This document shows, one piece after another, positions 1 through 64,000 of a stretch of DNA of 64,000 nt (positions are counted from its first letter, which is position 1; every line of letters begins with the position of its first letter). Origin of the DNA: a virus. Position numbers and translations under genes: made by a program. The notes beneath the pieces were generated by a model. That model was not told the DNA's origin. It ran no database searches and was given only the letters and a program-made list of their open reading frames with translations. Where the stretch lies: the IMG/VR virus record IMGVR_UViG_3300049215_000227, positions 1-64,000 of that record, one strand, 5' to 3'.

Positions 1-3000
1 TTATGACCGTTAGTGGTTGCACTGGAGATAGCTCTAGCAGCAACATAATACGTACCAGCAACTGGCGTTAGCGTTTGACCAGTTGCCACAACGTAGGTAG
101 TACTGGTCGTACTTAAGATAGAAGTTCCAGTTACTCTGCTATTAGGAATAGATACAGCATGAGTATGGTCAGCCATAGCAAAGTTATTAGAAGTACCAAT
201 CGTATTAGTCGTTGCGGTAGAAATCGAAATAGCCGACGCGAAGACAACTTGATTGCTTAAGAACGTTCTGTGATCCGTTATTGATGTAATGGTAGAAGCA
301 CCAGTCGTGTATACAGCGATAGGTACAGAGTTTGCTGGAGCTTGAGCAATAGCTCCACCGTCAGTAACAACACCAGAAGTGTTAACGTATACTCTGCCGT
401 TAGTTACGTTGGCACCTAGCGTTATGTTGCCAGCAGTTATAGAATAGAACGTTCCATTGATACGAACGCGACCTGCCGTGTAGTTGAGAACTAAGCCACC
501 GCCATTTGTAGGAACAAGTTCGCTAGGTCCAAACGTAGTATCAACAGTAAACGTTCCAGAAACGTCACTAACCGTGACACCGGTACCGTTGGCAAACGTC
601 AAGTCACCAAATTCTTGAGATCCGGCGTTGGCCTTAACAGAGTGAACACCTTTATGGACGTGGTCAGCGCGCACGAAGCTGGTAGAAGTACCAGTTGCGT
701 TAGCAGCTCCAACGTCGGTAGGAGTTGCGACGCTGAACGTGTGAATGTGGTCAGCACGAGCAAACGTAGAGGCAGATCCATCGGCTGCAGCAGCTGCAAT
801 CGTCTGGTTAGCAGGTGCCGCAGTAGGCACGTTATGGATATGGTCTTGCTGAGCAAAGGCTGCAGCAGTTCCCTGAGTGTTGCCGGCATTAGGCGTCAAC
901 GCGCTAGGAGCACCAGTTGGAATATTATGAACGTGGTCAGCTCTTGCAAAGTTGGCAGAAGTGCCAGCCGCATTAGCTTGGTTAGGCGTTTGGTTAGTTG
1001 GTGCGCCGCTTGCAATCGCATGAGTATGATCCTGCTGAGCAAAAGCTGCAGCAGTCCCCTGAGTGTTCGTGCTATTTGCATTCAAGCCAGAAGCTATGCC
1101 AGTAGGGATATTGTGAACGTGGTCCGCTCTTGCAAAGCTGGTCGACGCACCCTGAGCATTAGATTGGTTAGGTGTTTGAGTCGTTGCTATCGTAGTAGGG
1201 ATATTGTGAACGTGGTCCGCTCTTGCAAAGTTAATTGACGTGCCAGTAGCATTAACTTGATCAGGATTCTGAGTTGACGCCGGTCCTGACGCAATTGCGT
1301 GCGTGTGGTCTTGCTGAGCGAAGGCTGACGCCGATCCCTGCGTGTTGGTGCTGCCAGCATTCAAGCCAGACGCAATACCTGTAGGAATGTTGTGAGCGTG
1401 GTCAGCTCTTGCAAAACTTACAGAAACACCGATAGCGTTAGGTTGGTTAGGTGTTTGAGTAGAAGCTGCAGCAGACGAGATCGAATGTGTGTGGTCAGCT
1501 CTTGCAAAACTAGTCGACGCACCCTGACCATTCGTGCTGTTAGCGTTTAAGCCTACAGCAGTTCCAGTTGGAATGTTGTGGATATGGTCTGCGCGAGCAA
1601 ATCCAGCAGCCGAACCAGGGGCGTTAAGTTGATCAGTATTCTGCGTTACAGGTGTTCCCACCGTAATTAGGTGAGTATGGTCCGCTCTTGCAAAGCTGGT
1701 CGACGCACCCTGAGTATTAGTTGAATTGCTGTCCAACGTTACTGCGGCCGCAGTTGGAATGTTGTGGACATGGTCAGCACGAGCTAAGTTTGCAGAGGTT
1801 CCGACAGCGTTAGACTGATCAGGATTTTGGGTGATAGGGGCCGCAGTTGGGATAGCGTCTGCTCCACCCGGCTGATGCCTAGAAGCGTGAGCTTCTACGT
1901 GAACACCGTTAGCGGTTCCAAGGTTCGTGATGTTGTGCGTTCCCAAGTTGAAGTCACCGGTCGCAACGTGCGTTCCGTCACCTCTCCAGTATTGAGGATG
2001 GTCGTCGCCGACTGTCAACCCCAGCAAGTTGGAGTGGAACGTTGTAGCAGCAACAGTAGAAACTCGCTTAGAAGAGATGATTGGTCGCTCATCTCTCACC
2101 TCAATGATATTCGTAGCTCCTTGCTGAACAATGATGGAAGCGATCAGCGTCACACCTTCAGACAAAAAGTTTGGGGGATTAGGCAGTGATCCTTGCTCAG
2201 CTAAAGTTAGAACACTATATTCTTGCTGAGAATAAACTAAGAAATACTTCTCGCTGTCAAAGTCTCCAGTGGAATCACCGATGATATATAAAGAGTGCTT
2301 AGCGTAATAACCAGCGGTGAGAGGAGCAAGAGTTCCAGTACCGTTATCATAGTTAGCATTATCTACCGTGTTTTGTCCAGGAACATTGGTGTACCCGCCT
2401 GAACCGTTTTGGTAAAACTCAGTGAACGTGATTGGAGTTCCACCGTTAGCTAGGTAGTTTCTCTCGCCGTAGTAGTATGATCCCGGTGTTACGCTCAGCT
2501 CGCGCGTGCCGGTTTCTGCGGCGACAGAACCGCTAACGTATACTGCGCCAAGACCACTTCTCAACGCGCGACCGATCTCACTTCCTGCATGCATGCTCAA
2601 GAAGCCAGATTCGTCAATAATCATGACGTCTGTAGTGTTAGATACTACTCGACCCACTACAATGTATTGGGTAGTGTCCGGCAGCGTCGTGTTTGCTTGC
2701 AGCGTAGCCGTCGCATCAAAATATAAGTAAACGGATGAGTTTGGAGAAGCTGTGTAAGGAGTATCTGGCCACGTCACCTTATGAAGCGATCCATCTGCGC
2801 TGTGCAGATAGCCGTAGCCAGCAGCAACATTAACAGTGAGACCGCTGACAGGAGGATTGATATCTCCTTCAGATAGCAAGCCAACTGCAGAGGAGTTAGT
2901 AGTTAAAGTGCTAACATCTGTAAAGCTACCGTCTGGTTGAAACTGCTTAACCTTGCCGCTGACAACAACATCACCGTCTTCAAGTCCCAAAATGACAAAG

Positions 3001-4499
3001 CCAAACTGCGTAGCTGCTGGATTGATGTAAACGTTAACGTCGTCATTAGCACCGCACGCAATGCCGCCTTGAGTACCAGGATGATTGACGCGCAGGTCGT
3101 GAGCATTGTCGGTAAACAGAACGATGCCAGCAAGAATAGTAGGTGCTGCACCCACGTTCTCAACTAACATACCCTCTGTAAAGCCAATGACGTCAGCAGA
3201 GGTCGCGCGAATCAAGCCGCCATTTCTAACTCTGAAACCGTTTCCTCCGCCGCCAACTACACCGGTGCGAGCAACTGAGCTCTTAACGCTCATCTCGCAT
3301 CCTGCGCCGTCGCAAACGAACATGTCGACAGGATAAGGAGATGTCATCTTTGTGGATGTAGAGTTTCTTAACACTACGCGTCCATAAGTAGATCCGGTCG
3401 TGCGGGCAACGAAACCAGTGTTGAACTGATAGCCATCGCCATAGCGAGCGCTATTAATGAAGATGTTGGAGTATGAGCTAGTACCGTCAGCAATAACTAG
3501 AGTATCAGCAGAACCAAATCTTACGTCTTCAACCCAAAAAGCACTTTGAGGAGTGCTAGAGGTGTTTGCAAGATAGATGAGTGCCTTGCCAGCAGTTACT
3601 AAGCCAGTGAGTACGCAACCAGAGATGCCAGAATTGTCGCATCCTACCACTAAATGGTTGGTGTTGTCGGCAGCTTGAATTATCGTTGAGTCTAAGCCGA
3701 AGCCAATCACGTACACGTATGGCTTCATAACGATCTGAGGCTCTACGAATACTCCTGGACCGACATAGATAGCAAACGGGTTAGAAGAAGAAGCAGTAGT
3801 AACGGCTGCGATAGCTGCCGCAACAGAAGAGTACTCTGCGGATCCTGGATTGAGCTTGACGCGAAGGACGTTTTGATCTGGGATCTTAACGCCGTCAATC
3901 TGCAGAACGTTCGTAAGTGAGTTTCCGCCGAGGCTCAAGTCACCCGTCATCGCGCGACGGCCGTCGATGTGCACGTACTGCGTGTGATCGTCAGCAGGAG
4001 CAACTAGGTGAGACAAGGTGCGGTGGTCAAGACCAACGATGTCAGGTGCAGTTATGCTCTTCCATTCAGCGTTAGCTAGGTCGTTTCGAGCGCAAACCCA
4101 AACTTCGTTACTAGACGAGTTTGTCCAGATGGAGCCAACGGAGTATCCCTGAGAGATGTCGTCAGCGATCGTAGGATCAGATCCGGTGAAGTTGTTCTTG
4201 ATGAGAACGCGCCACTGAGCTACGCCAGTACCAGCGTCAACGCAAGTAAACTCAGTGCGAGTCGCAGTGTTAACCCAACGCGAACCGGGAACATAGCCGA
4301 GCGTGTTGTCGTCAGAAGGCAGCGGATCTCTGGTTGCAGTGAAGTTGTTAGTTTCACCTAAGCTATCAAGATCGCGCCACACGAGTTGACCAGCCGTACT
4401 CTTCGTCAAGGCCGTATGGTTAGAGGCCTCAGTAAAGCCCTTAGGTACGTGAATCTCTGCCTGATCTGTTAGCTGTGAGTGGATATTGTTGCCAGCCAT
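1..4499 (-). CDS. Long tail fibre with HxH repeats (C-terminus beyond window)
   Basis: The reading frame is open from an ATG at 4499 to the left edge, giving at least 1499 residues. The N-terminal part is beta-rich with DDHTQYVH-type segments. The middle resembles a parallel beta-helix (GVFVEPQIVMKPYVYVIG... region). From about residue 900 a block of 13 near-identical units of about 31 residues, each carrying ARADHxHNIP or AQQDHxHAIA, leads to a C-terminal part with a further ADHTH. In trimeric fibres such as T4 gp37, HxH motifs from three chains bind iron along a needle; that role here is inferred. It lies downstream of the virion genes on the same strand. It probably binds the host surface or forms a fibre shaft. 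No recombinase or protease signature is visible. Family call is good; the exact fibre type is unknown. Confidence 0.85.
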   Translation of the reverse strand, partial: MAGNNIHSQLTDQAEIHVPKGFTEASNHTALTKSTAGQLVWRDLDSLGETNNFTATRDPLPSDDNTLGYVPGSRWVNTATRTEFTCVDAGTGVAQWRVLIKNNFTGSDPTIADDISQGYSVGSIWTNSSSNEVWVCARNDLANAEWKSITAPDIVGLDHRTLSHLVAPADDHTQYVHIDGRRAMTGDLSLGGNSLTNVLQIDGVKIPDQNVLRVKLNPGSAEYSSVAAAIAAVTTASSSNPFAIYVGPGVFVEPQIVMKPYVYVIGFGLDSTIIQAADNTNHLVVGCDNSGISGCVLTGLVTAGKALIYLANTSSTPQSAFWVEDVRFGSADTLVIADGTSSYSNIFINSARYGDGYQFNTGFVARTTGSTYGRVVLRNSTSTKMTSPYPVDMFVCDGAGCEMSVKSSVARTGVVGGGGNGFRVRNGGLIRATSADVIGFTEGMLVENVGAAPTILAGIVLFTDNAHDLRVNHPGTQGGIACGANDDVNVYINPAATQFGFVILGLEDGDVVVSGKVKQFQPDGSFTDVSTLTTNSSAVGLLSEGDINPPVSGLTVNVAAGYGYLHSADGSLHKVTWPDTPYTASPNSSVYLYFDATATLQANTTLPDTTQYIVVGRVVSNTTDVMIIDESGFLSMHAGSEIGRALRSGLGAVYVSGSVAAETGTRELSVTPGSYYYGERNYLANGGTPITFTEFYQNGSGGYTNVPGQNTVDNANYDNGTGTLAPLTAGYYAKHSLYIIGDSTGDFDSEKYFLVYSQQEYSVLTLAEQGSLPNPPNFLSEGVTLIASIIVQQGATNIIEVRDERPIISSKRVSTVAATTFHSNLLGLTVGDDHPQYWRGDGTHVATGDFNLGTHNITNLGTANGVHVEAHASRHQPGGADAIPTAAPITQNPDQSNAVGTSANLARADHVHNIPTAAAVTLDSNSTNTQGASTSFARADHTHLITVGTPVTQNTDQLNAPGSAAGFARADHIHNIPTGTAVGLNANSTNGQGASTSFARADHTHSISSAAASTQTPNQPNAIGVSVSFARADHAHNIPTGIASGLNAGSTNTQGSASAFAQQDHTHAIASGPASTQNPDQVNATGTSINFARADHVHNIPTTIATTQTPNQSNAQGASTSFARADHVHNIPTGIASGLNANSTNTQGTAAAFAQQDHTHAIASGAPTNQTPNQANAAGTSANFARADHVHNIPTGAPSALTPNAGNTQGTAAAFAQQDHIHNVPTAAPANQTIAAAAADGSASTFARADHIHTFSVATPTDVGAANATGTSTSFVRADHVHKGVHSVKANAGSQEFGDLTFANGTGVTVSDVSGTFTVDTTFGPSELVPTNGGGLVLNYTAGRVRINGTFYSITAGNITLGANVTNGRVYVNTSGVVTDGGAIAQAPANSVPIAVYTTGASTITSITDHRTFLSNQVVFASAISISTATTNTIGTSNNFAMADHTHAVSIPNSRVTGTSILSTTSTTYVVATGQTLTPVAGTYYVAARAISSATTNGH
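654..1775 (-). repeat. Tandem 93-bp coding repeats (D-H-x-H units)
   Basis: Thirteen D-H-x-H motifs recur at about 93 bp, with small length changes in one or two units. Units alternate between the types ARADHVHNIPTG and AQQDHTHAIASG. Some neighbouring copies, for example around 1108-1140 and 1201-1233, are almost identical at the DNA level, which indicates recent duplication and potential for length change by recombination. The repeats are in frame within the fibre gene, so this is a protein repeat and not a CRISPR array. Confidence 0.9.
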
Positions 4500-4500
4500 G

Positions 4501-5079
4501 TTATTGCGCCTTTATTAGGTTACCTTCATTGTCGAAGACGAAGAATCCTTCGTTGTTAATTAAGTAGTCCTGCGGATTGATGACAGTTGATCCCTGCACG
4601 AGCATCGCAAGCAAGTTGTTGGTCGATGCGATCGATGGCCCCTCGGGGTCAACAGGAAGCAGGTTTGTGCGGTCGTACTTGTTGCCAAGCTTGTCAACCA
4701 GGATAGATCTGCGAGCTAGGGTAGGCTCTTCCTCATAGGTGGCTCTCTCTACGCTCTCGTTAGGGATGGAGGGTCTTGGCTGCTCGTTTGCGGCGATGCC
4801 AGCACCTAGGATAGTTGTGTAGAGGGAGATGTCAACGCGCGCATCGATGCTGCCACCCTTCGGGCCGACATACATGTGGTTTGCGTCTACTACTCTTTTG
4901 ACTTCTATCTGGTCGACATCTGGAAGGTGGTTGCCAATGATGTATACGACCTGCTTCACCTTGAATAACGAGGTGTCAGCGATGGATACAAGTCCTTCAT
5001 TGGTTCCATCTGCAGTAAAGTACTGCGTGGGAACCGCTATTAAGCGCTTCTCTAGTGCCATTCCAATTGTCCCAAGCAC
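4501..5079 (-). CDS. Virion-associated protein, unknown function
   Basis: 192 residues if it starts at GTG 5079; an ATG at 5061 (MALEKR) would give 186, and neither has a strong ribosome site. The sequence is beta-rich in the first half (VVYIIGNHLPDVDQIEVKR) and has a polar C-terminus ending in NEGFFVFDNEGNLIKAQ. No known family is recognised. It stops one base before the fibre gene begins and follows a run of structural genes on the same strand, so it is most likely a small neck, tail or fibre-attachment protein made late in infection. Confidence 0.6.
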   Translation of the reverse strand: MLGTIGMALEKRLIAVPTQYFTADGTNEGLVSIADTSLFKVKQVVYIIGNHLPDVDQIEVKRVVDANHMYVGPKGGSIDARVDISLYTTILGAGIAANEQPRPSIPNESVERATYEEEPTLARRSILVDKLGNKYDRTNLLPVDPEGPSIASTNNLLAMLVQGSTVINPQDYLINNEGFFVFDNEGNLIKAQ

Positions 5080-5126
5080 CCGTGACCGTTCACAGGCTCT
5101 TAAGTCAATTATAGCACGAGTAGGCT

Positions 5127-6101
5127 TTAGAAGCCGTAGTCGTCGCGCTTGGAATCGTTAACCTTGATTGAGGCCCAATAGGCTTGCTCTTCCTCTTCGG
5201 AGGCGAACCTTGCGCTGATCGGCTTTTGAGCTTCAATGAGCCAGTTGTTGATGGCGCCGCCCCACTGCTGATCTTGCTTTTCAAGAGCTTGCTCGTTAAC
5301 TCCGAACATGCGCTCACCGGCCTTAATCATCTCTTCAGAGCTAGGCGTCCTAGCATGCATCATGTTCTTACTAGCCATTAAGTTAGTGAGTTGAGCTAAA
5401 GCGGCATCCTCACCTGGAACTGCTGGGTTAGTGACTTGAAGTTTCTGCACTTCTTGGTCAGCGTTAGGAACGCTTCCGTGAGTAACCCATGGAGTGCCTT
5501 CAGCCGTCTTCTTGAGCTTTCTAGCCTCATTGATAGCAGCAATCTGCTCTGGCGTGTACTGCTTGACTGGACCCGCCGCGCCCTTAGGCGTTTTTTGAGC
5601 GAAGGCCTTACCGTGAGTGTAAGACTTAACACTCTGGTTGCCAAATCTCTCAGTCCCAACATTAGTTGCCTTTCGACGAGCATTAGCTGCTGGATCGTAC
5701 TGACCGCCGCCTTTAGGACCATAGCCCGACTTATCCATGTCCTCATTCTTACCGACAGACATAGGATCAAGGTTGTGCATGCCGACGTCGCCTGGTTGAA
5801 GCGTACCGATGTAGTTTTTGATCTTGATGCCTGCTGCGCCAGCAGAATCAGCTCTGCCGACTGAGCGACCACCGTGAGTGATCTGGTAATAGCCGTCAGG
5901 ATGCTTCGTTGTGCTGATGACGCCGTGCGTGCTGTGATGGAACGCCCCAGTGCTTGGATCCTGCGACCAGCCAGCACCGAGCGCGTTCACTGGCCTTCTG
6001 GTCGACGCGACGTTCGTCGCCGTCAAGGCCTTCTTCAGCTGTGTGAGCCTATCAATAAGTTCATCACACTTCTGTAACGTCTTGTCCGTCTTCTTGCTCA
6101 T
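5127..6101 (-). CDS. Hypothetical late protein, basic/Gly-rich
   Basis: 324 residues. It has a short N-terminal coiled-coil (about 1-30, TLQKCDELIDRLTQLKKAL), then a Gly/His-rich middle containing GAFHHSTHGVISTTKHPDGYYQI, which looks like a small beta domain, and a charged helical C-terminus ending in KRDDYGF. No family is recognised. Its start lies 38 bp inside the end of the gene before it, which implies translational coupling. Its position between the acidic coiled-coil gene and a presumptive neck gene suggests a virion or assembly role, but nothing in the sequence fixes this. Confidence 0.6.
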   Translation of the reverse strand: MSKKTDKTLQKCDELIDRLTQLKKALTATNVASTRRPVNALGAGWSQDPSTGAFHHSTHGVISTTKHPDGYYQITHGGRSVGRADSAGAAGIKIKNYIGTLQPGDVGMHNLDPMSVGKNEDMDKSGYGPKGGGQYDPAANARRKATNVGTERFGNQSVKSYTHGKAFAQKTPKGAAGPVKQYTPEQIAAINEARKLKKTAEGTPWVTHGSVPNADQEVQKLQVTNPAVPGEDAALAQLTNLMASKNMMHARTPSSEEMIKAGERMFGVNEQALEKQDQQWGGAINNWLIEAQKPISARFASEEEEQAYWASIKVNDSKRDDYGF

Positions 6102-7278
6102 ACTCTTCGTCCTCTGACTTCTTAAGTGGCTTCTTGGCAGGCGGTTTCTTAGCTTCCGCTAGCTTATGCTTGTGCTTCTCTTGGGAGAGTTGATCTTTTT
6201 GCTTAGCTTGCTGCTTGATCTGAGCTTCCATAAGCTTCAAGCGAAGCTCGTGCTCCCTCTCCTTGAACTCAAGCTCAAGATCGATCTCGCGCTTGCGAGC
6301 TTGGATTTCAGCTCTCTTCGCTTCAAGTTCTAACTTAGCAATCTCAGCTTGCACCTTCTTGTCGGCCTCTGGATCGCCAGATTGTCCCTTCTTCTGAGCA
6401 CCTTCGTACTCCAAATCCATCATGCGCTTGCGATGATTCTTCTCGTAGTCCGTATCTGGAGCAGCCTTCTTAGCGTTCTCATACTCAAGATCGAGCATGC
6501 GCTGACGATGGTTCTTGTCTAGCTCAGGATCGGGAGCAGAGATCTTGGCGTTCTGATACTCCAACTCCTGCATGCGCTTCTTATGCTCAAGTTCCAATTG
6601 CTGAGCTCTATCCTTAGATTGACGCTCATGCTCTGACTTCTTCTGAGCGAGTTGATGCTCAAGATCAAACTTCTTCTTAGCATTTTCAACTTCAACCTCG
6701 GACATAGCCTTGGTTGCGTCAGCCTTGGCTGCCTTAGTCTCATCAATCTCTGGAGCGTGATGTCCATGAACGATGTAAGCAATCTCTTGAGGAGAGTAGC
6801 CCGCTTCTTCTAAGGCCGCTTTGAGTTCTTCTGGATCAGCTCCGCCTTGTTCGTCGCCTTCTTGTGCGCCTTCCGATTCGTCAGGAAGTTGAGATCCATC
6901 GTCCTCTCCGACTCCTGATTGATCATCCATTGGCGCTTCTTCACTAGCTTCTTCATCGCCTTCCTCTTGGTCCGGTTGATCCATTTCATCCGCCGGGCCC
7001 GTAGAATTTTCAACCTCTGAGTCGTCCCCAGGGATTTCCGCAGCGACAGGTTCGCCTTCAGGAGATTGCTCCTCCTGCATGTCCTGTTCATCCTCGTCAG
7101 GTTCCTGCTCTTCCTGGAGATCAAGGATAGCCTTCTCGTGATCGAGAGCCTTCTTGAGATCCTTCCAGCGATCCTTCAACTTCTTCTTGGGATCCTTCTT
7201 GAGCGGTTCTCTGCCTGGCACAATCTCTTCCTTGCCGTCTGCAGTAACCTCTCTAATAGCTTTATCAACCTTAGCCAT
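6064..7278 (-). CDS. Acidic, coiled-coil protein with internal repeats
   Basis: 404 residues. Residues about 50-150 are extremely acidic and Pro/Glu-rich, followed by a GYSPQEIAYIVHG helix. From about 190 on it is one long Lys/Glu/Gln coiled-coil. Within it are three 25-residue repeats of the form RMxxLEYxxAKxxAPDxxxxKNH. The C-terminus is Lys-rich then acidic. Composition is like a scaffold or internal head protein, and the K/E/Q-rich tail resembles the C-terminal helix of the portal at 21472. No catalytic motif is visible. Function is unknown; a structural or chaperone role is inferred from context only. Confidence 0.6.
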   Translation of the reverse strand: MAKVDKAIREVTADGKEEIVPGREPLKKDPKKKLKDRWKDLKKALDHEKAILDLQEEQEPDEDEQDMQEEQSPEGEPVAAEIPGDDSEVENSTGPADEMDQPDQEEGDEEASEEAPMDDQSGVGEDDGSQLPDESEGAQEGDEQGGADPEELKAALEEAGYSPQEIAYIVHGHHAPEIDETKAAKADATKAMSEVEVENAKKKFDLEHQLAQKKSEHERQSKDRAQQLELEHKKRMQELEYQNAKISAPDPELDKNHRQRMLDLEYENAKKAAPDTDYEKNHRKRMMDLEYEGAQKKGQSGDPEADKKVQAEIAKLELEAKRAEIQARKREIDLELEFKEREHELRLKLMEAQIKQQAKQKDQLSQEKHKHKLAEAKKPPAKKPLKKSEDEEYEQEDGQDVTEV

Positions 7279-7287
7279 CTTAACCTC

Positions 7288-8235
7288 TTAGTAGCCGATC
7301 GAGTCGACCAAGAATCTCTTCTGATAGTGACCCTTAGCAGCTTCCATTTCACTTTGAATAAGCTTCTCTAAGTCAGCCAACCTGTTCTGCAGGAATAGCG
7401 GACCAGGTGTGCTCACGCTCTGGCTAGTTCCGTCAATGCCGATGCTGGTGGAATTATACGGAAACAACACTGGACCAAGAGTCGAAAGAAACTTATAAGC
7501 TGCTAAGTTTTCAATGAGCGCAACTAACAACGCTGGAACTCTGTGCTTCTCAAAGCCGGCTCTATACTTGACGAACACAGCGCCAGGCCAGTAGGAGATA
7601 GCTTGCGAGTTGAACGCGTGGTATCCCAAGCCAGAGTAAATGCTGATGATGAAGCCAGAGATAGTTACACCTTGAGCTGGAACGATTTGAACTGTGCCGT
7701 CCTGAGGCTGCACGTGGATGAACTCGAGCGGGATGTCGACGAGCGGTAACGATCCAGGAATACCGATTCCGTTGTTGAACGTAAGCTGATAACGCTCAAC
7801 GTTCAAGATCGGCGAGTGGTGTACCTTAAGGTAACCGAAAGCCCAGAACTGCATCTCGCGAGAGTAGTCGTGTCTCTCCTCGAACGTCACCGGAGTGATG
7901 TACAAATCGAGAGTGTGCTCAATCTCAGATATAGCTTCCGTGATGTAACGCTCGAGCGTATCATCTGTAACTTCTTGCCCAGTGAGATACGACTTCAACG
8001 GAAGACCAAACAGAGGTCCCGTCTTCATTGTTGCTGGCGTTGGGACAGGAAGGTAGCGCTTGAAGCCTTCTTCTTGCTTAGTACTCCAAGAGGGAAAAGG
8101 CTGAACGGTAGGCGTCCTGACGATGCCAGTGCCCTGCACGTTGCCAGTGATGAACTGGTCAGCAGCTAAATCTTCAAATAGTCCGTCTGGCGTTTGACCG
8201 CCATTATCGTTTGGGTTATTTCCGTCGTTACTCAT
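7288..8235 (-). CDS. Putative head-tail connector / neck protein
   Basis: 315 residues from ATG 8235, chosen because GGAGG sits just upstream while a longer frame would place that site inside the gene. The N-terminus is low complexity (NDGNNPNDNGGQTPDG). The globular part contains EISEIEHTLDLYITPVTFEERHDY and a final helical segment with IDGTSQSVSTPGP and a basic end. Helical early parts followed by an I-D-G-x-S-Q-S segment and a long terminal helix are typical of adaptor or neck proteins in large phages, but I cannot name the family with certainty. It overlaps the upstream gene by 8 bp. Confidence 0.55.
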   Translation of the reverse strand: MSNDGNNPNDNGGQTPDGLFEDLAADQFITGNVQGTGIVRTPTVQPFPSWSTKQEEGFKRYLPVPTPATMKTGPLFGLPLKSYLTGQEVTDDTLERYITEAISEIEHTLDLYITPVTFEERHDYSREMQFWAFGYLKVHHSPILNVERYQLTFNNGIGIPGSLPLVDIPLEFIHVQPQDGTVQIVPAQGVTISGFIISIYSGLGYHAFNSQAISYWPGAVFVKYRAGFEKHRVPALLVALIENLAAYKFLSTLGPVLFPYNSTSIGIDGTSQSVSTPGPLFLQNRLADLEKLIQSEMEAAKGHYQKRFLVDSIGY

Positions 8236-9880
8236 TACTACCTCCTTCAGGCTTAGGTACCTTAGGCGCATGTACTTGCTTGAAGGTGTCTATTCTCTTC
8301 ATTCTATCAGCTACTTCCGGTGGGTGCTTAGCCACTAGGGAATGTATATCTGGCTTGGATATCGGTGCCGCTTTCTGCTGCTGAAACTTCTTAGCTCCAA
8401 CTCTGAGCTCGTGCGGGATCTGATCCTGCGCTCTCATCGCTGTCTGCTGCAATCCGCGAATCTTGTTCCCAGCGTGCGTGGCGAACGACGCCTGACTTGG
8501 ATGATCGTGATTGTAGTCATTGATAGCCTGCATAAGTCCATGCATCCCTGCTTCATGAAGCATCCCAAGGTCAACATCGCCCTTCTTGTGGTCAAGGCCA
8601 AGCTTGTTGAGAACCTTGTGAGCACTCATAGCGATCAGCGGGTGATATTTCTGGAAGAAGGCATCAACTTTAGCTTTCTTAGCAGGATCCTTAAGTGAAG
8701 GATGCTCACCAAGCACGCGCTGAACATCTGCTTTCGAACCTTCATCATAGTTTGCCATCTCCTCGAGATTCGCTGGCTTCTTAGCCTTCTTCTCGTAGTC
8801 CTTACCGTATTGCTCAAGGAATGCCTTGTTGCCTGCGGCAAAAGATGACGATGGGTCTTGGGTCATAGAACCAACAGTTCCCTCTTCACCTTTAGTTCCG
8901 CCAGCGTGCTGCAGAGCTTCCTCAGTAGACATAGGAGTCTCAGCTTGCGCTCCGCCAGTGAGAACGTGTCTGATCGCCTCGTCTTTAGCAGCTGCATGAA
9001 CATCCTTAGCGCCGAGTCCCTTCTTATGGGCCTCGCTATGGATCTTTGCTGCGTTTGCTAAGTAGTCAGGATTCTGCTTGTGCCAGTCGCTCTCGAACTT
9101 ACTGTCCATCTCCATCTGAGTGATTGGATCAGCACCTTGATACTCTGGAGAAGCTTGCATAGCAGCATAAGCATCTTGATGAGCTTTGTGCGCAGTATTG
9201 CGAGCTTCAACTAGCTTACCTTCATGGTGCAGAACTGGGTTCTTGTGAGCTTCAGCCTCAAGACGCGTCTTCTCGCGAGCTCTCTGCTCCCAAGGACGAG
9301 TGTACTGGCGCATCTCCGCAATGTCTTCCCTTGACGGCTGCGGAAATCTGCCCTCGCTTACTGGGGCTTCTTTGGCTGGCGCTTGCGGCGCGACTTCAAC
9401 TGGACTACCTTCTGCTCCACCTTCTGGACTTCCTTCTTCTCCCACAGGTTCAGCTTCTGCAGCAGGCTCTTCATCCAGTTCAGGCTCTTGCTGATGAGAC
9501 TCTTCATCTTCATCAGGACCATATTCTTCATAGTATTTAGGTTCATCTTCGTCTTCCTCCGTTGACCTCTGTGGGTCGTGTTCCTGCAGCCACTTGTCTG
9601 CATCGTCGCCCTCTTCAGGGTCGAACTCTCTAAAACCTTGTTCTTCTAGATTTTCCCCCTCGTCATCTGGATCGGAAGGTTCATCGGATAGACGTCTGCG
9701 AGCCTTTAACAAAACGGCTTCAAGTGCTTCAAAATCTTCGGACTTAGTCATCTTCTGGTAGATGCTGTTGACAAGAGCCCAGTAGCGATCGCCATCAGAC
9801 TCGGAAAGAGTCTTGTTCGCTGCCTTCTTGGCCTTTGACCAACGAGCTTCATCTGCTGGAGTTTTAATGAACGCTGGCAT
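8228..9880 (-). CDS. Late protein with sigma70 region 2-like domain
   Basis: 550 residues. The N-terminus (MPAFIKTPADEARWSKAKK...) is a short helical module common at the start of phage structural proteins. Residues about 70-190 are acidic and Pro/Glu-rich, then a helical spacer follows. Residues about 408-495 read like sigma70 region 2: a YHPLIAMSAHKV helix, DLGMLHEAGMHGLMQAINDYN (compare DLVQEGxxGLxxAxxxFD in sigma factors), SFATHAGNKIRG and a DQIPHELR tail as in FliA-type sigmas. No region 4 helix-turn-helix follows. It could be a virion-carried transcription factor or a domain reused for structure. The neighbours are virion genes, joined by 1-8 bp overlaps. Confidence 0.7.
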   Translation of the reverse strand: MPAFIKTPADEARWSKAKKAANKTLSESDGDRYWALVNSIYQKMTKSEDFEALEAVLLKARRRLSDEPSDPDDEGENLEEQGFREFDPEEGDDADKWLQEHDPQRSTEEDEDEPKYYEEYGPDEDEESHQQEPELDEEPAAEAEPVGEEGSPEGGAEGSPVEVAPQAPAKEAPVSEGRFPQPSREDIAEMRQYTRPWEQRAREKTRLEAEAHKNPVLHHEGKLVEARNTAHKAHQDAYAAMQASPEYQGADPITQMEMDSKFESDWHKQNPDYLANAAKIHSEAHKKGLGAKDVHAAAKDEAIRHVLTGGAQAETPMSTEEALQHAGGTKGEEGTVGSMTQDPSSSFAAGNKAFLEQYGKDYEKKAKKPANLEEMANYDEGSKADVQRVLGEHPSLKDPAKKAKVDAFFQKYHPLIAMSAHKVLNKLGLDHKKGDVDLGMLHEAGMHGLMQAINDYNHDHPSQASFATHAGNKIRGLQQTAMRAQDQIPHELRVGAKKFQQQKAAPISKPDIHSLVAKHPPEVADRMKRIDTFKQVHAPKVPKPEGGSNE

Positions 9881-11073
9881 TACTTCTTCTTGCCTTTCGC
9901 TGCGTGCTCATGAATTGCAGCCTTCAAGTCGTCTGGGATTTGACTCCAGATCTTGTCGTCCATAGGAGAACCTTCTGGCGGCTTGCTCAAGTCCATAGTA
10001 GGCTTAGATGCCTGCGCTTTTGGAGCTGGAGCAGCAACTTCCGCTTGCTTAGGTGCTTCTGCCTTTGGAGCAGGAGCTTCGGCGGGCGCAGCCGCAGGAA
10101 CGGCTTTGTGGTGAGGCATCTCTGTAAGAGGAATTCCCTCGTACACGTGACCAGGCTTCTTAGTTCCGCGAGCCTTATAAGCTTCTGGATCAGCTGCGTG
10201 CTTTGCCTTCTGATCAGCCAGCCACTTCTTGTGATGCTCAGAATCCGCCCAACCAGAGAGACCAGCGTTAATCGCTTCATGATGCTCTGGTCCAAGCTCG
10301 TGCTGAGGCACGTCAGCGTGCTGATGAACGGGGTGAGCGTCAAACGGATGCGGCACATACTCTTTCACTTCGCCAACATCTTCAATAGGCAAGTATGCTT
10401 GACCAGCATCGCGCTTCATTGGAGATCCAAGTTGAACCTCCTCGAAGGGATATCCGCCTTTGTGAGGCATCTTTTCAACAGCAGTATGACCAGGATGTGG
10501 TGGCATCTCAAGGTAGCGATAGTCAGGAACAGCTCTTGGATTTCTCTCGCGGTTAGCGTTTGGAGCTGGACGACGACCGAGATCCTTGGTGCCTTCCTTG
10601 AGCTTGCCATTGTGAGCGTGACGCTCTGTTCCAGTGTAGTTTGTTTCCCACGGAGTCATGCTTGGATAATCAAGCGTAAGATTGCCACCAGAGTGCTTGC
10701 TAGCTCTTCCAGCTAGATGCATCAGGGGAACGATCTTGTTGAGATGCTGATCTGCGATGCCGCGAAGCTTTGCCTTCTCCTTGGGATCAGTAGCAGCATG
10801 ATGTGCCTTTAGCGCACCTTGATAGTGAGAGATGTGGTGACCAAGTGCATCACGAAGTTGTTCAACGTGAACAGGCTTCATACCTGCCGCATATGACGTG
10901 ATGGCGTGGTTTGCGCCACGACCCATCGCCGCAGAAGGTTCAGCCATCTTTAGCAACGCCTCGACAACCTCCTCAGCAATGAGGTCATCTTTAGCGTACT
11001 TGATCAATGTCTGTAAGTAGGGATTGCCATCCGCCTTTTTAAGAAGGATTTCCCTGAAACTCTTGAGTTCCAT
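9880..11073 (-). CDS. Hypothetical His/Pro/Ala-rich late protein
   Basis: 397 residues. The N-terminal 40 residues form a helical segment (FREILLKKADGNPYLQTLIKYAKDD). Residues 50-130 are helical and His-rich (HHISHYQGALKAHHAATDPKEKAKL). The middle has many His and Pro residues, and about 320-370 is a low-complexity Ala/Pro linker (PAAAPAEAPAPKAEAPK). It ends in GKKK. No enzyme motif or known family is recognised. It runs into the sigma-like gene with a one-base overlap (TAATG), so the two are probably co-translated. Likely a virion or internal protein by position. Confidence 0.55.
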   Translation of the reverse strand: MELKSFREILLKKADGNPYLQTLIKYAKDDLIAEEVVEALLKMAEPSAAMGRGANHAITSYAAGMKPVHVEQLRDALGHHISHYQGALKAHHAATDPKEKAKLRGIADQHLNKIVPLMHLAGRASKHSGGNLTLDYPSMTPWETNYTGTERHAHNGKLKEGTKDLGRRPAPNANRERNPRAVPDYRYLEMPPHPGHTAVEKMPHKGGYPFEEVQLGSPMKRDAGQAYLPIEDVGEVKEYVPHPFDAHPVHQHADVPQHELGPEHHEAINAGLSGWADSEHHKKWLADQKAKHAADPEAYKARGTKKPGHVYEGIPLTEMPHHKAVPAAAPAEAPAPKAEAPKQAEVAAPAPKAQASKPTMDLSKPPEGSPMDDKIWSQIPDDLKAAIHEHAAKGKKK

Positions 11074-11085
11074 GAGAGACTCCTA

Positions 11086-11454
11086 TTAAGGCGATTCACC
11101 AGTTCCAACAGGCTCATTAAGGAGGTTGAAAGGATTAGGTTGTAGTCTTGGGCGGTCTACGTCTCTTGCAACCTGAACAAACGCGGACGCGGCGCCGATC
11201 ACAACAGTAATCGTGTTGAGACCAGTATCCTTCGTGCTGCCCGTTCCGGTGTTGAAGAGCATTATCTCGCCAGAACTCATCGTCGCAGCAAGAACGCCGT
11301 CAATGGTGACAGTAGTAGCGCCGGTAGCCCTTACCCTGAACGTAGTCCATTTAGGAAGAACTAGGGTACCAGTATTATTGGTGATTTGCTCTTCCCACAG
11401 TAGAGCTGTCTCTGCAACTCTTAAATTTTCGCTTACGACGTTGGATGTTTTCAT
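11086..11454 (-). CDS. Small beta-rich virion-like protein
   Basis: 122 residues with TLVLPKWTTFRVRATGATTVTIDG and GLNTITVVIG segments that look like a compact beta sandwich with a disordered Pro-rich end. Similar short beta proteins near capsid genes are often decoration or neck proteins, but no family can be named. A TATAAT box at 11483-11488 and an AGGAG site just before the ATG suggest that it starts a new transcript. Confidence 0.6.
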   Translation of the reverse strand: MKTSNVVSENLRVAETALLWEEQITNNTGTLVLPKWTTFRVRATGATTVTIDGVLAATMSSGEIMLFNTGTGSTKDTGLNTITVVIGAASAFVQVARDVDRPRLQPNPFNLLNEPVGTGESP

Positions 11455-11482
11455 CGTTTCTCCTAATAGTTAACCTAGAACC

Positions 11483-11488
11483 ATTATA
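11483..11488 (-). promoter_or_regulatory. -10 box, late promoter
   Basis: On the minus strand CCGGTATAATGG, about 28 bases before the start at 11454, with a normal leader carrying AGGAG. It matches the GGTATAAT form repeated across the window. Confidence 0.55.
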
Positions 11489-11516
11489 CCGGAAAGACGA
11501 CTTAAAAACCCGACTT

Positions 11517-11738
11517 TTAGACCTTCAGGAAGAGAGGTCCGGCGTGCACTATTTGACCTTGAGTTAAGGTTGTTTGCAGAGTTATAGAACCATAAGTAAC
11601 TTGAACATAGCCACCAGCTCCGCCACCACCACCGCCGACTAAAGTAACGTGGCAAAGTTGACCGTTGATGTATACAACAGGTCCCCTAGCCGACTTAATA
11701 CCTAAGTTAACTAGAAGGTTGCGTAGACTGGCTCGCAC
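11517..11738 (-). CDS. Short Gly-rich fibre-like protein
   Basis: 73 residues from a GTG at 11738, which lies inside the end of the CYTH gene; the start is uncertain because no clear ribosome site is seen. It reads NLGIKSARGPVVYINGQ then VTLVGGGGGGAGGYVQV and a short beta end. The Gly run after hydrophobic strands is the same style as the Gly-rich domain of the fibre gene at 54946. It may be a small adhesin-like or virion-tip protein. It is a weak gene call, supported by the motif and by ending in TAA just before the next promoter. Confidence 0.4.
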   Translation of the reverse strand: MRASLRNLLVNLGIKSARGPVVYINGQLCHVTLVGGGGGGAGGYVQVTYGSITLQTTLTQGQIVHAGPLFLKV

Positions 11739-12294
11739 TTCGTCTGAAGATCTCAAAGAGCGACTTGCGTAGACGATTTTTTGGGGTGATGCCGAGTGGC
11801 TCGAAGAGCTTTTCGTACTTAGCGATCTCGTCCCACGCTTCCTGCTCTGTCGCCCACTGAAGATCTTCGTCAGCTTCGATTTCGATGAAGCGACGGAGTT
11901 CCTTAAGTTCTTTGTCATAAACGACATAGTAGACCACCACCACCTTATCAACCCAATAGATCTTACAGGTCTTATAGATGCCAAAGTTGTGCTTGTAGCT
12001 TAGGAGATCAACAAACGCGGTTACTGTCTTAAGATTATCCCCAGCCGTAGGAACGTTAACTTCAATGCGCTCGTTGTTATTCTTGTCGTTGACTTTCCTC
12101 TTGATCGTCAACTCACCGCGACCATCATGGTATCTGTACCTGATGAAGTTACCTTCGGCGTTCGTGAAGTAGTCGTCGTACGAACTCACCATCATCTTCT
12201 TACGGATGTTGGGGAGAGCTTCTACAAGCTCCTCAAACTTGGCCATCTCGATACCGGCCGCGTCGTACTTAAACTCGATCTCCTTAAAATGCAT
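11707..12294 (-). CDS. CYTH-domain phosphohydrolase (triphosphate tunnel family)
   Basis: 195 residues. The N-terminus has EIEFKY, the ExExK signature of CYTH proteins (class IV adenylate cyclases, thiamine triphosphatases, inorganic triphosphatases). Later basic and acidic strands (FIRYRYHDGRGELTIKRK, ERIEVNVP, YYVVYDKELKELRRFIEIEADED) match the alternating Arg/Lys and Glu strands of the tunnel. It should act on a triphosphate-bearing substrate with a divalent metal. It begins 2 bp after the exonuclease stop and precedes the late genes. Which substrate it uses cannot be told from sequence. Confidence 0.8.
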   Translation of the reverse strand: MHFKEIEFKYDAAGIEMAKFEELVEALPNIRKKMMVSSYDDYFTNAEGNFIRYRYHDGRGELTIKRKVNDKNNNERIEVNVPTAGDNLKTVTAFVDLLSYKHNFGIYKTCKIYWVDKVVVVYYVVYDKELKELRRFIEIEADEDLQWATEQEAWDEIAKYEKLFEPLGITPKNRLRKSLFEIFRRSASQSTQPSS

Positions 12295-12296
12295 AA

Positions 12297-13100
12297 CTAC
12301 TCGTTTTTAATGAGTGGTCCTTTGTGCCAGGAACCACATTTCGTACATTGCAATCGTACATACTTGCGTCCTTCCGTGAATCTAGTACCTTGCCTAATGA
12401 AATGCGTACTTCCGCAGGAGCAAACAATGTCGTAATTTGGTTTCGAAAAAACTGCCGACGGCTTGAACCACGGACGCAACTTTAAGTACGCTTCTTCTGT
12501 AGAGAGAACGTCATACTTATTGTAAAGTTCCATCTCATCCCAAGCTTCATCGCTATTATTCAGCATGATCTCGCGATGCTTCTCGAAGCCTGGAAACTTA
12601 ACGTTCTTAACGAGCTTCTTGTACTTTTCGTTGATGGTGGAAGAGATGTATTCCAGCTTAGTACTGGTCATCTTCATGCGATAACGAGTAACGTCAAGGA
12701 GGTCGAAGTGAGCTACCTCTTTCGGTATCACGATTTTGCTGCCTACCTGCATCAAGCGTCCGTTGATGGTAGGAATGTCAAATCGCTTGCCGTTTTGAGT
12801 AACAACGGCATCAGCCTCTATGATCAACTTTGCTAGCTTCTCAACGATCTCTTTGTCGTTTGTGCTGACAGCGGCATACTGTCCTTTAACCTTCTTAACC
12901 TTCTGTTGCCCAGCAAACATGATCTTATCTTCGCCCAGCCATTTAGCTGCCCAGCACAAGATGAAACCATCTTCTACGATCTGATTTAAACCGTGATTTT
13001 GATCGAACAATCCAAAGCCGTATACCAAGATCGGAGCCGTCTCGATATCCAACACTAATATCTTTTCTTTTTTGTTAGAGATCTGCTTCTTTTTTGCCAT
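12297..13100 (-). CDS. DEDD 3'-5' exonuclease (proofreading-like) with Zn ribbon
   Basis: 267 residues. Motif I is LVLDIETAP (DxE), motif II is TQNGKRFDIP, and motif III is ELYNKYDV (Y-x3-D arrangement), so all acidic residues of a DEDDy RNase H-like exonuclease are present. Residues about 225-260 carry CSCG...CTKCG, a Zn ribbon. It resembles the exonuclease domain of family B polymerases as a stand-alone protein. With a DnaE polymerase that lacks an obvious built-in exonuclease, it is a plausible proofreader (inference). It ends in TAG and sits between dTMP kinase and the CYTH gene. Confidence 0.85.
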   Translation of the reverse strand: MAKKKQISNKKEKILVLDIETAPILVYGFGLFDQNHGLNQIVEDGFILCWAAKWLGEDKIMFAGQQKVKKVKGQYAAVSTNDKEIVEKLAKLIIEADAVVTQNGKRFDIPTINGRLMQVGSKIVIPKEVAHFDLLDVTRYRMKMTSTKLEYISSTINEKYKKLVKNVKFPGFEKHREIMLNNSDEAWDEMELYNKYDVLSTEEAYLKLRPWFKPSAVFSKPNYDIVCSCGSTHFIRQGTRFTEGRKYVRLQCTKCGSWHKGPLIKNE

Positions 13101-13103
13101 TAC

Positions 13104-13763
13104 TTATTCCTCGATATCCAGCGAGTGCAATATCTCTCGGAACACCTGGTCGATGTCCTTACCGTCAACAGAGATGGTGTGGGTATTGAACGCTTGAGAC
13201 ATCTCGTCCATATAGGTCGAGACAGTTTGCATGAAGGAGTTTCCTCTTGCTTCCATTGCGTCGCCAGCGGCGAATTCTTGCTTTGCTTGCTGCGCTTTCT
13301 TAAGGCCAGAAGAGGTATCTCCCTTAAGATAGATTATACTGTCATATACGCCATCAACAAGGGCATCTTCACCTGGAGAGGTGACATATCTCGCGAGGAT
13401 GGCAAGCATCTCTGTGTCGTTACCGCACGCCGTTCCGTAAGCCAAACCAGACAGAATGCCGCGATCCTGGACGATGAAGTCATACTCATTGAGAGCTGGA
13501 AGGATTACCTTCTCGAGGTGAATGGATCTGATTGCTTGGCTGATTAACTCTCTAGCAGGAGCAGTGAGTTGCTCGTCGTACTGCTTGTCGAGCATGATTC
13601 CTCGCAGCTGCATAGTGAGCGGCGCGTGAGGTGTGCCAGGCTCCTTCGTCTGCAAGACTTTATAGCCTTTAGCTCGTAGATGATCAACCAACTTTTGAGT
13701 CTGAGTAGTCTTGCCGACGCCCTCAGTCCCCTCGAAACACACGTATCTTGCCTTCTTCGTCAT
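13104..13763 (-). CDS. tmk: Thymidylate kinase
   Basis: 219 residues, the usual size. P-loop GTEGVGKTTQ near the N-terminus, TKEPGTP as the DR/EPG substrate loop, LISQAIRSIH before FIVQDRGILSGLAYG, and a short lid region. It phosphorylates dTMP to dTDP for DNA synthesis. The ATG is exactly six bases after a TATAAT box (13770-13775) with no room for a ribosome site, so the mRNA is predicted to be leaderless. It is followed by the exonuclease gene with a 3-bp gap. Confidence 0.92.
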   Translation of the reverse strand: MTKKARYVCFEGTEGVGKTTQTQKLVDHLRAKGYKVLQTKEPGTPHAPLTMQLRGIMLDKQYDEQLTAPARELISQAIRSIHLEKVILPALNEYDFIVQDRGILSGLAYGTACGNDTEMLAILARYVTSPGEDALVDGVYDSIIYLKGDTSSGLKKAQQAKQEFAAGDAMEARGNSFMQTVSTYMDEMSQAFNTHTISVDGKDIDQVFREILHSLDIEE

Positions 13764-13769
13764 GAAGGA

Positions 13770-13775
13770 ATTATA
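13770..13775 (-). promoter_or_regulatory. -10 box of leaderless tmk
   Basis: TATAAT on the minus strand followed by TCCTTC and then the ATG at 13763. Transcription normally begins 6-8 bases after the -10 box, which is the start codon itself. Confidence 0.6.
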
Positions 13776-13781
13776 CGTACG

Positions 13782-14249
13782 TTATCTCTTTGCTACGTTA
13801 GATAGGGTGAGGACGTTGGTGTTTTGAGCGGCATTCGTCCAGTCAGTTTGCTGGGTACTGCCTTGGCCTACAGCTGGAGCGATGTAACCAGAAGTAGCGA
13901 CGCCAGAAGTTCCACCTGCACCGGCCACAGCCTGAGAGCCAGAAATAGAGATCCATCCAGAACCATTAGAGTACGGCACTTGACCGCACTTGGTGCAAGC
14001 AGGATGGCTAGTGCCGCCCCAATTTTGGGGATAGTTGTGTCCAAGCCCGTCAGTACACGGATATTGAACTTGAAGAGATCCACCACCTATGAAAGGCTGA
14101 TATGGAACATTAACGATTCCTGGGTACACAAGTCGTTCGGCTTCCAACCTAGATACCTTACTTTCAAGCTCCTGGATGACAGCACCCTTCAACTGAAGGA
14201 GCTTCTCAAGAGCTTCGACTTGCTGCTCTAGAATCTCTTCCTTGGTCAT
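13782..14249 (-). CDS. Hypothetical coiled-coil protein with Cys pair
   Basis: 155 residues from ATG 14249. Residues 1-45 form a coiled-coil (KEEILEQQVEALEKLLQLKGAVIQELESKVSRLEAERL). The rest is Gly/Ser/Pro-rich with a C...HPACTKCGQVPYSNGSGW segment that could bind Zn. No family is recognised. It starts one base after the stop of the 55-residue hydrophobic protein, so the pair is probably co-translated. Position just downstream of the capsid gene suggests a virion protein. Confidence 0.6.
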   Translation of the reverse strand: MTKEEILEQQVEALEKLLQLKGAVIQELESKVSRLEAERLVYPGIVNVPYQPFIGGGSLQVQYPCTDGLGHNYPQNWGGTSHPACTKCGQVPYSNGSGWISISGSQAVAGAGGTSGVATSGYIAPAVGQGSTQQTDWTNAAQNTNVLTLSNVAKR

Positions 14250-14250
14250 G

Positions 14251-14418
14251 TTATCCCAAGATGTTGCGAACGACGTTTCCCACGAGATCAAGACCTAACT
14301 TGATAACGCCATGACCGAAGTATCCAACAAGGATACCAGCCAGAAGCGGGGAGAATCCGTACAGTTTTTGAGCCAAAGACTTCAATGTTGCCAAAGCGGC
14401 GAGTAGTTTTGCTTTCAT
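14251..14418 (-). CDS. 55-residue hydrophobic protein
   Basis: A short gene starting MKAKLLAALATLKSLAQ with a hydrophobic stretch (SPLLAGILVGYFGHGVIKLGLDLV) that could form one or two membrane or capsid-buried helices. The ATG lies exactly six bases after TATAAT, predicting a leaderless transcript that begins right after the capsid terminator. A holin-like membrane protein and a small capsid component are both possible. Frame, promoter and tight spacing to the next gene support it as real. Confidence 0.6.
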   Translation of the reverse strand: MKAKLLAALATLKSLAQKLYGFSPLLAGILVGYFGHGVIKLGLDLVGNVVRNILG

Positions 14419-14424
14419 ACAACC

Positions 14425-14430
14425 ATTATA
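14425..14430 (-). promoter_or_regulatory. -10 box of leaderless 55-residue gene
   Basis: Minus strand CCGGGTATAAT followed by GGTTGT and the ATG at 14418. The box directly follows the U-rich end of the capsid terminator, so the two control elements are stacked. Confidence 0.6.
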
Positions 14431-14474
14431 CCCGGAAAAGTGAAAGGGCCAGCATCTTGCGATGCCAGCCCTTT
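14431..14474 (-). terminator. Intrinsic terminator after major capsid gene
   Basis: On the minus strand AAAGGGC..GCATC pairs with GATGC..GCCCTTT (14443-14474) around a short loop, with a two-base mismatch, followed by a T-rich CACTTTTCC run. It is 30 bp past the capsid stop. Confidence 0.65.
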
Positions 14475-14504
14475 AAACTACGCTTTTATTGCGTTGGATG
14501 GAGC

Positions 14505-15950
14505 TTATTTACCGATGTTACGGAACAAGCAGTTGAAGCGTGGGGTGTACACGAACAACGCACCGTACATAACGATCGCGAACTCAAGAGCGGTCGTCAC
14601 AATCGCGAAGTTGATCTTCGAGAGAGGAGCGAGCTGCTTGAAGCGCATGCACTCAGCGCTCATATCGAGCAAGAATGCTTCGCCAAGTCCTGGGAGTTGA
14701 GCATTAGCACTGATGTAGTTACCTGCACCAGCGTTTGCCCAGTTACCAGCAAACTTCTCAGTTCCAGCAGCGCCGCCAGCAGCGGAGATGTAGAACTTCC
14801 AGTACTTAACGCCAGCAGGCACGGAACCGATTGCAACAGTGATGTTGCTTGCGGAAGCGAGCACGCAGTCAGCGGAAGATACTGGCGAAGATTCACCAGA
14901 GTCATTCACAGCCGTAACCTTCACCTTATAGGTACCAGCTGCGAAGCCAGATCCTGAACCAGCGGAGGTTGCAGTTGCCGTGAAGGTAGCTGCAGGGCTT
15001 TGCGCATTAACAGCAAGCGAGCGAACGCCGCTGCGAGGACGCAAGAAGAGGTTTGGCTTGAGGTCGATCGCGCCAGCGGTGGTTTGCACCTTGGACACGT
15101 CGTAGCCAACCGTTTGGTTAGCAAGACCAGGAGCCGAACGGAACTGAGGATAGAACTGCTTCACGAAGGCCGAGAGAGCGGCTGGTTCGATGTGCAACTG
15201 ATCCGGAGCGCCGAAGTTTTCAAGAGCGATAACAGCAAGACGTTCGATGTCGTCTTGAGCCATCACTTGACCAGCGAGGTCAGCCTGGATAGAGCTGGAG
15301 TCGCCATATCCAAGGAAGTCACCGGCTTGCATTTGAGCATCGGTGTCGCCCTTTTGGAGCTGCTTCAACAGACCGCTCATCGCGATGCTGTTCACTGGAA
15401 GGTCGGCATCAGAACCGGTTTCAGCGCCAGTGGACTGATTCATGAAGTGAGCATGACCCCAATAGAGCTCGCGCTCGATATTCTTGAGGAGATGCATCGT
15501 GCCTTCTTTTGCCTGTTGAGCAACGATGTCGCCAACAGTGACACGGACGAGAGTCATCTGGTGAGAGACCCTACGGCGAGTGCCGAAGAACACGATCTTC
15601 TGACCGTCACGTACGTAGGTCGAATCTTCCTCTTGAGGAGCTCCGCCTTCGCCGATGTACGGAACAGAATCAGAACCGTAGCTGATCAAACGGTTGTACT
15701 GTTCGAATAGGTTGTATGCTTTGTCAACCGAGATGGCTGGCCAGAACTTGAGGTTCTTCATGTCGAAGGTGATGCTCTTGAGGGTAGCCTCGAGAGATTC
15801 AGCCTGCAACACACCACCATAAGTGAGGTCAGTTGGCTTACCAGCACCACCGTAACCGGCGGTGATAGCCTTATTCAGTGACTCGATGTCCGATGCGGAA
15901 ACGAGACCCTGATCGAGGCCTTGCAAAACTTGATTAATTGCGTCGTTCAT
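14505..15950 (-). CDS. Major capsid protein (HK97 fold) with inserted domain
   Basis: 481 residues. It lies directly after the scaffold-like gene and before a terminator, the standard place. The N-terminal arm has AGYGGAG (31-37) and GGVLQAESL (45-53), blocks shared with the C-terminal part of the prohead protease. Residues about 60-170 (FWPAISVDKAYNLFEQYNRLISYG... KNIERELYWGHAHF) fit the E-loop and spine of HK97-type capsids. Residues about 320-420 form an Ig/FN3-like insertion (FAAGTYKVKVTAVNDSGESSPVSS), probably displayed on the surface. The end returns to the P and A domain. AAAGGAG lies upstream of the ATG. Confidence 0.9.
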   Translation of the reverse strand: MNDAINQVLQGLDQGLVSASDIESLNKAITAGYGGAGKPTDLTYGGVLQAESLEATLKSITFDMKNLKFWPAISVDKAYNLFEQYNRLISYGSDSVPYIGEGGAPQEEDSTYVRDGQKIVFFGTRRRVSHQMTLVRVTVGDIVAQQAKEGTMHLLKNIERELYWGHAHFMNQSTGAETGSDADLPVNSIAMSGLLKQLQKGDTDAQMQAGDFLGYGDSSSIQADLAGQVMAQDDIERLAVIALENFGAPDQLHIEPAALSAFVKQFYPQFRSAPGLANQTVGYDVSKVQTTAGAIDLKPNLFLRPRSGVRSLAVNAQSPAATFTATATSAGSGSGFAAGTYKVKVTAVNDSGESSPVSSADCVLASASNITVAIGSVPAGVKYWKFYISAAGGAAGTEKFAGNWANAGAGNYISANAQLPGLGEAFLLDMSAECMRFKQLAPLSKINFAIVTTALEFAIVMYGALFVYTPRFNCLFRNIGK

Positions 15951-15968
15951 TTTCGTTCTCTCCTTTGA

Positions 15969-16865
15969 TTACGAAATCTTGTATTTGGCTGCGATCTTTG
16001 CGAGATCTTGTCCCATTTCAGCTCTGGTGATATCCAGAGAGTCAACCTTGGTTCCAGACTTCTTCAGCTCAAAGAGCTTGGAAGCAACATCTGCTTTGGA
16101 AAGAGGTTCGCCACCGTCTTCATCGCTCTTGCGAAGAGGAACAGCATTAGCGGTCACGCCCTTAGCAGGAACAGGTTGATCTGCAATCTTGTTAACGAGA
16201 TTGAGAATCGTGGACAGCTTGTCTTCGAGAGGCTTTACTCTCTCTTCAACAAAGCTCTTCATCAATGCTTCAGTCTCTTCTTGGGACTTCTTCAGTCCAT
16301 GCATAACAAGCTTTTGAACGTCAGCGTCGACTTCTTCAGGACTTTTGTTCTCGCCCTTTTTCATTCCAGCGAGATCTGCGAGCTTACCAATAGCCTTCTT
16401 TTCTTCGGCTTCATGGCGCTCTCCGCCCTTAGCGTCCTTGTTCTTTTTCTTCTTGTCGTCTTCGTCTTCGTCGTCGGCCTTAGCAACCTTATGCTGGGTT
16501 TCACCAGGATCAGATTCGCTGTTCTTGCCGCTCATGTCACGCTTCTTACCTTCGTGAGAACCGTGCTCAGGACCTTGTCCGTGTTCCATGCCTTCACCAG
16601 CAACTGGCTTGTGCTTGCCACCATCTGGATCAGACTGACGATTGTGGCCTTCTGCCTTTTCAGCATCTTCGCCTTCGTCTTCGTCCTTGTCTTTGTCTTC
16701 CTTCTTAGCGTGCAAGTCGCCATTAGAAGGCTTGCCGGCGATTCCTTCGCCCGGACCTTTAACTTCGATCTCAGCAGCACTGAAGCGAGACTTCTTAAGC
16801 TCTTCAAGCTCGAGAAGCGTCTCGTCGATCAGGTCTGTGAGGCTCTTTCTTAGTTCCTCTTTCAT
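15969..16865 (-). CDS. Scaffold-like head assembly protein
   Basis: 298 residues, highly charged throughout. A helical N-terminus (LRKSLTDLIDETLLELEELKKS) is followed by a long low-complexity Asp/Glu/Lys/His middle and a helical C-terminal third with KPLEDKLSTILNLVNKIADQ. Its composition and its place between protease and capsid are typical of head scaffolds. A scaffold is expected to be degraded by the prohead protease during maturation. No motif proves the role. It has a good GAGGAG ribosome site. Confidence 0.7.
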   Translation of the reverse strand: MKEELRKSLTDLIDETLLELEELKKSRFSAAEIEVKGPGEGIAGKPSNGDLHAKKEDKDKDEDEGEDAEKAEGHNRQSDPDGGKHKPVAGEGMEHGQGPEHGSHEGKKRDMSGKNSESDPGETQHKVAKADDEDEDDKKKKNKDAKGGERHEAEEKKAIGKLADLAGMKKGENKSPEEVDADVQKLVMHGLKKSQEETEALMKSFVEERVKPLEDKLSTILNLVNKIADQPVPAKGVTANAVPLRKSDEDGGEPLSKADVASKLFELKKSGTKVDSLDITRAEMGQDLAKIAAKYKIS

Positions 16866-16894
16866 GTTAACTCCTCGTTAAATGATAGACCCGA

Positions 16895-17290
16895 TTACTG
16901 TCCCATTCCAAGCAAATCAGCGTCGCCGCGTAGACGAGCAATCTGAGGATGCGTAGAATCTGCGATGATAATGTCGTTGGCCATGCCAGACATCATCTGA
17001 AGCACTTGTGCAGCAACAGCGCTATCAATAACGCCGCCGACCGTGCCAGCAGTACCAGCGCCAGTCAGAACGAGTTGTCCTGGGTTAGCGATGCCGATGC
17101 CAAGGTATGGAGAAACAGTAGGATCTACACCACCTTGAGGGGACTGAATCGATGCCAACTGATAGCTGATCGTGAGATCGTTCGAGCCGTTTTCAATAAC
17201 GACGGACGAAGCAGTCTGCGAGTTAACAGTAAGCCCAAGCACCTGCGCGTTGCGAGCGAGCTTGTTCATAATTGCAGTTACGTTTGCCAT
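16895..17290 (-). CDS. Small head-module protein, possibly decoration
   Basis: 131 residues, mostly Ala/Gly/Val with GVDPTVSPYLGIGIANPGQLVLTGAG and a helical AAQVLQMMSGMAND end. No family is recognised. It sits between the protease and scaffold-like genes, so it is likely a capsid decoration or core protein. It has its own promoter and a leader containing an 18-bp perfect palindrome next to the ribosome site. Confidence 0.6.
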   Translation of the reverse strand: MANVTAIMNKLARNAQVLGLTVNSQTASSVVIENGSNDLTISYQLASIQSPQGGVDPTVSPYLGIGIANPGQLVLTGAGTAGTVGGVIDSAVAAQVLQMMSGMANDIIIADSTHPQIARLRGDADLLGMGQ

Positions 17291-17300
17291 TTAGTTCTCC

Positions 17301-17318
17301 TTAACTTTCGAAAGTTAA
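17301..17318 (-). promoter_or_regulatory. 18-bp palindrome abutting the ribosome site
   Basis: TTAACTTTCGAAAGTTAA is a perfect palindrome. On the minus strand its last TTAA is continuous with the AAGGAG ribosome site of the gene at 16895. It could be an mRNA hairpin that hides or exposes that site, or a protein operator just after the promoter. Confidence 0.5.
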
Positions 17319-17333
17319 AACTTGATAGTACCT

Positions 17334-17339
17334 AGTATA
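17334..17339 (-). promoter_or_regulatory. -10 box before the 131-residue gene
   Basis: Minus strand ATGGTATACTAGG, about 44 bases before the start, in the gap after the protease gene. TATACT differs from consensus at one base and keeps the extended TGG element. Confidence 0.45.
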
Positions 17340-17384
17340 CCATGGCCTGTTACTTAAACACGCCCCAGATACCTACCTGTTACC

Positions 17385-19067
17385 CTATGTTGCTATTGCT
17401 CCTAAGAACAACTTATGTAGCTTCTCCATAGGAAAAGATTTGCCACAATCTCTACACTTGACTTGGTATTTAGAGTAAATCTGCTCCTTACCACAGTCAT
17501 CGCAAGTTACGTATTTAAAGCTGCCTCTACCGTCATCCAGCGACTCAGCTTGCAGAACGCCGCCCCCGGTATTAGCGGTTGGGACGCCAGCCCCGCCGTA
17601 TCCAGCTGATAATGCTTTCTTAAGATGCTTCTTTGCGTGCACCTTAGCTTTAGCCGGTGGAAGTAGCTTCTTATAAGCTTCAACGACCTTCTTGACATAA
17701 TCAGAGTCATTAATGCCGCTAGGGCCACCCTCTTTGTATTTTTCCCAAGCACCTTTAAGTCCATGATTCCACGAATGAATAAGCATGTCTAAGTTCTTAG
17801 TCTTGTGCTTATTTCTGCTTAGCAAGGCATCCGCAAAGTCATATGCGGCTTGAGGATTGGAGTTGAAGAGGTCGGTGAACATCTTGTGGTTAGCCTTCAT
17901 ATCCTTAGCTGCTTCTGCAAACTTAGGATATTTGGCGGAGAGCTTTGGATCGTTCCTCAAGATGTAACCTGCTGCGTTAGGCATCATGCCGAACATGCCG
18001 CCAGCTACTTGGCCTGCATGCATGCTGCTCGGATCTCTGATCGCCTTATGAGCATAATTGAGACCGCCGCTAGACTCGATCTGACCGATAGCGCCGAGAA
18101 GAGGGTTTCTCTTAGCGAACTGCTTGTACATCTCTTGATGGTTGGCAGGCATCCTGGTGAGATCCATGGGATGCGCTTCCTTGAATTGAGTTTGCTGCTG
18201 AACTGTGGGAGCGGGAGCATGCGCAGTTTGAGGCGCTAACGCTGCAGCACCGGTCATCATGGCGCCAAGAGCAGCTTGCTTCAAGCCCTTCTCCATCTCC
18301 TCGTTCTTTATCTCCTCGACCAGCTCGTGGATCTTCGAGACGTTGCTCTGAATCTTAGCTTCCAAAGCGTACTGCAGGATCTCTTGCTTAGTTGGGATGT
18401 CGATGGCTGAATTGTCGCCCTTCATGAGCTCAACGATCTTCTCGATGTTGCTTCTCACCTTAGAGGCTGACGCGTCGCGAGCGATGTGACGGAACGAGGG
18501 GATGTTCGTTTCCGCAAGATGTATAACAGATTTGATCAATTCCATATCCGCTGCGTCATCGGACTGAGACTTATCAAGGTTCAGCGGTTCAACGAGCGTA
18601 GCGACGTTCGCAGGAGTAAAAGTAAGTGCGACGCTATGGATTTTTGTTCGAGCAAGAAGAGATGGATCGGAGATCCCTCTTGAAATTACTCCGCCTTCTA
18701 CGGAAGCTTTCAGTTTCAGCGGGCAATCCGTCTTATGAACATTTCTCAAAATGGCAGCGGCGGCTTTTGCATTTGGATGATCTTCATCGTCATATAAGAA
18801 GCCGCGGACATATAAGTACGGCGCCTTAACCTTGTTCCAGTAGTAGCGCTGACGGTCGTCGTCGCAATCTTCTTCCTTAAAGATTTTCTTGGCGGTAGAG
18901 ACCCTACCAATAGAGTTGAAGAAGCCCTTACCGTGGTTATCGTTTAGACGACCCTTTCCGGCAAGAAGATCTGCTATATCAGCTCCCTCAACGGAGAGCA
19001 TCTCACCCTGGGTATCCCTGAGTTGGGACCCGGCGCACATATCAATCTCAAGTGGTTTCTTAGACAT
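17385..19067 (-). CDS. Prohead protease fused to transglycosylase-like domain and Zn ribbon
   Basis: 560 residues, about twice the size of a simple prohead protease. Residues 1-165 fit the herpesvirus/T4 gp21-type serine protease, with His45 in LNDNHGKGF and Ser122 in LKASVEGG. Residues about 305-470 resemble a lytic transglycosylase, with Glu331 in AIGQIESSGG and FGMMPNAAGYIL. Residues 484-510 carry KALSAGYGGAGVPT...GGVLQAESL, shared with the capsid protein. Cys522/525/538/541 form a Zn ribbon. Self-cleavage could free a virion-borne murein enzyme (inference). The ATG is ten bases after TATAAT without a ribosome site. It ends in TAG. Confidence 0.85.
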   Translation of the reverse strand: MSKKPLEIDMCAGSQLRDTQGEMLSVEGADIADLLAGKGRLNDNHGKGFFNSIGRVSTAKKIFKEEDCDDDRQRYYWNKVKAPYLYVRGFLYDDEDHPNAKAAAAILRNVHKTDCPLKLKASVEGGVISRGISDPSLLARTKIHSVALTFTPANVATLVEPLNLDKSQSDDAADMELIKSVIHLAETNIPSFRHIARDASASKVRSNIEKIVELMKGDNSAIDIPTKQEILQYALEAKIQSNVSKIHELVEEIKNEEMEKGLKQAALGAMMTGAAALAPQTAHAPAPTVQQQTQFKEAHPMDLTRMPANHQEMYKQFAKRNPLLGAIGQIESSGGLNYAHKAIRDPSSMHAGQVAGGMFGMMPNAAGYILRNDPKLSAKYPKFAEAAKDMKANHKMFTDLFNSNPQAAYDFADALLSRNKHKTKNLDMLIHSWNHGLKGAWEKYKEGGPSGINDSDYVKKVVEAYKKLLPPAKAKVHAKKHLKKALSAGYGGAGVPTANTGGGVLQAESLDDGRGSFKYVTCDDCGKEQIYSKYQVKCRDCGKSFPMEKLHKLFLGAIAT

Positions 19068-19077
19068 ACCACTTAAG

Positions 19078-19083
19078 ATTATA
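19078..19083 (-). promoter_or_regulatory. -10 box before protease gene
   Basis: Minus strand CCTGGTATAAT, then ten bases to the ATG at 19067. The predicted leader is only about 3-4 nt and contains no AGGAGG-like site. Confidence 0.55.
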
Positions 19084-19095
19084 CCAGGGCTCTAA

Positions 19096-19290
19096 CTATG
19101 ATTGTTTGCGTTCTACCCGCATTTGCCAGTCTGGGCTGTGCGGCAATTCGCCGCCTACGCCACCATTGGCACTAGGATCCCACTGATAGGGAGCTATGTC
19201 GATAAAAGTTATAAAGAAGTTATTAAGGATACCAAGTTCGCTGAGCATCCTAATAAGGTTGCCTAGAACTCTAACCTTTTGCTCGGTCAT
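19096..19290 (-). CDS. Small hypothetical protein
   Basis: 64 residues. The first half is a hydrophobic helix (LGNLIRMLSELGILNNFFITFIDIAP) and the second half is polar (QWDPSANGGVGGELPHSPDWQM). The ATG overlaps the stop of the gene before it (ATGA), which supports a real, coupled gene. It ends in TAG. No family is recognised. Confidence 0.55.
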   Translation of the reverse strand: MTEQKVRVLGNLIRMLSELGILNNFFITFIDIAPYQWDPSANGGVGGELPHSPDWQMRVERKQS

Positions 19291-19697
19291 CGGTATATTT
19301 TGTAGTCGTCGTCAGAGAGAGATTCGCCGACAACGCTTTCGCCTTCCATGTCCTCTTTTAGGGTACGGAACTCATCCGTCTCGCGAATCTTAGCGAGAGC
19401 TATCTTCTCGGTCTTCTTGACGGCGTCCACTGACATGCAGTTTAAGGATGCGACTTCTACGTCGGAAGGAGGCTTATCGCCTGCATAGTCTTGGATGTAC
19501 TTAAAGAAGCAGTAGTTGGCCAGCTGATGGTTAACAGCCCACGGACAGCCAGGAAGCTTTGATTCTTCCTCCTCCGTGAGCTCTCTACCTGCAGTCCTTA
19601 TAGCTCTTAGCCTCATGACAGCAAGTGGACACCATTCGTTCGGTAGACACTCGAGACCCCGAGGGCATCTCTTGTCCATCTTGTTGTCATCAGACAT
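19287..19697 (-). CDS. Cys-rich protein with sigma region 4-like HTH
   Basis: 136 residues. Cys11, 17, 23, 51 and 63 (CPRGLECLPNEWCPLA, GCPWAVNHQLANYCFFKY) suggest a metal-bound N-terminal domain. Residues about 78-107 (SDVEVASLNCMSVDAVKKTEKIALAKIR) look like the helix-turn-helix of sigma region 4 (compare EIAxxLGxSxxxVRxIExxALxKLR). It could be a transcription regulator of late genes. It overlaps both neighbours by 1-4 bp in the head operon. It is notable that a separate sigma region 2-like domain is encoded at 8228. Confidence 0.55.
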   Translation of the reverse strand: MSDDNKMDKRCPRGLECLPNEWCPLAVMRLRAIRTAGRELTEEEESKLPGCPWAVNHQLANYCFFKYIQDYAGDKPPSDVEVASLNCMSVDAVKKTEKIALAKIRETDEFRTLKEDMEGESVVGESLSDDDYKIYR

Positions 19698-20326
19698 TAA
19701 GCGTTCCCAGCTACCTCAGCAACTTGAATAGTAGGACTGTCAGGAGATAGCGTGACCGTAGTTGGCTGTCCGTCTCCTGCGGCCTGCGCCACAACAGGCG
19801 GTTGCCTAATTGCAAGCAATTCAACTTCATGATCTACTCCATTTAGCTTCACAAGAGCCTTTGCACCTGCTTCACGACCCATAAAGGCCTTGATAAGATC
19901 AGGCACGCCGCACTCGGAAAGCTTCAGACGCGAGCGGAAGATTCCCTTGTCAGGATCTTCGGTCTTGGAGGTCAAGATAACTGTACTGCGCTCGTCAACA
20001 ACCGTGCCGACAGTATACTTGCCTTCTGCGTCTTCCTTGTCAGAGGCCTCATTGAAGTCCTTAAGACGAAGCTCGTTCGCAACGTCGGCGAGAGCCTGAA
20101 GGTCAAGGCTAGAGACTCTTTGAACCGCCAAGATCTTGTACTGAAGCTCGTTGATGAGGCCCAGGGAATTGCCGAGGTCTTCCTTCATTCCCTTGAGGTT
20201 TTGAAGAATTTGCTGCGTCATCATCTGATTGATGCGCACAGCCATGGAGAGGTTTTCGACTTCCTTCTCCAGAGCTCGAAGTCTTTCTTTACGGCCAGCT
20301 TCAGGCTGCTGTCTAAAACCCTTCAT
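19697..20326 (-). CDS. Hypothetical coiled-coil protein
   Basis: 209 residues. Residues 10-90 are heptad-like (LRALEKEVENLSMAVRINQMMTQQILQNLKGM...). Residues about 105-175 form a compact beta domain (YTVGTVVDERSTVILTSKTEDPDKG...FMGREAGAKALVKLNGVDHEVELLAIRQ). The end is a disordered Pro/Thr tail. The beta domain has a loose FKBP/GreA-C flavour but no diagnostic residue. Overlaps of 1-4 bp with both neighbours place it in the head operon. Confidence 0.6.
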   Translation of the reverse strand: MKGFRQQPEAGRKERLRALEKEVENLSMAVRINQMMTQQILQNLKGMKEDLGNSLGLINELQYKILAVQRVSSLDLQALADVANELRLKDFNEASDKEDAEGKYTVGTVVDERSTVILTSKTEDPDKGIFRSRLKLSECGVPDLIKAFMGREAGAKALVKLNGVDHEVELLAIRQPPVVAQAAGDGQPTTVTLSPDSPTIQVAEVAGNA

Positions 20327-20484
20327 TTCGTTAACTCCTTTTGCTTCAAAGCAGTGTCAGCTTTTACAGCTTCAATTTCTGCTTTAACCTTTTCTAGCTC
20401 CAACTTTGCTCTTTCAACTTGAAGTTTACCCAACTCAATTTGAGTATCCATCATTGATGCTTCGTATTCTTGCTGTGTAGCCAT
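20323..20484 (-). CDS. 53-residue coiled-coil peptide
   Basis: A very short gene almost wholly heptad-like (TQIELGKLQVERAKLELEKVKAEIEAVKADTALKQKELTK). It overlaps the kinase-like stop by one base (TAATG) and the next start by ATGA, so it is read as part of a coupled chain, and it has an AGGAG site. It could pair with the larger coiled-coil protein that follows. Confidence 0.6.
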   Translation of the reverse strand: MATQQEYEASMMDTQIELGKLQVERAKLELEKVKAEIEAVKADTALKQKELTK

Positions 20485-21311
20485 TAGGTCTCCTTATCTT
20501 TCAATCTCTTGCAGAAAAACTTTAGCAACTCAATCTCTTCATTGGTGAGTCCAGGAGTTGCAGTTTGTGAACCCAGTATCTTGCCGAGCTCCAAATTCAA
20601 GAAGTGTCTCACACTTCTTTCTACCTCATCGTACGCAGCGCCCTTGCCTTTTATGATCCGTTTGGAGAGGACCTCGTTGATGATGTTGGCGCGCTCGAGT
20701 TTAAGTTGTTCCTTAGTCTTTGGCGCTCCACTTCCGTTATCAGAACTGGACCTATCACTTGCAGCCTGATCAGAAGCACTAGCAGTCTCCGCGTCTCCGG
20801 ATTCCTTAGCCACGTTCCCCTTTTTACTCTCGGTCGGTAACGGCTGGACTGCATCTGGAAAATCCTTTAACGTCTTGCGCTCAAAACCGTACTTATCGGC
20901 CATAGCTGAATAAAGCGATCTAGCTTTGACGAACTGAATCTTGGTTAACGGCTCGTTGTTCTCAACGCAGCGTTGCCAGTGAGCCTCGCTGTTAGGATCG
21001 TGCATGAGGATGCGCATCACCTCCATGTTGTTCTCGATCTCTCGTAGAACCTCCATGGCCTCATCGTCGATGAGAGGGGCGCGATTGTACACCTGTGGCC
21101 AGACCATCTCGCCGTAATGGGAGCGATCTAGAACAACGTCTCGGCCCTGGATGCTAGTGAGTAAGTCGACCATCTCGCCGACATATTGATCGGGTGATGT
21201 GCCCTTGGGAGGAGCCGACATGTGGATGATTTCAAACCCCTGACTCTCAAATAGTTGAGCGACAGAAGATTTACCGGTCCTATCAAGACCTTCAAGAATT
21301 ATTAGCGCCAT
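20484..21311 (-). CDS. P-loop nucleoside/nucleotide kinase-like protein
   Basis: 275 residues. Residues 1-150 look like a thymidylate or deoxynucleoside kinase: LIILEGLDRTGKSSVAQ (P-loop GLDRTGKS), VVLDRSHYGEMVWPQVY (DRSHYGE) and a C-terminal QFVKARSLYSAM helix. Residues about 155-195 are a Ser/Asp/Ala linker and 195-275 a helical tail. It is the second kinase here besides tmk. It may act on a modified or different nucleoside; the substrate is not evident. The ATG lies ten bases after TATAAT. Confidence 0.75.
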   Translation of the reverse strand: MALIILEGLDRTGKSSVAQLFESQGFEIIHMSAPPKGTSPDQYVGEMVDLLTSIQGRDVVLDRSHYGEMVWPQVYNRAPLIDDEAMEVLREIENNMEVMRILMHDPNSEAHWQRCVENNEPLTKIQFVKARSLYSAMADKYGFERKTLKDFPDAVQPLPTESKKGNVAKESGDAETASASDQAASDRSSSDNGSGAPKTKEQLKLERANIINEVLSKRIIKGKGAAYDEVERSVRHFLNLELGKILGSQTATPGLTNEEIELLKFFCKRLKDKET

Positions 21312-21321
21312 AATCGATGTG

Positions 21322-21327
21322 ATTATA
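21322..21327 (-). promoter_or_regulatory. -10 box before kinase-like gene
   Basis: Minus strand GGTTGTATAAT, ten bases before the ATG at 21311. It overlaps the last codons of the 50-residue gene. Confidence 0.5.
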
Positions 21328-21475
21328 CAACCAGGATATGAAACTGGGTGGCGATATTAAGGGCTTGCTCCTCGTCTATGATGCTTAGACGATATAGAAC
21401 CTTAGTGAGCATCATAACGGACTCTCTACGTTCCTTAGTCAAGACCTCTCCTGTGTCCTGCCTAACGTAGATCAT
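21323..21475 (-). CDS. 50-residue hypothetical protein
   Basis: Starts at an ATG that overlaps the portal stop (ATGA). Sequence MIYVRQDTGEVLTKERRESVMMLTK... is helical and charged, ending in QFHILVV. The coupling with portal and lack of other content support a real small gene. No family is recognised. Confidence 0.5.
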   Translation of the reverse strand: MIYVRQDTGEVLTKERRESVMMLTKVLYRLSIIDEEQALNIATQFHILVV

Positions 21476-23445
21476 TCGTTGTCGAGCTTATTGATGGGAT
21501 TAGGCATTACCTTGCCGCCAATGTTGGCAGCCTTAGTGGCACCAAATTCCTTAGCAGCACTTTTAAGTCCATGCTGGACCGCGTCGCTGGCAGCCTTAGA
21601 CTTAATCTGCTCCATCTCAAGGTCATGCTTCTCTTTGTCACGCTCGTGCTTAGCTTCAGCGTGCTCATGCTTCTGCTGCTCTTGAGCCATCTTCATTTGC
21701 GCTTCTTGAGATGCAGCATCTTGCTGAGCGGCCATCTGCGCTTCCTGCTTCTTCACGTTATCGATGGTGAGAAGTAGTTGCTGCCAAGCCAAGAAAGCTT
21801 GATCGCCAGGAATGTATTGCAACTCTCTGCGTGAGGATGCGCCCTTATCGCCGAAGAAGAGTTCACGAATCTCGCCTCTCGTGTAGTTCTTCTCTACGAG
21901 TGCCCAGAACGCTTGGTTAAGCGGAAGGTCAGCAGCTGCCTCACCGATCTTCTCCTTCTGCGCCTGCTTGAGGAGGTCGTTCATCGTCTTCCAGACAGTC
22001 ATCTCCGCCTGCATCTGAGCAATCTCAGTTTGAGGCGTTTCCTCTGTCATTCCGGTGAAGACAAACTTGTACTTAGACGCTAGACTCTTATCGAGGGCAG
22101 GAAGAATGTCACAGTTAATGACATCCTCGATGAACATGAGAAGCGGAACGAGTCCACGCTCACGAGAGTAGGTAATCTTGTACTCGTTGGAAGCCTGCTG
22201 CATTGGAGCGCGTCCGTTGGACGAGATCAAGTAGTCAAGGCCAAGTTCAACCGGATCGATTTGGAACTGAGCGCAAAGGATACGCATCAGGTGGTTGTTG
22301 TAGTTGAGGTATTCCATCTCGCGAGCGTTCGCGGACATTGGAACCCATTGAACCTCATCGAGACCCGCAACGATTGGCGTTCTCCAAGCATTCTGGTGGC
22401 CAGTGATGCTGTTATAGAAGGTTCTACGGAAATTAGTTAGCTGTTGCTGAGTAACAGTACCTTTAAGGTGAAGAACACCGCGAGCAGCATAGCCATGCGT
22501 AAAAAAATTAGCGTTGTAATTTTCGACATTCAGGTGGTTCGTAATGTTGATAATTGCAAGCTCAAGAGGCGAATAGCAGTAGCCCATTGAGTCTGCAAAG
22601 TTTTGTGGGTTAAAAAGCTTAAAGATCATGTCCTCGTCGCCGAACGTGGCTAGGGGACGGTTGTCGTACGAAATCTGAACGTACTTGATAAAGTCGTTTT
22701 CAACCTCATTAACAACTTGATCTGCCTTAGGATCGTTATCGCTCTTAGGACGCGTGAGTTGATAATTCTTCATCGCGTTGGAGCTAACTTGCTCCTTCGA
22801 CAAAGCCTTATTGATGAGATAAATAGACTCAGCGGGAAGCGGACGAAATCTGTGCAGACCGCCGGCTCTAGTCTTAACCTTCTCAATAGCAACATGTCCG
22901 AACGTGAGAGCATCACGACCGATCACCTTCAAGAACTCTCCGAAGAGTTTCTTGTCGTCAGCTGGAGTACCTTCCTTGCGACCACAGTGGTAGAGAAAGT
23001 CCTCGATCTGTGCTATTTCCTGCTTCTCTTCGTCAGTGTAATGAGACTCAGAATCTTTCTTAACGATTCTATATCCCATCTCAAAGCGACGATGCTCAGG
23101 ACGCGAGAAGCGAACTAAGGTATCAACGCGGCACTGGATGATCGCGGAGATGAGCCAGTCACGAACAGAGACCTCTTTAAGAGTCTTGTTAGAGATGCGG
23201 GTAAGTTTAAATTTATAGTTGACCTGACTACCAATTAAGTCAAAGTACGGGTCGTCAACATATGCCTTGCGACCAATCTGCTTGCTAGCGTCATGATCTG
23301 TCTCCGGCACATCTGGAAGCTTATCTCCATCAGCTACTTCTGGAGTGCTAGGCGCAGCCGTAGGCGAAGAGATGCCATCAGCCTTAAGAAGCTCGTCAAT
23401 CTGCCCCTTAACCCTATTTTTAAGCCAATCGTCGTACCAAGCCAT
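21472..23445 (-). CDS. Portal protein
   Basis: 657 residues, located between terminase and protease as expected. The N-terminal part has DDPYFDLIGSQVNYKFK and EVSVRDWLISAIIQCRVDT. The clip and stem region has GLHRFRPLPAESIYLINK and DSMGYCYSPLELAIINITNHLNVENYN, typical of T4 gp20/SPP1-like portals. The last about 90 residues are a Gln/Lys/Glu coiled-coil (AQMKMAQEQQKHEHAEAKHERDKEKHDL). It forms the dodecameric DNA gate. The ATG is exactly six bases after TATAAT, so a leaderless mRNA is predicted. Confidence 0.9.
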   Translation of the reverse strand: MAWYDDWLKNRVKGQIDELLKADGISSPTAAPSTPEVADGDKLPDVPETDHDASKQIGRKAYVDDPYFDLIGSQVNYKFKLTRISNKTLKEVSVRDWLISAIIQCRVDTLVRFSRPEHRRFEMGYRIVKKDSESHYTDEEKQEIAQIEDFLYHCGRKEGTPADDKKLFGEFLKVIGRDALTFGHVAIEKVKTRAGGLHRFRPLPAESIYLINKALSKEQVSSNAMKNYQLTRPKSDNDPKADQVVNEVENDFIKYVQISYDNRPLATFGDEDMIFKLFNPQNFADSMGYCYSPLELAIINITNHLNVENYNANFFTHGYAARGVLHLKGTVTQQQLTNFRRTFYNSITGHQNAWRTPIVAGLDEVQWVPMSANAREMEYLNYNNHLMRILCAQFQIDPVELGLDYLISSNGRAPMQQASNEYKITYSRERGLVPLLMFIEDVINCDILPALDKSLASKYKFVFTGMTEETPQTEIAQMQAEMTVWKTMNDLLKQAQKEKIGEAAADLPLNQAFWALVEKNYTRGEIRELFFGDKGASSRRELQYIPGDQAFLAWQQLLLTIDNVKKQEAQMAAQQDAASQEAQMKMAQEQQKHEHAEAKHERDKEKHDLEMEQIKSKAASDAVQHGLKSAAKEFGATKAANIGGKVMPNPINKLDNE

Positions 23446-23451
23446 GCGATA

Positions 23452-23457
23452 ATTATA
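23452..23457 (-). promoter_or_regulatory. -10 box of leaderless portal gene
   Basis: Minus strand AGAAGGTATAAT followed by TATCGC and ATG. It lies in the short gap after the terminase stop. Confidence 0.6.
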
Positions 23458-23479
23458 CCTTCTAGCGACTTAAAGTGTC

Positions 23480-25429
23480 CTATAGACTCCAAATGAAGCC
23501 ACCGGCCCCACCATTAGAGTCATCATCGTCGCCGCCACCATCTTCAAGCTCACTAGCCTTTCCTATCTTACCTAACTTAGAACGATCAGGTTCCTGAGTA
23601 TTCATCTGGATACCCTGCGTCATAGCATACTCGACAGGGGTAGGCATTCTATGAAAGTTTCCTTGAGCATCTTGCAGTCCAGCAGCCGTATCATTCAGGC
23701 CACCACCCAAGATAATAGTAGTTTTACCAAAGAGCAATGTCATTGGGTATCTTAAGGCGTCAATCCAGTGATCGTGCTCAGTATCAGGATCGTCAGTTAT
23801 GTTGCCTGCTGCGTCCGCTTTATAGTGATAAAGACTGAACTCCTTAACGAGCGGTAAACACATATCCTTCGCAAGGAATAGCTTAGCTTCAGTAGAACCT
23901 GGAATCTTTAAGAACTTCTTGATGACCTGAATACCGGCCATGATCTCACCCTTGTCCTGGTTGGCAACAGGGAGACCTGCCTTCTGCATCTCAAGGATAG
24001 CACCTTGGTCGGCGGCGTCAGGAACGTAGAGTTGGCAGCGATACATGGTGTGATACTTAGTTTTTATGTGATGAATCCATGTAGGCGTGCTGATTTGGGT
24101 CATGCCGTCAGTCTTAACCACGTATATGTTTTCTCTGGCGTCTACAAAGAAGAACACAACTGTGTTAGGTGAAGAGAAACCCCAGTCGATGCCGGCGTAG
24201 CAAGGAAGTCTAAGTTCGTGGCACTTCTTGACGAATATGTCGTGCGTGCATTCGCCTGGAAATTCTTTGCCTACGAGAAGTTGCCACATCTCATTCCAAG
24301 TCTTAACGTGGATCCTCTCCTCAAACTCGCGGAAGATGATGCCTTCGACAGAGGGCTTCAGATTCATGAGCTGAGCCAAAGCCCAATCCGCACCTTCGGC
24401 GCGAACCTTTTGGATCATCTCGTTGAGAGTCTTAAGCATCGGTGAGGTAGAGGTTTGCTTCTTAGCATCTGTTAAGCAGATAGAGAAGAGTGGGCATTTA
24501 GCGCACCCATCAAACCCCTTATGATGAACGTACTCCTTCTGCTTATTCTTCTCTTTCTTAAGAAACTGTTCCTCAGTAAGAACTTCAAGCTTTTCCTGAT
24601 TGACATACAGATCGATCTCTTTGGTACCAGACCTGCTGTCAGGGCAGCGCTCAGTAAACTCGAACGCGGTCCAGCGACGAGCGACGCGCGTCTTGTCTGC
24701 AGTTCCCTCAATCTCCTCGAGCTTCTGGTTCATGAGACCGTAACGAGACTTACGCGTAGAGATACCTACACGAAGAGCCTTCTTACCACTCTTAGAGTCG
24801 AGCATGCCTGAGATTTCTTTGAACGCCTTGACGCCTTCACCAGAAACCGTATCAATCTCGTCGACCACGACTAGGGGAACGTGAGGTCCGTTACATGCCT
24901 TAAGAGTACACGGAAGAACTTCAAGAGTGACCTTATCGTGTCCGACATTGAAGATAGACTTGGACATGTTAGCCTTCTCCAGGATACGAAGATCTTCTGG
25001 AATATCAGGAGGAAGGACTATGGGTTTCAGCTTGCGGTTATAAAGGAAGTTCTTCTGGTACGCATAGCAGCGCTCAGCTTGGTTCTGGATGGCGCCGACG
25101 TGAACGACGTCACGCTTGTCGTGGAGAAGGATCATCAGCTCAGCGATAGCCATGCCGAGAGTCTTACCAGATCCTCGTCCTGCAACGAAGAGAAGCTCTT
25201 GAATATTGTCTGGGTTCTGACCCAAGACGCAGATGCGATACACTTCCCAGATAACGTCTAGGGGATTGGTGTCTGAGTAGCGGGAAACAGTAACGTCTGG
25301 GAGCTCCGTAATGCCGCTCGGCCCCAGATGGTACTTGATCCAGTTCTTTAATTCTTGTCTAGTTTTGCAAGGTGTTAAGAGCAGCTTCTTCTGCTGCTCA
25401 AAAGTCAACTTACTGGTCGCTTTGCTCAT
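23480..25429 (-). CDS. terL: Terminase large subunit
   Basis: 649 residues. ATPase: Walker A GRGSGKTLGMA and Walker B LVVVDEIDTVSG. A Cys cluster (CAKCPLFSICLTD) lies between the ATPase and nuclease parts and may bind metal. The nuclease starts at CYAGIDWGFSSPNTVVFF (RNase H-like Asp), with a later Asp in EHDHWIDALRY. It cuts and pumps DNA into the head through the portal. Its start overlaps the TerS-like gene by 20 bp. It ends in TAG. Confidence 0.93.
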   Translation of the reverse strand: MSKATSKLTFEQQKKLLLTPCKTRQELKNWIKYHLGPSGITELPDVTVSRYSDTNPLDVIWEVYRICVLGQNPDNIQELLFVAGRGSGKTLGMAIAELMILLHDKRDVVHVGAIQNQAERCYAYQKNFLYNRKLKPIVLPPDIPEDLRILEKANMSKSIFNVGHDKVTLEVLPCTLKACNGPHVPLVVVDEIDTVSGEGVKAFKEISGMLDSKSGKKALRVGISTRKSRYGLMNQKLEEIEGTADKTRVARRWTAFEFTERCPDSRSGTKEIDLYVNQEKLEVLTEEQFLKKEKNKQKEYVHHKGFDGCAKCPLFSICLTDAKKQTSTSPMLKTLNEMIQKVRAEGADWALAQLMNLKPSVEGIIFREFEERIHVKTWNEMWQLLVGKEFPGECTHDIFVKKCHELRLPCYAGIDWGFSSPNTVVFFFVDARENIYVVKTDGMTQISTPTWIHHIKTKYHTMYRCQLYVPDAADQGAILEMQKAGLPVANQDKGEIMAGIQVIKKFLKIPGSTEAKLFLAKDMCLPLVKEFSLYHYKADAAGNITDDPDTEHDHWIDALRYPMTLLFGKTTIILGGGLNDTAAGLQDAQGNFHRMPTPVEYAMTQGIQMNTQEPDRSKLGKIGKASELEDGGGDDDDSNGGAGGFIWSL

Positions 25430-26036
25430 TGCCGCCTACAACCTGAGCCAACAGAGTTCCTGCGTCTGTCTCTTCAGGCTTTTCCTCTTCTTTTTTGGGC
25501 TGCGGCGGGGAGAGAGCTTCGAACATCGGAGATCTCTTATCTTTAGCTGCAGGCGTAGCTCCCGAGACAATCTTATACAGGGTCTCTGCTACGTCCTTAT
25601 ATTCTTTCACACTCTCGATGCGCAACGTTGGTTTTGGGTTGTTCACCGGGTCTTGACAATATTTTATCATAGTCTCAAGATGTTCGGCATTAGTTACCGA
25701 CATCATGGCCGTAAGGAAGTCAACTTGCTCAAGAACTGACTTAACAACCTTAGCGCGAACCCTGTCTTGCAGGGTGTGCATCATCTTGTCACGGTCGTAG
25801 GCCCAACGACGAAGGGACGCAGTAAGGGCAATTTGACCTAGTTCGTATTGAGGAAACTGTTGGGCGATTTTAGGTAGTGATTCGCCGAGTAGATACAGTT
25901 CGAAGAGTTTAGCTGCTTCAAGTTCTTTAAGTGCACCTGCAGTTTTATGCTTTCTTAGGTATTTTTCAGCTAGCTTAATTTCCTCTTCGCTTAACCCGTA
26001 TCTCTCTTCATCCGTGAGTCTTTTCTTTAACGCCAT
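25410..26036 (-). CDS. Terminase small subunit-like protein
   Basis: 208 residues from ATG 26036, preferred over an upstream ATG because GGGAAG precedes it. Residues about 25-85 are helical with an HTH-like AAKLFELYLLGESLPKIAQQFPQYELGQIA. The middle is helical (AKVVKSVLEQVDFLTAMMSV) and the end is a Pro/Glu tail. Position directly upstream of and overlapping TerL is that of DNA-recognising small terminases. The family is not proven. Confidence 0.6.
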   Translation of the reverse strand: MALKKRLTDEERYGLSEEEIKLAEKYLRKHKTAGALKELEAAKLFELYLLGESLPKIAQQFPQYELGQIALTASLRRWAYDRDKMMHTLQDRVRAKVVKSVLEQVDFLTAMMSVTNAEHLETMIKYCQDPVNNPKPTLRIESVKEYKDVAETLYKIVSGATPAAKDKRSPMFEALSPPQPKKEEEKPEETDAGTLLAQVVGGNEQSDQ

Positions 26037-26409
26037 ATAATTCTTCCCAGCAATCATTCTCTCTCACTATGGAGATGACCTGCTTTATCCTTATCTCGCT
26101 GATACCTTTATACCCGCTCACTTCGGTCACCGATAGACCTAGGGCTAACAAGCATATCACGGACTGCTCTATGTCGCTAAAGTTACTTAGCAACCTTTGA
26201 AACTTTTCTGAAGGTGGGTTATTAAATACGTGCCAGAGGAGGTGCGCGATCTCGCGATCGGCTGCGTACGCTTTATTTGACTTGTTTAAGTAAGCGACGA
26301 ATGAGGACGGAGGGTTTCCACTTAGATAGTGCACCCAGAGATCTTGTCTTTGATCTTCGTTATCAGTCAGACTGTTGATTAGGCTGCTGATCAGCTTCGC
26401 CGGATCCAC
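26008..26409 (-). CDS. HTH protein (sigma-4/LuxR-like)
   Basis: 133 residues from a GTG at 26409 with GGAG six bases upstream; a longer TTG start at 26448 is possible. The C-terminal half reads SDIEQSVICLLALGLSVTEVSGYKGISEIRIKQVISIVREN, a helix-turn-helix of the sigma region 4/LuxR type. It may regulate late transcription or take part in packaging, being just before the TerS-like gene. It overlaps both neighbours. Confidence 0.5.
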   Translation of the reverse strand: MDPAKLISSLINSLTDNEDQRQDLWVHYLSGNPPSSFVAYLNKSNKAYAADREIAHLLWHVFNNPPSEKFQRLLSNFSDIEQSVICLLALGLSVTEVSGYKGISEIRIKQVISIVRENDCWEELYGVKEKTHG

Positions 26410-26821
26410 CTTCGACTCCAATACTATCTGTATATGCGTCGAAGTCAACCAGCGTCATCTTTGCTATCCAATTTGGACCGCAAAAACCTTTGACAAAAGA
26501 ATCAAGCATCTGAAGGAAGTCTAAACTTCCTTCTTTCTTCAAGAAGCGCTTGAATCTCCACAGGCCGAACAGCGACTTAGCAGTGGAGAGCTTCTTGTAA
26601 GTATCGACCTTCTTGAGGAGGTCCTTATTGATGTAAATAACATAATCAACAACCTTATCCTCAGGACGGATCTTAACTTCTACGGCTTGTACGTCCGTAT
26701 GAACAATTGAACCATAGAAGAACAACTGGTTCTTGACAGAATCCGGCACGAGACCGTTGTTTAACAACCATCTCTGCGTATCTACCATATCTGTAAGAGA
26801 AAGTCTCTCTTGCTGATCCAT
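26363..26821 (-). CDS. Hypothetical protein
   Basis: 152 residues. A small domain (VHTDVQAVEVKIRPEDKVVDYVIYINKDLLKKV) is followed by helices (SLFGLWRFKRFLKK) and a Gln/Gly/Ser tail ending QQPNQQSD. No family is recognised. It has its own promoter and a good AAGGAG site, and opens the packaging gene run toward TerL. Confidence 0.6.
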   Translation of the reverse strand: MDQQERLSLTDMVDTQRWLLNNGLVPDSVKNQLFFYGSIVHTDVQAVEVKIRPEDKVVDYVIYINKDLLKKVDTYKKLSTAKSLFGLWRFKRFLKKEGSLDFLQMLDSFVKGFCGPNWIAKMTLVDFDAYTDSIGVEGGSGEADQQPNQQSD

Positions 26822-26854
26822 TGTTACTCCTTGGTGCTATCCACCATTAAAACT

Positions 26855-26860
26855 ATTATA
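26855..26860 (-). promoter_or_regulatory. -10 box for the packaging genes
   Basis: Minus strand CCTGGTATAATAG, about 33 bases before the ATG at 26821, with an ordinary leader holding AAGGAG. It is a contrast case to the leaderless promoters. Confidence 0.55.
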
Positions 26861-26875
26861 CCAGGTGGATAACTC

Positions 26876-27904
26876 TTAATTTGCAAGTCTAGACTCGCTT
26901 AAAATAGCTTTCGCTTGCTTTAATAACTCATCTTTATCAAGTGAACCAGAGTAAACTTTAACCACGTACTCTGATAGAATATGTTCCATCGACTTCGCCT
27001 CAATGGAGACCTTTTTCTTCTCCTTATCGACGAACTTCGTCTTCACCTTCACATCAACATCGGCAACAGCATTAAGATACCTAGCAGATCCAAGGTAACC
27101 AACTACTTCTGCTTGAGGACCTTCGATTTCTATTACCCAATGATCCTTGCTACCCTTAACTTCTTGTTCTACTAAGGATTGTGCTTCTTCGATAGTTGAA
27201 TGCTCTGATACCACGAGTACCAATCTGCGCCACGTTGGCAGCGGAGTTGGATGAAAGGTCTCTGCGTACGTAGCCATATCAAAGATGGAGATTCCTTTGA
27301 CTTGGTCAACGTCTGAAGCAGACTGACTAAATGGAGAGCCGACATATATGATGTCACATCGTCCCTCCCCGACCAACCGCTGTCGCTTATGGATGTGCCC
27401 TGAGATGACAAGTTGACAAGAACCAAGGCGTCCTGGATCGACGCCCGTTGTGTCCCGGATAGGGCCATAATCTGCTCCTAAAAAGGTTTGATGAGCTACT
27501 ACAACAGGAAGAGTGTTGTTTGGAAACTTGGCGCCGTCGTGCTGATAGGGAACGAAGGTCATGTCAAAGAGATTAGTAACCTCGTCGATCACATAAAAGT
27601 TTTTGATCTTGCCCTTAAAGGGAAGCATCGCATGATAGCGACTATCGTTGGGCTTATACATGTCGTGATTGCCAACGAGATAGACATAGGGAATATTGAG
27701 ACTGAGCACGTGATAGACGTGCTTCATGAACTCAACTAGAACCTCAGAACGCAGCACTGCATGAGTATCAAACGTATCGCCAAGATTGACGACAAGATCC
27801 GGCTTCTCCCTCTCGATGAGCTGGTTGAGCCAGGTCAGGAAGCGAGTAGCTAGGTCAAAGCGATTGATCTTAAGGTGAGGATCACCGATGAAAAGTACCT
27901 TCAT
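26876..27904 (-). CDS. sbcD: SbcD/gp47-like DNA repair nuclease subunit
   Basis: 342 residues. Metallophosphoesterase motifs are complete: GDPHLKINRF, LGDTFDTH, YLVGNHDMY and SGHIHKRQ. A C-terminal capping domain follows. With SbcC (38169) it forms the Mre11/Rad50-type complex that trims DNA ends and feeds recombination-dependent replication, as gp47/gp46 do in T4. The partner is encoded about 10 kb away and not adjacent. The stop/start overlap with the gene upstream (ATGA) shows coupling. Confidence 0.9.
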   Translation of the reverse strand: MKVLFIGDPHLKINRFDLATRFLTWLNQLIEREKPDLVVNLGDTFDTHAVLRSEVLVEFMKHVYHVLSLNIPYVYLVGNHDMYKPNDSRYHAMLPFKGKIKNFYVIDEVTNLFDMTFVPYQHDGAKFPNNTLPVVVAHQTFLGADYGPIRDTTGVDPGRLGSCQLVISGHIHKRQRLVGEGRCDIIYVGSPFSQSASDVDQVKGISIFDMATYAETFHPTPLPTWRRLVLVVSEHSTIEEAQSLVEQEVKGSKDHWVIEIEGPQAEVVGYLGSARYLNAVADVDVKVKTKFVDKEKKKVSIEAKSMEHILSEYVVKVYSGSLDKDELLKQAKAILSESRLAN

Positions 27905-28281
27905 TCCTTCTCACAATCCTTCAAGACAACTTCCTCGAAGATCTTATCTACGTCATAGCGCTCAAAATCTTCTTCATCGCCAATCATGAATAGCTTAGCA
28001 TCAGATGCCCAAGGCATGATCTGTATGCCCAGAGGACCTACAGCTGTCCAAATCTGCAAGATATTTGTGCCAGGAACAACTTGAGGAGGACCGTATATAT
28101 TTAACGACGCGACCCACATATGGTAGATGCGTACGTTGATGAAGACATATTTAGGTAGAACTTTTGGCTTCTTTTGAGCGACCAATAAAGCTAGTTGACT
28201 AACTTCTTCAAATGTCGGAATGTCAGAAACGGTCTGAAAGTTTATCTCTTCGCCGTTTGCTAGGTAATACTGGATGTGCAT
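27901..28281 (-). CDS. Hypothetical protein
   Basis: 126 residues from ATG 28281; a GTG at 28326 is an alternative. Beta-rich start (MHIQYYLANGEEINFQTVSDIPTFEEV), then FINVRIYHMWVASLNIYGPPQVVPGTNIL and an acidic end. No family is recognised. It sits between two metallophosphoesterase genes with short overlaps, in the recombination block. Confidence 0.55.
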   Translation of the reverse strand: MHIQYYLANGEEINFQTVSDIPTFEEVSQLALLVAQKKPKVLPKYVFINVRIYHMWVASLNIYGPPQVVPGTNILQIWTAVGPLGIQIMPWASDAKLFMIGDEEDFERYDVDKIFEEVVLKDCEKE

Positions 28282-28847
28282 ATGATCTTCTCTATCTCCG
28301 TGATAGGTACCGGAGTGAAGTTCCACTGATCCACGCCGACGTTGATCATTTTACCCACGACCTTCCATTTCTCGTGAACATGGCCGCAGATGAGCCATCT
28401 ACCGTCATCTTTAGGTCGCCACTTCTCATACTTATCGTCACCAGGATGCATGAAGACATAGGGATGATGGCAGAGATTTACGGTTGCTACGCCGGGAATA
28501 TCTAGCGTCGTTTGCTCCGGTAAGACCGTCCAGCCGTGCTGCTCGTAGTAGGCTTTCCACTTGGCGCGGTTCTCTTCACTTCGCCCCTTCTTGTGATATG
28601 AGTGGCAGAAGTCATGGTTTCCAGGCACCAGTAGCTTAGTGCCGTTGAGTCGCGGAGTGTAAACTTCAACGGCTCTGGCAGCAAGGCTAAAGTCGCCCAA
28701 ACAGTAGACGGTATCATCTGGGGTTACTACCTTGTTCCAATTACTGATCATCGCCTCGTTCATCTCTTCCACTGAGGCGAACGGGCGATTACAGTAATTT
28801 ATGACATTTGCATGCCAATAGTGAGGATCAGATGTGAAATAGATCAC
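28260..28847 (-). CDS. Metallophosphoesterase
   Basis: 195 residues of the calcineurin-like fold: FTSDPHYWHANV, YCLGDFSLAARAV, LVPGNHDFCH, NLCHHPYV and ICGHVHEKW carry the five metal-binding motifs. The short single-domain size and DPHYWHANVI start resemble small phage and bacterial phosphatases acting on nucleotides or RNA rather than SbcD. The substrate is unknown. It ends in TAG and follows the recombinase gene directly. Confidence 0.85.
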   Translation of the reverse strand: MIYFTSDPHYWHANVINYCNRPFASVEEMNEAMISNWNKVVTPDDTVYCLGDFSLAARAVEVYTPRLNGTKLLVPGNHDFCHSYHKKGRSEENRAKWKAYYEQHGWTVLPEQTTLDIPGVATVNLCHHPYVFMHPGDDKYEKWRPKDDGRWLICGHVHEKWKVVGKMINVGVDQWNFTPVPITEIEKIICTSSIT

Positions 28848-29960
28848 TTAGTCTCCGAGATCGATGTTGATGACATCAGCAGTATCATCAGCAACAATCC
28901 CGTTTGCATCAACGGAAACATCAGCGTCTTTATAGGCATAGCAAGCTTCCAGAATTTCCTCTTGAATCTTCTTGGAAGAAGCCACGAACGCTTTCATGTT
29001 GTCTTCGCCCTTGATCGGATCGTAGTTGCCGAATTGCCACATCATCGTGTTTTCTTTACCAGTATTTGTACTGATCGGATGGAAAACGATGTTCAAGGAC
29101 TTGGCAAGCTCAAAGATCTCGTTAGACGTATCTACAACGCCATGATCATAATCGAACGTGAACTGAGCCACACGAGCAGGAACACCCATGCGGTTCTTCT
29201 TAACCTTGATACGAACCTTGTGACCGCGTTGCTGAGCGCTGCCAGTGATGGTTTCGCCCTTCTCGATGACTCCAGCCTTCGTATCTAGCTTGATGATCTC
29301 AAGCATCAGGTCACCAGCGTGCTTCAACGCCTGACCGTCAGGGAGGACGTATGGATTTCTCAACGCCTTCATTGGGTCAATCTGAATAGAGACTTGCTGA
29401 ATGAAGAAGGTGAGCAGGTGATGCTCAGCAATGACAGGAAGAATGAGCTTGAATGCGCTGGGCAAATAGTTTGCGCCGGTACCACCCATGATCATGTCTG
29501 TGGTTTGCTTCTTGATGTCCTTAGGAAACCTAATTGCACGAACAGAATCGACAACGACAGCTTTGACAGGAGCACCCTCTTGAAGGGCTTCGAGAAGCTC
29601 TCCGCCGATGTAGTCAAAGATCTTAAGTGGATCATTTGACTTGCGAACGATGAGCCTGTTAGGATCACCACCAAGCTTGACAAAGAAGTCAACGTTAAAC
29701 GAGAACTCAGCATCAAACCAGATAGCGATAGCTTCACTATCTCTTCGCTGTAATTCAACAATAGCCATCATTGCTAACATGGACTTGCCGCAGGATTCAG
29801 GTCCGTATAGAACATTGATCTTACCTGGCATGAAGCCACGCTTTGCAGTAGCCCAATTAAGAGACGGAGACCACGCTGGGATTGGAGTTGGTTCGGCACT
29901 CTTTAAGCTAGCCGCGGCCACGCCAAAATCATTGGTCAACTTACTCATCCACTTACTCAT
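28848..29960 (-). CDS. uvsX: RecA/UvsX-family recombinase
   Basis: 370 residues. Walker A GPESCGKSML, a WFDAEFSFN motif after strand 3, Walker B VKAVVVDSV, an L1/L2 region with MGGTGANYLPSAFKLIL and FFIQQVS, and a C-terminal acidic end. It forms filaments on ssDNA for strand exchange. The following genes (a UvsY-like protein, then gp32-like SSB) complete a T4-like recombination set. Start MSKWMSK is at 29960. Confidence 0.9.
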   Translation of the reverse strand: MSKWMSKLTNDFGVAAASLKSAEPTPIPAWSPSLNWATAKRGFMPGKINVLYGPESCGKSMLAMMAIVELQRRDSEAIAIWFDAEFSFNVDFFVKLGGDPNRLIVRKSNDPLKIFDYIGGELLEALQEGAPVKAVVVDSVRAIRFPKDIKKQTTDMIMGGTGANYLPSAFKLILPVIAEHHLLTFFIQQVSIQIDPMKALRNPYVLPDGQALKHAGDLMLEIIKLDTKAGVIEKGETITGSAQQRGHKVRIKVKKNRMGVPARVAQFTFDYDHGVVDTSNEIFELAKSLNIVFHPISTNTGKENTMMWQFGNYDPIKGEDNMKAFVASSKKIQEEILEACYAYKDADVSVDANGIVADDTADVINIDLGD

Positions 29961-29961
29961 A

Positions 29962-30408
29962 TTACATACCCTCGTACGGAGTCAAATTCTGGTCACCATA
30001 AGCGATCTTCTTGAGATCGTCATGCGCCTGTCTCAGCTGGGAAAGCTTGCTCTTCATCAAGGCAACTAGGGCCTCCGTTTGTGCCCTACGTTCCTTGGCA
30101 GAAAGAACATCTTTGTCTACGCAGACATATTGCTTTCTAGCTTCACTGGTATCTTTGATGCCTCTAGATTCTAGATACTCCTTGGCTCTATCCAAGTAGG
30201 CAATGGCTTCGGCCTCTTCGACCTTAGCCTTTGCCCTAGAATCTTCCTGCATCGCTTTTGCAAGTAGATGAGCAGCTACGTCTTGACCCATGATGTAATC
30301 TTGCAAGTAAACAGGAGCCATCATCTTGTTGATAGATGACAGCTCCTTTATCTTGTTTACATATTGGGCGAGACGAGTGATATCTACCTTTTCGGTTAGA
30401 TCACTCAT
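29962..30408 (-). CDS. UvsY-like recombination mediator (candidate)
   Basis: 148 residues, helical and charged: TRLAQYVNKIKELSSINKMMAPVYL, AIAYLDRAKEYLESRGIKDTSEARKQYV and KLSQLRQAHDDLKKIAYG. The size, helical composition and place between the UvsX-like and SSB genes match recombination mediators that load the recombinase onto SSB-coated DNA. There is no sequence motif that proves it. Confidence 0.5.
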   Translation of the reverse strand: MSDLTEKVDITRLAQYVNKIKELSSINKMMAPVYLQDYIMGQDVAAHLLAKAMQEDSRAKAKVEEAEAIAYLDRAKEYLESRGIKDTSEARKQYVCVDKDVLSAKERRAQTEALVALMKSKLSQLRQAHDDLKKIAYGDQNLTPYEGM

Positions 30409-30416
30409 GGTGTTCC

Positions 30417-31508
30417 TTAGGAGTTAAGGATTCTGTCTGCGGCCGTCATGAAGTCATCGTCCGCCGCAGCCGGTGCACTTCCAGCTTTATTAGCAGCAGA
30501 AAAAGAGCTGCCATTGCCCGCTCTTGTTGCAGCCGCCGCAGATGCTCGAGAATTACCGGATCCACCTTCGGAATCTTCTCCATCGTCGTCTCCGTCGTTA
30601 AGATTCAGCGTCACGCCGCGACCTTGAGTCACACCCGCTGGGCGAGTATTCGTCCTAGCAGTTGCTGCCGCCTTCGCGGTTGGTGCCGTCAACGATGGCT
30701 CAACGTCAAGATCAGCGTCTGGGCAGATCGCGATGATGCCTGGCATGTTAGCTTCAAGAATCTCTTGTAGATCCTCAAACGTCTTGGTTTGATAGATTGC
30801 AGAGAGATCGTACGCCATGTTGTCGTAGTTCTCAACAACGGCCTCAGGGAGAGGAGAGCGATCGTCGACGAACGAAACGCCTCCGTTTGCACCCTTTACC
30901 TTTGTAGAGACCTTCTTGACGTCGTACTCGGTATCGCGGAACTTACCGGTAGCGTTCGAACGAATCACGTCGAACCATACGCCGGAATCATCGTCTGCGC
31001 TATTGAGAGACGTAGGATCTTGGTTGTAGTCTTGGATGTACTGGTTCATCTCAGCCTTCATCTTCTTGTGAGCTGTAGATTTCAGCTCTAGAAGACCGAC
31101 TTCACCGCTCTTGTCAGCAGCGTTGTAGACGTACACGGTCTTAGGAATGAGGTTGCCGATGAGCTCTTGCAAGCCCTTAACACGCTCCTTGATGTCATCT
31201 TCAGATGCGCCAGAAGCCTTCAACTGAGACGTTAAGTCCTCAGCACGCTTCTTAAGCTTGTTGACATAATCAGTAACAGGGCAACGCTTCTCAGAGGTCA
31301 TCGAGGAAGCAAATGGACGAGCGCGACCACTCTCTGGATCAGTAAGACCCCAGATGATCTGCCACTTGCGATAAGGATAGCCGTTTGAGTTTTCGCCGAA
31401 CGGAGGAAGGATGCGATAGACGTTGTGTCCGTCTTTCACCTTGTGTCTTTTCCATTCTTTGCGGGATTTGAGAGAATCGAGATTGAGTTTAATTTTGGAA
31501 TTAGTCAT
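30417..31508 (-). CDS. Single-stranded DNA-binding protein (gp32-like)
   Basis: 363 residues. It starts with a basic N-terminus, then HNVYRILPPFGENSNGYPYRKW, which resembles the gp32 family start. The core includes GVWFDVIRSNATGKFRDTEYDV and the C-terminus is acidic and Gly/Ser-rich (DGDDDGEDSEGG) as in gp32-type proteins, where the tail docks partner proteins. It protects ssDNA during replication and recombination. TATAAT at 31555-31560 and CTGGAG before the ATG give it a normal leader. Confidence 0.8.
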   Translation of the reverse strand: MTNSKIKLNLDSLKSRKEWKRHKVKDGHNVYRILPPFGENSNGYPYRKWQIIWGLTDPESGRARPFASSMTSEKRCPVTDYVNKLKKRAEDLTSQLKASGASEDDIKERVKGLQELIGNLIPKTVYVYNAADKSGEVGLLELKSTAHKKMKAEMNQYIQDYNQDPTSLNSADDDSGVWFDVIRSNATGKFRDTEYDVKKVSTKVKGANGGVSFVDDRSPLPEAVVENYDNMAYDLSAIYQTKTFEDLQEILEANMPGIIAICPDADLDVEPSLTAPTAKAAATARTNTRPAGVTQGRGVTLNLNDGDDDGEDSEGGSGNSRASAAAATRAGNGSSFSAANKAGSAPAAADDDFMTAADRILNS

Positions 31509-31554
31509 ATTTACTCCAGAGGTTATTGTTCAAGGCCATTATTGGCGTACTTCT

Positions 31555-31560
31555 ATTATA
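31555..31560 (-). promoter_or_regulatory. -10 box for the SSB gene
   Basis: Minus strand GTGGTATAATAG, 46 bases before the ATG at 31508, with a leader carrying CTGGAG. Confidence 0.55.
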
Positions 31561-31567
31561 CCACGTT

Positions 31568-31705
31568 TTACCACTCGTCGCCACCCGAGCCGTGATATTC
31601 TTCCATGTGATCGTCTAGACAGTACCCACAAACAGGATCGCTGCAGACGTCACAAACTTCGTTGTCGCCAATAGGCTCGTCGCAGCCAGAACAATTCTCA
31701 TCCAC
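31568..31705 (-). CDS. 45-residue Cys-rich Zn-binding mini-protein
   Basis: Starts at a GTG (31705) nine bases after AGGAGG and overlaps the end of the 169-residue gene by 8 bp. The sequence VDENCSGCDEPIGDNEVCDVC... continues with CGYC and a terminal HMEEYH, giving six Cys in CxxC pairs plus His, enough for one or two Zn sites. It is acidic, so direct DNA binding is less likely than a protein contact. No family is recognised. Confidence 0.6.
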   Translation of the reverse strand: MDENCSGCDEPIGDNEVCDVCSDPVCGYCLDDHMEEYHGSGGDEW

Positions 31706-32207
31706 GATTCTTCGCCTCCTCATTGGTGACAGCAGGCTTGCCAACAGTTTTCTTTGGCTTGCCAGTCATGTAGGACTCGATGTCCTTCTCATCAAGGAGA
31801 TCGAGTCCAGCTTGGTAGAAAGGACCCGTCGAATTAAAGTCACCTACATAGTAGATCAACTTAGTATTGATAGGTCGATTCCTAAGTTCATAATCCAGCA
31901 CCTTATCGAACACGGCTGGATACTCAGTCTTTAAAATTCGAACGATGATGGCTGAAAGGTCGTTGTCGTTCTCGTACGCCAAACCCTCATAGTTGACCAA
32001 ACGGAACTTGAACACGTTCAGCTCCGGATCATACTTCTGACCGATTGCGTTTAGAACCTCGCGAAGATGGTTGATGCCAGTTTGCTTCTTCTTTGGTGCC
32101 TTAGATGCTTGCGATCTGATCTGCTCCAGGAAGGTAGGTTGAGTGATTACGATTTCACCCTTCTCTAACGTTACTGGTGCTTCTTTAACTACGACGAATT
32201 TTGCCAT
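31698..32207 (-). CDS. Hypothetical protein in the replication block
   Basis: 169 residues. Basic linker (QASKAPKKKQTGIN), then HLREVLNAIGQKYDPELNVFKFRLVNYEGLAYENDNDLSAIIVRIL and a C-terminal Lys/Pro-rich end. No family is recognised. It follows DnaE, is in the same frame, and is separated from it by amber codons only (see findings). CAGGAG lies before the ATG. Confidence 0.65.
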   Translation of the reverse strand: MAKFVVVKEAPVTLEKGEIVITQPTFLEQIRSQASKAPKKKQTGINHLREVLNAIGQKYDPELNVFKFRLVNYEGLAYENDNDLSAIIVRILKTEYPAVFDKVLDYELRNRPINTKLIYYVGDFNSTGPFYQAGLDLLDEKDIESYMTGKPKKTVGKPAVTNEEAKNRG

Positions 32208-32249
32208 CTTGTTCTCCTGTCGGTATGGTACCTACGATTGTTTTTGAGG

Positions 32250-35200
32250 CTATTCAACTCTTTCGATTTCGTCAATCTGTAAGCTTACCGGAGTCTTCCA
32301 ACCCGGCTTTAGCTTGCCTCGAACATAAACGATAGTGTTCTTTTCCCATCCAAGGGCAGCAGTGCGATTCCAATCGGTGCACTCAAGCGTGGCGTATCCG
32401 TCAGAAAGATAAACTGCAACCTTAGACCAAGGTCTGCCGCTCTTCTTAGAGACTCCCTTGGAGAAAGAGGAAGATTCAAACAGAAGGATCATCCCGACTT
32501 CCTTGTCGAAGTTCTTCTTGATCAAGCCCTCTGCAACCTTAATGTTCGATAGGATAGGGGTATCGCCCATCATAAGCGGAACGCCCGATCTTCCCGTGTC
32601 GTTAAGTGCTGGCCACTTACTCTTGATAACGTTGACGATACCTGAGTCAGACAACAGGTTCTTATTGAACGCCTGGTTGTGCTCCTTCTCCATCAAGAAG
32701 ACAGATAGAGGATCAACGTTGAACACATCTGGCTGCAACTTGATCTCCTTGCCTCTCAACTTCTTATATTCCTCGATGAAGGCAAGACGTCGCTGACTGT
32801 AGTCTTGGATGCTCAAATCCATCATGTCGTCAGCAGCTCTTCCCTTGATGAGGTACGAGATACCGCCAGAGTTCACCTTAGCGTGGTCAATTCTCTTTAC
32901 AAAGTCCTCTAAGGTTGGGAATGGTCCCTTCGAGCACAACTCCCTAACGACCGCGGGACCAACACCCTTGATAGCCGAAAGCGGCGTGACGATGAATCTC
33001 TCCCCGTTGATCTCGCGAACAGCGAACTTGTCCGTCGGATACTTGAGAGATGGTGGTCTTACCAAACTGCCAAGCTTCGCCATGTAGTGGCGAGTCTTAG
33101 CCTCATCGTCGATGTGCACGTTGAGAACGGATGCCCACCACTCTAGCGGATGGTGATGCTTCAAGTACATCGTGATATAACCCAACTCGCTGTACGCGTA
33201 GGAGTGAGACTTGTTGAACGAGTAGCGAGAGAAGGCCTGAATCTGCTTACAGATAGTCTCGATCGCGTCGTTATCCCAGCCTCTCTCACGGCAAGACTTA
33301 CGAATCTTGTCGTAGGTCGCCATAATTACGTCCTGCTTCTTCTTAGCGATAGCACCACGAATAAGGTCAGATTGCTCCCAGCTGTAACCCGCAACTTCCA
33401 CCAGGAATCGCATGACTTCTTCCTGATAGACGAAGACCCCGTAGCTATCCTTCAAGATTGGCTCTAGATCAGGGTGTAAGTATTCCTGCGTTCTGACGCC
33501 ATTCTTGACGTCCATGTAGTATTGGGCGGCCGTCGTGTCGTACAGCGGAGCGTCAAGAGCACCTGGACGAGCCACAGCGGTGAAGTCCATCAGATCCTTG
33601 CGTCGCGTAGGGCAGAACTCTTGGACCATCCCTTTGATGAGTTCAGTGTTGTACTGAAACGACGAGTCCGTATCCTTGTTGTAGAAGTCAGCGTAGATGG
33701 ACTCATCTTCTGGCAGACGGTAGATGAGCGGAACACCGTTGAGCTCTTCCAGGTAGTCAATCTTGCCTTTCAAGAGTTGAACGCAGTCAGAGACGGCCGT
33801 CAGCGTCTTGATTCCGAGGATGTCAGCTTTAACAAGACCGCACTTCTCAACCATCGCCGCGTCATACTGCGTGCAGATGATGTCTCCGAGCGCCTTATCT
33901 TTCATCACCATAGTTGGAACGCGATCTGCCGCTAGATCCAAAGTGGAGATAACGAACGCTGACGCATGTCGAGACCAGCCGCGAATCGTTCCGATGAGCT
34001 TCTTCACCATCTTCTCGACGTCTGGATACGCCGCAAAGAAGTTGGCTAGATTCTTGTTCAACTCTACCTGGCCAGGGTTATAGTTGCCTTCCTGGTCTGT
34101 AAAGCCATACAAGAAGTCATGCTCGTCGTGAATCTCTTGCGGCGAGTCGGGAATAGAGTCGCAGATGGCCTTAACTTCTGGATCGTTACGATTCCTGCCG
34201 TACAAGGCGAACATCGCGTCCTTGATGGCGTTCTTCGTCTTCATCCGTTGAAAAGTAGCGATCTGAGCGAATCCAGCCTTATACTTGTTGCGCAAGTAAT
34301 CCATGATGAGCGCTCTTGCGCGGTCACCGATGTCGGCGTCAATGTCTGGAAAAGATCCAGCTCTAATACGAGCATGAGACAAGAAGCGTTCGAAAGGCAG
34401 GTTGGCCTTGATAGGATCAACATGAATGATCTTTAGGTAATAGCTGATTAGAGACCCGCCAGCAGAACCGCGGGCGATATTCTGAAGAATGCCCTGTGAG
34501 CGAGCAAACCTGCCGATATCCTCATACACCAAGAAGTACGGAATGAAGTTCAGCTTCTCATTCTTCATGATGACGTCAAGTTCTTGCTTGAACCTGGCGA
34601 CATAGACCGGGTCGTCATTCCAGCGGCCATGCTGCTGGATCAACTCCATCATGTAATAATAAGTTTGTCGATCATAATCAGGAGTCTTAGCTTGGATGTG
34701 CTCTGGGATGTCGATTCGTGGCAGGTGGTAGTCAAACGAAACCCTGATATCTTTCGCGCTATTTGCCACTTCAAAAGTGTTCTCGATCCATTGGCTAAAT
34801 CGTTCCTCGCTAAGCCATTCGCCAAGATGCGCTCTGAGTTTGTCATACATCTGCTCCGCTCTAAGTTGGTGATAGGACTCATAGAAGTACCAGCCGTTTG
34901 AGTTACCGTTCTTCAAGAGACAATCTTGGATGATCTTGTCTTCTGGCATGATGAAGTGGGCATCCGTAACCGGAATGCACTTTCCACCGTGCTTATCAAT
35001 CATGTCCTTCAGGAACAGATTGTAGTGCTTCTGCTTATTACCGTCGCAAGAGCACTCGTCACCTGGGATTGGGTCAAAACCCCCAGTTTGCTTATTAAAG
35101 TTATGAGTGACATCGTTGCAGTGAAACTCGACGTACAGCTCATCTCCAAAGAGCTCTCTGTACATGAGGAATCGCTCTTCGGCGAGAGCACGATCGTTAT

Positions 35201-35810
35201 TCCAAAACGCTTGGCCAATAGGTCCTGCGATGCATCCTGTGCCAAACTTAATCCCCTTCTTATATTGCTTAATCTGGTCGAACGTGACGCGGGCCTTAAC
35301 AGAGCCGAAGTACGAGACTGTATCGCCGTAAGCCAATGACGACAGCTTCATGAGGTTATGGTATCCCTCTGTGCTCGCGGCCCAAGCAGTGATGTGATAA
35401 TGGCTCTTATCTTCTGCGTTTAGCTTAACGTACAGCTCAACTGCGGGAATGAGAGTTACGGCATCTGTTTTGTACGGCGTATACGAGGCGTTAACATACG
35501 CGTCAATGGCAGCCTTATTATCTTTCTGCCACTTCTTCTTGAACTCTAGCGTTGGCTCCAACGTGTTGATATTTTCTTCAGTGTACTTCTCAACAAGTTC
35601 CTCGGTCTTATTCTTGTTGTAGTTCTCGATGAACGTCTTGCACTTAAGTGCGTCAAACATCGAGATGGCCGTACCGTGATCGGTGATTGCAAGAGCCGGA
35701 GTACCAGACTCTAAGCACCATCCAACCCACTCTTCAGGTGAAGGGACTGCGTCTAGCAGAGAATACTTTGAATGATTATGAAGCTGTGCTGGTTCCTTGA
35801 AACGAGGCAT
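32250..35810 (-). CDS. dnaE: DNA polymerase III alpha subunit (DnaE-type)
   Basis: 1186 residues from ATG 35810. The PHP domain starts with LHNHSKYSLLDAV. The catalytic part has GSAGGSLISYYLKIIHVDP and FPDIDADIGDRAR (the PDIDAD acidic pair). Then come the fingers (YSFNKSHSYAYSELGY), a tandem HhH region (IKGVGPAVVRELCSKGPF) and an OB-fold end. It is the replicative polymerase of this phage. The separate DEDD exonuclease at 12297 may proofread for it. The ATG is exactly six bases after TATAAT. It ends in TAG. Confidence 0.95.
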   Translation of the reverse strand: MPRFKEPAQLHNHSKYSLLDAVPSPEEWVGWCLESGTPALAITDHGTAISMFDALKCKTFIENYNKNKTEELVEKYTEENINTLEPTLEFKKKWQKDNKAAIDAYVNASYTPYKTDAVTLIPAVELYVKLNAEDKSHYHITAWAASTEGYHNLMKLSSLAYGDTVSYFGSVKARVTFDQIKQYKKGIKFGTGCIAGPIGQAFWNNDRALAEERFLMYRELFGDELYVEFHCNDVTHNFNKQTGGFDPIPGDECSCDGNKQKHYNLFLKDMIDKHGGKCIPVTDAHFIMPEDKIIQDCLLKNGNSNGWYFYESYHQLRAEQMYDKLRAHLGEWLSEERFSQWIENTFEVANSAKDIRVSFDYHLPRIDIPEHIQAKTPDYDRQTYYYMMELIQQHGRWNDDPVYVARFKQELDVIMKNEKLNFIPYFLVYEDIGRFARSQGILQNIARGSAGGSLISYYLKIIHVDPIKANLPFERFLSHARIRAGSFPDIDADIGDRARALIMDYLRNKYKAGFAQIATFQRMKTKNAIKDAMFALYGRNRNDPEVKAICDSIPDSPQEIHDEHDFLYGFTDQEGNYNPGQVELNKNLANFFAAYPDVEKMVKKLIGTIRGWSRHASAFVISTLDLAADRVPTMVMKDKALGDIICTQYDAAMVEKCGLVKADILGIKTLTAVSDCVQLLKGKIDYLEELNGVPLIYRLPEDESIYADFYNKDTDSSFQYNTELIKGMVQEFCPTRRKDLMDFTAVARPGALDAPLYDTTAAQYYMDVKNGVRTQEYLHPDLEPILKDSYGVFVYQEEVMRFLVEVAGYSWEQSDLIRGAIAKKKQDVIMATYDKIRKSCRERGWDNDAIETICKQIQAFSRYSFNKSHSYAYSELGYITMYLKHHHPLEWWASVLNVHIDDEAKTRHYMAKLGSLVRPPSLKYPTDKFAVREINGERFIVTPLSAIKGVGPAVVRELCSKGPFPTLEDFVKRIDHAKVNSGGISYLIKGRAADDMMDLSIQDYSQRRLAFIEEYKKLRGKEIKLQPDVFNVDPLSVFLMEKEHNQAFNKNLLSDSGIVNVIKSKWPALNDTGRSGVPLMMGDTPILSNIKVAEGLIKKNFDKEVGMILLFESSSFSKGVSKKSGRPWSKVAVYLSDGYATLECTDWNRTAALGWEKNTIVYVRGKLKPGWKTPVSLQIDEIERVE

Positions 35811-35816
35811 GTCAGC

Positions 35817-35822
35817 ATTATA
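35817..35822 (-). promoter_or_regulatory. -10 box of leaderless dnaE
   Basis: Minus strand TTTGTATAAT, then GCTGAC, then ATG 35810. A terminator for the gene upstream ends just before this box, so dnaE needs its own promoter. Confidence 0.65.
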
Positions 35823-35857
35823 CAAAAGAAAAGGGACGCAGTTTTTACGTGCGTCCC
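35823..35857 (-). terminator. Intrinsic terminator before dnaE
   Basis: Minus strand GGGACGCA (35850-35857) pairs perfectly with TGCGTCCC (35833-35840) around a nine-base loop and is followed by CTTTTCTTTTG. It closes the transcript of the gene at 35888. Confidence 0.8.
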
Positions 35858-35887
35858 CGTTCAGTAATACAGTTTTATTGAGTTAGA

Positions 35888-36709
35888 TCAATAAGGATTA
35901 GAGCTGCAAGTTCCCTTGAGAGGTTCTAGTCTAACTGCTGGCTTATTGTGATGGTTGTTACCAAAGTTAAATCTGAAGATGACGTTAACAGAAGACATCA
36001 TGCTGATATCAAGTTCAAGACTCACTTGGTAGTCATAGATTTCTTGGTCGGCCATTGCCTGCAAGATGCCTGCAAAGAAGCTTCTCAAGTACAGGTTGTT
36101 TCCGTTAGAGCCTCTGAGATACTGCGCGTTAGCCGTTCCAGTTCCTTGGATAAGGACTCTGAAGTCGAGCTGACCAGCAGCCGCGGCTTGAGCGAGAGCA
36201 TTTTGAAGCGTAGCGTAGTTACCAGTAGGAGCAACACCAGCCTGAACCTGATTCACTGCTGCAGTTCCACCTAACGTTCCAATGTTGACAGGAATAACAA
36301 CTGCGCCAGCAAGCACGTTCTGCATCGTAACCACATCTGCACTTGAAGTGACAGAAAATGGCTCTCCAGAGATGGCATTCATGGCGGCCGCGATCTTAGC
36401 AGCAACCTGTGTTGCTGTATCTGAAGAAAGCAGCGTTACCTGAACCAGAGTGGCATTTGGAATCGTTGGAGCAATCTCGCCGTTGACATACATCCACATG
36501 GCATACGTGGCTGTTGGCGAGGAGTACTTAAAGTACAAGCCTGGACTACCGATACCTGCACCTAAATTTGAACCGTTACGATCATTTAGGTCAAGCGTGG
36601 AAAGGTCATTTGCTCCGGCACCTACGTAGGCTACCCCGGCCTGGAACGCAGCGTCCATCTGCTGCTGTAGGCCATTGGGCCCGTTAAAATAGGAATCTCT
36701 CAAACTCAT
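35888..36709 (-). CDS. Structural-type protein, unknown
   Basis: 273 residues, Ala/Gly/Asn-rich with YVGAGANDLSTLDLNDRNGSNLGAG, a beta-like LYFKYSSPTATYAMWMYVNGEI segment and a helical AQYLRGSNGNNLYLRSFFAGILQAMADQEIYD region. Such composition is common in tail sheath-associated or base-plate proteins, but no family is named. It lies away from the main head module, with AAGGAG before the ATG and a strong terminator after it. Confidence 0.6.
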   Translation of the reverse strand: MSLRDSYFNGPNGLQQQMDAAFQAGVAYVGAGANDLSTLDLNDRNGSNLGAGIGSPGLYFKYSSPTATYAMWMYVNGEIAPTIPNATLVQVTLLSSDTATQVAAKIAAAMNAISGEPFSVTSSADVVTMQNVLAGAVVIPVNIGTLGGTAAVNQVQAGVAPTGNYATLQNALAQAAAAGQLDFRVLIQGTGTANAQYLRGSNGNNLYLRSFFAGILQAMADQEIYDYQVSLELDISMMSSVNVIFRFNFGNNHHNKPAVRLEPLKGTCSSNPY

Positions 36710-36741
36710 AGGATCTCCTTAGCTAAGTAGACCCTATTCTA

Positions 36742-37032
36742 TCAGGCGTTTGCGCCTGAGCTGGGGTTAACAGCGCCAGATTGGATCTCGTCGATCTTCT
36801 CAAGAAGGAAGTCAATCTTGGCCTGCTCATACTTGATCGCGCTGGTGTATGCAGAGTTAAGGTCCTTAACGATCTCTTTAGCCTGGGCCAGCTTGGCGTC
36901 GGCGGCACGCTCTTCCTTAATGTCGCGGATCTTTTGGGTTGCCTTAACAACTAGATCTGCGGCAACATCTTCAGTGACGTTCTCGTGGTTATCAACGAAA
37001 GATTTGCTCAAAACTTTACGGGTATCAGACAT
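36742..37032 (-). CDS. Hypothetical helical protein
   Basis: 96 residues, almost all helix (LVVKATQKIRDIKEERAADAKLAQAKEIVKDLNSAYTSAIKYEQAKIDFLLEKIDEI) with a short disordered end. No family is recognised. It follows an HNH nuclease gene by 8 bp and has AGGAG before the ATG. Confidence 0.6.
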   Translation of the reverse strand: MSDTRKVLSKSFVDNHENVTEDVAADLVVKATQKIRDIKEERAADAKLAQAKEIVKDLNSAYTSAIKYEQAKIDFLLEKIDEIQSGAVNPSSGANA

Positions 37033-37040
37033 GAATTCTC

Positions 37041-37583
37041 CTAGAGTAATTTTTCTTTTAGCTTCTTGGCTCTTTCTACAATCTCTTCCAGTCCCTTGGT
37101 CTTCTTCTTGGCGATATATTTTGCCAGCTGCTTCTTCAACAGTTTGAGGTCAGAAGGAGGTGAGAGCTCTAACTGATTAAGTTCTTCCGTGTATTGCTTT
37201 AATAAGCGCGCAATGCGTTCAGCGTAGGTTTTCTTGTCGTGGCAGTCGTCGCAGATGCGCTGGAGGTTGGACTTATCGCACCATAGACGCTTTAAGAAGA
37301 GTGTTATTCTATCCCAGATGTCAAAGTGAGGAGGAAAACCTTCCGGCGGAACAACAGGATCGATATGGTCGATAGCTATCTTGGTGCTGCTAACCCAGCT
37401 GCTGCACACCTCGCACTGACGCTTTACCCACGGACGCTTAGCAAGCGTGCCATCCTTTTTATATCTGGGAAACTCCTGGCGAGACTCATTGAGTTTCTCA
37501 ATGACCAATGGACTTCTAGCAAAAAGACGCCTGTTGGCACCTCTGATAGCCATCTCTTGATTGAATGGAGGTTTCTTCTTCAC
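37041..37583 (-). CDS. HNH endonuclease
   Basis: 180 residues. It has CEVCSSWV, KIAIDHIDPVV (the HNH strand with His-Asp-His) and NLQRICDDCHDKKTY, i.e. two Cys pairs binding Zn around a beta-beta-alpha metal site. The C-terminal third is a coiled-coil. It could be a homing enzyme or a late nuclease helping packaging. Start is a GTG exactly six bases after TATAAC, again with no room for a ribosome site. It ends in TAG. Confidence 0.8.
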   Translation of the reverse strand: MKKKPPFNQEMAIRGANRRLFARSPLVIEKLNESRQEFPRYKKDGTLAKRPWVKRQCEVCSSWVSSTKIAIDHIDPVVPPEGFPPHFDIWDRITLFLKRLWCDKSNLQRICDDCHDKKTYAERIARLLKQYTEELNQLELSPPSDLKLLKKQLAKYIAKKKTKGLEEIVERAKKLKEKLL

Positions 37584-37589
37584 TAAGAA

Positions 37590-37595
37590 GTTATA
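37590..37595 (-). promoter_or_regulatory. -10 box of leaderless HNH gene
   Basis: Minus strand TTCGGTATAAC followed by TTCTTA and GTG 37583. It overlaps the last codons of the gene upstream. Confidence 0.5.
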
Positions 37596-38151
37596 CCGAA
37601 TTGTTTTCGCCGAACTTCTCTACAGATTCACACTTGTGAACGTGAATGCTACCAGTAGTTAACTTATTATAGCAATGCGGACACACTGCGACATGTTCAG
37701 CCGGTTTAATGTGTTTGACCGGAGCAGCCTCATTGGCCACTCTTTGACGTTCCATTTCAGCGTTATGACGTCCTGTCTCCATTATGTCTCTAAAGACATG
37801 CCTAGATTGCTGCTGGCCTTCCTTGCCACGACTACCTCTAGTTTGTCCGCCACCTTTTTCAACTTCTTCTAAAGACCACTGACCGTTATGATCGGTCTTG
37901 AGCACCTCAACCTTTGGCTTTTTAGGCTTAGGATTCTTGAGTTGCTCTGCCATCTTCTTTGGATCCTTGTTGGAAGCAGGAGCAACACCTGGCAACTTGG
38001 CCGGACGTCCTCCGCTAGGAGCCGAGATAGATAGGGGCTTTACAGTTGGAGCTTTTAAGGCAGGCACGAGGGAGTTCATGGCTTCACCTTTGGGCTTCAT
38101 AGCCGCCAGGCTCTTCCTTAACTCGTTGATCTTGTCGATTAGGTCCTGCAT
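37591..38151 (-). CDS. Hypothetical protein with C-terminal Zn finger
   Basis: 186 residues. A helical start is followed by a Pro/Lys-rich disordered middle and a C-terminal CPHCYNKLTTGSIHVHKC that should bind one Zn. No family is recognised. The ATG is exactly six bases after a TAAAAT box. Confidence 0.55.
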   Translation of the reverse strand: MQDLIDKINELRKSLAAMKPKGEAMNSLVPALKAPTVKPLSISAPSGGRPAKLPGVAPASNKDPKKMAEQLKNPKPKKPKVEVLKTDHNGQWSLEEVEKGGGQTRGSRGKEGQQQSRHVFRDIMETGRHNAEMERQRVANEAAPVKHIKPAEHVAVCPHCYNKLTTGSIHVHKCESVEKFGENNSV

Positions 38152-38157
38152 AACCTA

Positions 38158-38163
38158 ATTTTA
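38158..38163 (-). promoter_or_regulatory. -10 box of leaderless Zn-finger gene
   Basis: Minus strand CCTGGTAAAAT followed by TAGGTT and ATG 38151. The extended TGG is kept though one base of the box differs. Confidence 0.5.
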
Positions 38164-38168
38164 CCAGG

Positions 38169-39899
38169 TTACTGGGTAACAACCTCAGAGATGCCGTTAC
38201 GCTTCTCAATAGTGATTACCTTAGAGAACATAGACTTAACTTCACCCGCGTGATCAACAACTACAATCTGTCGATCGTCAGAGAGCTTACCTAGAAGCTC
38301 AACGATCAGTTCTCGTCCCACGCTATCCAAACCGTCAAACGGCTCGTCTAGGATGATCGGGGACATCGGGATGCCAAACTGGCGCTCCATCACGTCAACG
38401 AGAGAGAAGTCAACACATAGGGATAAAGCTCTAAATTCGCCTCCAGACAGGCTGCCGATTGAGATGGGCTTGCCATCCATGATGAGATGCTCGGAGAACT
38501 TCGCCGTAACATCTCCCTTGACGTTTTCCTTGTAAGACTTTAATTCGTACGTTAAGTTTGACCATAAAAGATTTACGTATTCCGTCACTCGCTCGTTAAA
38601 CGATTCGATAACAGAATCAAGGATATAAGCTTGAGCACCAGTAGGCGAGTACATGGCAGAGATGGTCTTATAAAGCTCTATTTCCCGTAATATGTTGGCC
38701 CTATTACTTGCCAAATCGGCACGCTTGTCACCTAAGTCTTTAATCTTACTCTGTAAATCCGAGTTATTTTGAAGTTTTAAATCTAGTTGTTTTATGTCTC
38801 GTTGCTTCAACAGGATTGAGTTCTGAAGGTTGGCTATCGTTGCTCTAGCACCTTCATAATCCGCTGACTCCGCTCGCTTTTTATCTTTAATCTTTGTAGC
38901 CAGCTCATTAATTGCTGCCTCACGTCCCAAGGCAACCTCACAGGCATCGATCTCCCCTTTGATTTGAGCCATCTCAGCGCTTCGTTCTGCCAGTTCTCTT
39001 TGCTGTGCAGATCTAGCAGCAGTAACATCAAGCTTAGTGCCGCACGCTCTGCAGGAGTCGGAGATTTCATGTATAGCAGCGTTCTTAGCTGCGAGCTTCT
39101 TGTATGCTTCATGAAGCATCTCCCTCTTAGTTCTAATTCTAGCAAACTCTAGTTTCTTGGCTGAAACGTCATCCTCTAGCTTCTGATACTTGCTGAGGTC
39201 TGGCTTCTGAACCTGCTGAGCATTCAAGATGTCGACAGTGATGTCGTGGATTGCACCCTCTGCTAGAGCTATATGATGTCTGATAACGTTCTCGTCGACC
39301 AGCGACTCGCTGTAAGCGTCAATCTTTGAGTCTATGGTATCCATCCGGGATTTCAAAGAAGCAACCTCGTCCTCTAAGGTCTTTACCTTCCTGTCAGCTA
39401 TAAGCTTGCAAGAGGAGAACTCCTCAAGATTCAAGAGTTGCAACAGAAACTGCTTCTTATCAGAGTCATTGATCGACAAGAACCTGGTAGATGTACCTTG
39501 GGCAGCGTACATCGAGATGATGAACTGGTTGTAGTTAAGACCTAAAATCCGTTCGAAGCCCTCTTGAGTAACTGTGAGAACTTCTGTCCCCTTAAAGAAA
39601 GTGACGCCCTTAGGACGGGATCGTCGAACCATGTATTTATCGCCGTTAACCTCGACATGCACCTCAACGCTTCCGCTTTTAGATCCCCTTCGAAGAATTT
39701 CCGTTGCAGTAACTTTTCGAGGCAATTTATCAAACAAAGCGAATGTAAGCGCGTTAAATATCGCTGTCTTTCCTGCTCCGTTTGCTCGTCCAACGTCATG
39801 GTTCCACCCTTCAACAAGCATGAGTCCAGAGTTTCCAAACTCAACGTATGCGTCTTCGATGCTTAAAATGTTGTTGATTTTTACTGAAAGTATTCTCAT
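38169..39899 (-). CDS. sbcC: SbcC/gp46-like ATPase subunit
   Basis: 576 residues. Walker A is in DVGRANGAGKTAIFNAL; the ABC signature is SLSGGEFRALSLCVDF; Walker B is SPIILDEPFDGLD. The two halves are joined by coiled-coils with a CRACG hook at about residue 285 for Zn-mediated dimerisation. It is short like T4 gp46. It partners SbcD (26876). An ATGA overlap links it to the HNH gene whose stop it shares. Confidence 0.88.
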   Translation of the reverse strand: MRILSVKINNILSIEDAYVEFGNSGLMLVEGWNHDVGRANGAGKTAIFNALTFALFDKLPRKVTATEILRRGSKSGSVEVHVEVNGDKYMVRRSRPKGVTFFKGTEVLTVTQEGFERILGLNYNQFIISMYAAQGTSTRFLSINDSDKKQFLLQLLNLEEFSSCKLIADRKVKTLEDEVASLKSRMDTIDSKIDAYSESLVDENVIRHHIALAEGAIHDITVDILNAQQVQKPDLSKYQKLEDDVSAKKLEFARIRTKREMLHEAYKKLAAKNAAIHEISDSCRACGTKLDVTAARSAQQRELAERSAEMAQIKGEIDACEVALGREAAINELATKIKDKKRAESADYEGARATIANLQNSILLKQRDIKQLDLKLQNNSDLQSKIKDLGDKRADLASNRANILREIELYKTISAMYSPTGAQAYILDSVIESFNERVTEYVNLLWSNLTYELKSYKENVKGDVTAKFSEHLIMDGKPISIGSLSGGEFRALSLCVDFSLVDVMERQFGIPMSPIILDEPFDGLDSVGRELIVELLGKLSDDRQIVVVDHAGEVKSMFSKVITIEKRNGISEVVTQ

Positions 39900-40366
39900 A
39901 CGAGTTCTTGCGCAGTTTTTCTCTTATGGTCTTCTACCCAAAGTGGCTGCATATTCGTGTAATGGCAAGCTATTTTGAGTTGTTCAGGATCAGTGAGATC
40001 GAATTTAGATAAAGGCTGAATATGGTCGATATGCCAACCAGTACGAGACCAATTGTCCCAAGTCATACCTGATTGAAACTTAGATTCTAAGTAACGCTTA
40101 AATTCTTCTACAGAACATCCTAAGTCTCGTACCGCAGAACCCGCGCGATAATTACCGTTTATAGCTCGATTTAAACGATTACGCAACCTAACTGATAACT
40201 TAAAATTTATATCTTGTGCGTGCCTAAGTTTGCGCTTTTCATAAGCACGTTTATTATATTGACTTTGTTTTTCTTTTGTTCTTTTGCGATACGCTCGTTG
40301 GTATTCGACAGCCTTTTCACGATTTTTTACATACCACTGACGACTATATTCTGCCGTATTAGCCAT
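39896..40366 (-). CDS. HNH homing endonuclease-like protein
   Basis: 156 residues. A Lys/Arg/Gln-rich N-terminus (YQRAYRKRTKEKQSQYNKRAYEKRK) precedes GWHIDHIQPLSKFDLTDPEQ and ACHYTNMQPLWVEDHKRK, the His-Asp-His and Asn/His residues of a common phage HNH family. The gene is more AT-rich than its neighbours and is wedged between the Zn-ribbon and sbcC genes, as expected of a mobile homing gene. No intron is seen around it. Confidence 0.8.
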   Translation of the reverse strand: MANTAEYSRQWYVKNREKAVEYQRAYRKRTKEKQSQYNKRAYEKRKLRHAQDINFKLSVRLRNRLNRAINGNYRAGSAVRDLGCSVEEFKRYLESKFQSGMTWDNWSRTGWHIDHIQPLSKFDLTDPEQLKIACHYTNMQPLWVEDHKRKTAQELV

Positions 40367-40367
40367 A

Positions 40368-40712
40368 TTAACGTTTACTTGGCGGTTTGTTAATTACTAG
40401 TTCACCTTTATCGTTATAGACTAACCATCCTTCTTGGAGACAAGTCTCTAGCGAGTACGTTTGAATGAGCCTAGGAACTTCGACTTCCCAGAAGTACTCA
40501 GTTTTGCGGGCCTTATTCTGCTCCTTCTCGTCAGGAGCAGTCCTTACATTGGTGTAGGGATCAATAACTTCTCTAGCAACCTGAGAACCTTTGCCAGGGA
40601 ATTGTCGCTTGCTTTTAGCGCCGCACTGGCAGTCGATCTCTTCTACCTTTGGGGAAGCGTAGCGTTCGACTTCAGTCTTACAGTTGTCGCATAGGAAGCG
40701 AAACTTTGCCAT
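40368..40712 (-). CDS. Zn-ribbon protein (FmdB-like)
   Basis: 114 residues. The N-terminus FLCDNCKTEVERYASPKVEEIDCQCG is a CxxC...CxCG Zn ribbon of FmdB type. The rest is polar with a WEVEVPRLIQTYSLETCLQEGW helix. These phage proteins often act as small regulators, but the target is not known. Confidence 0.65.
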   Translation of the reverse strand: MAKFRFLCDNCKTEVERYASPKVEEIDCQCGAKSKRQFPGKGSQVAREVIDPYTNVRTAPDEKEQNKARKTEYFWEVEVPRLIQTYSLETCLQEGWLVYNDKGELVINKPPSKR

Positions 40713-40713
40713 A

Positions 40714-41172
40714 TTAGAAACTCAAGCCAACGCTTACACCAGCCATGCCATTTTGAAAGCCAAATACGCCTACCGTGAGAGGTCCAAGGATTGGCTTACT
40801 TACGGAAGCTCCGTAAATAGGCATTCCTGGCTTCGTAACATCAAGAGCAGCAAGTGCGGAAATTGTCACTTTAGAAGTGCTTCGGTCAACTTCCTTAGTT
40901 GTGGTCTTATCAATCTCAGTATCAGAATGCGCATCAGAGTGCTTCGTCTGATTATCAGTGATTACAGTAGTCTTTGTCTTGGTGCCATCTGGCTTAGTGG
41001 TCTCAGTGATGGTAGTAGTCTTATCCTTAGTGCTATCGACCTGTTTATCTGTGGTTTTCTTTTCAACCTCAACAGTTTGAATCTTAACCTTTTCAGGTGC
41101 ACTCCAACGACCGACAGCGAAGGCGCCCACTAACGCTACAACAGCTACGATAACGATTGTCTTGTTAGTCAT
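40714..41172 (-). CDS. Membrane-anchored Thr/Lys-rich protein
   Basis: 152 residues. One N-terminal hydrophobic segment (IVIVAVVALVGAFAVG) is followed by a Thr/Lys/Asp stretch (TTTITETTKPDGTKTKTTVITDN) and a more compact end with GLTVGVFGFQ-like small strands. The layout fits a signal anchor with a periplasmic or lumenal part. A lysis accessory (spanin-like) or superinfection role is possible; no motif decides. It overlaps the gene upstream by ATGA. Confidence 0.55.
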   Translation of the reverse strand: MTNKTIVIVAVVALVGAFAVGRWSAPEKVKIQTVEVEKKTTDKQVDSTKDKTTTITETTKPDGTKTKTTVITDNQTKHSDAHSDTEIDKTTTKEVDRSTSKVTISALAALDVTKPGMPIYGASVSKPILGPLTVGVFGFQNGMAGVSVGLSF

Positions 41173-41360
41173 TGCTCCTCCTTTTTCTCGTCCTTCTTGT
41201 CTTGACGCTTACGTCTGGTGGACAAGTTCTCATCGATATACTCAACAATCTTGGTAAGCAACTCTTCTTGCTTAGCTGATTGTGGAGCAAGGTCGTTGAT
41301 GTTATAAATCTTTCGCATTATGTCCCAGAGATCGTTAGTGATCTCCTTCTTGCGATTCAT
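41169..41360 (-). CDS. Small charged protein
   Basis: 63 residues: MNRKKEITNDLWDIMRKIYN..., then a helix and a Lys/Asp/Glu tail ending in EKKEEQ. AGGAG lies four bases before the ATG, inside the last codons of groEL. It overlaps the membrane protein start (ATGA). No family is recognised. Confidence 0.55.
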   Translation of the reverse strand: MNRKKEITNDLWDIMRKIYNINDLAPQSAKQEELLTKIVEYIDENLSTRRKRQDKKDEKKEEQ

Positions 41361-41361
41361 A

Positions 41362-43089
41362 TTACTCCTGGCCGACCAATCCGCTCTCAGGATTCATCAT
41401 GTCGCGGAAGGCCTGCTTGCTCAACGCAAGCTGATTTTCCAAGCCAAAGTCACGAGGGACAACCACGATGCCTCCGAGTGTAATCAACAGAGAAGCAACA
41501 GAGAGTGCGTTACCCAAGCTAACTCTGCAAACCTTAGCAGGTTCAATGATACCTGCCTCTTCTGGATCTACTATACGATGGGCATTCGCATCAAAGATGA
41601 ACTTAGGCGGCTCTTGCTTGTCAACGACAAACTGTTCCAAGGCGTTCCAGATGTCTCCAAAGTCCTCACCGCAGTTAGAAAGAAGCATCTCAAATGGAGC
41701 TCTGAGAGCCTTAACCATGATGTCCCACGAGAGGACATGATCAGGATGCTTGGCGATGATGTCAGAGAGAACTAGATGAACTCCACAGCCGCCAGGAACA
41801 ATGCCTTCAGCAATAGCGGAGCGAACAGCCTCAACAGCGTCCTCAACGCGAGCTTTCTTCTCGCGAGCCTCAAGCTCAGAGCCGCCGCCGACCCAGATGG
41901 TCGACACGCCGCCGGTAAGCTTGCTGATGGCGGCCTTCGCGAACATGCGCTCGCGGTCACTAGGAGCTACTTGCATGATTGACTTAAGCTCAGCGATACG
42001 AGCCTCGATCTTCTCGTGATCCACGTTGCTGGTCAAGAACGTCTCGAACATGTTCACCTTTGCATTCTCAAAGAATCCAAATGAATCCTCAAGATTCTCG
42101 TCCGTGATGTAATGATCGATCGTTCCAGCATCCACAACGGTAGCGCCGGTGTACGCAGCCATGTCGTATAAGAACATTGAGCGGGAGTTTGCCACGCCGC
42201 CAAGCGGTGTCTTAACTGGAACTACTGAGTATCCGCCCTTCGTGGTCTTAGCAAACTTGTCAAGCACGACGTCAGAGAAGCCGTGAGCAAACACGATGAT
42301 AGGCTTACCGTAGAGTTCAGTGCCCTCAACAGCTTGCTGGATCGCGGCAGGAACCTTGAGGTCATTCACCGTGCCGTCAAACAGAACGACAACGCCATTA
42401 TCCATCTTCGCTTGCTGAGCCGAGCGATCGTTGATGAACGCCAGGCCGATAGAACCAATGTCCTTCAGACCGGTCGTGACGATGCAGCCGTCGATCGTCT
42501 CTACGCGGATGTCCTCTGCGTCTGCTTCCTCAATGAGAACCTGGCCATCTTCGCCAGCAGCGATAACCGCGTCGACAGCTGCGGTAGCAATTGCAGAGTC
42601 TCCGTTGGCAGAAATAGTGGCAACATTAATAAGCTCATGACGCTCCTTCACAGGTTTTGCATGCTGCTTTAGGAATGGGGTGATAACCTTGCTGTAACAA
42701 TCGTTAAGCTCGTTAACCATTCTTTGGGGGTTGTATTTAGGATTTGCCTCTAGAAACGCAAGTCCGTGATTCGTAATTGCTGAAGCAAGAACAATAGCCG
42801 TAGTTGTGCCATCTCCCGCTTGCTTAGCTGTCCTGAGACAAATCTCTTTAGCAGACTCGATAATGATGTTAGCCTCTGCGTTTGCGACTCCGAGAGTTTT
42901 TGCAACTGTAACTCCGTCCTTCGTTACGAGTGGAGACAGACCGTCACGCTCAAGAATGACCGGACGACCACCTGGTCCAAGGGTTGCGCCAACGACGTTA
43001 GCCATCTCGTTGATGGTTTCGCTGACAACCTTGCGGATCTTTGCCCTATCTGCCGTAATGCTCTTTGCTTTGCTCTTCTCGTAAATCAT
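41362..43089 (-). CDS. groEL: GroEL-like chaperonin
   Basis: 575 residues, close to bacterial GroEL (about 550). The equatorial ATP site is intact: VVGATLGPGGRPVILE, VTKDGVTVAKTL and QAGDGTTTAIVLA. An apical domain and the C-terminal GGIVVVPRDFGLENQLALSKQAF follow. It lacks the Gly-Gly-Met tail typical of bacterial GroEL. It probably folds virion or replication proteins with either host or no GroES. No GroES-like gene is next to it. It overlaps the gene before by one base. Confidence 0.93.
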   Translation of the reverse strand: MIYEKSKAKSITADRAKIRKVVSETINEMANVVGATLGPGGRPVILERDGLSPLVTKDGVTVAKTLGVANAEANIIIESAKEICLRTAKQAGDGTTTAIVLASAITNHGLAFLEANPKYNPQRMVNELNDCYSKVITPFLKQHAKPVKERHELINVATISANGDSAIATAAVDAVIAAGEDGQVLIEEADAEDIRVETIDGCIVTTGLKDIGSIGLAFINDRSAQQAKMDNGVVVLFDGTVNDLKVPAAIQQAVEGTELYGKPIIVFAHGFSDVVLDKFAKTTKGGYSVVPVKTPLGGVANSRSMFLYDMAAYTGATVVDAGTIDHYITDENLEDSFGFFENAKVNMFETFLTSNVDHEKIEARIAELKSIMQVAPSDRERMFAKAAISKLTGGVSTIWVGGGSELEAREKKARVEDAVEAVRSAIAEGIVPGGCGVHLVLSDIIAKHPDHVLSWDIMVKALRAPFEMLLSNCGEDFGDIWNALEQFVVDKQEPPKFIFDANAHRIVDPEEAGIIEPAKVCRVSLGNALSVASLLITLGGIVVVPRDFGLENQLALSKQAFRDMMNPESGLVGQE

Positions 43090-43661
43090 TACTCAATTCT
43101 CTCCGTAATTCCGCCCTCTTCCACGAACACATTCTTCATGTTATTCTTAACATACGTCGATCCCTTTTGGGACAGAGTTACGTAAGAGATAACTAAGAAG
43201 TCAGGTTCCGGTCTATCTGGCGGATATATCTTCAATATACTAAAAGGTACCAATGCAGCTCTAGTAAATCCCATATCTGCCACATGATTTACTGAGTTAA
43301 TAACTCTATTGATAGCTACATCTAGCTTCTCTATGCCTGCTCTAGCAACTGCAAAATGAACTAAATCTGCCTTACGAACATAAAGTTGATCAGCATCGAT
43401 GTCTTTGTAATACTCGCAGCTTTTTAAGTTCAACTTACCGAGCAAGCGAAGCCACTCTGGAAGCTTCTCGTTGTACTGATGCACTAGATGCTCAGTTTTG
43501 TTTTCAAGCGCCTTGATAGCCTTCTCGTTAAAGTAGCCCTTAAAGATTGGATAGATGTCTGTCATCTCAAAGCCGGGCATAACCGTTACCGGTTGACCCT
43601 CTTTGTCGGCGTTACCGCTTTTTATTAGTGCGTCGATTGCTAGCGCGATGTCTGACGGCAT
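43089..43661 (-). CDS. Hypothetical protein
   Basis: 190 residues. Helical (IALAIDALIKSGNADKEG, FKGYFNEKAIKALENKTEHLVHQYNEKLPEWLRLLGKL) then beta-like FLVISYVTLSQKGSTYVKNN. No family is recognised. AAGGA lies before the ATG, which is 50 bp inside the methylase-like gene. Direct linkage to groEL could mean a substrate or partner, but this is a guess. Confidence 0.55.
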   Translation of the reverse strand: MPSDIALAIDALIKSGNADKEGQPVTVMPGFEMTDIYPIFKGYFNEKAIKALENKTEHLVHQYNEKLPEWLRLLGKLNLKSCEYYKDIDADQLYVRKADLVHFAVARAGIEKLDVAINRVINSVNHVADMGFTRAALVPFSILKIYPPDRPEPDFLVISYVTLSQKGSTYVKNNMKNVFVEEGGITERIE

Positions 43662-44358
43662 TGTCCATTTCCTTATTGTATTCTTTTACCACCTTCTCGT
43701 ACTTCTTAATCTGCTTCGAGTCGTTGTCAAAGCCAAAGAAGCTGTGACCAAGCTTAAGAGCGGCCTTCAATGAGCCAGTACCTCCGCAATAAGGATCGAA
43801 TATGACGGACCCAGGAAGACAGTCAGTCATTCTGATTAAAAGTTCTGCTAACTCAACTGGATATGCTTCATCAAGTGAGCCAGTCTCAACCTCCCAGGTG
43901 TTACCTGGACAAGAGGTCTCGTCGTCAGTATGGAGATACTCGCGGATAGGAAGGCGATCTAATTTCCAGACATCGCCGTTGCAGAAGTGAAGAACATACT
44001 CGTGAGAGTTGACTAAGTTAGTTTCAGAGCGCTTGCCAGGAAACCAAGTCTTCTTGATTATGATGTTGTCGACGTGAGTGAAACCAGCGTCAGCCATCAT
44101 CTTGGCTATCTCAAACGGACGCCACTTAGCCTCGATGGGAGCGTAGCAGATGAGAAACACTATCCCGTTGGGGACCATGTGGTTCTTGAGTTTAGCAGCA
44201 AACTCCTTGAACTTAACAGGATCAAAGCCGTCTCGCTTCCTGATTGGAATTCGAGTGATGCAGACTTCAGTATTCTTAGGCCAGATCGCATCAGAACTCA
44301 TGGCATCCATGTTGTTGATGCGTACGTTTGTTTGAAAGATGTTTGAGAGGTTATCCAA
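43612..44358 (-). CDS. DNA methyltransferase-like protein lacking DPPY
   Basis: 248 residues. The C-terminal SAM-binding motif is clear: VIFDPYCGGTGSLKAALKLGHSFFGFDND. The part that normally carries the DPPY/NPPY catalytic motif reads VCITRIPIRKRDG, without the Asp/Asn-Pro-Pro-Tyr/Phe/Trp. So it may be inactive, or use an altered motif. The start is a TTG at 44358 with AGGAG nine bases upstream; a later ATG (44307) is possible. A restriction-evasion role is plausible if active. Confidence 0.65.
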   Translation of the reverse strand: MDNLSNIFQTNVRINNMDAMSSDAIWPKNTEVCITRIPIRKRDGFDPVKFKEFAAKLKNHMVPNGIVFLICYAPIEAKWRPFEIAKMMADAGFTHVDNIIIKKTWFPGKRSETNLVNSHEYVLHFCNGDVWKLDRLPIREYLHTDDETSCPGNTWEVETGSLDEAYPVELAELLIRMTDCLPGSVIFDPYCGGTGSLKAALKLGHSFFGFDNDSKQIKKYEKVVKEYNKEMDNAVRHRASNRRTNKKR

Positions 44359-44360
44359 GT

Positions 44361-44386
44361 GCCAATGCTCCTAACGGAGCATTATA
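44361..44386 (-). promoter_or_regulatory. -10 box and leader hairpin of the methylase-like gene
   Basis: Minus strand GTATAATG (TATAAT at 44381-44386) is followed at once by ATGCTCC...GGAGCAT, a seven-bp hairpin with a four-base loop. The 3' arm contains GGAG, the probable ribosome site of the TTG start. Pairing would hide it. Confidence 0.5.
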
Positions 44387-44387
44387 C

Positions 44388-44840
44388 TTACTCACTCAAC
44401 TTTTGATCGATTAGCTCGGTCATGCCGGCACTATATTCTCTCCAGGCATGCTTCTTGAGTTCCACTATAAAGTCATCTAAGTCAAGAAAATAGTACTCTA
44501 GTGTAAAGGTAAAGATAGGTACTGGTCTAGTAGGATCAAGAGTTTGACGTTGCTCGACTCTTTTAGGTCTATACTGCTCGCTGATGGTTGCCTTCCGCAT
44601 CATGTCCATGCTAGATAGGTAAAGACTCTTAGTGATACCATCACGATGCAAGGCGACCTCGACAACGAGAGTGTACATCGCAGGTCCTAAGGTAGTTTGG
44701 ACTGGACCTGCTGAGCCGACAGACCACATTTGGTCGATATCTTGGTCACGTCGGAGATCAAACGAAACTGCATACCCGTCAAACAGAGTGTGCAGATTAT
44801 CGCCTAATTCTTTAAACTGATTAGCAATATCGCTAGACAT
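44388..44840 (-). CDS. Hypothetical protein
   Basis: 150 residues from ATG 44840, which overlaps the dUTPase stop (TGATG). A helical start (NQFKELGDNLHTLFDGYAV), then beta segments (YTLVVEVALHRDGIT, VPIFTFTLEYYFLDLDDFIVELKKH). No family is recognised. Co-translated with dUTPase. Confidence 0.55.
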   Translation of the reverse strand: MSSDIANQFKELGDNLHTLFDGYAVSFDLRRDQDIDQMWSVGSAGPVQTTLGPAMYTLVVEVALHRDGITKSLYLSSMDMMRKATISEQYRPKRVEQRQTLDPTRPVPIFTFTLEYYFLDLDDFIVELKKHAWREYSAGMTELIDQKLSE

Positions 44841-45358
44841 CAAGTCTTGCCGGTGCTGCCAAATCCGCCCGCACCGCGAGAAGTATTCGCGTCGACGGTC
44901 TCGACCTGCTCGATGTAAAACTCGGACGAGTAGGGATTCATGATGAACTGGGCAAGCTTCTCGCCCTTCTTGATGACGATCGGATTGACACGCATGAGAG
45001 GATAGCCGTCTGGACCAATCTCCTGCATAACCCAGATGTTAGACATGACGACGTGCGGGATGCCGCGATACTCCTCGTCGATGACGCCAGCATAAACAAG
45101 CAGACCTTGAGCACCCAACCCAGATTTTGAGGTGATCTCACCCCAAGTTCCCTTAGGGAGCTTCATCTTTATGTTAAGCGGGTGCTTCATCACTTGCCCT
45201 GGGTAGATCGTAATATCTTCCGTTGCAAACAGATCAAAACCGGCGTCAGTCGGATTCTTCTTGGCAGGCAGCTTGCCGCCTTGCAGAACCTCAACCTCAA
45301 TCTTGAAGTAGTCTTGTTTAAGTTTATTGAGCAACTCGATCTTCTTGTTTTCGTCCAT
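44840..45358 (-). CDS. dut: dUTPase
   Basis: 172 residues. All five trimeric dUTPase motifs are visible: DAGFDLFA, SKSGLGAQG, GVIDEEYRG, KGEKLAQFI and the C-terminal RGAGGFGSTG arm. It hydrolyses dUTP to dUMP and PPi, limiting uracil in DNA and supplying dUMP. The ATG at 45358 is exactly six bases after TATAAA, so the mRNA is predicted to be leaderless; a longer start is not needed. Confidence 0.92.
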   Translation of the reverse strand: MDENKKIELLNKLKQDYFKIEVEVLQGGKLPAKKNPTDAGFDLFATEDITIYPGQVMKHPLNIKMKLPKGTWGEITSKSGLGAQGLLVYAGVIDEEYRGIPHVVMSNIWVMQEIGPDGYPLMRVNPIVIKKGEKLAQFIMNPYSSEFYIEQVETVDANTSRGAGGFGSTGKT

Positions 45359-45364
45359 GGTATC

Positions 45365-45370
45365 TTTATA
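45365..45370 (-). promoter_or_regulatory. -10 box of leaderless dut
   Basis: Minus strand TTTGTATAAA, then GATACC, then ATG 45358. It opens leftward transcription from a divergent region. Confidence 0.55.
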
Positions 45371-45506
45371 CAAAATGCACAACTTAAGGTCCAGAAAAAA
45401 TTTTCAACACTGAGTTAAAAAGTGCATTGTCGCGGGTACTATAGAGATTGTCCTATCCAAACTCGTCTATTCTATCTATTCCCCTAGAAAGTTAAGCGAT
45501 CGCTCT

Positions 45507-45548
45507 CGCGCGCAAGCGCGCGGAGTTCGCTCTTCTTCGAAGAGCGAA
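45507..45548. promoter_or_regulatory. Twin perfect hairpins in divergent region
   Basis: CGCGCGC-AA-GCGCGCG (45507-45522) is followed at three bases by TTCGCTCTTC-TTC-GAAGAGCGAA (45526-45548), a ten-bp perfect stem. They lie between dut (left) and the gene at 45618 (right) in a roughly 260-bp gap with no other gene. They are not followed by T runs, so they are not simple terminators. Candidate replication origin, protein-binding site or attenuator. Confidence 0.6.
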
Positions 45549-45605
45549 GATGAGCCATAGAATTTTTCATTCAGGAGTTTGAAGGGCTGCCTACCAAACC
45601 CTTGA

Positions 45606-45611
45606 TACAAT
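45606..45611 (+). promoter_or_regulatory. -10 box of leaderless rightward gene
   Basis: TTGATACAATGGTCTT then ATG 45618: TACAAT is exactly six bases before the start. TTGAAG, about 20 bases upstream, could serve as a -35. Confidence 0.5.
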
Positions 45612-45617
45612 GGTCTT

Positions 45618-46355
45618 ATGGGAATCAGAGAAGACTTTCAACCTTACGTAGACGGCAACAACTTGATGGCACCGCACCAGGTTGCACCCAACTCTGGCAG
45701 GGGTTCTGACAATGGAACCATGTACACGAGCGAGTACTTCATCATGCTGAAGAAGAACAGCGTGCTCACCGAAGAGGACAAGGAAGACTACGAGGATCGA
45801 ATTGAGCCGTGCATCGACCTAGAAGGAATGCTCAACCGTGCACCGAATGACTCCGATCAAGAAGGACCGGACGACTACTATGGGGTTCTCAACGGCTGCA
45901 TGGAGCTGGGAAACGTCTCGATCCCGCGAAGATTCCTGAAGGCCTTGATCCGCAACCTTGGCTTCTTGAACAATAGCCAGCCGGAAAAATGGACGCTGAA
46001 CTCGTTCTTGGCTCGCCAGATGCAACTTACTTGCTGCATGGTTAACGCCTCATTCCCTAGTTGGGTAAACCCTCTTCACTGGCTGGTACGAATTTTAGCC
46101 AGCCCACTGTATCTCTACAGCGCAATCTGCTTGCTCGTCAGCTGCATCGGTACGGATACCGGAGACACGGACGCCAGGAGACTCGCTTGGCATCTCGGAA
46201 ACAACGTTGGCAAGAGATCGCTCCTGTGCTGGCTGGCGTACAAGGTTTGGCTGCGAAGACTTTACAAGGATTATGCTGGCGGGATGAGCGACGTCGCGAA
46301 GATCTATTACGGACCCGCGGGAGATAACGCTTACAGTAGATGGTGGCGCACCTAG
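45618..46355 (+). CDS. Conserved phage protein with hydrophobic segments
   Basis: 245 residues. The N-terminal half contains SDNGTMYTSEYFIML and DQEGPDDYYGVLNGCMELGN, a signature I know from uncharacterised proteins in other phages. The middle has two hydrophobic helices (FPSWVNPLHWLVRILASPLYLYSAICLLV) and the end has ARRLAWHLGNNVGKRSLLCWLAYKVWLRRLY. It may sit on or in the membrane. The role is unknown. It ends in TAG within the 3' end of the tRNA on the other strand. Confidence 0.7.
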   Translation: MGIREDFQPYVDGNNLMAPHQVAPNSGRGSDNGTMYTSEYFIMLKKNSVLTEEDKEDYEDRIEPCIDLEGMLNRAPNDSDQEGPDDYYGVLNGCMELGNVSIPRRFLKALIRNLGFLNNSQPEKWTLNSFLARQMQLTCCMVNASFPSWVNPLHWLVRILASPLYLYSAICLLVSCIGTDTGDTDARRLAWHLGNNVGKRSLLCWLAYKVWLRRLYKDYAGGMSDVAKIYYGPAGDNAYSRWWRT

Positions 46356-46418
46356 AGGGACTCGAACCCCCGTCGCACGATGTTAGAGATCGCCGTTCTG
46401 CCGCTGAACTATAGGTGC
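46344..46418 (-). tRNA. tRNA with CUA anticodon (amber suppressor)
   Basis: 75 bases with a seven-bp acceptor (GCACCTA/TAGGTGC), D arm GTTC/GAAC, anticodon stem GCGAT/ATCGT, loop CTCTAAC (U33, anticodon CUA), five-base variable region, T arm GGGGG-TTCGAGT-CCCTC, discriminator G and an encoded CCA. All arms pair. It should read UAG. The amino acid is unclear; G73 is compatible with Gln or Trp types among others. Confidence 0.85.
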
Positions 46419-46423
46419 AAGAT

Positions 46424-46499
46424 TGGAGATCCCAGCGGGATTCGAACCCGCGACCGTGCGATTTAGAGTTGCCCGCTCTACCAACTGAGCTATGGGATC
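46424..46499 (-). tRNA. tRNA with CUA-like loop and weak anticodon stem
   Basis: 76 bases: acceptor GATCCCA/TGGGATC, D arm GCTC/GAGC, T arm GCGGG-TTCGAAT-CCCGC, discriminator U and encoded CCA. By standard numbering the anticodon loop is CTCTAAA, giving CUA. The stem GGCAA/TCGCA has only three of five pairs. The rest is well formed, so the anticodon arm is either degenerate or recently changed. Confidence 0.7.
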
Positions 46500-46635
46500 A
46501 TTTAATTTCATGACAATGAGAATTGATGTAATCTAGTTGGCCTTGTAAGAAATCATAATGCTTCGTGAAGAAGTTGAACTCGTAAGACATGAAGCAAACA
46601 AGACCTAAGATAATCAGCAGATAAAAAGTTCTCAT
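46498..46635 (-). CDS. 45-residue single-span membrane protein
   Basis: Starts MRTFYLLIILGLVCFMSYEF, a short hydrophobic helix followed by a polar tail (HYDFLQGQLDYINSHCHEIK). AAAGGA lies six bases before the ATG. The end overlaps the tRNA by two bases. It could be a small lysis or host-modifying peptide. Confidence 0.5.
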   Translation of the reverse strand: MRTFYLLIILGLVCFMSYEFNFFTKHYDFLQGQLDYINSHCHEIK

Positions 46636-46649
46636 ATAATCCTTTGTGC

Positions 46650-46765
46650 GGGTCGATCGCGAATCGACTATAGTGTTTCCAGATGACCGTTGACGGAACC
46701 CCACTTAACCCTCAGGGACTCTCACCCTGACACAACCCTTCGCTTTCGCGGATGTTGAAACTCAT
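46650..46765 (-). ncRNA. Structured non-coding stretch, four hairpins
   Basis: On the minus strand CAAC..CGC-GAAA-GCG..GTTG with a GNRA tetraloop, CAGGG-TGAGAGT-CCCTG, CCG-TCAA-CGG and GTCGAT-TCGCG-ATCGAC occur in about 115 bases with no gene. The last lies just before the ribosome site of the 45-residue gene. It is either an RNA or the leader of that gene and the tRNAs. Confidence 0.4.
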
Positions 46766-46848
46766 CTCTTTCTGCGTGTCTCCAGCAAGATCTCCGACTC
46801 AAACGGATATAGCGTGATCCCATTCGGAATCTCAATCCCTTGCAGCAT
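46762..46848 (-). CDS. Possible 28-residue peptide
   Basis: MLQGIEIPNGITLYPFESEI... is a 28-codon frame ending in RRKR, downstream of TATAAA at about 46869-46876. There is no clear ribosome site, and the reading frame could be chance in a structured stretch. Confidence 0.2.
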   Translation of the reverse strand: MLQGIEIPNGITLYPFESEILLETRRKR

Positions 46849-46886
46849 ATCCACGCCGCTCGCACGAGTATTTTATACAATGATGA

Positions 46887-47018
46887 TTTTTGAGGCAGGC
46901 CGGTTTTTGCGGCTCCGTTTAAACCCGGCGTCTACCGACTTCGGCCATAGCGAAAGCACGATCGCGTGAGCGGTTGCCGTCAACTAGGTTGCGGCCGGAC
47001 TGTCACCTGCCTCAAAAA
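46887..47018 (-). ncRNA. 132-bp structured element bounded by 13-bp inverted repeats
   Basis: TTTTTGAGGCAGG (46887-46899) and CCTGCCTCAAAAA (47006-47018) are perfect inverted repeats. On the minus strand the interior holds CACG-CGAT-CGTG, GTTG-ACGG-CAAC and GCCGG...CCGGC helices. It is more GC-rich than its surroundings and contains no gene. A TATAAG box lies at 47020-47025. It is either a folded RNA or a MITE-like insertion; no target duplication is seen. Confidence 0.5.
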
Positions 47019-47020
47019 AC

Positions 47021-47590
47021 TTATACTAGCTTCCTACTCTTGAGCAGATTCTCTGCGTCAGGACCAAAGCAAGCGTAAGCAGTTACCTTGTTCTCGAGAT
47101 CTGGCTCAACAAACTCAGCGTACTGGTGAAGTCCGCCATGCTTGAGAGACCAGTAAGGAAGCATGTCACCCTTGTATCCTGCAGAATCTTTGAGATAGAT
47201 TAGGTGCCCGTTGCTCCACTGGGTATTTGGATTCTTTCGCAAGAACTCAGCAACCGCGTGTCCTGCTTGAACTGCTTGTTGAGAAGGATGCAGCTTCTCG
47301 TTCACAACAACGTAAAGCTTCGCGTTGCTGTCGGGATTCATCGACTTGAGGATCCAGTTTACCCAATCCATATTCAGACCAGCAGTACTGTCCATCTGCT
47401 CGACCGTTCGACCCCTTGCGAGACCGTACGCTACGTGCTTATGGCGAAATGCAACTCTGAGCTCGTTCAGGCCTGGAACGTATCCACTTCCGCCCGTGAT
47501 CTCTTTGTTCTTGCGTTGACTTTTCTTTTCTTTGATTTGACGAGCCAACTCTTTGAGTTCTAGCTTCATCTTCTTGATTTGTTCTTTCAT
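47021..47590 (-). CDS. Peptidyl-tRNA hydrolase type II-like protein
   Basis: 189 residues. Residues 1-35 are a coiled-coil. Residues about 90-189 contain KLYVVVNEKLHPSQQAVQAGHAVAEFL, the Gln-Ala-Gly-His motif of PTH2, and YACFGPDAENLLKS at the end. PTH2 releases peptides from stalled tRNAs. Its place between tRNA genes supports a translation link. CGGAG lies seven bases before the ATG. Confidence 0.75.
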   Translation of the reverse strand: MKEQIKKMKLELKELARQIKEKKSQRKNKEITGGSGYVPGLNELRVAFRHKHVAYGLARGRTVEQMDSTAGLNMDWVNWILKSMNPDSNAKLYVVVNEKLHPSQQAVQAGHAVAEFLRKNPNTQWSNGHLIYLKDSAGYKGDMLPYWSLKHGGLHQYAEFVEPDLENKVTAYACFGPDAENLLKSRKLV

Positions 47591-47693
47591 GTTTATTCTC
47601 CGGTTTAAAGTTTAGTGATTGAAGACTAAGAGGACTTTAATCCAGAGTTTTAGGGTGGCTTGCTAACCTACGACATATAAACCTTTCTTTAAG

Positions 47694-47780
47694 TGGCACC
47701 CGAGGATGGATTCGAACCACCGACCGCACGGCCAACGTTTGCGCGTCAACCGCCCGCTCTAACCACTGAGCTACCCGGGT
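47694..47780 (-). tRNA. tRNA, 87 bases, anticodon not assignable
   Basis: Acceptor ACCCGGG/CTCGGGT, D arm GCTC/GAGC, T arm GGTGG-TTCGAAT-CCATC, discriminator G and encoded CCA are sound. The 34 bases between D and T arms are too long for a class I tRNA and hold a GGCC-GTGC-GGTC hairpin as a long variable arm. No five-bp anticodon stem with U33 can be drawn; the best stem (CGGTT/AAACG) has one mismatch and a loop without U33. Confidence 0.6.
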
Positions 47781-47801
47781 ACGTGATGATCTAATTCTAC
47801 C

Positions 47802-48335
47802 CTAATTATTATCGAAGTCTGCGATCTTTTTTGCCATCGCTTGAGCCATGAGATCGTTAGGGTCTGAAGGTGCTGCTGGTGCTTGAGGCATAGGCTGCAA
47901 GAATAATGAACGCTCAGCTTCTCTCCTGCGAGTAAGTCCAGGAATGACATTTCCGCCGGCCTTGTTCCATTTGAGGAACTCATCTGCGGCAGCTGAGTAG
48001 TTTCCAGCATTTAGCAGCTTAAGTAGAGTTGACCCTGCAAATCCGCCGCGACCCACATTGTAGGAGAAGCACACTAGAGCATCGAACTGGTTCTGATTGA
48101 TGGGAACGGTGACAAGCTTATTGACGCCTGCGGTCTTCTGGTTCACTTCCCACTCGAGATACTCCAAAGCTTGTTCCTGGGTGATCGGAGGATCATTTAG
48201 AGTGACAGCCTTGCCGTTGGGATACATGATTGTCCCGTAACCAATGGTGGGCACGTGGACGCTGTCTGGATATGGCTTTAGAGACAGGCCTTCGAAGGAG
48301 GTTATGAGATTTAAGCCGTTCTTGCTTATCTGCAT
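47802..48335 (-). CDS. T4-type lysozyme (endolysin)
   Basis: 177 residues of the GH24 family. Glu in ITSFEGLSLKPYPDS, Thr in PTIGYGT and LTRRREAERSLFL near the end match the T4 lysozyme Glu, Asp and Thr region and C-terminal helix. It cuts peptidoglycan at lysis. There is no signal peptide, so a holin is expected; the 45-residue membrane protein nearby is one candidate. TATAAT lies seven bases before the ATG. Confidence 0.92.
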   Translation of the reverse strand: MQISKNGLNLITSFEGLSLKPYPDSVHVPTIGYGTIMYPNGKAVTLNDPPITQEQALEYLEWEVNQKTAGVNKLVTVPINQNQFDALVCFSYNVGRGGFAGSTLLKLLNAGNYSAAADEFLKWNKAGGNVIPGLTRRREAERSLFLQPMPQAPAAPSDPNDLMAQAMAKKIADFDNN

Positions 48336-48342
48336 AACCTAA

Positions 48343-48348
48343 ATTATA
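48343..48348 (-). promoter_or_regulatory. -10 box before lysozyme
   Basis: Minus strand TGTATAAT, then seven bases, then ATG 48335; near-leaderless. Confidence 0.5.
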
Positions 48349-48357
48349 CACTAAGTT

Positions 48358-48624
48358 TTACTTCTTAAGGCCTAAGTCCTCTTCAAACTCAGCATCTGTG
48401 TACACGCTATCTACAACAACCCTTAGGGCGTCCCGAAAAGCCATGCCTAGGGCATTACGCATCACTTCTAAGTTCTGTAACTCTTCTGGACCATAATGAT
48501 GACCATAATGGGTGCGGTTATAGTAACTTTGTTCCAAGTAGTGCCTCATGTTGTAATAAAAGGTCCACTCAGCGGCCTGTGCAGCTTGCTCAATTACTTC
48601 TTCTTTAGGCTTCTTAAAATTCAT
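48358..48624 (-). CDS. Hypothetical protein
   Basis: 88 residues, helical: KPKEEVIEQAAQAAEWTFYYNMRHYLEQ, YGPEELQNLEVMRNALGMAFRDAL. No family is recognised. The ATG overlaps the helicase stop (ATGA). Probably co-translated with the helicase. Confidence 0.55.
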   Translation of the reverse strand: MNFKKPKEEVIEQAAQAAEWTFYYNMRHYLEQSYYNRTHYGHHYGPEELQNLEVMRNALGMAFRDALRVVVDSVYTDAEFEEDLGLKK

Positions 48625-50012
48625 AGGATCTTTACCTTGTCCGTAATTTCCCTATAGTACTCGACGCGATTGAACCCGTGCCGAGAGAGCATGGTTGAGC
48701 CCATTGGGATGTAATCCAAGACGATGCACTTGGTCTTAGAGTCTTGCTTCCTGAGGCCTCGACCCACGGCCTGAATCACTGGTCCCTTGCTAGCTACAAA
48801 GTTAGCTAGAACGAGGACGTCAACGTTCTTCGTGTCTGATCCCTCGCCGATCTTTCCGTCTGTCCCAACGAGACCAGGAATCTTCCCGGCATTTAGCTGC
48901 TCGACGTACTCTTGGCTCTTTGAGTCGATGCCGGTCGCAAACGGAATTCCCAGCTCTTTACTTAGTTTTTTTCCGTGCTCCACTTCGTCTACTAGGATCA
49001 AAACGGATTTTCCAGCGGCCATCATCTTCTGCGCGTCGTCACGGATCTGCGCCTTCATGATGTCGCTGTTGAGAACGTGTTCCTTATAAGACTTGATCTT
49101 GTCATCCTTGAAATCGCGCCCGATGGTTGGGACTTGACGAACGAAGAAGTATGGCTCCGCAAGCCAGCCGTTATCAACTCCCCACTTGATGTCGCGACGA
49201 ATCAATACCGGACCGCAGCCAGCAGTGATCATTATGTCTTTACCATCCGACCGGTAATCGGTAGCGGTAAGCCCAAAGATCTTTCCAACATTCGCAAGTC
49301 CTTGTGAGATATCAAAGAATGTGGTAGCTGGGGTGTGGTGCGTCTCATCAAGAATAACCACACCCAGTTCTGCGTTCTTGAAGTCGTCGATGTTCTTAGT
49401 AATTGAAGCAGCGATACCAACCGTAATGTCGCCAATGCGTTTCTTTCCGCCGCCAAAGAATCCGACCTTTTGCTTTCCAAAGCACGATTCAAAGAGTTCA
49501 TAAAACTGAAGCGCCACAGATTCTGATGGACATACAACGAGAGCCTTCCTCTTGTATTTTTGAATGAAGTGCGTTGCGAGAAGCGTCTTGCCCAACCCCG
49601 TAGCGAGGTTAATAAGACCGCGCGGATTGCGCATCATGAGGTCAACTGCTTCCTCTTGATAGTCTCGCAGAGCGTGAGGCTTGTTGACCCACGGAAGAGT
49701 TACTTTTGCTCCTGTCTGACCGCGAAGATCTAAGGGAGTCAAGCAGTTAAACTTATCCTTCAGCATCTCGACGAAGCACGAGGACACGATTAGCTTGTCA
49801 CCATCTTCCTCGTAGAGTTGTCCCTTAACTTCTTTTTGAAGTTGTGCATACGCTGGGGAATTACGAAGGTACATGTTCTTCGCCATGCGCCTAAGTTGAT
49901 ACTGTTTTGACTTATCGGTGTAAGTCAAGTGCTTCTTCACAAACTCCTGCATCTCGATCGAAGGATCTCTGATGATTAGCTTGTCGTTATAGATTGTGAC
50001 ATGGCTCAACAT
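48621..50012 (-). CDS. SF2 DNA helicase (UvsW-like)
   Basis: 463 residues. Motif I is NLATGLGKTLLATHF, motif II is VVILDETHH (DEXH), motif III is GLTATDYRSDG, and motif VI is QAVGRGLRK. A small N-terminal domain precedes the core as in UvsW. Such helicases remodel recombination and fork intermediates. It is transcribed leftward from the divergent region at about 50.03 kb. Confidence 0.85.
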   Translation of the reverse strand: MLSHVTIYNDKLIIRDPSIEMQEFVKKHLTYTDKSKQYQLRRMAKNMYLRNSPAYAQLQKEVKGQLYEEDGDKLIVSSCFVEMLKDKFNCLTPLDLRGQTGAKVTLPWVNKPHALRDYQEEAVDLMMRNPRGLINLATGLGKTLLATHFIQKYKRKALVVCPSESVALQFYELFESCFGKQKVGFFGGGKKRIGDITVGIAASITKNIDDFKNAELGVVILDETHHTPATTFFDISQGLANVGKIFGLTATDYRSDGKDIMITAGCGPVLIRRDIKWGVDNGWLAEPYFFVRQVPTIGRDFKDDKIKSYKEHVLNSDIMKAQIRDDAQKMMAAGKSVLILVDEVEHGKKLSKELGIPFATGIDSKSQEYVEQLNAGKIPGLVGTDGKIGEGSDTKNVDVLVLANFVASKGPVIQAVGRGLRKQDSKTKCIVLDYIPMGSTMLSRHGFNRVEYYREITDKVKIL

Positions 50013-50031
50013 GATCGGATTCTACTCAGTG

Positions 50032-50037
50032 TATAAT
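50032..50037 (+). promoter_or_regulatory. -10 box of structured leader RNA
   Basis: GTGTATAATTGAGAGG: TATAAT six bases before a likely start at about 50044, which is the first base of the terminal helix of the RNA below. Confidence 0.6.
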
Positions 50038-50043
50038 TGAGAG

Positions 50044-50228
50044 GTCAGCGCCGGCGTGGAAGGACACGCATGCAAGGTAGACTGGGGAAGGCACGGCCGG
50101 ATGAGCTAGGACTAAACTCATCGAACACCCTAGGACGATGCTAGTGCGCAGGATCACTTGCATAGATTTCGCAGAGGCATATCACTAGCGCCCACTGCGA
50201 CAGCTGGAATCAAGCCCAGCGCGCTGAC
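50044..50228 (+). ncRNA. Highly structured RNA with interlocking pseudoknots
   Basis: No gene is present. GTCAGCGC (50044-50051) pairs with GCGCTGAC (50221-50228). Inside are GCGTG/CACGC (50054-58/65-69), ATGCAAG/CTTGCAT (70-76/157-163), GATGAG/CTCATC (100-105/117-122), CTAGG/CCTAG (106-110/129-133), GCTAGTG/CACTAGC (140-146/183-189), TCGCAG/CTGCGA (169-174/195-200) and GCTGG/CCAGC (203-207/216-220). The third crosses the sixth, the sixth crosses the seventh, and the loop of the fourth pairs outside. That is 49 base pairs in 185 nt, all Watson-Crick. It ends eight bases before the HNH gene. Class unknown; possibly HEARO-like. Confidence 0.75.
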
Positions 50229-50236
50229 TCAATTTT

Positions 50237-50602
50237 ATGCGCTACTCAAGTCATAACGTTTTAGTTAGTGATCCCCACCCCAAGAGTCTAGCCGCTCTAG
50301 TCTTGCTCACCAAGAAACTTGCACCTCGTCCACTCGGATACAAGGAGTGGCTTCGCTATCGTAAGTGGTATCTGCGCGAGCACTGGAGAAAGCACAGAGA
50401 TTTCCGCTGCGCCTACTGCGGTAAGAGTGGACTCAAGAAGACTACTGACTACGACGATCAGCTTGCAACTCTAGATCACGTCAAGCCTTTATCTAAAGGT
50501 GGAGAGCGATTTCACTCTTCTAACCTAGTTGTCGCTTGCTATTCCTGCAACAGCAAGAAGAAGGACAAATCCGTAGAAGAGTTTTTAAAACCGATCGTAT
50601 AA
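50237..50602 (+). CDS. HNH endonuclease
   Basis: 121 residues. FRCAYCGKSG, LATLDHVKPLSKGG and NLVVACYSCNSKKKDK make a complete HNH/Zn motif like that of Cas9/IsrB-type and homing HNH domains. There is no RuvC part. No ribosome site lies before the ATG; the structured RNA ends eight bases upstream, so its folding may affect translation. It could be a homing nuclease using the RNA or inserted next to it. Confidence 0.85.
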   Translation: MRYSSHNVLVSDPHPKSLAALVLLTKKLAPRPLGYKEWLRYRKWYLREHWRKHRDFRCAYCGKSGLKKTTDYDDQLATLDHVKPLSKGGERFHSSNLVVACYSCNSKKKDKSVEEFLKPIV

Positions 50603-50603
50603 T
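50598..50603 (+). promoter_or_regulatory. -10 box for the early gene run
   Basis: ATCGTATAATATCC overlaps the HNH stop codon; the next start (50632) has TTTGGAGG. Confidence 0.5.
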
Positions 50604-50631
50604 ATCCATCGATAACACTTTTGGAGGTTTT

Positions 50632-50841
50632 ATGGGCGATGTTTCTTACGCCAACAAATTGAAGACGCAACTCTACTGGTGGCTTAGTTCTCATAGGCCA
50701 TTTATTCTAAACGACGAGTACAGAATCGAGCTCCTGTTCGTCGACAAGAAGAATAACTCAGCCAAGATTCAAATCACAAACTTAAAGACCGGCGCCGTGA
50801 TGACTCAGGAGCAGGAAGGTGTTTCCGATGTCAGCGGATAA
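50632..50841 (+). CDS. Hypothetical early protein
   Basis: 69 residues from ATG 50632 with TTTGGAGG upstream. Short beta protein (YRIELLFVDKKNNSAKIQITNLKTGAVMTQEQEG). No family is recognised. It overlaps the next gene. Confidence 0.6.
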   Translation: MGDVSYANKLKTQLYWWLSSHRPFILNDEYRIELLFVDKKNNSAKIQITNLKTGAVMTQEQEGVSDVSG

Positions 50842-51352
50842 TGCCACTCTCATCTTTGAGCGCTGGCGCGCGTCACTGCGTGACCGCGACAGGAGCGTTG
50901 GAGCTGTCTCTGGTAACTTCGACGATCTGTTCGATCAGCTAAGCAGCGCTGGCGTGTCGTTCGAAGACGCTCACAAGCTTCTTCCGCAAGCCATCAAGGC
51001 GCATCAACCTGCTCCGGCGGTTGCTCGCACCATATGGAAGAATGCCAAGAACAATCCTAAGAATGCTGAGTTCACTGAGAAGGAATTCATCGACAACTGG
51101 AACAAGGATATCGCGGACAGAGCTACAAACAGCTTCTTTGCATTCTTCCAGGTTCCAGAAGAGAACGATGATGACGGTGAACCTAAGATTTACGGCCAGA
51201 TGTCCGCTAAGGAGTACAAGCTTCAGCGCAGACATGCTGATTCTTATCCCATCCTCGATACGGAGGAGTTAGAGCGTAGGTTGCAAGCTGGCGCGTATAA
51301 TCCAGCAGTTGATTTGATGAACGACGAGGACGACAGTGGCAACTCTAACTAA
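50828..51352 (+). CDS. Hypothetical protein before the helicase
   Basis: 174 residues from ATG 50828 with GGAAGG upstream. Helical: LFDQLSSAGVSFEDAHKLLPQAIKAHQPAPAVARTIWKNAKNN, then an acidic end (MNDEDDSGNSN). The helicase start lies in its last codons. A helicase-loader role is possible from position only. Confidence 0.5.
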   Translation: MSADNATLIFERWRASLRDRDRSVGAVSGNFDDLFDQLSSAGVSFEDAHKLLPQAIKAHQPAPAVARTIWKNAKNNPKNAEFTEKEFIDNWNKDIADRATNSFFAFFQVPEENDDDGEPKIYGQMSAKEYKLQRRHADSYPILDTEELERRLQAGAYNPAVDLMNDEDDSGNSN

Positions 51353-52373
51353 GGAACAACTAGAGAATCAGTTAAGGAAGGCCGGCATTCAGCCAGGCGA
51401 GGACTTAACAGGTAAGTTCGATAACGTCGACGATTTCGGTAACCGCGAGTCCATCCTTGACATGTATCGCAAGGTTGGAAACTACAACAAGATGCTTGAT
51501 GAGCGAATGACGCTCATCAATCGATCTCTCACTGCTGCGATCCCGTTCACCCGTGAAAACCTCTACCTGTTCTGCGCGTATACCGGCTCTGGTAAGTCCA
51601 CTGTGGCTGCGAACATCTCGTATCCGCTCTGGAAGCAGCAGAAGAAGATTCTCGTGGTCTCCAACGAGGAGACGTCGCAAGACATCTGCTTTCGAATTGC
51701 GTGCCTAGAGAAGGGCTACAACTTCAACGATTGGAAGAAGGGCTACATGCCCGTGGAGCAGCAGAAGGAGTGTCTCGCGCTCTTCCCAGAGATTACGAAG
51801 TTCGTCAAGATATGCGACGTTGTCTGGGAAGAGGGTCTAACCACCAAGATTGAAGGCATCAAGGGTCTTCTGGAGGCAGTTAAAGGTAAGGGATACTCTT
51901 GCGTTCTCATCGACTACTATCAGCTCATCAAGGATTCCATCAAGGATAAGACGCGCACTCGCTACGACGTTCTAAACGATCTTCGCATCTGGCTTGGCCA
52001 GTACATCAAGAGTTGCGAGATTCCTGTATGCCTATTCGTTCAGCTCTACTCTCAAGGCAAGCGTCCTTCGAAGGACATCGACACGAGAATTAAGGAATGT
52101 AGTGCTGTGGTTGAGCCTGCTTCAGTCATCATCGAAGTTGTTCCTAACTTTGACGAGCAGACCTCTGACTTTGTGGTCCACAAGGATCGCTTCGGGGTGG
52201 CAGCCGGCTTCCGCATAGTGTGCCCGTTCGAGAAGGGGCGCTTCATGGATCAACTCAGTCAGCGCGAGATGGCCGAGCGTCGCCTAGATAGGATGACTGG
52301 GCCCGAGAACAACCTATCAGCTGGCGCTGATTACGAAGCGGCTAAGAAGCTGGGCAAGATGAGCGGCACATGA
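51336..52373 (+). CDS. DnaB-family replicative helicase
   Basis: 345 residues, a RecA-fold helicase lacking the DnaB N-terminal domain. Walker A is FCAYTGSGKSTVAANI. Motif 1a is VVSNEETSQDICFRIA, and Walker B is SCVLIDYYQLIK. The end has DRFGVAAGFRIVCPFEKGRF and a polar tail. It unwinds DNA ahead of DnaE. It overlaps the primase gene by four bases. Confidence 0.85.
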   Translation: MATLTKEQLENQLRKAGIQPGEDLTGKFDNVDDFGNRESILDMYRKVGNYNKMLDERMTLINRSLTAAIPFTRENLYLFCAYTGSGKSTVAANISYPLWKQQKKILVVSNEETSQDICFRIACLEKGYNFNDWKKGYMPVEQQKECLALFPEITKFVKICDVVWEEGLTTKIEGIKGLLEAVKGKGYSCVLIDYYQLIKDSIKDKTRTRYDVLNDLRIWLGQYIKSCEIPVCLFVQLYSQGKRPSKDIDTRIKECSAVVEPASVIIEVVPNFDEQTSDFVVHKDRFGVAAGFRIVCPFEKGRFMDQLSQREMAERRLDRMTGPENNLSAGADYEAAKKLGKMSGT

Positions 52374-53245
52374 TCAACACCAAGAAGTGCTTAATCTGCA
52401 AGGATGGCAAGAAGAACAACTGCTTGCACTGGCATGTTGATCCGGAAGACGGCTCTATCTGGGTCTGGTGCCAAGGGAAGTGCCAGCGCGGGTACTCCAT
52501 CCGCGATTACTGCTGGCACGCAGGCATCGATCTCCCTGAGTTCTTGAAGGGTGACTTTGACTTCAAGGAAGCTCCTCCAAACGAGGTGCAGGCCATGAAC
52601 TGGCCAGCGCGCTTCATTCCACTTTCTGATCCACGAGCAGAGGCCGGCGTTGCGTATGTTCGCAGCCGAGGACTCACGCTTGAAGGCGACATGTATTATG
52701 ATTTAGAGAGGAAGGGAATTGTCTTCCCTTACTATTTTGATAACACTTTTTGCGGCGCGCAGACCAGGTTCATAGAACCGCGCGTCCATCCAGACGGCGA
52801 GATTCAAAAGATGGATACGCTTCCTGGAACCCGGTTAGGGTTGCTTTTTTATGGCTGGAATCAGTCGCGCTTCGTTGGAGATGTTAAGGGAGTCATTGTC
52901 ACGGAGGGCTCGTTTAACGCAATCGCTATTAACCAAGCGTTCAACTTGGCTAGCGGCGGCGTTGCTCGTAATGCCTGGCGGGCTATTTCTTGTAGCGGGG
53001 CTGGCGCTACGAAGCATCATCAGGAAGCGCTTAAGGAACTTAAGGAACAAGGACTAAAAGTTATCATTGCCCCAGATCTAGACGATGCCGGGATGAAGAT
53101 GCTTAAGAAGTTCAAGGAATCTGACTCCTGTACTCACTATGCACTCACCAGCGATACGCGCGACTGGAACGACATGTGTCGAGACCTAGGACACGCTGAG
53201 TTTGCTAAGTGGTTCTGGACCACAGTAAAAAGTATACATGACTAG
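52370..53245 (+). CDS. DNA primase (Zn + TOPRIM)
   Basis: 291 residues. An N-terminal C-x-x-C...H...C-x-x-x-C cluster (CLICKDGKKNNCLHWH, WCQGKCQRGYS) binds Zn. TOPRIM: VIVTEGSFNAIAI (the Glu) and VIIAPDLDDAGMKML (DxDxxG). It makes RNA primers together with the helicase just upstream. It is the T7-like layout split in two genes. It ends in TAG inside the next start. Confidence 0.9.
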   Translation: MINTKKCLICKDGKKNNCLHWHVDPEDGSIWVWCQGKCQRGYSIRDYCWHAGIDLPEFLKGDFDFKEAPPNEVQAMNWPARFIPLSDPRAEAGVAYVRSRGLTLEGDMYYDLERKGIVFPYYFDNTFCGAQTRFIEPRVHPDGEIQKMDTLPGTRLGLLFYGWNQSRFVGDVKGVIVTEGSFNAIAINQAFNLASGGVARNAWRAISCSGAGATKHHQEALKELKEQGLKVIIAPDLDDAGMKMLKKFKESDSCTHYALTSDTRDWNDMCRDLGHAEFAKWFWTTVKSIHD

Positions 53246-53540
53246 CGTAGAGCTCGTTGCGTTCAGCAACGACAATCATATCGACACTCACGGTGCCTAT
53301 CGTGGAACTCTTTCGAATCCGCGAGACAGACTTCTATCTACGCTTAAAAAACTGGGTCTAAGATCGCCAAACGTTCTCCCTGAGCACGTGTATACAGTTC
53401 CAATCTCTGGGATCTACATGGTTCAGCACATGAACATGAGCAGTGGTCAAAGAGACATGCAGATGACCAGATTCAACGCTGGTGACATAGTTCAAATCGA
53501 CCCCGCTTGCAAGGTGATGATTCACAGGCTCGGTTCCTGA
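53238..53540 (+). CDS. Small protein with C1q-like start
   Basis: 100 residues. The segment NDNHIDTHGAYRG...VYTVPISGIYMVQHMN resembles the DTHGAYNN...FTVPVTGIYRV of the C1q-like fibre domain at 56433, but lacks the rest. It overlaps the primase by eight bases. A virion-attachment fragment or a regulator is possible. Confidence 0.5.
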   Translation: MTSVELVAFSNDNHIDTHGAYRGTLSNPRDRLLSTLKKLGLRSPNVLPEHVYTVPISGIYMVQHMNMSSGQRDMQMTRFNAGDIVQIDPACKVMIHRLGS

Positions 53541-53923
53541 TGTCAGTTAAGAAGGCTGTCTGGGATCAGATCAACAAGCGAGTTAAGCGAAAGAAAGAGC
53601 TCGAAGAGAAGATTGCTTCTAGGCGCGACAACGTTGAGTCATTCGTTCTCGAGATGATCGGCGAGGTTGACGAGATGATGGCTTCAACTGTTAATACCTC
53701 GCTGGCACCTGTACTTGCTGAGTATTACATAGCTTCTGTTCATGAGCGACTTAAGACTCTTGATTCTGGCGTGAAGATTGAGCCTTCGTGGCAGAATGAC
53801 GGTGCCGACGGCACAATGCCTCGTCTAAGTGGCATCTTGTTGAAGTGGTCCAAGAGTTATCAAAAGGAAAACAATTGCGACGCTGAGCTGTTTGTTGACG
53901 TCGCTAGCTTGCTATTTAAGTGA
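53540..53923 (+). CDS. Hypothetical helical protein
   Basis: 127 residues from an ATG overlapping the previous stop (TGATG). A basic coiled-coil (NKRVKRKKELEEKIASRR) is followed by helices (VESFVLEMIGEVDEMMASTVNTSLAPVLAEYYIASVHERLK). No family is recognised. Confidence 0.5.
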   Translation: MSVKKAVWDQINKRVKRKKELEEKIASRRDNVESFVLEMIGEVDEMMASTVNTSLAPVLAEYYIASVHERLKTLDSGVKIEPSWQNDGADGTMPRLSGILLKWSKSYQKENNCDAELFVDVASLLFK

Positions 53924-53930
53924 GAACATT

Positions 53931-54497
53931 ATGAAAGATTTAGGCGGACATATCTACCTTTTTGAAGACGCTTTAGCTCCTGAAGTTTGCGACGAGATAG
54001 TTCGTAGATTTGAGGCGGACGAGCGCAAGGCACCAGGACTAGCATATGGTCCAAACGGACCTTTTATTCATGAGGCCAAGAAGTCGACAGACTTGAGAAT
54101 CAGCAGCTTTCAAGACTGGCAAGACTTAGATATGGTGTTATTCACGTCATGCTCTAACGCCATGAATAAGTTTTTGGAGAAGCATCCTGAACTTAATATG
54201 GGACAGCTGCGCGATACTGGATATAACATTCAACGTTCTGTTCCTGGAGATCGCTTCACTGCGCACATTGACGCCGCGTTTGGCGCTACTGTTTATAGGA
54301 AAGTTGCCTTCATCTGGTATCTAAACGATGTAGAAGAGGGCGGAGAGACTGTGTTTGAGTTTCAAGGAGTTACGGTTAAGCCTAAGAAGGGAACGATGAT
54401 AATGTTCCCACCATTTTGGACGCATAGACACGAAGGACGAACGCCTTTGTCTGGCACCAAGTACATAATCACGACGTTTGTTGAAGCCGTTAGTTGA
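53931..54497 (+). CDS. 2OG-Fe(II) oxygenase (prolyl-hydroxylase type)
   Basis: 188 residues from ATG 53931. Fe ligands H112/D114 in RFTAHIDAAFG and a distal His in FWTHRHEGRTPLSGTKY, whose Lys would bind 2-oxoglutarate, plus GGETVFEF. It oxidises a protein or nucleic-acid side chain. The target is unknown; phage copies are common near tail fibres. Its stop overlaps the end of the collar gene on the other strand. Confidence 0.85.
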   Translation: MKDLGGHIYLFEDALAPEVCDEIVRRFEADERKAPGLAYGPNGPFIHEAKKSTDLRISSFQDWQDLDMVLFTSCSNAMNKFLEKHPELNMGQLRDTGYNIQRSVPGDRFTAHIDAAFGATVYRKVAFIWYLNDVEEGGETVFEFQGVTVKPKKGTMIMFPPFWTHRHEGRTPLSGTKYIITTFVEAVS

Positions 54498-54942
54498 TGC
54501 GAATGAACCAGTTGATGGTGATGTTCTTGTGACGAGTATCACCAGCAGCGCCAGAGTTATTCTGAATCGTACCGTTGTTGTTGACCCAAATAACGCCTTG
54601 ATTGTTGTTACCACCGTTGGTCATCCAGTTGTTGGGACTGGAGTACGTTCCGTGGTTGTGTGTTCCGATACCGTCTGCCTGATATGTTCCAAGTGACAGA
54701 TCGCCGTCAGGGTTTTGATTTCCGTCAGATCGACCGTTATTCTTGCCGCGAAGACCAATGCCTCGAGCATCAGGAACAGTCGTGAAGCCAGTTACTGTTG
54801 CGTAAGCTGATCCTACGCAAGAGCTGCCGTCGGCTAAAACCCAACCAGTCCCGTTGATTGCTTGGAACTGAGCCAGCGTCAGCATCGACGAGTGGATGGT
54901 TCCAATTGGACTTTGATTTTGAAAAATATTTGTCTTAGGCAT
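54490..54942 (-). CDS. Tail collar/fibre tip protein (paralogue A)
   Basis: 150 residues: PIGTIHSSMLTLAQFQAINGTGWVLADG, VPDARGIGLRGKNNGRSDGNQNP then GTHNHGT and a C-terminal NITINWFIRIN. It has the phage tail-collar fold and is close to the gene at 55957. Likely a receptor-binding or collar element at a fibre tip. It is convergent with the oxygenase gene. Confidence 0.8.
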   Translation of the reverse strand: MPKTNIFQNQSPIGTIHSSMLTLAQFQAINGTGWVLADGSSCVGSAYATVTGFTTVPDARGIGLRGKNNGRSDGNQNPDGDLSLGTYQADGIGTHNHGTYSSPNNWMTNGGNNNQGVIWVNNNGTIQNNSGAAGDTRHKNITINWFIRIN

Positions 54943-54945
54943 AAA

Positions 54946-55947
54946 TTATCCCACGTAGTACTCTTCAACTATGATGATGCCGGTCCCACCGTCACCACCC
55001 GGAGATGAAGCGGTACCGTTAGTACCAACTGAATATGAGTAGGTAGCAGCTGGGCTTGGAATAATCGCTTCAATGTATCCGCCAGAAGCACCACCAGCAC
55101 CAGACGTGTTAGCGTTTCTTGAACCAGAACCACCACCACCGGAACCAGAGTTTGCAGCTGCAGAACCACCACCACCGTTACCGTTACCGCCACCGCCGTT
55201 ACCACCGAACGGAGATGCGCCACCCTGACCACCTTGAATGAAGGTAGCTGAACCTTGAAGCTCGGAACCACCGCCCTGAGAACCTGTCATGGCCACAACA
55301 GCGATAGCTGGGGAGTTGACAGTTGCAGTGCCGCCAGTCGACGGACCGCCGCCACCAGAACCACCGCCGCCACCACCGCCACCAGTACAGGTGAGGAGAG
55401 ACGTTCCGAAGGTAGTCGTTCCACCAGTATTACCGGTGCCGCCGCCACCACCACCACCGCCACCACCGACCATCTTAACTTTTAACCACACAGCGCCAGC
55501 CGGCGTAGTGTATGTTCCTGAGCCAGATAGGAGCCTAGTTACAGTAGGAGCAGTTATGATCGTGTTTTGGATCGTGATGATCCTGTTGTCCATCTGGAAC
55601 GTGATCTCAGGCTTCAAGCCCATCTTCAACGCTTGGATGTTCAAGCCAGAAGGAAGAGCTGAGGTCAAGGTGACCTGATTGCTGTTACCGTCTGAACCGA
55701 TGTTCGTGAACGTGTAGTCGTTGCTCGCGCCAAGATTTAGCTTCTTACCGTCGACAAACAGCCACAAGTTGTCGGTGTAACTAGTAGATGTCGTATTGAT
55801 GTAGAAAGGCAACGTGATAACCGTCTGACCAGTTGTCGACGTCGCGTAGTAGCTAGCAATCGTTGGCTGATTTAGCTGCGGCGTCGTATCGTTGTTGGTA
55901 AACTTCTTAACGTTACCCTTGCTGCTTAAGCTTTGTGTAATTGGCAT
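54946..55947 (-). CDS. Gly-rich tail fibre
   Basis: 333 residues. A beta-rich N-terminus is followed at about 150-300 by several poly-Gly runs (one of ten Gly) and Gly/Ser/Thr loops, and a final IIIVEEYYVG. Gly-rich tips of this kind are used as receptor-binding loops in other fibres (e.g. T4-like gp38). The DNA of this part is highly repetitive GGN codons, prone to length change. Confidence 0.75.
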   Translation of the reverse strand: MPITQSLSSKGNVKKFTNNDTTPQLNQPTIASYYATSTTGQTVITLPFYINTTSTSYTDNLWLFVDGKKLNLGASNDYTFTNIGSDGNSNQVTLTSALPSGLNIQALKMGLKPEITFQMDNRIITIQNTIITAPTVTRLLSGSGTYTTPAGAVWLKVKMVGGGGGGGGGGTGNTGGTTTFGTSLLTCTGGGGGGGGSGGGGPSTGGTATVNSPAIAVVAMTGSQGGGSELQGSATFIQGGQGGASPFGGNGGGGNGNGGGGSAAANSGSGGGGSGSRNANTSGAGGASGGYIEAIIPSPAATYSYSVGTNGTASSPGGDGGTGIIIVEEYYVG

Positions 55948-55956
55948 ACTCTATCC

Positions 55957-56424
55957 TTAGTTGTTAATCTTTATGAAGTGATTAACGGTAACGTTTACCA
56001 TGCGACTCTCTGTATCTGAGTTTGCTCCGTTAACGCCGTTAGTAAAAACTTGCGCTCCAAAGTGAGTAGCACCGTAACCTTGCATAGTGTTGCCGGGGTT
56101 ACTTGGGTTAATGTTGTACCACGTTTCAATGTAGTGGTTGTGGGATTGCATAGCGTGATCTTGGAAGGTACCTAATGCTACATCGCCAGCAGGGTTTTGA
56201 TGCCCATCGCTTCTACCGTTATTTTTTCCACGCAGAACCATACCGCGCAAGTCAGGAATCGTACTGTTTCCCGTTACGGAGGCGTATGTAGAGCCAGCAA
56301 CTGAACTGCCGTCTGCTAAGACCCAACCACTGCCGTTAATGGCTTGAAACTGAGCAAGAGTAAGCAAGGACGATACGACCATGCCGATCGGATTTCTATC
56401 TGTTTGCTTAAAAACTTTAGCCAT
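55957..56424 (-). CDS. Tail collar/fibre tip protein (paralogue B)
   Basis: 155 residues with NPIGMVVSSLLTLAQFQAINGSGWVLADG and PDLRGMVLRGKNNGRSDGHQNP, nearly the same as the gene at 54490, but a different AMQSHNHYIETWYNIN tip. The shared N-terminal parts and different tips suggest alternative or paired adhesins. Confidence 0.8.
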   Translation of the reverse strand: MAKVFKQTDRNPIGMVVSSLLTLAQFQAINGSGWVLADGSSVAGSTYASVTGNSTIPDLRGMVLRGKNNGRSDGHQNPAGDVALGTFQDHAMQSHNHYIETWYNINPSNPGNTMQGYGATHFGAQVFTNGVNGANSDTESRMVNVTVNHFIKINN

Positions 56425-56432
56425 AAAACTCC

Positions 56433-59400
56433 TTAGTTGCCAATCCTATGAATAGATATGGATGACGTATACGGAACAGAACTACCTTGAATAGTGTTTG
56501 ACGCATCTGGTCTAATGTCAATAAAATCACCAGCATTTAATTGCATCAAGGTAGAACCAGTCAATCTTTGAGAAGACGTGCCGTTTGCTATAGATGAAAG
56601 AAAAGTGTTTGCGCTTCCATTTAAATACGCTGTATAGTCAGTTGTTCCAGGGTTGCTGGTACTGTATATGCAAATGCTCACGTTGTATTTACCTGAAACT
56701 GGTGCAGTAAACTTCCATGTGCCGTTAGAACCAGCAGTAGTGGTAGTGACTGCTCCATGTGAATCAAACACTTTACTATCAAAGTTAATTTGAGTTCCAG
56801 AGGCACCACTTTGGTTTGTAGATACAAAGTATTTTGCACTAACAGTTTCAGACGCAGCAATAACTGCAGGACCAGAAAGACGCTCAAAAGATACGTATGC
56901 CGTAGTTTGACCGCCGCTGGCAGTAAACGTTGGAATGCCAGGATCTTTTGAGATGTATACAGCTAATGTATCTCCAGCGTTTGCCTGAATAAGAACGCTA
57001 CCAGCAGTCTGAGGTGCGATGTTTCCTGTCGTTTGTGCGGTCCAACGACCTAATTCAGACCAGAATGATCCGTTTTTGTAAGCTCTAACATATATGCCGT
57101 TCGCTAATGTTGCACCAGAAGTTCCAGAAGCAACTGCCAATTCTCCAGTTACACGATATATGCCGGTAACTGGCACAGTGAAGATACCTGTAGAGTTATT
57201 ATAAGCACCATGCGTATCAAACTCTTTAGTAGGTTGAATGTACGCAGCATCAGACGTGGTAATGGTCTGACTTGAACCGTAATACTTAGCCGCAACGACG
57301 CGAGTGTCCGTGTCATTTGACATTACGCTGTTTGAAGACCAACCAGCGATAGGAAATTTAGCTATAAAGCTAATATAGTCACCACTAGTAAGAACTGACG
57401 ATGCATTGGTTACTTTTTGAAATCCACCTGATGCACCCTGGAACGAAAAGAATAGCTGATTATTGGTAGATCCATCATAGACTAATGAATCGCCGTTATT
57501 ATTTGCAAATAAGCTATTAGGTGAAGCACTTACAGAGATACGGTTTAAATAACCAAGTTGTGTTCCTGCTCCGTAAGATGACACTTTAGACGTATCTATA
57601 GTGTATCCAGCTGGAAGATTTAGGGTCCAAGCAACGGCAGTTGGAGTTCCACAGGTTGCATTACCAATTACTTCCATGGAATCGCCAACACGTCGCCAAT
57701 AAACAGTGCTATTGGTTACGGTACCCATACCACCAAATGTGAAGGCTAGGTTACTGTTCCAATCCGATGTAGCCGATCCTTTTTGAACAGTCTGAGGACC
57801 AACGACGAAGTCGTCCCAATACATGCTGCAAGCGCCAGCAGAAGAGTTTACTGCAAGTATTGCAAGTCTATATTGTGTGCTATTAGATGTAGACTGAAAG
57901 CTTGCAACCAGTTGTCCTACACCACTATTCTGAACGAAGTTATAAACGCCGGCAGGTTGAATCCATGCAAGGTTTGTTACGTCGTAAAGATATACAGCAA
58001 AAGTGTTAGAACTTGTTCCTGAGAAGTTTAGGTTTGCTGCACCGCTTTGTACTTGGTAGAAGGCGCTGATGGTGAGCATCTTTGATTGATCTTCTGCGTC
58101 GATGTAGAAGGCGTCAGAGATAAAACCTTGTCCAGCGCTCCACGTAATGCTTGCAGATGTTTGCAAGGAGTATTGCTTGCCAAGCGGACTGATGTTGGTC
58201 GTTCCAAAGGTAGAGATTGACGCAGCGCCAGAATTTACTGAGCCAGTAGGAATTACGCCAGTAAGGGTTGTATTAAATAGTGACCAACCAGTAGTTGTAT
58301 TGCTCTCAAAGTCACCATTACCTGGGTTAGCCGTACCACCGCCGAATGACGCTTTGTAAGCAGAAAGATAGTTTTTAGCTCCACCGCTCGCCGAGAGGTT
58401 GTTAACCTGAGTTTGAAGTGCCGCAATTTGAGTTGTATTAGTTGTAGACGTATCAACTACAACTGCGCGCTGCAAGATCTCAACAGAGAGGTTCTGTCCG
58501 CTATAATCGCTATCCAACGTGATGACAGAGCCACTAGTTTCTGTATAGCTAGAATCCGGCGTAAGCGTAGGGTTGATGTAGCGAGGAATCAACTGACCGT
58601 TCAAGTAAACGTCGAGAGATCCGTACGGGCTTCCAGAGTTAACGCCTACTGCGTACTGAAAGTTGGTTAAGGTAATCGTCGTCTTACCGCCGACGAGAGA
58701 GACTGTGCAGTTAACAGGCGTGCCAACGTTGTTAGTGAACGCGTACGCTTGGTTGATGACGCCTCCAGCTCCGTTGGAGACGTACTTCTGCATGAACTCC
58801 TTGTACATGATGAGGTTGACGATGCCGGTTCCAGATGTCTGAAGGGCAAAGAATCTCAAGTAGGAGTTTGATCCGGCTGCAGGCGTCACTACGCTCGTGT
58901 GCTGCGTGGTGTCAAGAGTAGGTCTAGATGCTACTGCAGACCAACTGGAGTTGTTAGAGGAAGCTGTGTATGCAACGTATGGACCAACATCTGGAGTGAA
59001 CAGGTTGCTGTTCGAGACGTTGTTGTCCTTGTAATCAACCATGAACTCCGACATAGTCGTTCCTGGGAACGCCGCGGAGATGGCCGCACCGTCAACAGCC
59101 AAGTTGTAAATATCCTTGGTGTGAACAGCTTGAGAAACTGTAACCTGGGTTCCGTTAGAAGGAACAGGGTTTAGAGTTTCGACAGTGAAGTTGCTTTGAC
59201 TGTTTACAGCCGTGATCTTAACAGCCTGAGTGCCAACGATGACCATGTCACCGGCAGCAACAGTGTAGCCAGCAGCGCTGCTCAATACGACGGTCGTGGA
59301 GTTTGTGCCTGCAGCGATGGTCTTAGAAGCATCGTAAGACATCTGCCACATAGTCTTAGCAGCAATATAGGACGCGTTGGTGAATCCTGCGGTGCTGTTA

Positions 59401-59978
59401 ACGGAAGTGGTTGAACTTGTAGGAGTATCAGAGAAGAGCTCTGTGAAACTAGCTCTGAAATTTAGCTCATCAAGGTCATCGCCAACGCCGCTGCCGCCAG
59501 AGCCGGTTCCAGGAGCGGAACTCAAGATCCAGCGAGATTGACCGTCGTCGTAGGTGAGCTGAATAACCTGTCCAGAAAGGATGGTGATTGTGCCCTGATT
59601 GTAAGTAAGAATTCTGTTAGCAGGCGTTGGCTCAGTAGCGTCGTTGTTGTTGATCAACAGAGGCTGAGAGCTCTGGTTGTAGATGACGATGGACTTAGCG
59701 GGGCCAGAAGCCGTTACGCCGTATAGGGTCGAAGTCGTAGAACCTGTAACTCTGATGAGGGAGTTCTGAACTACAGCGGCCGTGAATTGGGCGCTGGTAA
59801 GAGAGGCAGCAGATGGAACGTCAACTCTAGAAGCTAGGTTGATCCAGAATCCGTTCTGATAGAACTCGTAAGTGTTAGCTGTTGAGTCAAAATATAGGTC
59901 GCCGTTTGATGGGCCAGATGGAGCCGCCTGTGGATTGAGGTTGGCACCATTCCTAATTTTCATGAAGTTTAAAGCCAT
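56433..59978 (-). CDS. Tail fibre with tandem C1q-like domains
   Basis: 1181 residues. An N-terminal attachment part (GPSNGDLYFDSTANTYEFYQNGFWINL) is like that of the fibre at 60025. A long beta-rich shaft follows. The last about 280 residues carry two C1q/TNF-like domains with FDTHGAYNN...GIYRV and FDSHGAV...GKYNV. These trimerise and often bind sugars. AGGAAAGGG and TATAAT (60006) lie upstream. Confidence 0.8.
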   Translation of the reverse strand: MALNFMKIRNGANLNPQAAPSGPSNGDLYFDSTANTYEFYQNGFWINLASRVDVPSAASLTSAQFTAAVVQNSLIRVTGSTTSTLYGVTASGPAKSIVIYNQSSQPLLINNNDATEPTPANRILTYNQGTITILSGQVIQLTYDDGQSRWILSSAPGTGSGGSGVGDDLDELNFRASFTELFSDTPTSSTTSVNSTAGFTNASYIAAKTMWQMSYDASKTIAAGTNSTTVVLSSAAGYTVAAGDMVIVGTQAVKITAVNSQSNFTVETLNPVPSNGTQVTVSQAVHTKDIYNLAVDGAAISAAFPGTTMSEFMVDYKDNNVSNSNLFTPDVGPYVAYTASSNNSSWSAVASRPTLDTTQHTSVVTPAAGSNSYLRFFALQTSGTGIVNLIMYKEFMQKYVSNGAGGVINQAYAFTNNVGTPVNCTVSLVGGKTTITLTNFQYAVGVNSGSPYGSLDVYLNGQLIPRYINPTLTPDSSYTETSGSVITLDSDYSGQNLSVEILQRAVVVDTSTTNTTQIAALQTQVNNLSASGGAKNYLSAYKASFGGGTANPGNGDFESNTTTGWSLFNTTLTGVIPTGSVNSGAASISTFGTTNISPLGKQYSLQTSASITWSAGQGFISDAFYIDAEDQSKMLTISAFYQVQSGAANLNFSGTSSNTFAVYLYDVTNLAWIQPAGVYNFVQNSGVGQLVASFQSTSNSTQYRLAILAVNSSAGACSMYWDDFVVGPQTVQKGSATSDWNSNLAFTFGGMGTVTNSTVYWRRVGDSMEVIGNATCGTPTAVAWTLNLPAGYTIDTSKVSSYGAGTQLGYLNRISVSASPNSLFANNNGDSLVYDGSTNNQLFFSFQGASGGFQKVTNASSVLTSGDYISFIAKFPIAGWSSNSVMSNDTDTRVVAAKYYGSSQTITTSDAAYIQPTKEFDTHGAYNNSTGIFTVPVTGIYRVTGELAVASGTSGATLANGIYVRAYKNGSFWSELGRWTAQTTGNIAPQTAGSVLIQANAGDTLAVYISKDPGIPTFTASGGQTTAYVSFERLSGPAVIAASETVSAKYFVSTNQSGASGTQINFDSKVFDSHGAVTTTTAGSNGTWKFTAPVSGKYNVSICIYSTSNPGTTDYTAYLNGSANTFLSSIANGTSSQRLTGSTLMQLNAGDFIDIRPDASNTIQGSSVPYTSSISIHRIGN

Positions 59979-60005
59979 GCGATTCCCTTTCCTCGCTTAG
60001 ATAGC

Positions 60006-60011
60006 ATTATA
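60006..60011 (-). promoter_or_regulatory. -10 box for the fibre at 56433
   Basis: Minus strand ATGGTATAATGC, 27 bases before the ATG at 59978, with a normal leader. Confidence 0.55.
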
Positions 60012-60024
60012 CCATATTAAGTTT

Positions 60025-62358
60025 TTATCTTCTAAATGACTTAATATCTGCCCTCATTGTGCGAGCTGCGCCTTGATTTGTGGTTGTGTACTGAATTAGA
60101 ACGTTAGCACCGCTAACTGTTGCCGACCATTGAACTCCGCAATCGGCCGTTTCGCCGTACTGGTCAGTTTCAGCGGCAACAATGGTTCCAGCGTTGTTTG
60201 AAGTTACTCTTAAGGTACCCACACGACAATCCTTAGTAGCATTACCGCTCTCAATGACATAGCTAATCTCGTAGCCAGCCACAGAGGCGTAGGCAAATTG
60301 AAAGGCTGTTGTAGGGGTGGACTGATTGTCTGACAACGATATAGAGTCAGTATAGGTTTGAGTTAGGTAATTAGTGCCGTCAGCTGACCTCTGAAAAGAG
60401 GCGCTGTAGATTTGAATATTTGCTGATCCAGAGTTAATCTGCAGCGGCGTGTTAACGGAAAGCAAGCTAGTTGCGTATACGGTGGCCCATCTTAGAGCAG
60501 CGCTACCGAGATTGAGAACGGCATCGGATCCTGCGATGAGGGAGGCATTGATTGCCACTGATGCCAGATTGCTTAACGCAGTGTTGGCCTTGCCATTTAA
60601 CTGAGTTTGGATTGCGCTCGTAACACCGCTGACATAGCCAAGTTCAGTTGCTGTTGTTGTAGAAGCCACAGGAAGACCGTTGGCGTCGGTTGCAACAGCC
60701 CTATTGGCCGTGACAGAGGTGTCCTGCATCACTCCGGCAGAGCTATTAGTTACCCAAGCATAGTTTGTTCCAGAAGCAAGCTTGCTCCTAGCGATTGCAG
60801 CAGAAGCAGAAACTTGAGTGTTCGTGATACCGCCAGCTTTAACTTCTAGCTGGTTAGAACCGTTGATGTCGATGGTCGTGTTGTCAAACAGAACGTTCAG
60901 AACAGATGAAACGTATGTTAAGGCGTTTCCAAGCGCAGTGGATGCTGGACCAGAGAATTGTAGCCATGAGCTGCTTGCGCTCGTAAACGTATAGCTTTGA
61001 CCAAAGTGATCAGAGTTTGAGTTAATGACAGAGACGGCGTTTGTGTTGGCAGGAACGGTGAAAGAGTACGTCCATGCGCCAGGTACGCCACCAGTAACTT
61101 GCACGATAGAGTTAGTGTGTCCAGCAAAGCTGCCGCCGACTAAGCTAGTAGGAAAAAGAGCGTCGTGGTTGATGACGAACCTGTCTCCAGCTTGAATAGT
61201 TCTTGTAGGAAACAAGTCAATCCATTGAGAACTTTCTGCTCTCCACCACACAGCGTGACCAGCACCAAACGAGGTCCAGGCACCCGTTGGAGATGTTCCA
61301 ATGATGTACACCACGCTATCTCTTGGAGATACAGGAGGAGTAGATAGGCTGTCATCTGCCAAGCACATGTCGTTGACGGGAGCCAACCAACTTAATCCTG
61401 AACCAACCGAATCAACGTACGCCTTTGTAACTAAGTCATTTGGGTTAACAGGAGCACCACTGTTAGTGATGATGAATCCGCCCAAGGACTGATTAGCAGT
61501 AAAAGCATTTGCGCCGTTGGCTAAAATTACCTGGCCGTAGTTGACAGCATCGCTTGCGCTAGAACCGGCCGTAAGGTTTGTGATCTTGTTCGAGTTTAGG
61601 TTAAAGTTTCCAGTTGCAGAAACAGAACCATCCGCTAAGAACAAGTTGGTTGACAAGATGCTCGAAGGAGCTACAAAGCCTGATCCATCCTGGATTAATA
61701 CGTCGTTTGTAGAGCCACCAAGAGGAGCAAGCTTGCTGTAAGCGATCGCAGCAGCCGTATTGATGTCACTATCAACTATACTATTGCCAAGATTCAACTT
61801 GGTATACAGAATGTTAGCGGTGTTACTGATGTCGGTGTTTACGATGCTGCCTGACAAGTTAAGCTTGCTGTACGCAATACTTGCGGTCGGGCTAACGTCA
61901 CTATTTACGATGCTTGCAGATAGGTTTAACTTGCTGTAAGCGATCGCAGCAGCTGTGTTGATGTCGCTATCAACTATACTGTTGTTTAGATTTAACTTAG
62001 TATAGGCAATGGCTGCAGAAGGCGAAACCATCGCGTTAACAATTATGCCGCTCTTGATTGAGAGACCTAAGGTTGAGTCAGCAAGAATATCGCCAACGGA
62101 GCTAGTATCTACTGCGTCAGATTGGTTGGTAGAGTTGTCGCCGATGATAACGTTGTGCGCTGCTAGCGGCAACCCAGTAATAAATCCAGCAATGGGTGCC
62201 CAAGCCGATCCGTTGTAGTATCGTACGGTGTTGCTTACTGAGTTGTAGTACAGATCGCCAGCAACCGCCGTTACCGGATCGGTCGCAGCAATAGGTAGCG
62301 TGAACGGCAAGCCGTTCAAGAACACTACCTTATTACCAAATTGTAGCTGGTTAGCCAT
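60025..62358 (-). CDS. Tail fibre with IAYSKLNL repeats
   Basis: 777 residues. The N-terminal attachment segment (AVAGDLYYNSVSNTVRYYNGSAWAPI) is followed at about 113-210 by five units of the form AIAYSKLNLxxSIVxSDI, a repeat common in phage fibres, then a beta shaft and a C-terminal beta module ending in QYTTTNQGAARTMRADIKSFRR that also occurs twice in the next fibre. Confidence 0.8.
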   Translation of the reverse strand: MANQLQFGNKVVFLNGLPFTLPIAATDPVTAVAGDLYYNSVSNTVRYYNGSAWAPIAGFITGLPLAAHNVIIGDNSTNQSDAVDTSSVGDILADSTLGLSIKSGIIVNAMVSPSAAIAYTKLNLNNSIVDSDINTAAAIAYSKLNLSASIVNSDVSPTASIAYSKLNLSGSIVNTDISNTANILYTKLNLGNSIVDSDINTAAAIAYSKLAPLGGSTNDVLIQDGSGFVAPSSILSTNLFLADGSVSATGNFNLNSNKITNLTAGSSASDAVNYGQVILANGANAFTANQSLGGFIITNSGAPVNPNDLVTKAYVDSVGSGLSWLAPVNDMCLADDSLSTPPVSPRDSVVYIIGTSPTGAWTSFGAGHAVWWRAESSQWIDLFPTRTIQAGDRFVINHDALFPTSLVGGSFAGHTNSIVQVTGGVPGAWTYSFTVPANTNAVSVINSNSDHFGQSYTFTSASSSWLQFSGPASTALGNALTYVSSVLNVLFDNTTIDINGSNQLEVKAGGITNTQVSASAAIARSKLASGTNYAWVTNSSAGVMQDTSVTANRAVATDANGLPVASTTTATELGYVSGVTSAIQTQLNGKANTALSNLASVAINASLIAGSDAVLNLGSAALRWATVYATSLLSVNTPLQINSGSANIQIYSASFQRSADGTNYLTQTYTDSISLSDNQSTPTTAFQFAYASVAGYEISYVIESGNATKDCRVGTLRVTSNNAGTIVAAETDQYGETADCGVQWSATVSGANVLIQYTTTNQGAARTMRADIKSFRR
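61730..62030 (-). repeat. Five IAYSKLNL protein repeats
   Basis: In-frame units of about 22-23 residues; the second and fifth (SDINTAAAIAYSKL) are near-identical at DNA level. Confidence 0.8.
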
Positions 62359-62361
62359 CTG

Positions 62362-64000
62362 TTAACTCCACCTTCTCATGAAGTACTTGAACGTTCCGTT
62401 AAAGCCGGTAGCGGTCGAGGTGTACTGCACAAGCACTTGCGATCCTGAGATTACGCTGCTTAAAACTACGCCGGTGGATGCAGTATTCACGAAGTCATAG
62501 CTTTGAGCTGTATTGATTGTATCATTTGCGATCATGAGTCGGCCAACTTCATACACGCCGTTTCTCAAGATGGAGAACTCGATCACGGCAAATGGAAATG
62601 TCGAGGCGTCATAGGCAAACAACGTCTGAGGAACTGCTTCATTGTCTAGAATGGTAGCGCCAGAGGATAGGATCGTTTGCTGTAAGCCACCCAAAACTAG
62701 AGCTTCGTTGACTGTATCGATTAAGAAGTTAGAGTTGCCGTCTAGCAATCCGCCGTTGTTGTACTGAATAGACTCAGCAGGACCGCCGGCTACCGCTGGA
62801 GTAGAAGTTCCGCTGTAGCTAGGAACGCCGCCTGGACCACCAGAAGCGTTAGACCACCTACGAATCATCAACTTCATGATAGCTGAACTACCCGTTGCAG
62901 TTGTTGTGTACTGCAAGATTAGGTTGCCGCCGGAAATTACTCCGCTAAATGCTACTCCAGAGCTTCCAAGATACGAGTTTTCAGCAGAAACTGCTACGCT
63001 TGTTCCGTCCGACGTGATGTAAAGCACGCCGGTTTCTCTAGCAGAACTTCTGTTAAGAGAGAACTCCACGACCATGTACTCGCTGCCTAAGGCTGCAACG
63101 CTAAACACCGTTCCGTTGGTAGTGTTATCTGCCAAGCTGGTAGTGATGATGTTGCTCTGTTCCCAGTAGTCAGAGCCATTGAAGTATCTAACCTTGTCGT
63201 TAAATACCCAAGTCGTGTCGTTAAACTTGCCAATCTGATCTTTGAAGCTGTTGCCTTCTTCAATAATGACTGTGTCTGCTGCCGACGGAGATAGATTGCC
63301 GTTGAAGAGATACTGAGCAGTCCAACTCGTGATGTTGGTGCCAGTACCATTAGCCATGTAGATCTGATTGTTATCGCTGCTCAAGTTAGAGAACAACACT
63401 AGATCTCCGGCATTAACGCTGAAGCCATCTTCCGTAACTGGATTACCGGTTGGGAGCGTGGTGCTAACAGGGTCGTAATAGGTTGCCTTAACAAGGGCGG
63501 CGCCACTTGGAATAAGCGGAGACGAACCAAGAACCTCAAGACCATTCCAGAGATAAACAGCTTGTCCACCAAGTCTGCTTGCAACAACGATGACGCTTTC
63601 GCCAACTGGAACCGCACTGTTGTCAACGATGGTTACAGTAGGGGTTGTCGCGTTGTTGCGATCAATCGTCACGTACGCAGATTGGTTAGTTTGAAGTGAC
63701 CAACCTGGACTTGAATTAGGAAGCGTAATCACCGCATTTCCTGGGGAGCCAGGCTGCAAGATAGTAAGAGTTGCACCTGAAGCTTGAAACGTAAGTTCTT
63801 GAGCTGATCCGTTCGCTGTATTCACTGCGACAGTGGCAGTAGACAAGTACTTGATAGTTTTGTCTTGAGCCTTATCTGCCATCATGGAGGTAAGTTTAGC
63901 AGCACGCAGCGTGATGTTATCACCGGGTCCAGCGTTGAAGTTAGACTGACCGTTTAAGGTGTTGTATCCCGTTGGAACAAGATAAACAGGCGATGTAGCT
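62362..64000 (-). CDS. Tail fibre with duplicated beta module (N-terminus beyond window)
   Basis: The frame is open to the right edge (at least 546 residues). An apparent ATG at 63885 is internal, since ATSPVYLVPTGYNTLNG... is in frame upstream. Two copies of a about 105-residue beta module end in RRWS (LQYTTTATGSSAIMKLMIRRWS; VQYTSTATGFNGTFKYFMRRWS). It is likely a receptor-binding fibre of the same family as the one at 60025. Confidence 0.8.
   Translation of the reverse strand, partial: ATSPVYLVPTGYNTLNGQSNFNAGPGDNITLRAAKLTSMMADKAQDKTIKYLSTATVAVNTANGSAQELTFQASGATLTILQPGSPGNAVITLPNSSPGWSLQTNQSAYVTIDRNNATTPTVTIVDNSAVPVGESVIVVASRLGGQAVYLWNGLEVLGSSPLIPSGAALVKATYYDPVSTTLPTGNPVTEDGFSVNAGDLVLFSNLSSDNNQIYMANGTGTNITSWTAQYLFNGNLSPSAADTVIIEEGNSFKDQIGKFNDTTWVFNDKVRYFNGSDYWEQSNIITTSLADNTTNGTVFSVAALGSEYMVVEFSLNRSSARETGVLYITSDGTSVAVSAENSYLGSSGVAFSGVISGGNLILQYTTTATGSSAIMKLMIRRWSNASGGPGGVPSYSGTSTPAVAGGPAESIQYNNGGLLDGNSNFLIDTVNEALVLGGLQQTILSSGATILDNEAVPQTLFAYDASTFPFAVIEFSILRNGVYEVGRLMIANDTINTAQSYDFVNTASTGVVLSSVISGSQVLVQYTSTATGFNGTFKYFMRRWS

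What the first reader, a model, noticed from the sequence alone, without database searches (positions are those of the whole stretch)
13764..45617. Eight genes with exactly six bases between -10 box and start: predicted leaderless mRNAs
tmk, the 55-residue gene, portal, dnaE, the HNH gene at 37041, the Zn-finger gene at 37591, dut and the plus-strand gene at 45618 all have a TATAAT-like hexamer, six bases, then ATG or GTG (boxes at 13770, 14425, 23452, 35817, 37590, 38158, 45365 and 45606). Lysozyme has seven and two others ten. Initiation 6-8 bases after the box would fall on the start codon, and no AGGAGG is present. Other genes in the window have ordinary leaders with ribosome sites, so both modes coexist. 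Exact spacing in eight places is hard to explain by chance and suggests selection for leaderless translation.
Basis: partly seen in the sequence, partly recalled or inferred. Interest (0 to 1): 0.85.

Follow-up and report, generated by a model that had tools for sequence, protein, structure and literature searches.

The report
Leaderless gene starts conserved across phages
In this large uncultivated bacterial virus and its relatives, many genes have their transcription signal exactly six bases before the start codon, so the messenger RNA is predicted to begin at the start codon with no leader; the arrangement is conserved and far beyond chance, although the mechanism is already known from some bacteria and a few phages.

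Summary
In the window, 9 of 72 called genes have a TATAAT-like box (at most 1 mismatch) exactly six bases from the start, against 0.54 per other spacing (p 7e-9). Over the 176.5-kb record it is 19 against 1.6 (p 2e-14). ATGs inside genes show nothing.

Relatives in IMG/VR keep the arrangement. dnaE (13 of 15 boxed upstreams), portal (26 of 41), tmk and two neighbouring genes hold six bases while the six bases themselves change freely. In tmk the start codon moved two codons relative to the homologous frame and the box moved with it.

Genes with the near box lack Shine-Dalgarno matches (23%); genes with TATAAT 12-40 bases upstream have them (91%). Both sets use the same G-TATAAT motif without a -35 element, so only box-to-start distance differs. 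No sigma factor was found.

Best explanation: host-sigma, -10-only promoters start transcription on the start codon, giving leaderless mRNAs. No 5' ends were mapped and the host is unknown. Leaderless genes are known in bacteria and some phages; here a whole phage lineage is predicted to use them for replication, packaging, nucleotide and lysis genes.

The parts
13770..13775 (-). -10 box TATAAT, six bases before ATG of tmk (13104-13763)
   Evidence: Pfam thymidylate kinase; box-N6-ATG kept in four orthologs although the start lies two codons further in
13104..13763 (-). tmk, predicted leaderless gene
   Evidence: PF02223, 1.7e-22
14425..14430 (-). -10 box TATAAT, six bases before ATG of the 55-residue gene
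   Evidence: same spacing in the ortholog in G009
14251..14418 (-). 55-residue hydrophobic protein, predicted leaderless gene
   Evidence: sequence; no family match
23452..23457 (-). -10 box TATAAT, six bases before ATG of portal
   Evidence: 26 of 41 distinct orthologs at >=63% identity have exactly six bases
21472..23445 (-). portal protein, predicted leaderless gene
   Evidence: PF04860, 3.1e-17
35817..35822 (-). -10 box TATAAT, six bases before ATG of dnaE
35832..35858 (-). terminator-like hairpin and T tract running straight into the dnaE promoter
   Evidence: -20.5 kcal/mol, z -5.3; a palindrome and T tract at the same place in most close orthologs
32250..35810 (-). dnaE, DNA polymerase III alpha, predicted leaderless gene
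   Evidence: PF07733, 1.4e-50
37590..37595 (-). box TATAAC, six bases before GTG of the HNH gene; overlaps the stop codon of the upstream gene
   Evidence: orthologs TATAAT + 6-8 + GTG/ATG
37041..37583 (-). HNH endonuclease gene, GTG start, predicted leaderless
   Evidence: phrog_1985, 8.5e-15
38158..38163 (-). box TAAAAT, six bases before ATG of the Zn-finger-like gene
   Evidence: conserved at 6-10 bases down to about 38% identity
37591..38151 (-). 186-aa protein with CPHC..HVHKC Zn-finger-like motif, predicted leaderless gene
   Evidence: no Pfam or PHROG match
45365..45370 (-). box TATAAA, six bases before ATG of dut
   Evidence: mixed conservation: G008 keeps TATAAA + six, G002 has a leader with GGAG
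44840..45358 (-). dut, predicted leaderless gene
   Evidence: PF00692, 3.5e-24
45606..45611 (+). box TACAAT, six bases before ATG of the plus-strand gene
   Evidence: two orthologs with similar boxes
45618..46355 (+). 245-aa protein of unknown family, predicted leaderless gene
   Evidence: no Pfam; no PHROG
   Evidence: TAGAAT/TACAAT + six in four orthologs, and TATCAT + six in a fifth
48621..50012 (-). DNA helicase, predicted leaderless gene
   Evidence: phrog_16, 8e-63
48343..48348 (-). box TATAAT, seven bases before ATG of lysozyme (47802-48335)
11483..11488 (-). contrast: TATAAT 28 bases before ATG of gene 11086-11454, with AGGAG in between (ordinary leader, conserved in relatives)

Best explanation
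These are -10-only promoters of the host housekeeping-sigma type, consensus (T)(G)G-TATAAT, set so that RNA synthesis starts on the first base of the start codon or within one or two bases of it. The mRNAs are leaderless and would be translated by 70S ribosomes binding a 5'-terminal AUG (GUG in the HNH gene), without a Shine-Dalgarno contact. The same promoter type placed 20-35 bases upstream serves other genes with an ordinary SD leader, so the phage chooses the translation mode gene by gene through box-to-start distance. Shown here: peaked spacing, its conservation, absence of SD, shared promoter motif. Inferred: position of the transcript 5' end, translation of the leaderless RNA, use of host sigma.
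For: Peak at six bases with p 7e-9 (window) and 2e-14 (record); the same peak in relatives G001 (17 vs 2.6), G002 (8 vs 0.8) and G017 (24 vs 2.7). Pooled relatives without G004: 44 TATAAT-N6-ATG against 0-10 at other spacings from 0 to 25. Length is conserved, not sequence: 24 distinct six-base spacers among 26 portal orthologs, mean identity 0.33; dnaE spacer identity 0.45. tmk: box and start keep their distance although the start differs by two codons. The HNH gene keeps box + 6-8 + GTG/ATG in many lineages, including some where the box no longer overlaps the upstream stop codon. SD matches of 4 or more bases: near-box genes 5 of 22, TATAAT-far genes 10 of 11, shuffled 38%; in G017 5 of 26 against 172 of 227. 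Leaderless and leadered promoters share the G before TATAAT (60 of 80 and 29 of 39), and neither has a -35 hexamer above control. Independent calibration: the -10 box lies 6-7 bases before the 5' end of a tRNA-Met in G000 and G001, and six before tRNA-Ile in G000. No sigma factor over cut-off in three genomes.
Against: No transcript was mapped. The host is unknown, so its promoter consensus and its tolerance of leaderless mRNA are unknown. Portal has a conserved AAGG 12 bases from its ATG, and by the simple SD test 36 of 41 portal orthologs count as SD-bearing, although that stretch lies upstream of the predicted 5' end. Four of the eight boxes have one mismatch. The HNH box overlaps the coding end of the upstream gene in this genome. 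dut is leadered in one relative and the dnaE arrangement is absent from more distant relatives. The gene caller is home-made.
Confidence: 0.87

Rival explanations
1. The boxes are real promoters, but transcription starts a few bases upstream or further down, or the genes are mainly translated from longer read-through mRNAs that carry an SD (for portal the AAGG before the box). The short distance only reflects compact packing of promoters against genes.
For: Portal AAGG is conserved; genes are densely packed and several near-box genes lie only 6-34 bases from the upstream gene.
Against: Compact packing alone predicts a range of short spacings, not a spike at six with almost none at 0-5 and few at 7-10. 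SD matches are depleted below the shuffled level. tRNA promoters give the same 6-7 base offset to an RNA 5' end.
Confidence: 0.09
2. A phage-encoded or phage-modified transcription factor reads a composite TATAAT-N6-ATG element that has nothing to do with leaderless translation.
For: The family is distant from studied phages, so unknown factors are possible; the hexamer is preceded by a preferred G.
Against: No sigma factor domain over cut-off in G000, G001 or G017. The same box occurs without a start codon at that distance in leadered genes and before tRNAs. The six bases are not conserved.
Confidence: 0.03
3. Chance matches in an AT-rich genome, chosen by the reader after the fact.
For: Half of the eight boxes are imperfect; hexamers with one mismatch are common.
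Against: p 7e-9 in the window and 2e-14 in the record; internal-ATG and shuffle controls near zero; independent repetition and ortholog conservation in relatives.
Confidence: 0.01

Closest known systems
Leaderless genes with a TA-like (-10) signal in bacteria (Zheng et al. 2011, PMC3160421), strongest in Deinococcus-Thermus and Actinobacteria
   Same: A -10 box immediately upstream of the start codon replaces the SD; the paper gives the distance as 8-14 bases from the second base of the box, and six bases from the box end falls inside that range; medium-GC genomes show TAtaaT as here.
   Different: There it is a property of cellular genomes; here of a phage lineage whose host is unknown, with the spacing sharply at six.
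-10 region adjacent to ORFs in Deinococcus-Thermus (Zhong et al. 2025, PMC12340547)
   Same: A -10 motif without need for a -35, a set distance to the ORF, leaderless mRNA; tested experimentally there.
   Different: TANNNT motif in high-GC bacteria; the word phage does not occur in that paper.
Thermus phage P23-45 middle and late extended -10 promoters (cited in PMC7403470; original study Berdygulova et al. 2011 not held, its leaderless transcripts recalled from memory)
   Same: Promoters of the extended -10 class serving phage genes; in its sequence three genes have TATTAT + six + ATG, one right after a palindrome.
   Different: Unrelated small phage of Thermus; only 3 of 112 called genes show the strict signal; a sigma-region-4 inhibitor (gp39) drives the promoter choice there, which was not looked for here.
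Lambda cI and other single leaderless phage mRNAs (reviewed in PMC9031893)
   Same: Phage mRNA starting at AUG, translated by 70S ribosomes.
   Different: Isolated regulatory genes, not a genome-wide mode for replication, packaging and lysis genes.
Myxococcus phage Mx1 (OR576727), closest cultured relative by portal, terminase and GroEL (29-34% identity)
   Same: Similar genome size and gene content; possible weak TAnnnT enrichment at six (7 vs 2.1, p 0.006).
   Different: No TATAAT near-start signal; portal and dnaE starts have no clear box.

Membership tests
Bacterial-type leaderless gene (TA-signal class) | -10-like hexamer at a fixed distance that puts the transcription start on the start codon | tested here: met
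   conserved in orthologs
Bacterial-type leaderless gene (TA-signal class) | no Shine-Dalgarno in the would-be leader | tested here: met
   5 of 22 near-box genes, below the shuffled 38%; portal AAGG lies upstream of the predicted 5' end
Bacterial-type leaderless gene (TA-signal class) | transcript 5' end at the start codon (0-5 nt leader) | not testable with these tools
   needs 5'-end mapping in infected cells; only indirect calibration from tRNA 5' ends
Bacterial-type leaderless gene (TA-signal class) | protein made from the 5'-terminal start codon | not testable with these tools
   needs ribosome profiling or N-terminal proteomics
Extended -10 / -10-only promoters (P23-45 middle/late type) | no -35 element | tested here: met
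   best TTGACA match in near and far sets no better than control
Extended -10 / -10-only promoters (P23-45 middle/late type) | TGn before the -10 hexamer | tested here: inconclusive
   T 40/80, G 40/80, G 60/80 at the three positions; the G directly before TATAAT is the stronger feature
Extended -10 / -10-only promoters (P23-45 middle/late type) | phage sigma-region-4 inhibitor that disables -35-dependent promoters | not tested
   no search made
Phage-sigma-dependent promoters (SPO1 type) | phage-encoded sigma factor | tested here: not met
   no match over cut-off for PF04542 or PF04545 in three genomes; one sub-threshold partial PF04545 match in G017

The most novel reading that the evidence does not exclude
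The phage lineage runs a dedicated leaderless-translation programme and supports it with its own initiator-type tRNA: G000 and G001 carry a tRNA-Met (besides an elongator tRNA-Met) with the C1-A72 mismatch and A11-U24 pair of initiators, from a promoter whose box is 6-7 bases from the tRNA 5' end. A review (PMC9031893) states that extra initiator tRNA strongly favours leaderless over canonical mRNAs.
Probability: 0.07. Interest if true: 0.85.

Novelty: new member of a known kind. Interest (0 to 1): 0.55.

Why it matters
Leaderless translation in phages has mostly been known from single genes. A clade of large phages that encodes DNA polymerase, portal, helicase, nucleotide enzymes and lysozyme behind leaderless-type promoters, most of them conserved, next to conserved SD-led genes with the same promoter motif, is a natural experiment on why a gene is leaderless. 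It also means that gene finders relying on SD signals may misplace starts in such phages, and that the unknown host must translate leaderless AUG, and probably GUG, mRNAs well.

Tried and rejected
Reassigned TAG: two CTA-anticodon tRNAs suggested recoding, but frames after TAG stay open no longer than after TAA or TGA, so TAG looks like an ordinary stop. Phage sigma factor and phage IF3: no match over cut-off. -35 difference between leaderless and leadered promoters: none. Initiator tRNA as driver of leaderless use: present in G000 and G001, but not found among the five tRNAs of G017, which has the strongest leaderless signal, while leadered G018 has an initiator-like tRNA, so the link is not supported. 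Host: portal relatives in two MAG contigs labelled Saprospiraceae and Flavobacteriaceae are probably binned phage contigs; Bacteroidota promoters differ from TATAAT (from memory), so no host is claimed. DNA-level search of dnaE in phages found nothing. The P23-45 paper was not held. A contig scan for the tRNA-Met promoter found only G001.

Full report
WHAT WAS CHECKED. The window is bases 1-64000 of a 176,504-base IMG/VR virus record. The rest of the record was fetched in stretches. A simple codon-usage gene caller gave 270 genes covering 89%; 72 lie in the window. The gene names hold up where families exist: thymidylate kinase, portal, DnaE, HNH, dUTPase, lysozyme and helicase. The 'Zn-finger' gene has no family match but carries CPHC..HVHKC.

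OBSERVATION. All eight boxes are at the stated places and six bases from the start; four are perfect TATAAT and four have one mismatch. A ninth case (helicase, TAGAAT, start at 50012) was missed. Without gene calls, TATAAT-N(k)-ATG on both strands of the whole record gives 11 at k=6, 5 at k=7 and 0-3 elsewhere; the reversed pattern gives none. With gene calls, spacing six holds 9 of 72 window genes against 0.54 per other spacing, p 7e-9, and 19 in the whole record against 1.63, p 2e-14. Shuffled upstreams give about 1 and 2092 ATGs inside genes give about 0.4 (scaled) where 14 are observed.

RELATIVES. dnaE finds 37 relatives and portal 80 in IMG/VR. Close dnaE relatives (about 71-85% identity) mostly have a palindrome, a T tract, then TTTGTATAAT, six bases and ATG; more distant ones have SD leaders or no box. 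Of 15 distinct dnaE upstreams with a box, 13 have six bases. Of 41 distinct portal upstreams at 63% identity or more, 26 have six, three have seven and two have eight; below 60% identity none has six, the box where found lies 11-32 bases away, and all 14 have an SD match. The six bases are nearly unconserved (portal identity 0.33, 24 distinct of 26), so length, not sequence, is kept. In tmk the start codon sits two codons further in relative to the homologous frame and the box has shifted with it. The HNH gene, which starts with GTG here, keeps box + 6-8 + GTG/ATG in many lineages; in this genome its box overlaps the upstream stop codon, but in G001 it does not, so coding constraint does not explain it. 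Genome-wide the peak recurs in G001, G002 and G017, and pooled relatives show 44 at six against 0-10 elsewhere. G018, from the leadered clade, has no peak at six and many boxes at 15-19.

HOW IT WORKS. In standard sigma-70 geometry (established knowledge) the -10 hexamer occupies -12 to -7, so six bases after it comes +1; a six-base spacer puts +1 on the start codon. This is supported without reference to translation by tRNA genes: in G000 and G001 a -10 box precedes a tRNA-Met by seven and six bases, and tRNA-Ile(TAT) in G000 by six. SD matches of four or more bases occur in 5 of 22 near-box genes, 10 of 11 far-box genes and 62% of the remainder. Both promoter groups share the G before TATAAT and lack a -35 element above background. 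Gene 11086 shows the opposite choice, kept in most of its relatives: the same box, about 28 bases, AGGAG, start codon. So one promoter type is used in two ways, and distance decides between leaderless and SD-led translation. No sigma factor or IF3 gene was found, so host RNA polymerase is the likely reader. Translation by 70S ribosomes from a 5'-terminal AUG is taken from the literature on leaderless mRNAs (PMC9031893), not shown here.

WEAK POINTS. No 5' ends were mapped. The host is unknown: the nearest cultured phage, Myxococcus phage Mx1, is at 29-34% identity and shows at most a weak TAnnnT signal at six. Portal has a conserved AAGG next to its box, which could act as a distant SD on a longer read-through mRNA. 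dut is leadered in one relative. Starts were called by a home-made program, although the gene-free count does not depend on it. The dnaE and portal series include related sequences, so the ortholog counts are not independent events.

KNOWN OR NEW. The mechanism is known: leaderless genes with a -10 box at this distance are widespread in Deinococcus-Thermus and Actinobacteria (PMC3160421) and have been tested in Deinococcus (PMC12340547). In phages, lambda cI is the textbook case, and Thermus phage P23-45 uses extended -10 middle and late promoters (PMC7403470); its sequence shows three TATTAT-N6-ATG genes. What is new is the scale and conservation in a lineage of large uncultivated phages, across replication, packaging, nucleotide and lysis genes, with conserved leadered genes beside them. 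The literature search was limited to the held open-access library, so earlier reports in phages may have been missed. The verdict is a new member of a known kind, with good evidence.

Noticed in passing
46344-46418 and 46424-46499 (-): Two adjacent tRNAs with CTA anticodon (amber-suppressor type), with counterparts in G001, G002 and G017, although TAG is used as a stop in 42 of 270 genes and frames are no longer open after TAG than after TAA or TGA.
   Followed up: partly
L012:1164-1242 (record 125164-125242): tRNA-Met with initiator-type C1-A72 mismatch and A11-U24 pair (GGG/CCC stem only partly kept), besides an elongator tRNA-Met; its -10 box is seven bases from the tRNA 5' end, six in G001.
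   Followed up: partly
L013:8277 onward (record about 152277, + strand): A 27-residue open frame MNTQLLTNRNSLRAFSSSNASFYSLFN directly behind ACACGTGGTATAAT + six bases, with a similar 28-residue peptide behind the same promoter in G001: a possible leaderless micropeptide near the tRNA cluster.
   Followed up: partly
26822-26861 (-), upstream of gene 26363-26821: Leader with GGTG..CACC inverted repeat just before the SD, with a box and similar repeat in several relatives; a short frame ATG GTG GAT AGC ACC AAG GAG TAA starts seven bases after the box and overlaps the SD in this genome.
   Followed up: partly
35823-35858 (-): Terminator-like hairpin and T tract run directly into the dnaE promoter in most close relatives, so termination and a leaderless start share about 60 bases.
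   Followed up: partly
L080, L202-L204 (Myxococcus phage Mx1): Seven genes with TAnnnT six bases before ATG (p 0.006), some preceded by GTAGATC-like sequences: possible leaderless starts in the closest cultured relative.
   Followed up: no
L081 and L082: Portal relatives on contigs binned into Saprospiraceae and Flavobacteriaceae MAGs; L082 (30% GC) has six TATAAT-N6-ATG in 18 kb.
   Followed up: no
41362-43089 (-): Phage-encoded GroEL-like chaperonin (PF00118, 3e-44), nearest in phages to Mx1 at 34%.
   Followed up: no

What the first reader, a model, noticed from the sequence alone, without database searches (positions are those of the whole stretch)
17385..19067. Three-part protease-transglycosylase-Zn ribbon fusion
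A prohead protease (His45, Ser122) is followed by a lytic transglycosylase-like domain (Glu331 in IESSGG) and a four-Cys Zn ribbon. The protease could free the murein enzyme during head maturation so it is packed in the virion and works at entry. This links capsid maturation with cell-wall penetration in one gene.
Basis: partly seen in the sequence, partly recalled or inferred. Interest (0 to 1): 0.7.

Follow-up and report, generated by a model that had tools for sequence, protein, structure and literature searches.

The report
Capsid protease with swappable enzyme cargo
This phage gene fuses the protease that matures the capsid to a probable cell-wall-cutting enzyme, which sits in a slot where related phages carry other enzymes or nothing and appears flanked by the protease's own cut sites, suggesting that the protease may double as a carrier of enzymes in the virus head.

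Summary
The fusion is real but lies on the minus strand (17385-19067, 560 aa). Residues 1-166 are a head-maturation protease of the SPO1/Herelleviridae type, ~300-476 a probable SLT lytic transglycosylase, and a C4 Zn ribbon ends the protein. In the related loci only MCP and protease carry it; seven reference proteases (six Herelleviridae, Mx1) carry their own version.

About 75 relatives share a frame (protease, helical linker, arm, ribbon) with a variable cargo slot: SLT (~36), nothing, a GNAT acetyltransferase, HEAT-repeat proteins or hydrophobic linkers.

A cleavage code, [LM]xK|[S>A>G], is inferred from a Staphylococcus phage MCP chain in the PDB that starts after K24, a 6-fold excess in scaffold proteins (459 against 73 expected), and conserved sites in the protease. 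Sites at K260|G261 and K484|A485 flank the SLT cargo.

Best reading: the protease carries the transglycosylase into the prohead and cuts it loose, probably for delivery with the DNA.

The parts
17385..19067 (-). whole fusion gene, 560 aa, stop TAG
18570..19067 (-). residues 1-166, head-maturation protease core; His45 at 18933-18935, Ser122 at 18702-18704
   Evidence: phrog_1028 E 6e-11; invariant residues
18288..18569 (-). residues 167-260, probably helical linker between predicted cut sites K166|S167 and K260|G261, with K179|S180 inside
   Evidence: sites nearly invariant, pattern found; helix is by eye
18168..18287 (-). residues 261-300, hydrophobic Ala/Gly-rich, signal-peptide-like stretch at start of predicted cargo
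   Evidence: highest hydrophobicity of the protein; resemblance to signal peptide is by eye
17640..18170 (-). residues 300-476, probable SLT lytic transglycosylase; Glu331 at 18075-18077
   Evidence: relatives hit PF01464; Glu invariant
17532..17615 (-). residues 485-512, copy of MCP N-terminal arm, directly after predicted cut site K484|A485
17388..17525 (-). residues 515-560, C4 Zn ribbon (Cys522, 525, 538, 541)
15969..16865 (-). scaffold-like acidic protein with 8 [LIMVF]xK[SA] sites
   Evidence: 8 observed, 1.36 expected; only window gene with p<0.01 for [LIMVF]xK[SAG]
14505..15950 (-). major capsid protein; predicted cut K27|A28 before the arm
   Evidence: phrog_752 E 7.6e-56; matches K24|S25 of Staphylococcus phage MCP

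Best explanation
The gene encodes the capsid-maturation protease, used also as a carrier. The precursor joins the prohead core; its C-terminal copy of the MCP arm, with the Zn ribbon, probably ties it to the shell or scaffold (inference). On activation it cuts after Lys at [LM]xK|[S/A/G] sites in the scaffold, in the MCP (K27|A28) and in itself (K166, K179, K260, K484). Cuts at K260 and K484 would free a 224-residue transglycosylase with a hydrophobic, signal-peptide-like N terminus. The freed enzyme stays in the head, leaves with the DNA, and reaches the membrane or periplasm to open peptidoglycan for genome entry. Supported by computation: architecture, SLT homology, arm copy, cleavage code, conservation of both flanking sites, cargo exchange. 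Inferred: actual cutting, packaging, delivery, enzyme activity and role at entry.
For: Protease homology and active site. SLT homology of relatives, invariant Glu. Arm shared only by MCP and protease in the related loci, and resembling the own MCP in seven reference phages. Staphylococcus phage MCP chain 9row_B starts at S25, after K24. Scaffold sites 459 against 72.8 expected in 57 scaffolds, and enrichment in SPO1, Staphylococcus, Enterococcus, Lactobacillus, Troll and Mx1 scaffolds. Pre-cargo hxK site in 35 of 35 SLT forms (shuffled mean 18.3, max 27). Slot carries GNAT, HEAT, other or no cargo in relatives. Prohead protease detected in virions of a SPO1-like phage (PMC3601020) and annotated as virion component in Staph1N. 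Self-cleavage precedent gp245 (PMC10052503).
Against: No experiment on this phage. The pre-cargo P1' residue is usually Gly, only moderately favoured in scaffolds (48 against 27.8), and Asn or Asp in some members is disfavoured. The window sequence itself does not reach the SLT family and the fold is unchecked. Listeria LMTA-148 and Bacteroides DAC23 scaffolds show no significant excess. Prohead proteases can be degraded and lost (T4, from memory), so cargo need not stay.
Confidence: 0.55

Rival explanations
1. The transglycosylase is not released as a separate cargo: it stays joined to the protease (only the C-terminal arm and ribbon are cut off, at K484) and acts, or is ejected, as one protease-SLT protein.
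For: The C-terminal site is the strongest and is shared by cargo-free forms; gp245 of SPN3US loses only a C-terminal propeptide. P1' Gly at the pre-cargo site is only moderately favoured.
Against: The pre-cargo site is present in 35 of 35 SLT forms, and K166/S167 and K179/S180 are nearly invariant in all forms.
Confidence: 0.15
2. The enzyme works in the producing cell: freed from unassembled protease, its signal-peptide-like N terminus takes it to the periplasm, where it helps lysis.
For: Hydrophobic, Lys-led N terminus ending in AxA-like residues in most SLT forms (by eye).
Against: Fusion to a prohead protease is a poor way to time lysis, and GNAT or HEAT cargos in the same slot have no lysis role.
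Confidence: 0.1
3. The middle domain is a catalytically idle or structural module, for example a spacer of the prohead core that descends from an SLT domain.
For: Slot can be empty; window sequence falls below SLT detection.
Against: Glu331 and other motif residues are invariant over domains down to 23% identity, which fits kept activity.
Confidence: 0.12

Closest known systems
Head-maturation protease of SPO1-like Herelleviridae (SPO1 gp3.2, Staphylococcus phage Pro; phrog_1028)
   Same: Protease core with H and SxEG, gene order portal-protease-scaffold-MCP, own copy of the MCP arm
   Different: Reference members compared have no cargo domain and no Zn ribbon
Myxococcus phage Mx1 putative prohead protease (WNM70322.1, 1239 aa)
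   Same: 38% identical protease core, MCP-arm copy, large extra region
   Different: Extra region lies after the arm and has no SLT hit; weak PI3/PI4-kinase match only
Polyvalent proteins of phages and conjugative elements (PMC5512222)
   Same: Peptidase, lysozyme and effector domains joined in one polypeptide thought to be packaged
   Different: Those use zincin-type metallopeptidases; the capsid-maturation protease as carrier is not described in the passages searched
SPN3US gp245 and T4 gp21 prohead proteases
   Same: Self-cleavage and cutting of many head proteins at a short motif (PMC10052503)
   Different: gp245 cuts after Glu; T4 gp21 likewise (from memory); here the inferred P1 is Lys, and an enzyme cargo is fused
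T7 gp16 (from memory)
   Same: SLT-type transglycosylase carried in the head and ejected at entry
   Different: An inner-core protein with no protease, no self-cleavage and no arm

Membership tests
SPO1/Herelleviridae-type head-maturation protease (phrog_1028) | Profile match | tested here: met
   E 6e-11, residues 18-156
SPO1/Herelleviridae-type head-maturation protease (phrog_1028) | Catalytic His and Ser in SxEG | tested here: met
   His45, Ser122
SPO1/Herelleviridae-type head-maturation protease (phrog_1028) | Gene order portal, protease, scaffold, SPO1-type MCP | tested here: met
   (with small extra genes between)
SPO1/Herelleviridae-type head-maturation protease (phrog_1028) | Proteolytic activity | not testable with these tools
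   none
SLT lytic transglycosylase (PF01464) | Score above the curated cut-off | tested here: inconclusive
   Window sequence no hit; 9 of 33 homologs hit, best 6.3e-7; L001, 76% identical, above cut-off
SLT lytic transglycosylase (PF01464) | Catalytic Glu in an ES motif followed by a G-[ML]-M-P-like motif | tested here: met
   E331 invariant, FGMMP conserved in most
SLT lytic transglycosylase (PF01464) | Lysozyme-like fold | not testable with these tools
Polyvalent proteins | Several effector or processing domains in one head-packaged polypeptide | tested here: inconclusive
   Multidomain and encoded among head genes; packaging untested
C4 Zn ribbon | Two CxxC pairs, spaced as in ribbons | tested here: met
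   C522xxC525, C538xxC541, at least 90% conserved; only weak Pfam matches, metal binding untested

The most novel reading that the evidence does not exclude
The capsid-maturation protease of a large uncultivated group of SPO1-related phages is a general loading platform: a cargo slot between self-cut sites, closed by a copy of the MCP arm, lets evolution plug in different enzymes that are packaged, freed and delivered without any targeting signal of their own.
Probability: 0.45. Interest if true: 0.8.

Novelty: new variant of a known kind. Interest (0 to 1): 0.65.

Why it matters
It would show a capsid protease doing double duty as a cargo carrier. It also offers a directly testable cleavage code, [LM]xK|[S/A/G], for SPO1-like phages, including well-studied Bacillus and Staphylococcus phages; I found no description of that code in the papers searched. 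If right, the code predicts which head proteins are cut and gives a handle on how enzymes enter these heads.

Tried and rejected
Internal translation start at MEKG: rejected, because relatives have CTT, TTA, CTA, ATA or GTT at that position. PDB profile search for the middle domain: nothing meaningful. A second SLT gene in the same virus record: none by PF01464, a search that also missed this gene. tblastn of the middle domain in known phages: no significant hit. Defence-system reading (PADLOC): no hit for the window protein. Literature for a Lys-directed cleavage code or a protease-transglycosylase fusion: none found in the library searched. The protease-core tree is poorly resolved, and two SLT forms (L086, L101) were labelled 'other' in that run, so the number of cargo exchanges is not well counted.

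Full report
Observation. The gene is on the minus strand at 17385-19067, 560 aa; the plus strand of the stretch has no such frame. The window is part of a 176.5-kb virus record. Neighbours are terminase, portal, a scaffold-like acidic protein and an SPO1-type major capsid protein, MCP.

Protease. Residues 18-156 match phrog_1028, head maturation protease, E 6e-11. His45 and Ser122 are invariant in 25 homologs, and the matching H and SxEG are kept in Mx1, SPO1, Staphylococcus, Listeria, Lactobacillus and Bacteroides phage proteases.

Middle domain. The window sequence alone has no Pfam hit. Of 33 homologous domains nine hit PF01464 (SLT), best E 6.3e-7; the close relative L001 is above the curated cut-off over nearly the full profile. 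Glu331 is invariant. I call it a probable SLT transglycosylase.

Missed part: the capsid arm. Residues 485-512 (ALSAGYGGAGVPTANTGGGVLQAESLD) copy the MCP from residue 28 (AITAGYGGAGKPTDLTYGGVLQAESLE). In the related loci the motif was found in only two genes, MCP and protease. SPO1, Staphylococcus, Listeria, Enterococcus, Lactobacillus, Troll and Mx1 proteases hold a version that resembles their own MCP arm (scores 52-120, shuffled means about 8-16). No clear copy was seen by eye in the Bacteroides DAC23 protease. The copy is thus an old feature of this protease type.

Cargo slot. About 75 distinct homologous ORFs were collected; those complete enough share protease, linker, arm and ribbon. 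Between linker and arm they carry an SLT domain (about 36), nothing (12), a GNAT acetyltransferase (L120, E 2.8e-6), HEAT-repeat proteins (L116, L118) or hydrophobic linkers. In L112 a HEAT/LRV-type insert lies between arm and ribbon, while its well-supported sister L110 lacks it, so at least one exchange is recent.

Cleavage code. A PDB chain of the Staphylococcus phage MCP (9row_B) starts at S25, directly after K24 and just before the arm. The scaffold of the window phage has 8 [LIMVF]xK[SA] sites against 1.36 expected, and it is the only one of 73 window genes with p below 0.01 for the pattern ending in [SAG]. SPO1 has 11 against 1.07; Staphylococcus, Enterococcus, Lactobacillus, Troll and Mx1 scaffolds are also enriched; Listeria LMTA-148 and Bacteroides DAC23 are not. 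Over 57 related scaffolds there are 459 sites against 72.8 expected, with Leu or Met favoured at P3 and Ser over Ala over Gly at P1'. These scaffolds are related to each other, so the z-score overstates the independent evidence; the reference phages are the better replication.

Sites in the protease itself. They are LDK166|S, LIK179|S, MEK260|G and LKK484|A. The first two and the last are nearly invariant. A pre-cargo site is present in 35 of 35 SLT forms (shuffled mean 18.3, maximum 27), counted with a looser P1' set. Its usual P1' Gly is only moderately favoured in scaffolds, and Asn or Asp in some members fits poorly, so this is the weakest site. Codon use excludes an internal start there. 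Cuts at 260 and 484 would release residues 261-484, which begin with a hydrophobic Ala/Gly-rich stretch that looks like a signal peptide by eye.

Function. Precedents: SPN3US gp245 removes its own C-terminal propeptide (PMC10052503); a prohead protease was detected in virions of the SPO1-like phage Bc431v3 (PMC3601020), and Pro is annotated as a virion component in Staph1N. I infer that the SLT domain is carried into the prohead, freed, and delivered with the DNA. None of these steps is shown. Relatives in MAGs labelled Saprospiraceae, Flavobacteriaceae and Cytophagales hint at Bacteroidota hosts, but binning of viral contigs is weak evidence.

Comparison. The closest concept is the polyvalent protein (PMC5512222), which joins a metallopeptidase, lysozyme and effectors; the maturation protease as carrier was not found in that text. 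I rate this a new variant of a known kind.

Noticed in passing
window 46344-46499 (-): Two tRNA genes with anticodon CUA (called tRNA-Pyl by ARAGORN; amber suppressors by anticodon) stand side by side. TAG is still used as a stop by 11 of 73 chosen genes, protease, terminase and DNA polymerase among them, often with a second in-frame stop 3-11 codons later.
   Followed up: partly
scaffold genes of L134, L135, L137, L138, L034, L033: Scaffold proteins of SPO1, Staphylococcus, Enterococcus, Lactobacillus, Bacillus Troll and Myxococcus Mx1 phages are all enriched in [LIMVF]xK[SA], a possible general cleavage code of this head type.
   Followed up: yes
L033:7962-11681 (Mx1, WNM70322.1): The Mx1 prohead protease has about 960 extra residues after its arm copy, with a weak PI3/PI4-kinase match near the end.
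   Followed up: partly
L116, L118, L112: Cargos of about 500-600 residues with a cysteine/histidine-bearing domain (..GxCxxEAKxxGHCGN..) and HEAT or LRV repeats.
   Followed up: partly
L111, L126: Poly-lysine inserts between the arm and the Zn ribbon; in L111 the insert ends in a new possible cut site, SLEK|G.
   Followed up: no
L020, L021: Cargo-free proteases with a C-terminal extension of about 110 residues after the ribbon, no match known.
   Followed up: no
window 13104-13763 and 20484-21311 (-): Two thymidylate-kinase-like genes near the head genes (20484-21311 by weak profile matches, 13104-13763 by sequence motif only); the second lies between portal and protease.
   Followed up: no

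What the first reader, a model, noticed from the sequence alone, without database searches (positions are those of the whole stretch)
50044..50228. New-looking RNA with interlocking pseudoknots directly before an HNH gene
The gap between the helicase (leftward) and the early genes (rightward) holds no gene but has eight all-Watson-Crick helices totalling 49 bp in 185 nt. An exact eight-bp helix closes the ends. ATGCAAG/CTTGCAT crosses GCTAGTG/CACTAGC, which crosses TCGCAG/CTGCGA, and CTAGG in a hairpin loop pairs with CCTAG outside. A TATAAT box places the 5' end at the closing helix. The 3' end is eight bases before an HNH gene with no ribosome site. HEARO RNAs are known beside HNH-type IsrB genes, but this protein is only 121 residues and has no RuvC. 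It may be a ribozyme, a regulatory leader or a guide-like RNA.
Basis: partly seen in the sequence, partly recalled or inferred. Interest (0 to 1): 0.9.

Follow-up and report, generated by a model that had tools for sequence, protein, structure and literature searches.

The report
Widespread phage RNA with swappable head
The gap before the HNH gene encodes one of a large, apparently uncatalogued family of small structured RNAs found in hundreds of bacterial viruses, with a constant tRNA-like frame holding a head that differs from virus to virus; it has no fixed tie to the HNH gene and its job is unknown.

Summary
All eight helices (49 bp) are present and the segment folds better than 200 shuffles (z -3.5). 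Relatives prove the RNA. The frame of 50044-50228 is: closing helix P1; CG linker; 5-bp hairpin PA, loop GAWGGA; variable middle; 5-bp hairpin PB, loop WAUCAAGC; P1 again without a gap. It recurs in at least 211 phage and prophage sites, with no hits in a reversed-sequence control. In 40 of them 99% of pairs form, and 16 of 17 pairs show changes on both sides (0/500 shuffles). The CTAGG/CCTAG pairing is not supported. The RNA is 93% identical to L003, whose flanking genes are only 68-70% identical. No Rfam family matches. The HNH link is incidental: related phages have the gene without the RNA, or another RNA without the gene. PA, PB, linker and P1 match the geometry of a tRNA D arm, T arm, positions 8-9 and acceptor stem, so I read it as a tRNA-like frame carrying an exchangeable head, probably a stable trans-acting phage RNA. 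Function is unproven.

The parts
50044..50228 (+). the structured RNA (transcript may start at 50043)
50019..50037 (.). overlapping divergent promoter -10 elements: TATAAT 50032-50037 rightward (RNA), TAGAAT 50024-50019 leftward (helicase)
   Evidence: sequence; kept in L003, L004, L005 and L002. Consensus match only, no transcript data
50044..50051 (+). P1 5' strand GTCAGCGC (acceptor-stem analogue)
   Evidence: pairs 50221-50228; C-G to U-A double change in L372; P1 paired at depth 1-7 in 149-165 of 167 members
50052..50053 (+). two-nt linker CG (same length as tRNA positions 8-9)
   Evidence: CG 198, CA 12, CC 1 of 211
50054..50069 (+). hairpin PA GCGUG-GAAGGA-CACGC (16 nt, D-arm-like, invariant GG)
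   Evidence: loop GA(N)GGA kept while all five pairs covary
50070..50202 (+). hypervariable middle (133 nt here; 38-176 nt in the family)
50070..50076 (+). helix a 5' strand ATGCAAG (pairs 50157-50163)
   Evidence: CCAACG/CGTTGG at the matching place in L372, hand-placed because MAFFT misaligns the 5' strand; CTGAGG/CCTCAG in L005
50100..50122 (+). hairpin d GATGAG...CTCATC (lineage-specific)
   Evidence: one compensatory pair with L003; absent from L372
50140..50146 (+). helix b 5' strand GCTAGTG (pairs 50183-50189, crosses a and c)
   Evidence: three double compensatory changes in L372, no broken pair
50169..50174 (+). helix c 5' strand TCGCAG (pairs 50195-50200)
   Evidence: one double compensatory change in L372, no broken pair
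50202..50202 (+). conserved A just before PB
   Evidence: A in 210 of 211 members
50203..50220 (+). hairpin PB GCUGG-AAUCAAGC-CCAGC (T-arm-like)
   Evidence: 18 stem types around one loop; two double changes among W, L003 and L372
50221..50228 (+). P1 3' strand GCGCTGAC, no gap after PB
50237..50602 (+). HNH endonuclease gene, 121 aa; neighbour, not part of the RNA system
   Evidence: Pfam HNH_5 9.6e-11, no RuvC
48621..50012 (-). ResIII/UvsW-like helicase gene; divergent neighbour
   Evidence: Pfam ResIII 4.4e-23

Best explanation
50044-50228 is a member of a large phage-specific family of small structured RNAs (shown). The family has a constant frame (P1, linker, PA, PB) and an exchangeable middle (shown). 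In this lineage the middle is two stem domains joined by a crossing helix, a x b x c (shown by compensatory changes). The RNA is transcribed rightward, with its 5' end set by the -10 box just before P1 (inferred from sequence, kept in relatives). The frame probably folds as a tRNA-like elbow: P1 as the acceptor stem, PA as the D arm whose invariant GG meets the UC of the PB loop, and PB as the T arm stacked on P1 (inferred from geometry and invariant loops). The RNA probably works in trans as a stable RNA: the tRNA-like frame gives stability and access to tRNA-binding host factors, while the variable head contacts a host or rival target that differs between phages (inferred, weakest step). The HNH gene downstream is incidental.
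For: Covariation: 99.0% of cells paired, 16 of 17 pairs with a change on both sides, score 0.725 versus 0.166 shuffled (0/500) and at most 0.112 when slid. RNA strand: in the first seven P1 pairs G-U 28 versus A-C 7. tRNA-like geometry: P1 paired in at least 149 of 167 down to depth 7, 127 at depth 8, 93 at depth 9; 2-nt linker; PA 16 nt with GG where tRNA has G18G19; PB 5 bp, zero gap, loop U/A-A-UCAA-GC. In the tRNA elbow residue 19 pairs with C56 and residue 18 inserts into the T-loop (PMC4810234). Pseudoknots: helices b and c fully compensated in L372; L005 shows the same topology with other sequences, shuffle rank 0.017. Selection: W versus L003 172/185 in the RNA while HNH is 68%, helicase 69-70%, third codon positions 42-46%. 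Separate unit: no constant neighbour and RNA or HNH alone at the same site. Exchangeable heads: tandem copies with unrelated middles in L176 and L084. tRNA mimicry hint: an Rfam tRNA match (34.9 bits, gathering 29) inside the middle of the Pseudanabaena phage Pan3 member. Restricted to phages and prophages: 8 hits in 84,980 genomes and 1 in 369, with a strict pattern.
Against: There is no CCA end, about half the members extend P1 beyond 8 bp, and the PB loop has 8 nt instead of 7. The GG and UC do not vary in the core set, so their contact has no covariation support; in the diverged L373 group the PB loop is CGCUAAAU. Nothing shows expression. Intrinsic terminators are not enriched downstream (8 of 165 versus 10 random). 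Kissing or crossing topology is only modestly enriched across the family: 13.8% of middles of 79-100 nt at p <= 0.017. Near-identity with L003 could partly reflect recent exchange. The pairing percentage is inflated because members were chosen by a pairing descriptor; one search is the less biased figure for P1.
Confidence: 0.42

Rival explanations
1. A cis-acting leader of the HNH mRNA (riboswitch, translation enhancer or stabiliser): the RNA starts at +1 and ends 8 nt before an ATG that has no Shine-Dalgarno.
For: Position and promoter. The yjdF riboswitch is a known case of a tRNA-like fold regulating translation in cis (PMC9142559).
Against: L002, L374, L376, L378 and L379 carry the HNH gene without the RNA; L376 and the L373 group have a separate -10 box just before the HNH ATG. 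Elsewhere the next gene is on the other strand in 52 of 133 cases and belongs to no single family.
Confidence: 0.2
2. The two conserved loops are a protein binding site (for a phage or host protein) and there is no tRNA-like fold; the RNA is a protein-bound scaffold.
For: Only loops, linker and one A are invariant while the stems covary.
Against: No constant protein-coding neighbour, so the protein would have to be a widespread host one. The tRNA arm lengths and zero gap would be coincidence.
Confidence: 0.25
3. Guide or omega-like RNA for the adjacent HNH nuclease (HEARO/IsrB-like).
For: Adjacency to an HNH gene here and in L003, L005 and L372.
Against: HNH domain only, no RuvC; no Rfam HEARO match; nearly all other members are not next to HNH genes.
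Confidence: 0.02
4. A DNA element (single-strand hairpin site, packaging or replication signal) and not an RNA.
For: Free-standing intergenic position; some members lie next to terminase or lysis genes.
Against: G-U pairs exceed A-C mismatches 28 to 7 in P1 and dominate in PB, which marks one strand as RNA; a -10 box places +1 at P1.
Confidence: 0.06
5. A self-cleaving ribozyme or processing signal, for example an RNase P or RNase Z substrate that trims phage transcripts.
For: tRNA-like elements recruit RNase P in other systems (PMC4810234); some members lie near tRNA genes, 17 of 19 on the same strand.
Against: The predicted 5' end here needs no processing; the strong conservation of the whole middle is not needed for a mere cleavage signal.
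Confidence: 0.12

Closest known systems
tRNA and viral tRNA-like structures (TLS)
   Same: end helix of 7 bp or more, 2-nt linker, 16-nt D-arm-like hairpin with GG, 5-bp T-arm-like hairpin with UCAA, zero gap to the end helix
   Different: no CCA, P1 often longer, 8-nt T-like loop, anticodon arm replaced by 38-176 nt of unrelated sequence; not found by ARAGORN or the Rfam tRNA model
T4 species 1 RNA (rnaC)
   Same: stable phage RNA of 139 nt from a tRNA cluster, ends with a T-arm-like hairpin CCGGG-UUCGAAU-CCCGG
   Different: no PA hairpin, other T-loop; not a member by the frame
tmRNA
   Same: tRNA-like ends enclosing a pseudoknot-rich middle (own knowledge)
   Different: no tmRNA found by ARAGORN in either phage record; no CCA; no Rfam tmRNA match
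GOLLD, ROOL and OLE ornate RNAs
   Same: large structured bacterial RNAs (PMC12286853); GOLLD and ROOL occur in phages (own knowledge)
   Different: several times longer (own knowledge); no Rfam match
HEARO / IsrB omegaRNA
   Same: RNA beside an HNH gene
   Different: no RuvC-HNH protein, no Rfam match, not HNH-linked elsewhere
yjdF riboswitch
   Same: tRNA-like fold in a non-tRNA RNA (PMC9142559)
   Different: cis-regulator with an aptamer; no Rfam match here

Membership tests
new phage RNA family (this one) | P1 >= 6 of 7 pairs, 2-nt linker, PA 5 bp + GA(N)GGA, PB 5 bp + WAUCAAGC, no gap | tested here: met
   window is one of 211; only hit in its own 176,504-base record
new phage RNA family (this one) | compensatory changes in P1, PA and PB | tested here: met
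   16 of 17 pairs, 0/500 shuffles
tRNA / tRNA-like structure | T-arm-like 5-bp hairpin stacked without gap on an end helix of at least 7 bp | tested here: met
tRNA / tRNA-like structure | 2-nt linker and 16-nt D-arm-like hairpin with GG | tested here: met
tRNA / tRNA-like structure | canonical 7-nt T-loop UUCRANN | tested here: inconclusive
   8-nt loop UAUCAAGC or AAUCAAGC; UCAA fits, one extra nt
tRNA / tRNA-like structure | D-loop/T-loop contact (G19-C56) | not testable with these tools
   GG and UC invariant in the 211 members, so no covariation; needs structure or probing
tRNA (true) | anticodon arm, CCA end, hit by tRNA finder | tested here: not met
HEARO / IsrB omegaRNA | Rfam HEARO match | tested here: not met
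   no hit to any Rfam family at E <= 10
HEARO / IsrB omegaRNA | adjacent RuvC-HNH protein | tested here: not met
   121 aa, HNH only
tmRNA | tmRNA model match | tested here: not met
GOLLD / ROOL / OLE, phi29 pRNA, known self-cleaving ribozymes | Rfam model match | tested here: not met
T4 species 1 RNA | same frame (PA hairpin with GANGGA loop) | tested here: not met
   rnaC sequence read

The most novel reading that the evidence does not exclude
A phage-wide class of tRNA-elbow scaffold RNAs that display interchangeable heads, used as host-specific decoys or counter-defence RNAs, with dedicated RNA slots where different structured RNAs replace each other (as at this divergent promoter).
Probability: 0.2. 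Interest if true: 0.93.

Novelty: new variant of a known kind. Interest (0 to 1): 0.8.

Why it matters
A structured RNA shared by phages of Alpha- and Betaproteobacteria, a cyanobacterium and others, absent from Rfam 15, with near-perfect covariation, is a rare find. Its frame looks like a tRNA elbow while its middle changes completely, even between tandem copies in one phage, the pattern expected of a scaffold that presents different binding heads. If it is a decoy or regulator, it would be a general RNA tool of phages. Cultured phages carry it (Caulobacter phage DMCA, Acidovorax phage AP1, Komagataeibacter phage phiKX1, Pseudanabaena phage Pan3), so it can be tested directly.

Tried and rejected
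Nucleotide search of phage records with the whole region: only a short HNH match. Rfam at gathering and relaxed thresholds on window and relatives: no family for the RNA. Unconstrained pseudoknot-chain search over 83 middles: little above shuffles; a constrained version shows modest enrichment. Gene-neighbour association by PHROGs: none. Terminator enrichment: none. A shared activator box upstream: the conserved ATTCTAC turned out to be the divergent helicase -10, and the 18-mer is not enriched in the window. Direct pairing of the variable bases of the PA and PB loops: no such pattern. Literature: searches for the motif sequences, for tRNA-like phage RNAs and for phage structured-RNA surveys gave nothing matching; subscription journals and bioRxiv are not covered, so an unheld description is possible. 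No covariance model was built; a sequence-and-pairing descriptor was used in its place.

Full report
1. What is in the sequence. The window segment 50044-50228 reads as described. The segment folds to -70.7 kcal/mol against -56.8 +/- 3.9 for shuffles (z -3.54). It lies between a leftward ResIII/UvsW-like helicase gene (48621-50012) and a rightward 121-aa HNH gene (50237-50602). TATAAT at 50032-50037 places +1 at about 50043/50044; the conserved ATTCTA just upstream is, on the other strand, the -10 (TAGAAT) of the helicase promoter (and the sequence). No Rfam family matches, even at E up to 10.

2. First relatives. Close HNH relatives show four states at this site: L003 has the same RNA; L005 has a different version followed by a second RNA (RNA-B); L004 has RNA-B alone; L002 goes straight from promoter to HNH. 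The L005 version shares little more with the window than the closing helix, CGGCGUGGAUGGACACGC and GGAAUCAAGCCC.

3. A large family. Searching viral contigs for those motifs brought in many unrelated phages with the same layout. Named carriers are Caulobacter phage DMCA, Acidovorax phage AP1, Komagataeibacter phage phiKX1 and Pseudanabaena phage Pan3, plus replicons of Sinorhizobium and Roseomonas and a few bacterial contigs, mostly betaproteobacterial. A descriptor (P1, 2-nt linker, PA with loop GA(N)GGA, PB with loop WAUCAAGC, no gap) finds 211 members in 3.31 Mb and none in reversed sequence. The strict pattern is rare in bacterial genomes (8 in 84,980; 1 in 369), so this is mainly a phage and prophage RNA.

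4. Proof of structure. P1 is paired in 149-165 of 167 members at depths 1-7 and falls off after 8 (127 at depth 8, 93 at depth 9); in the first seven pairs G-U outnumbers A-C 28 to 7, which marks the + strand as RNA. A scan that fixed only PB found members whose PA stem differs at every position with the loop kept (GCACG/CGUGC, GCGCU/AGCGC, GCGUU/AACGC, AUGCG/CGCAU, ACUCG/CGAGU, ACCGC/GCGGU and others). On 40 scaffolds, 99.0% of cells pair, 16 of 17 pairs have changes on both sides, and no shuffle or slide comes near. Members were picked with a descriptor that asks for pairing, so the 99% is partly built in; the P1 figures came from searches that fixed only PA and PB.

5. The pseudoknots. In the window, helix a (50070-50076/50157-50163) crosses b (50140-50146/50183-50189), which crosses c (50169-50174/50195-50200). 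L372, a helicase relative with a diverged RNA at the same site, keeps all seven pairs of b with three double changes, all six of c with one, seven of eight of P1 with one, and all of PB with two. Helix a is CCAACG/CGUUGG there, placed by hand. L005 has the same topology with other sequences (CUGAGG/CCUCAG x AUACCAGU/ACUGGUGU x GCGGG/CCCGU, shuffle rank 0.017). Across the family the topology is enriched only modestly, so other members may carry other heads. Hairpin d is lineage-specific with one compensated pair in L003; CTAGG/CCTAG is unsupported.

6. Selection. Window and L003 RNAs are 172/185 identical, while HNH is 68% and helicase 69-70% identical in DNA, with third codon positions at 42-46%. 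Either the whole RNA, head included, is under strong selection, or it was exchanged recently.

7. Not an HNH device. Among helicase relatives, five keep HNH without RNA, many lack both, and L401 has another structured RNA with a T8 tail and no HNH. Across the family, nearest genes fall into over 100 PHROGs with at most 3 of 90 alike. tRNA genes lie within 1 kb in 19 of 167, 17 on the same strand: a weak link.

8. What it resembles. P1 of at least 7 bp, a 2-nt linker, a 16-nt hairpin with GG at the place of G18G19, a 5-bp hairpin whose loop holds UCAA (U55 C56 R57 A58) and no gap before P1 are the geometry of a tRNA with its anticodon arm replaced. The elbow is built from a residue 19-C56 pair and residue 18 inserted into the T-loop (PMC4810234). 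Differences are the 8-nt T-like loop, no CCA, frequent P1 extension, and a CU in place of UC in the diverged L373 group. The Pan3 member carries a tRNA-model match inside its middle, and T4 species 1 RNA is a known phage RNA ending in a T-arm-like hairpin. I therefore say it works like a tRNA-like scaffold, not that it is a tRNA. The contact between the two loops is inferred.

9. Function. The RNA has no constant gene partner, occurs with either orientation of the next gene, is duplicated in tandem with unrelated middles (L176, L084), and here sits in a slot where different RNAs replace each other. I infer a trans-acting stable RNA whose head meets targets that vary between phages. Confidence: real RNA family 0.97; crossing helices in this lineage 0.9; tRNA-like elbow about 0.5; trans-acting about 0.6; decoy or counter-defence role about 0.2. 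No transcript data were available.

Noticed in passing
L004 and L005 upstream of HNH; L133/L264 (561-kb phage): RNA-B, a second compact RNA (about 107 nt) with conserved AAACGAGURACC...GGUAGGAUGCUCUUAGGA, at the same site as the window RNA in two relatives and free-standing before a terminator in a huge phage; no Rfam match for the L004 and L005 copies.
   Followed up: partly
L372, RNA upstream of HNH: An 80-nt insert sits exactly inside the PA hairpin loop (GA^GGA) of this member and carries GAGGAUGCUCAUAAGGA across its 3' end, reminiscent of RNA-B.
   Followed up: partly
L401, upstream of the helicase: A different structured RNA whose closing helix CGAGAUGU/ACAUCUCG is followed by eight T, with no HNH gene; the same slot seems to host several RNA types.
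   Followed up: no
L373, L399, L402: Diverged member with PA loop GAUAGGGA and PB loop CGCUAAAU, followed by a separate -10 box (TATAAT) directly before the HNH ATG, suggesting a leaderless HNH mRNA.
   Followed up: no
L162:2560-2625 (Pseudanabaena phage Pan3): A tRNA-model match (34.9 bits) with a shortened anticodon region lies inside the variable middle of this member.
   Followed up: partly
window 46344-46499, and G000 125-163 kb: The phage carries 34 tRNA genes, two of them with a CUA anticodon side by side, although TAG ends 42 of 175 long frames, so the standard code seems in use; possible amber suppressors.
   Followed up: partly
L176:1718 and 1931; L084:5284 and 5486: Tandem copies of the RNA frame with unrelated middles in one phage; L084 copies have variant PB hairpins.
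   Followed up: partly
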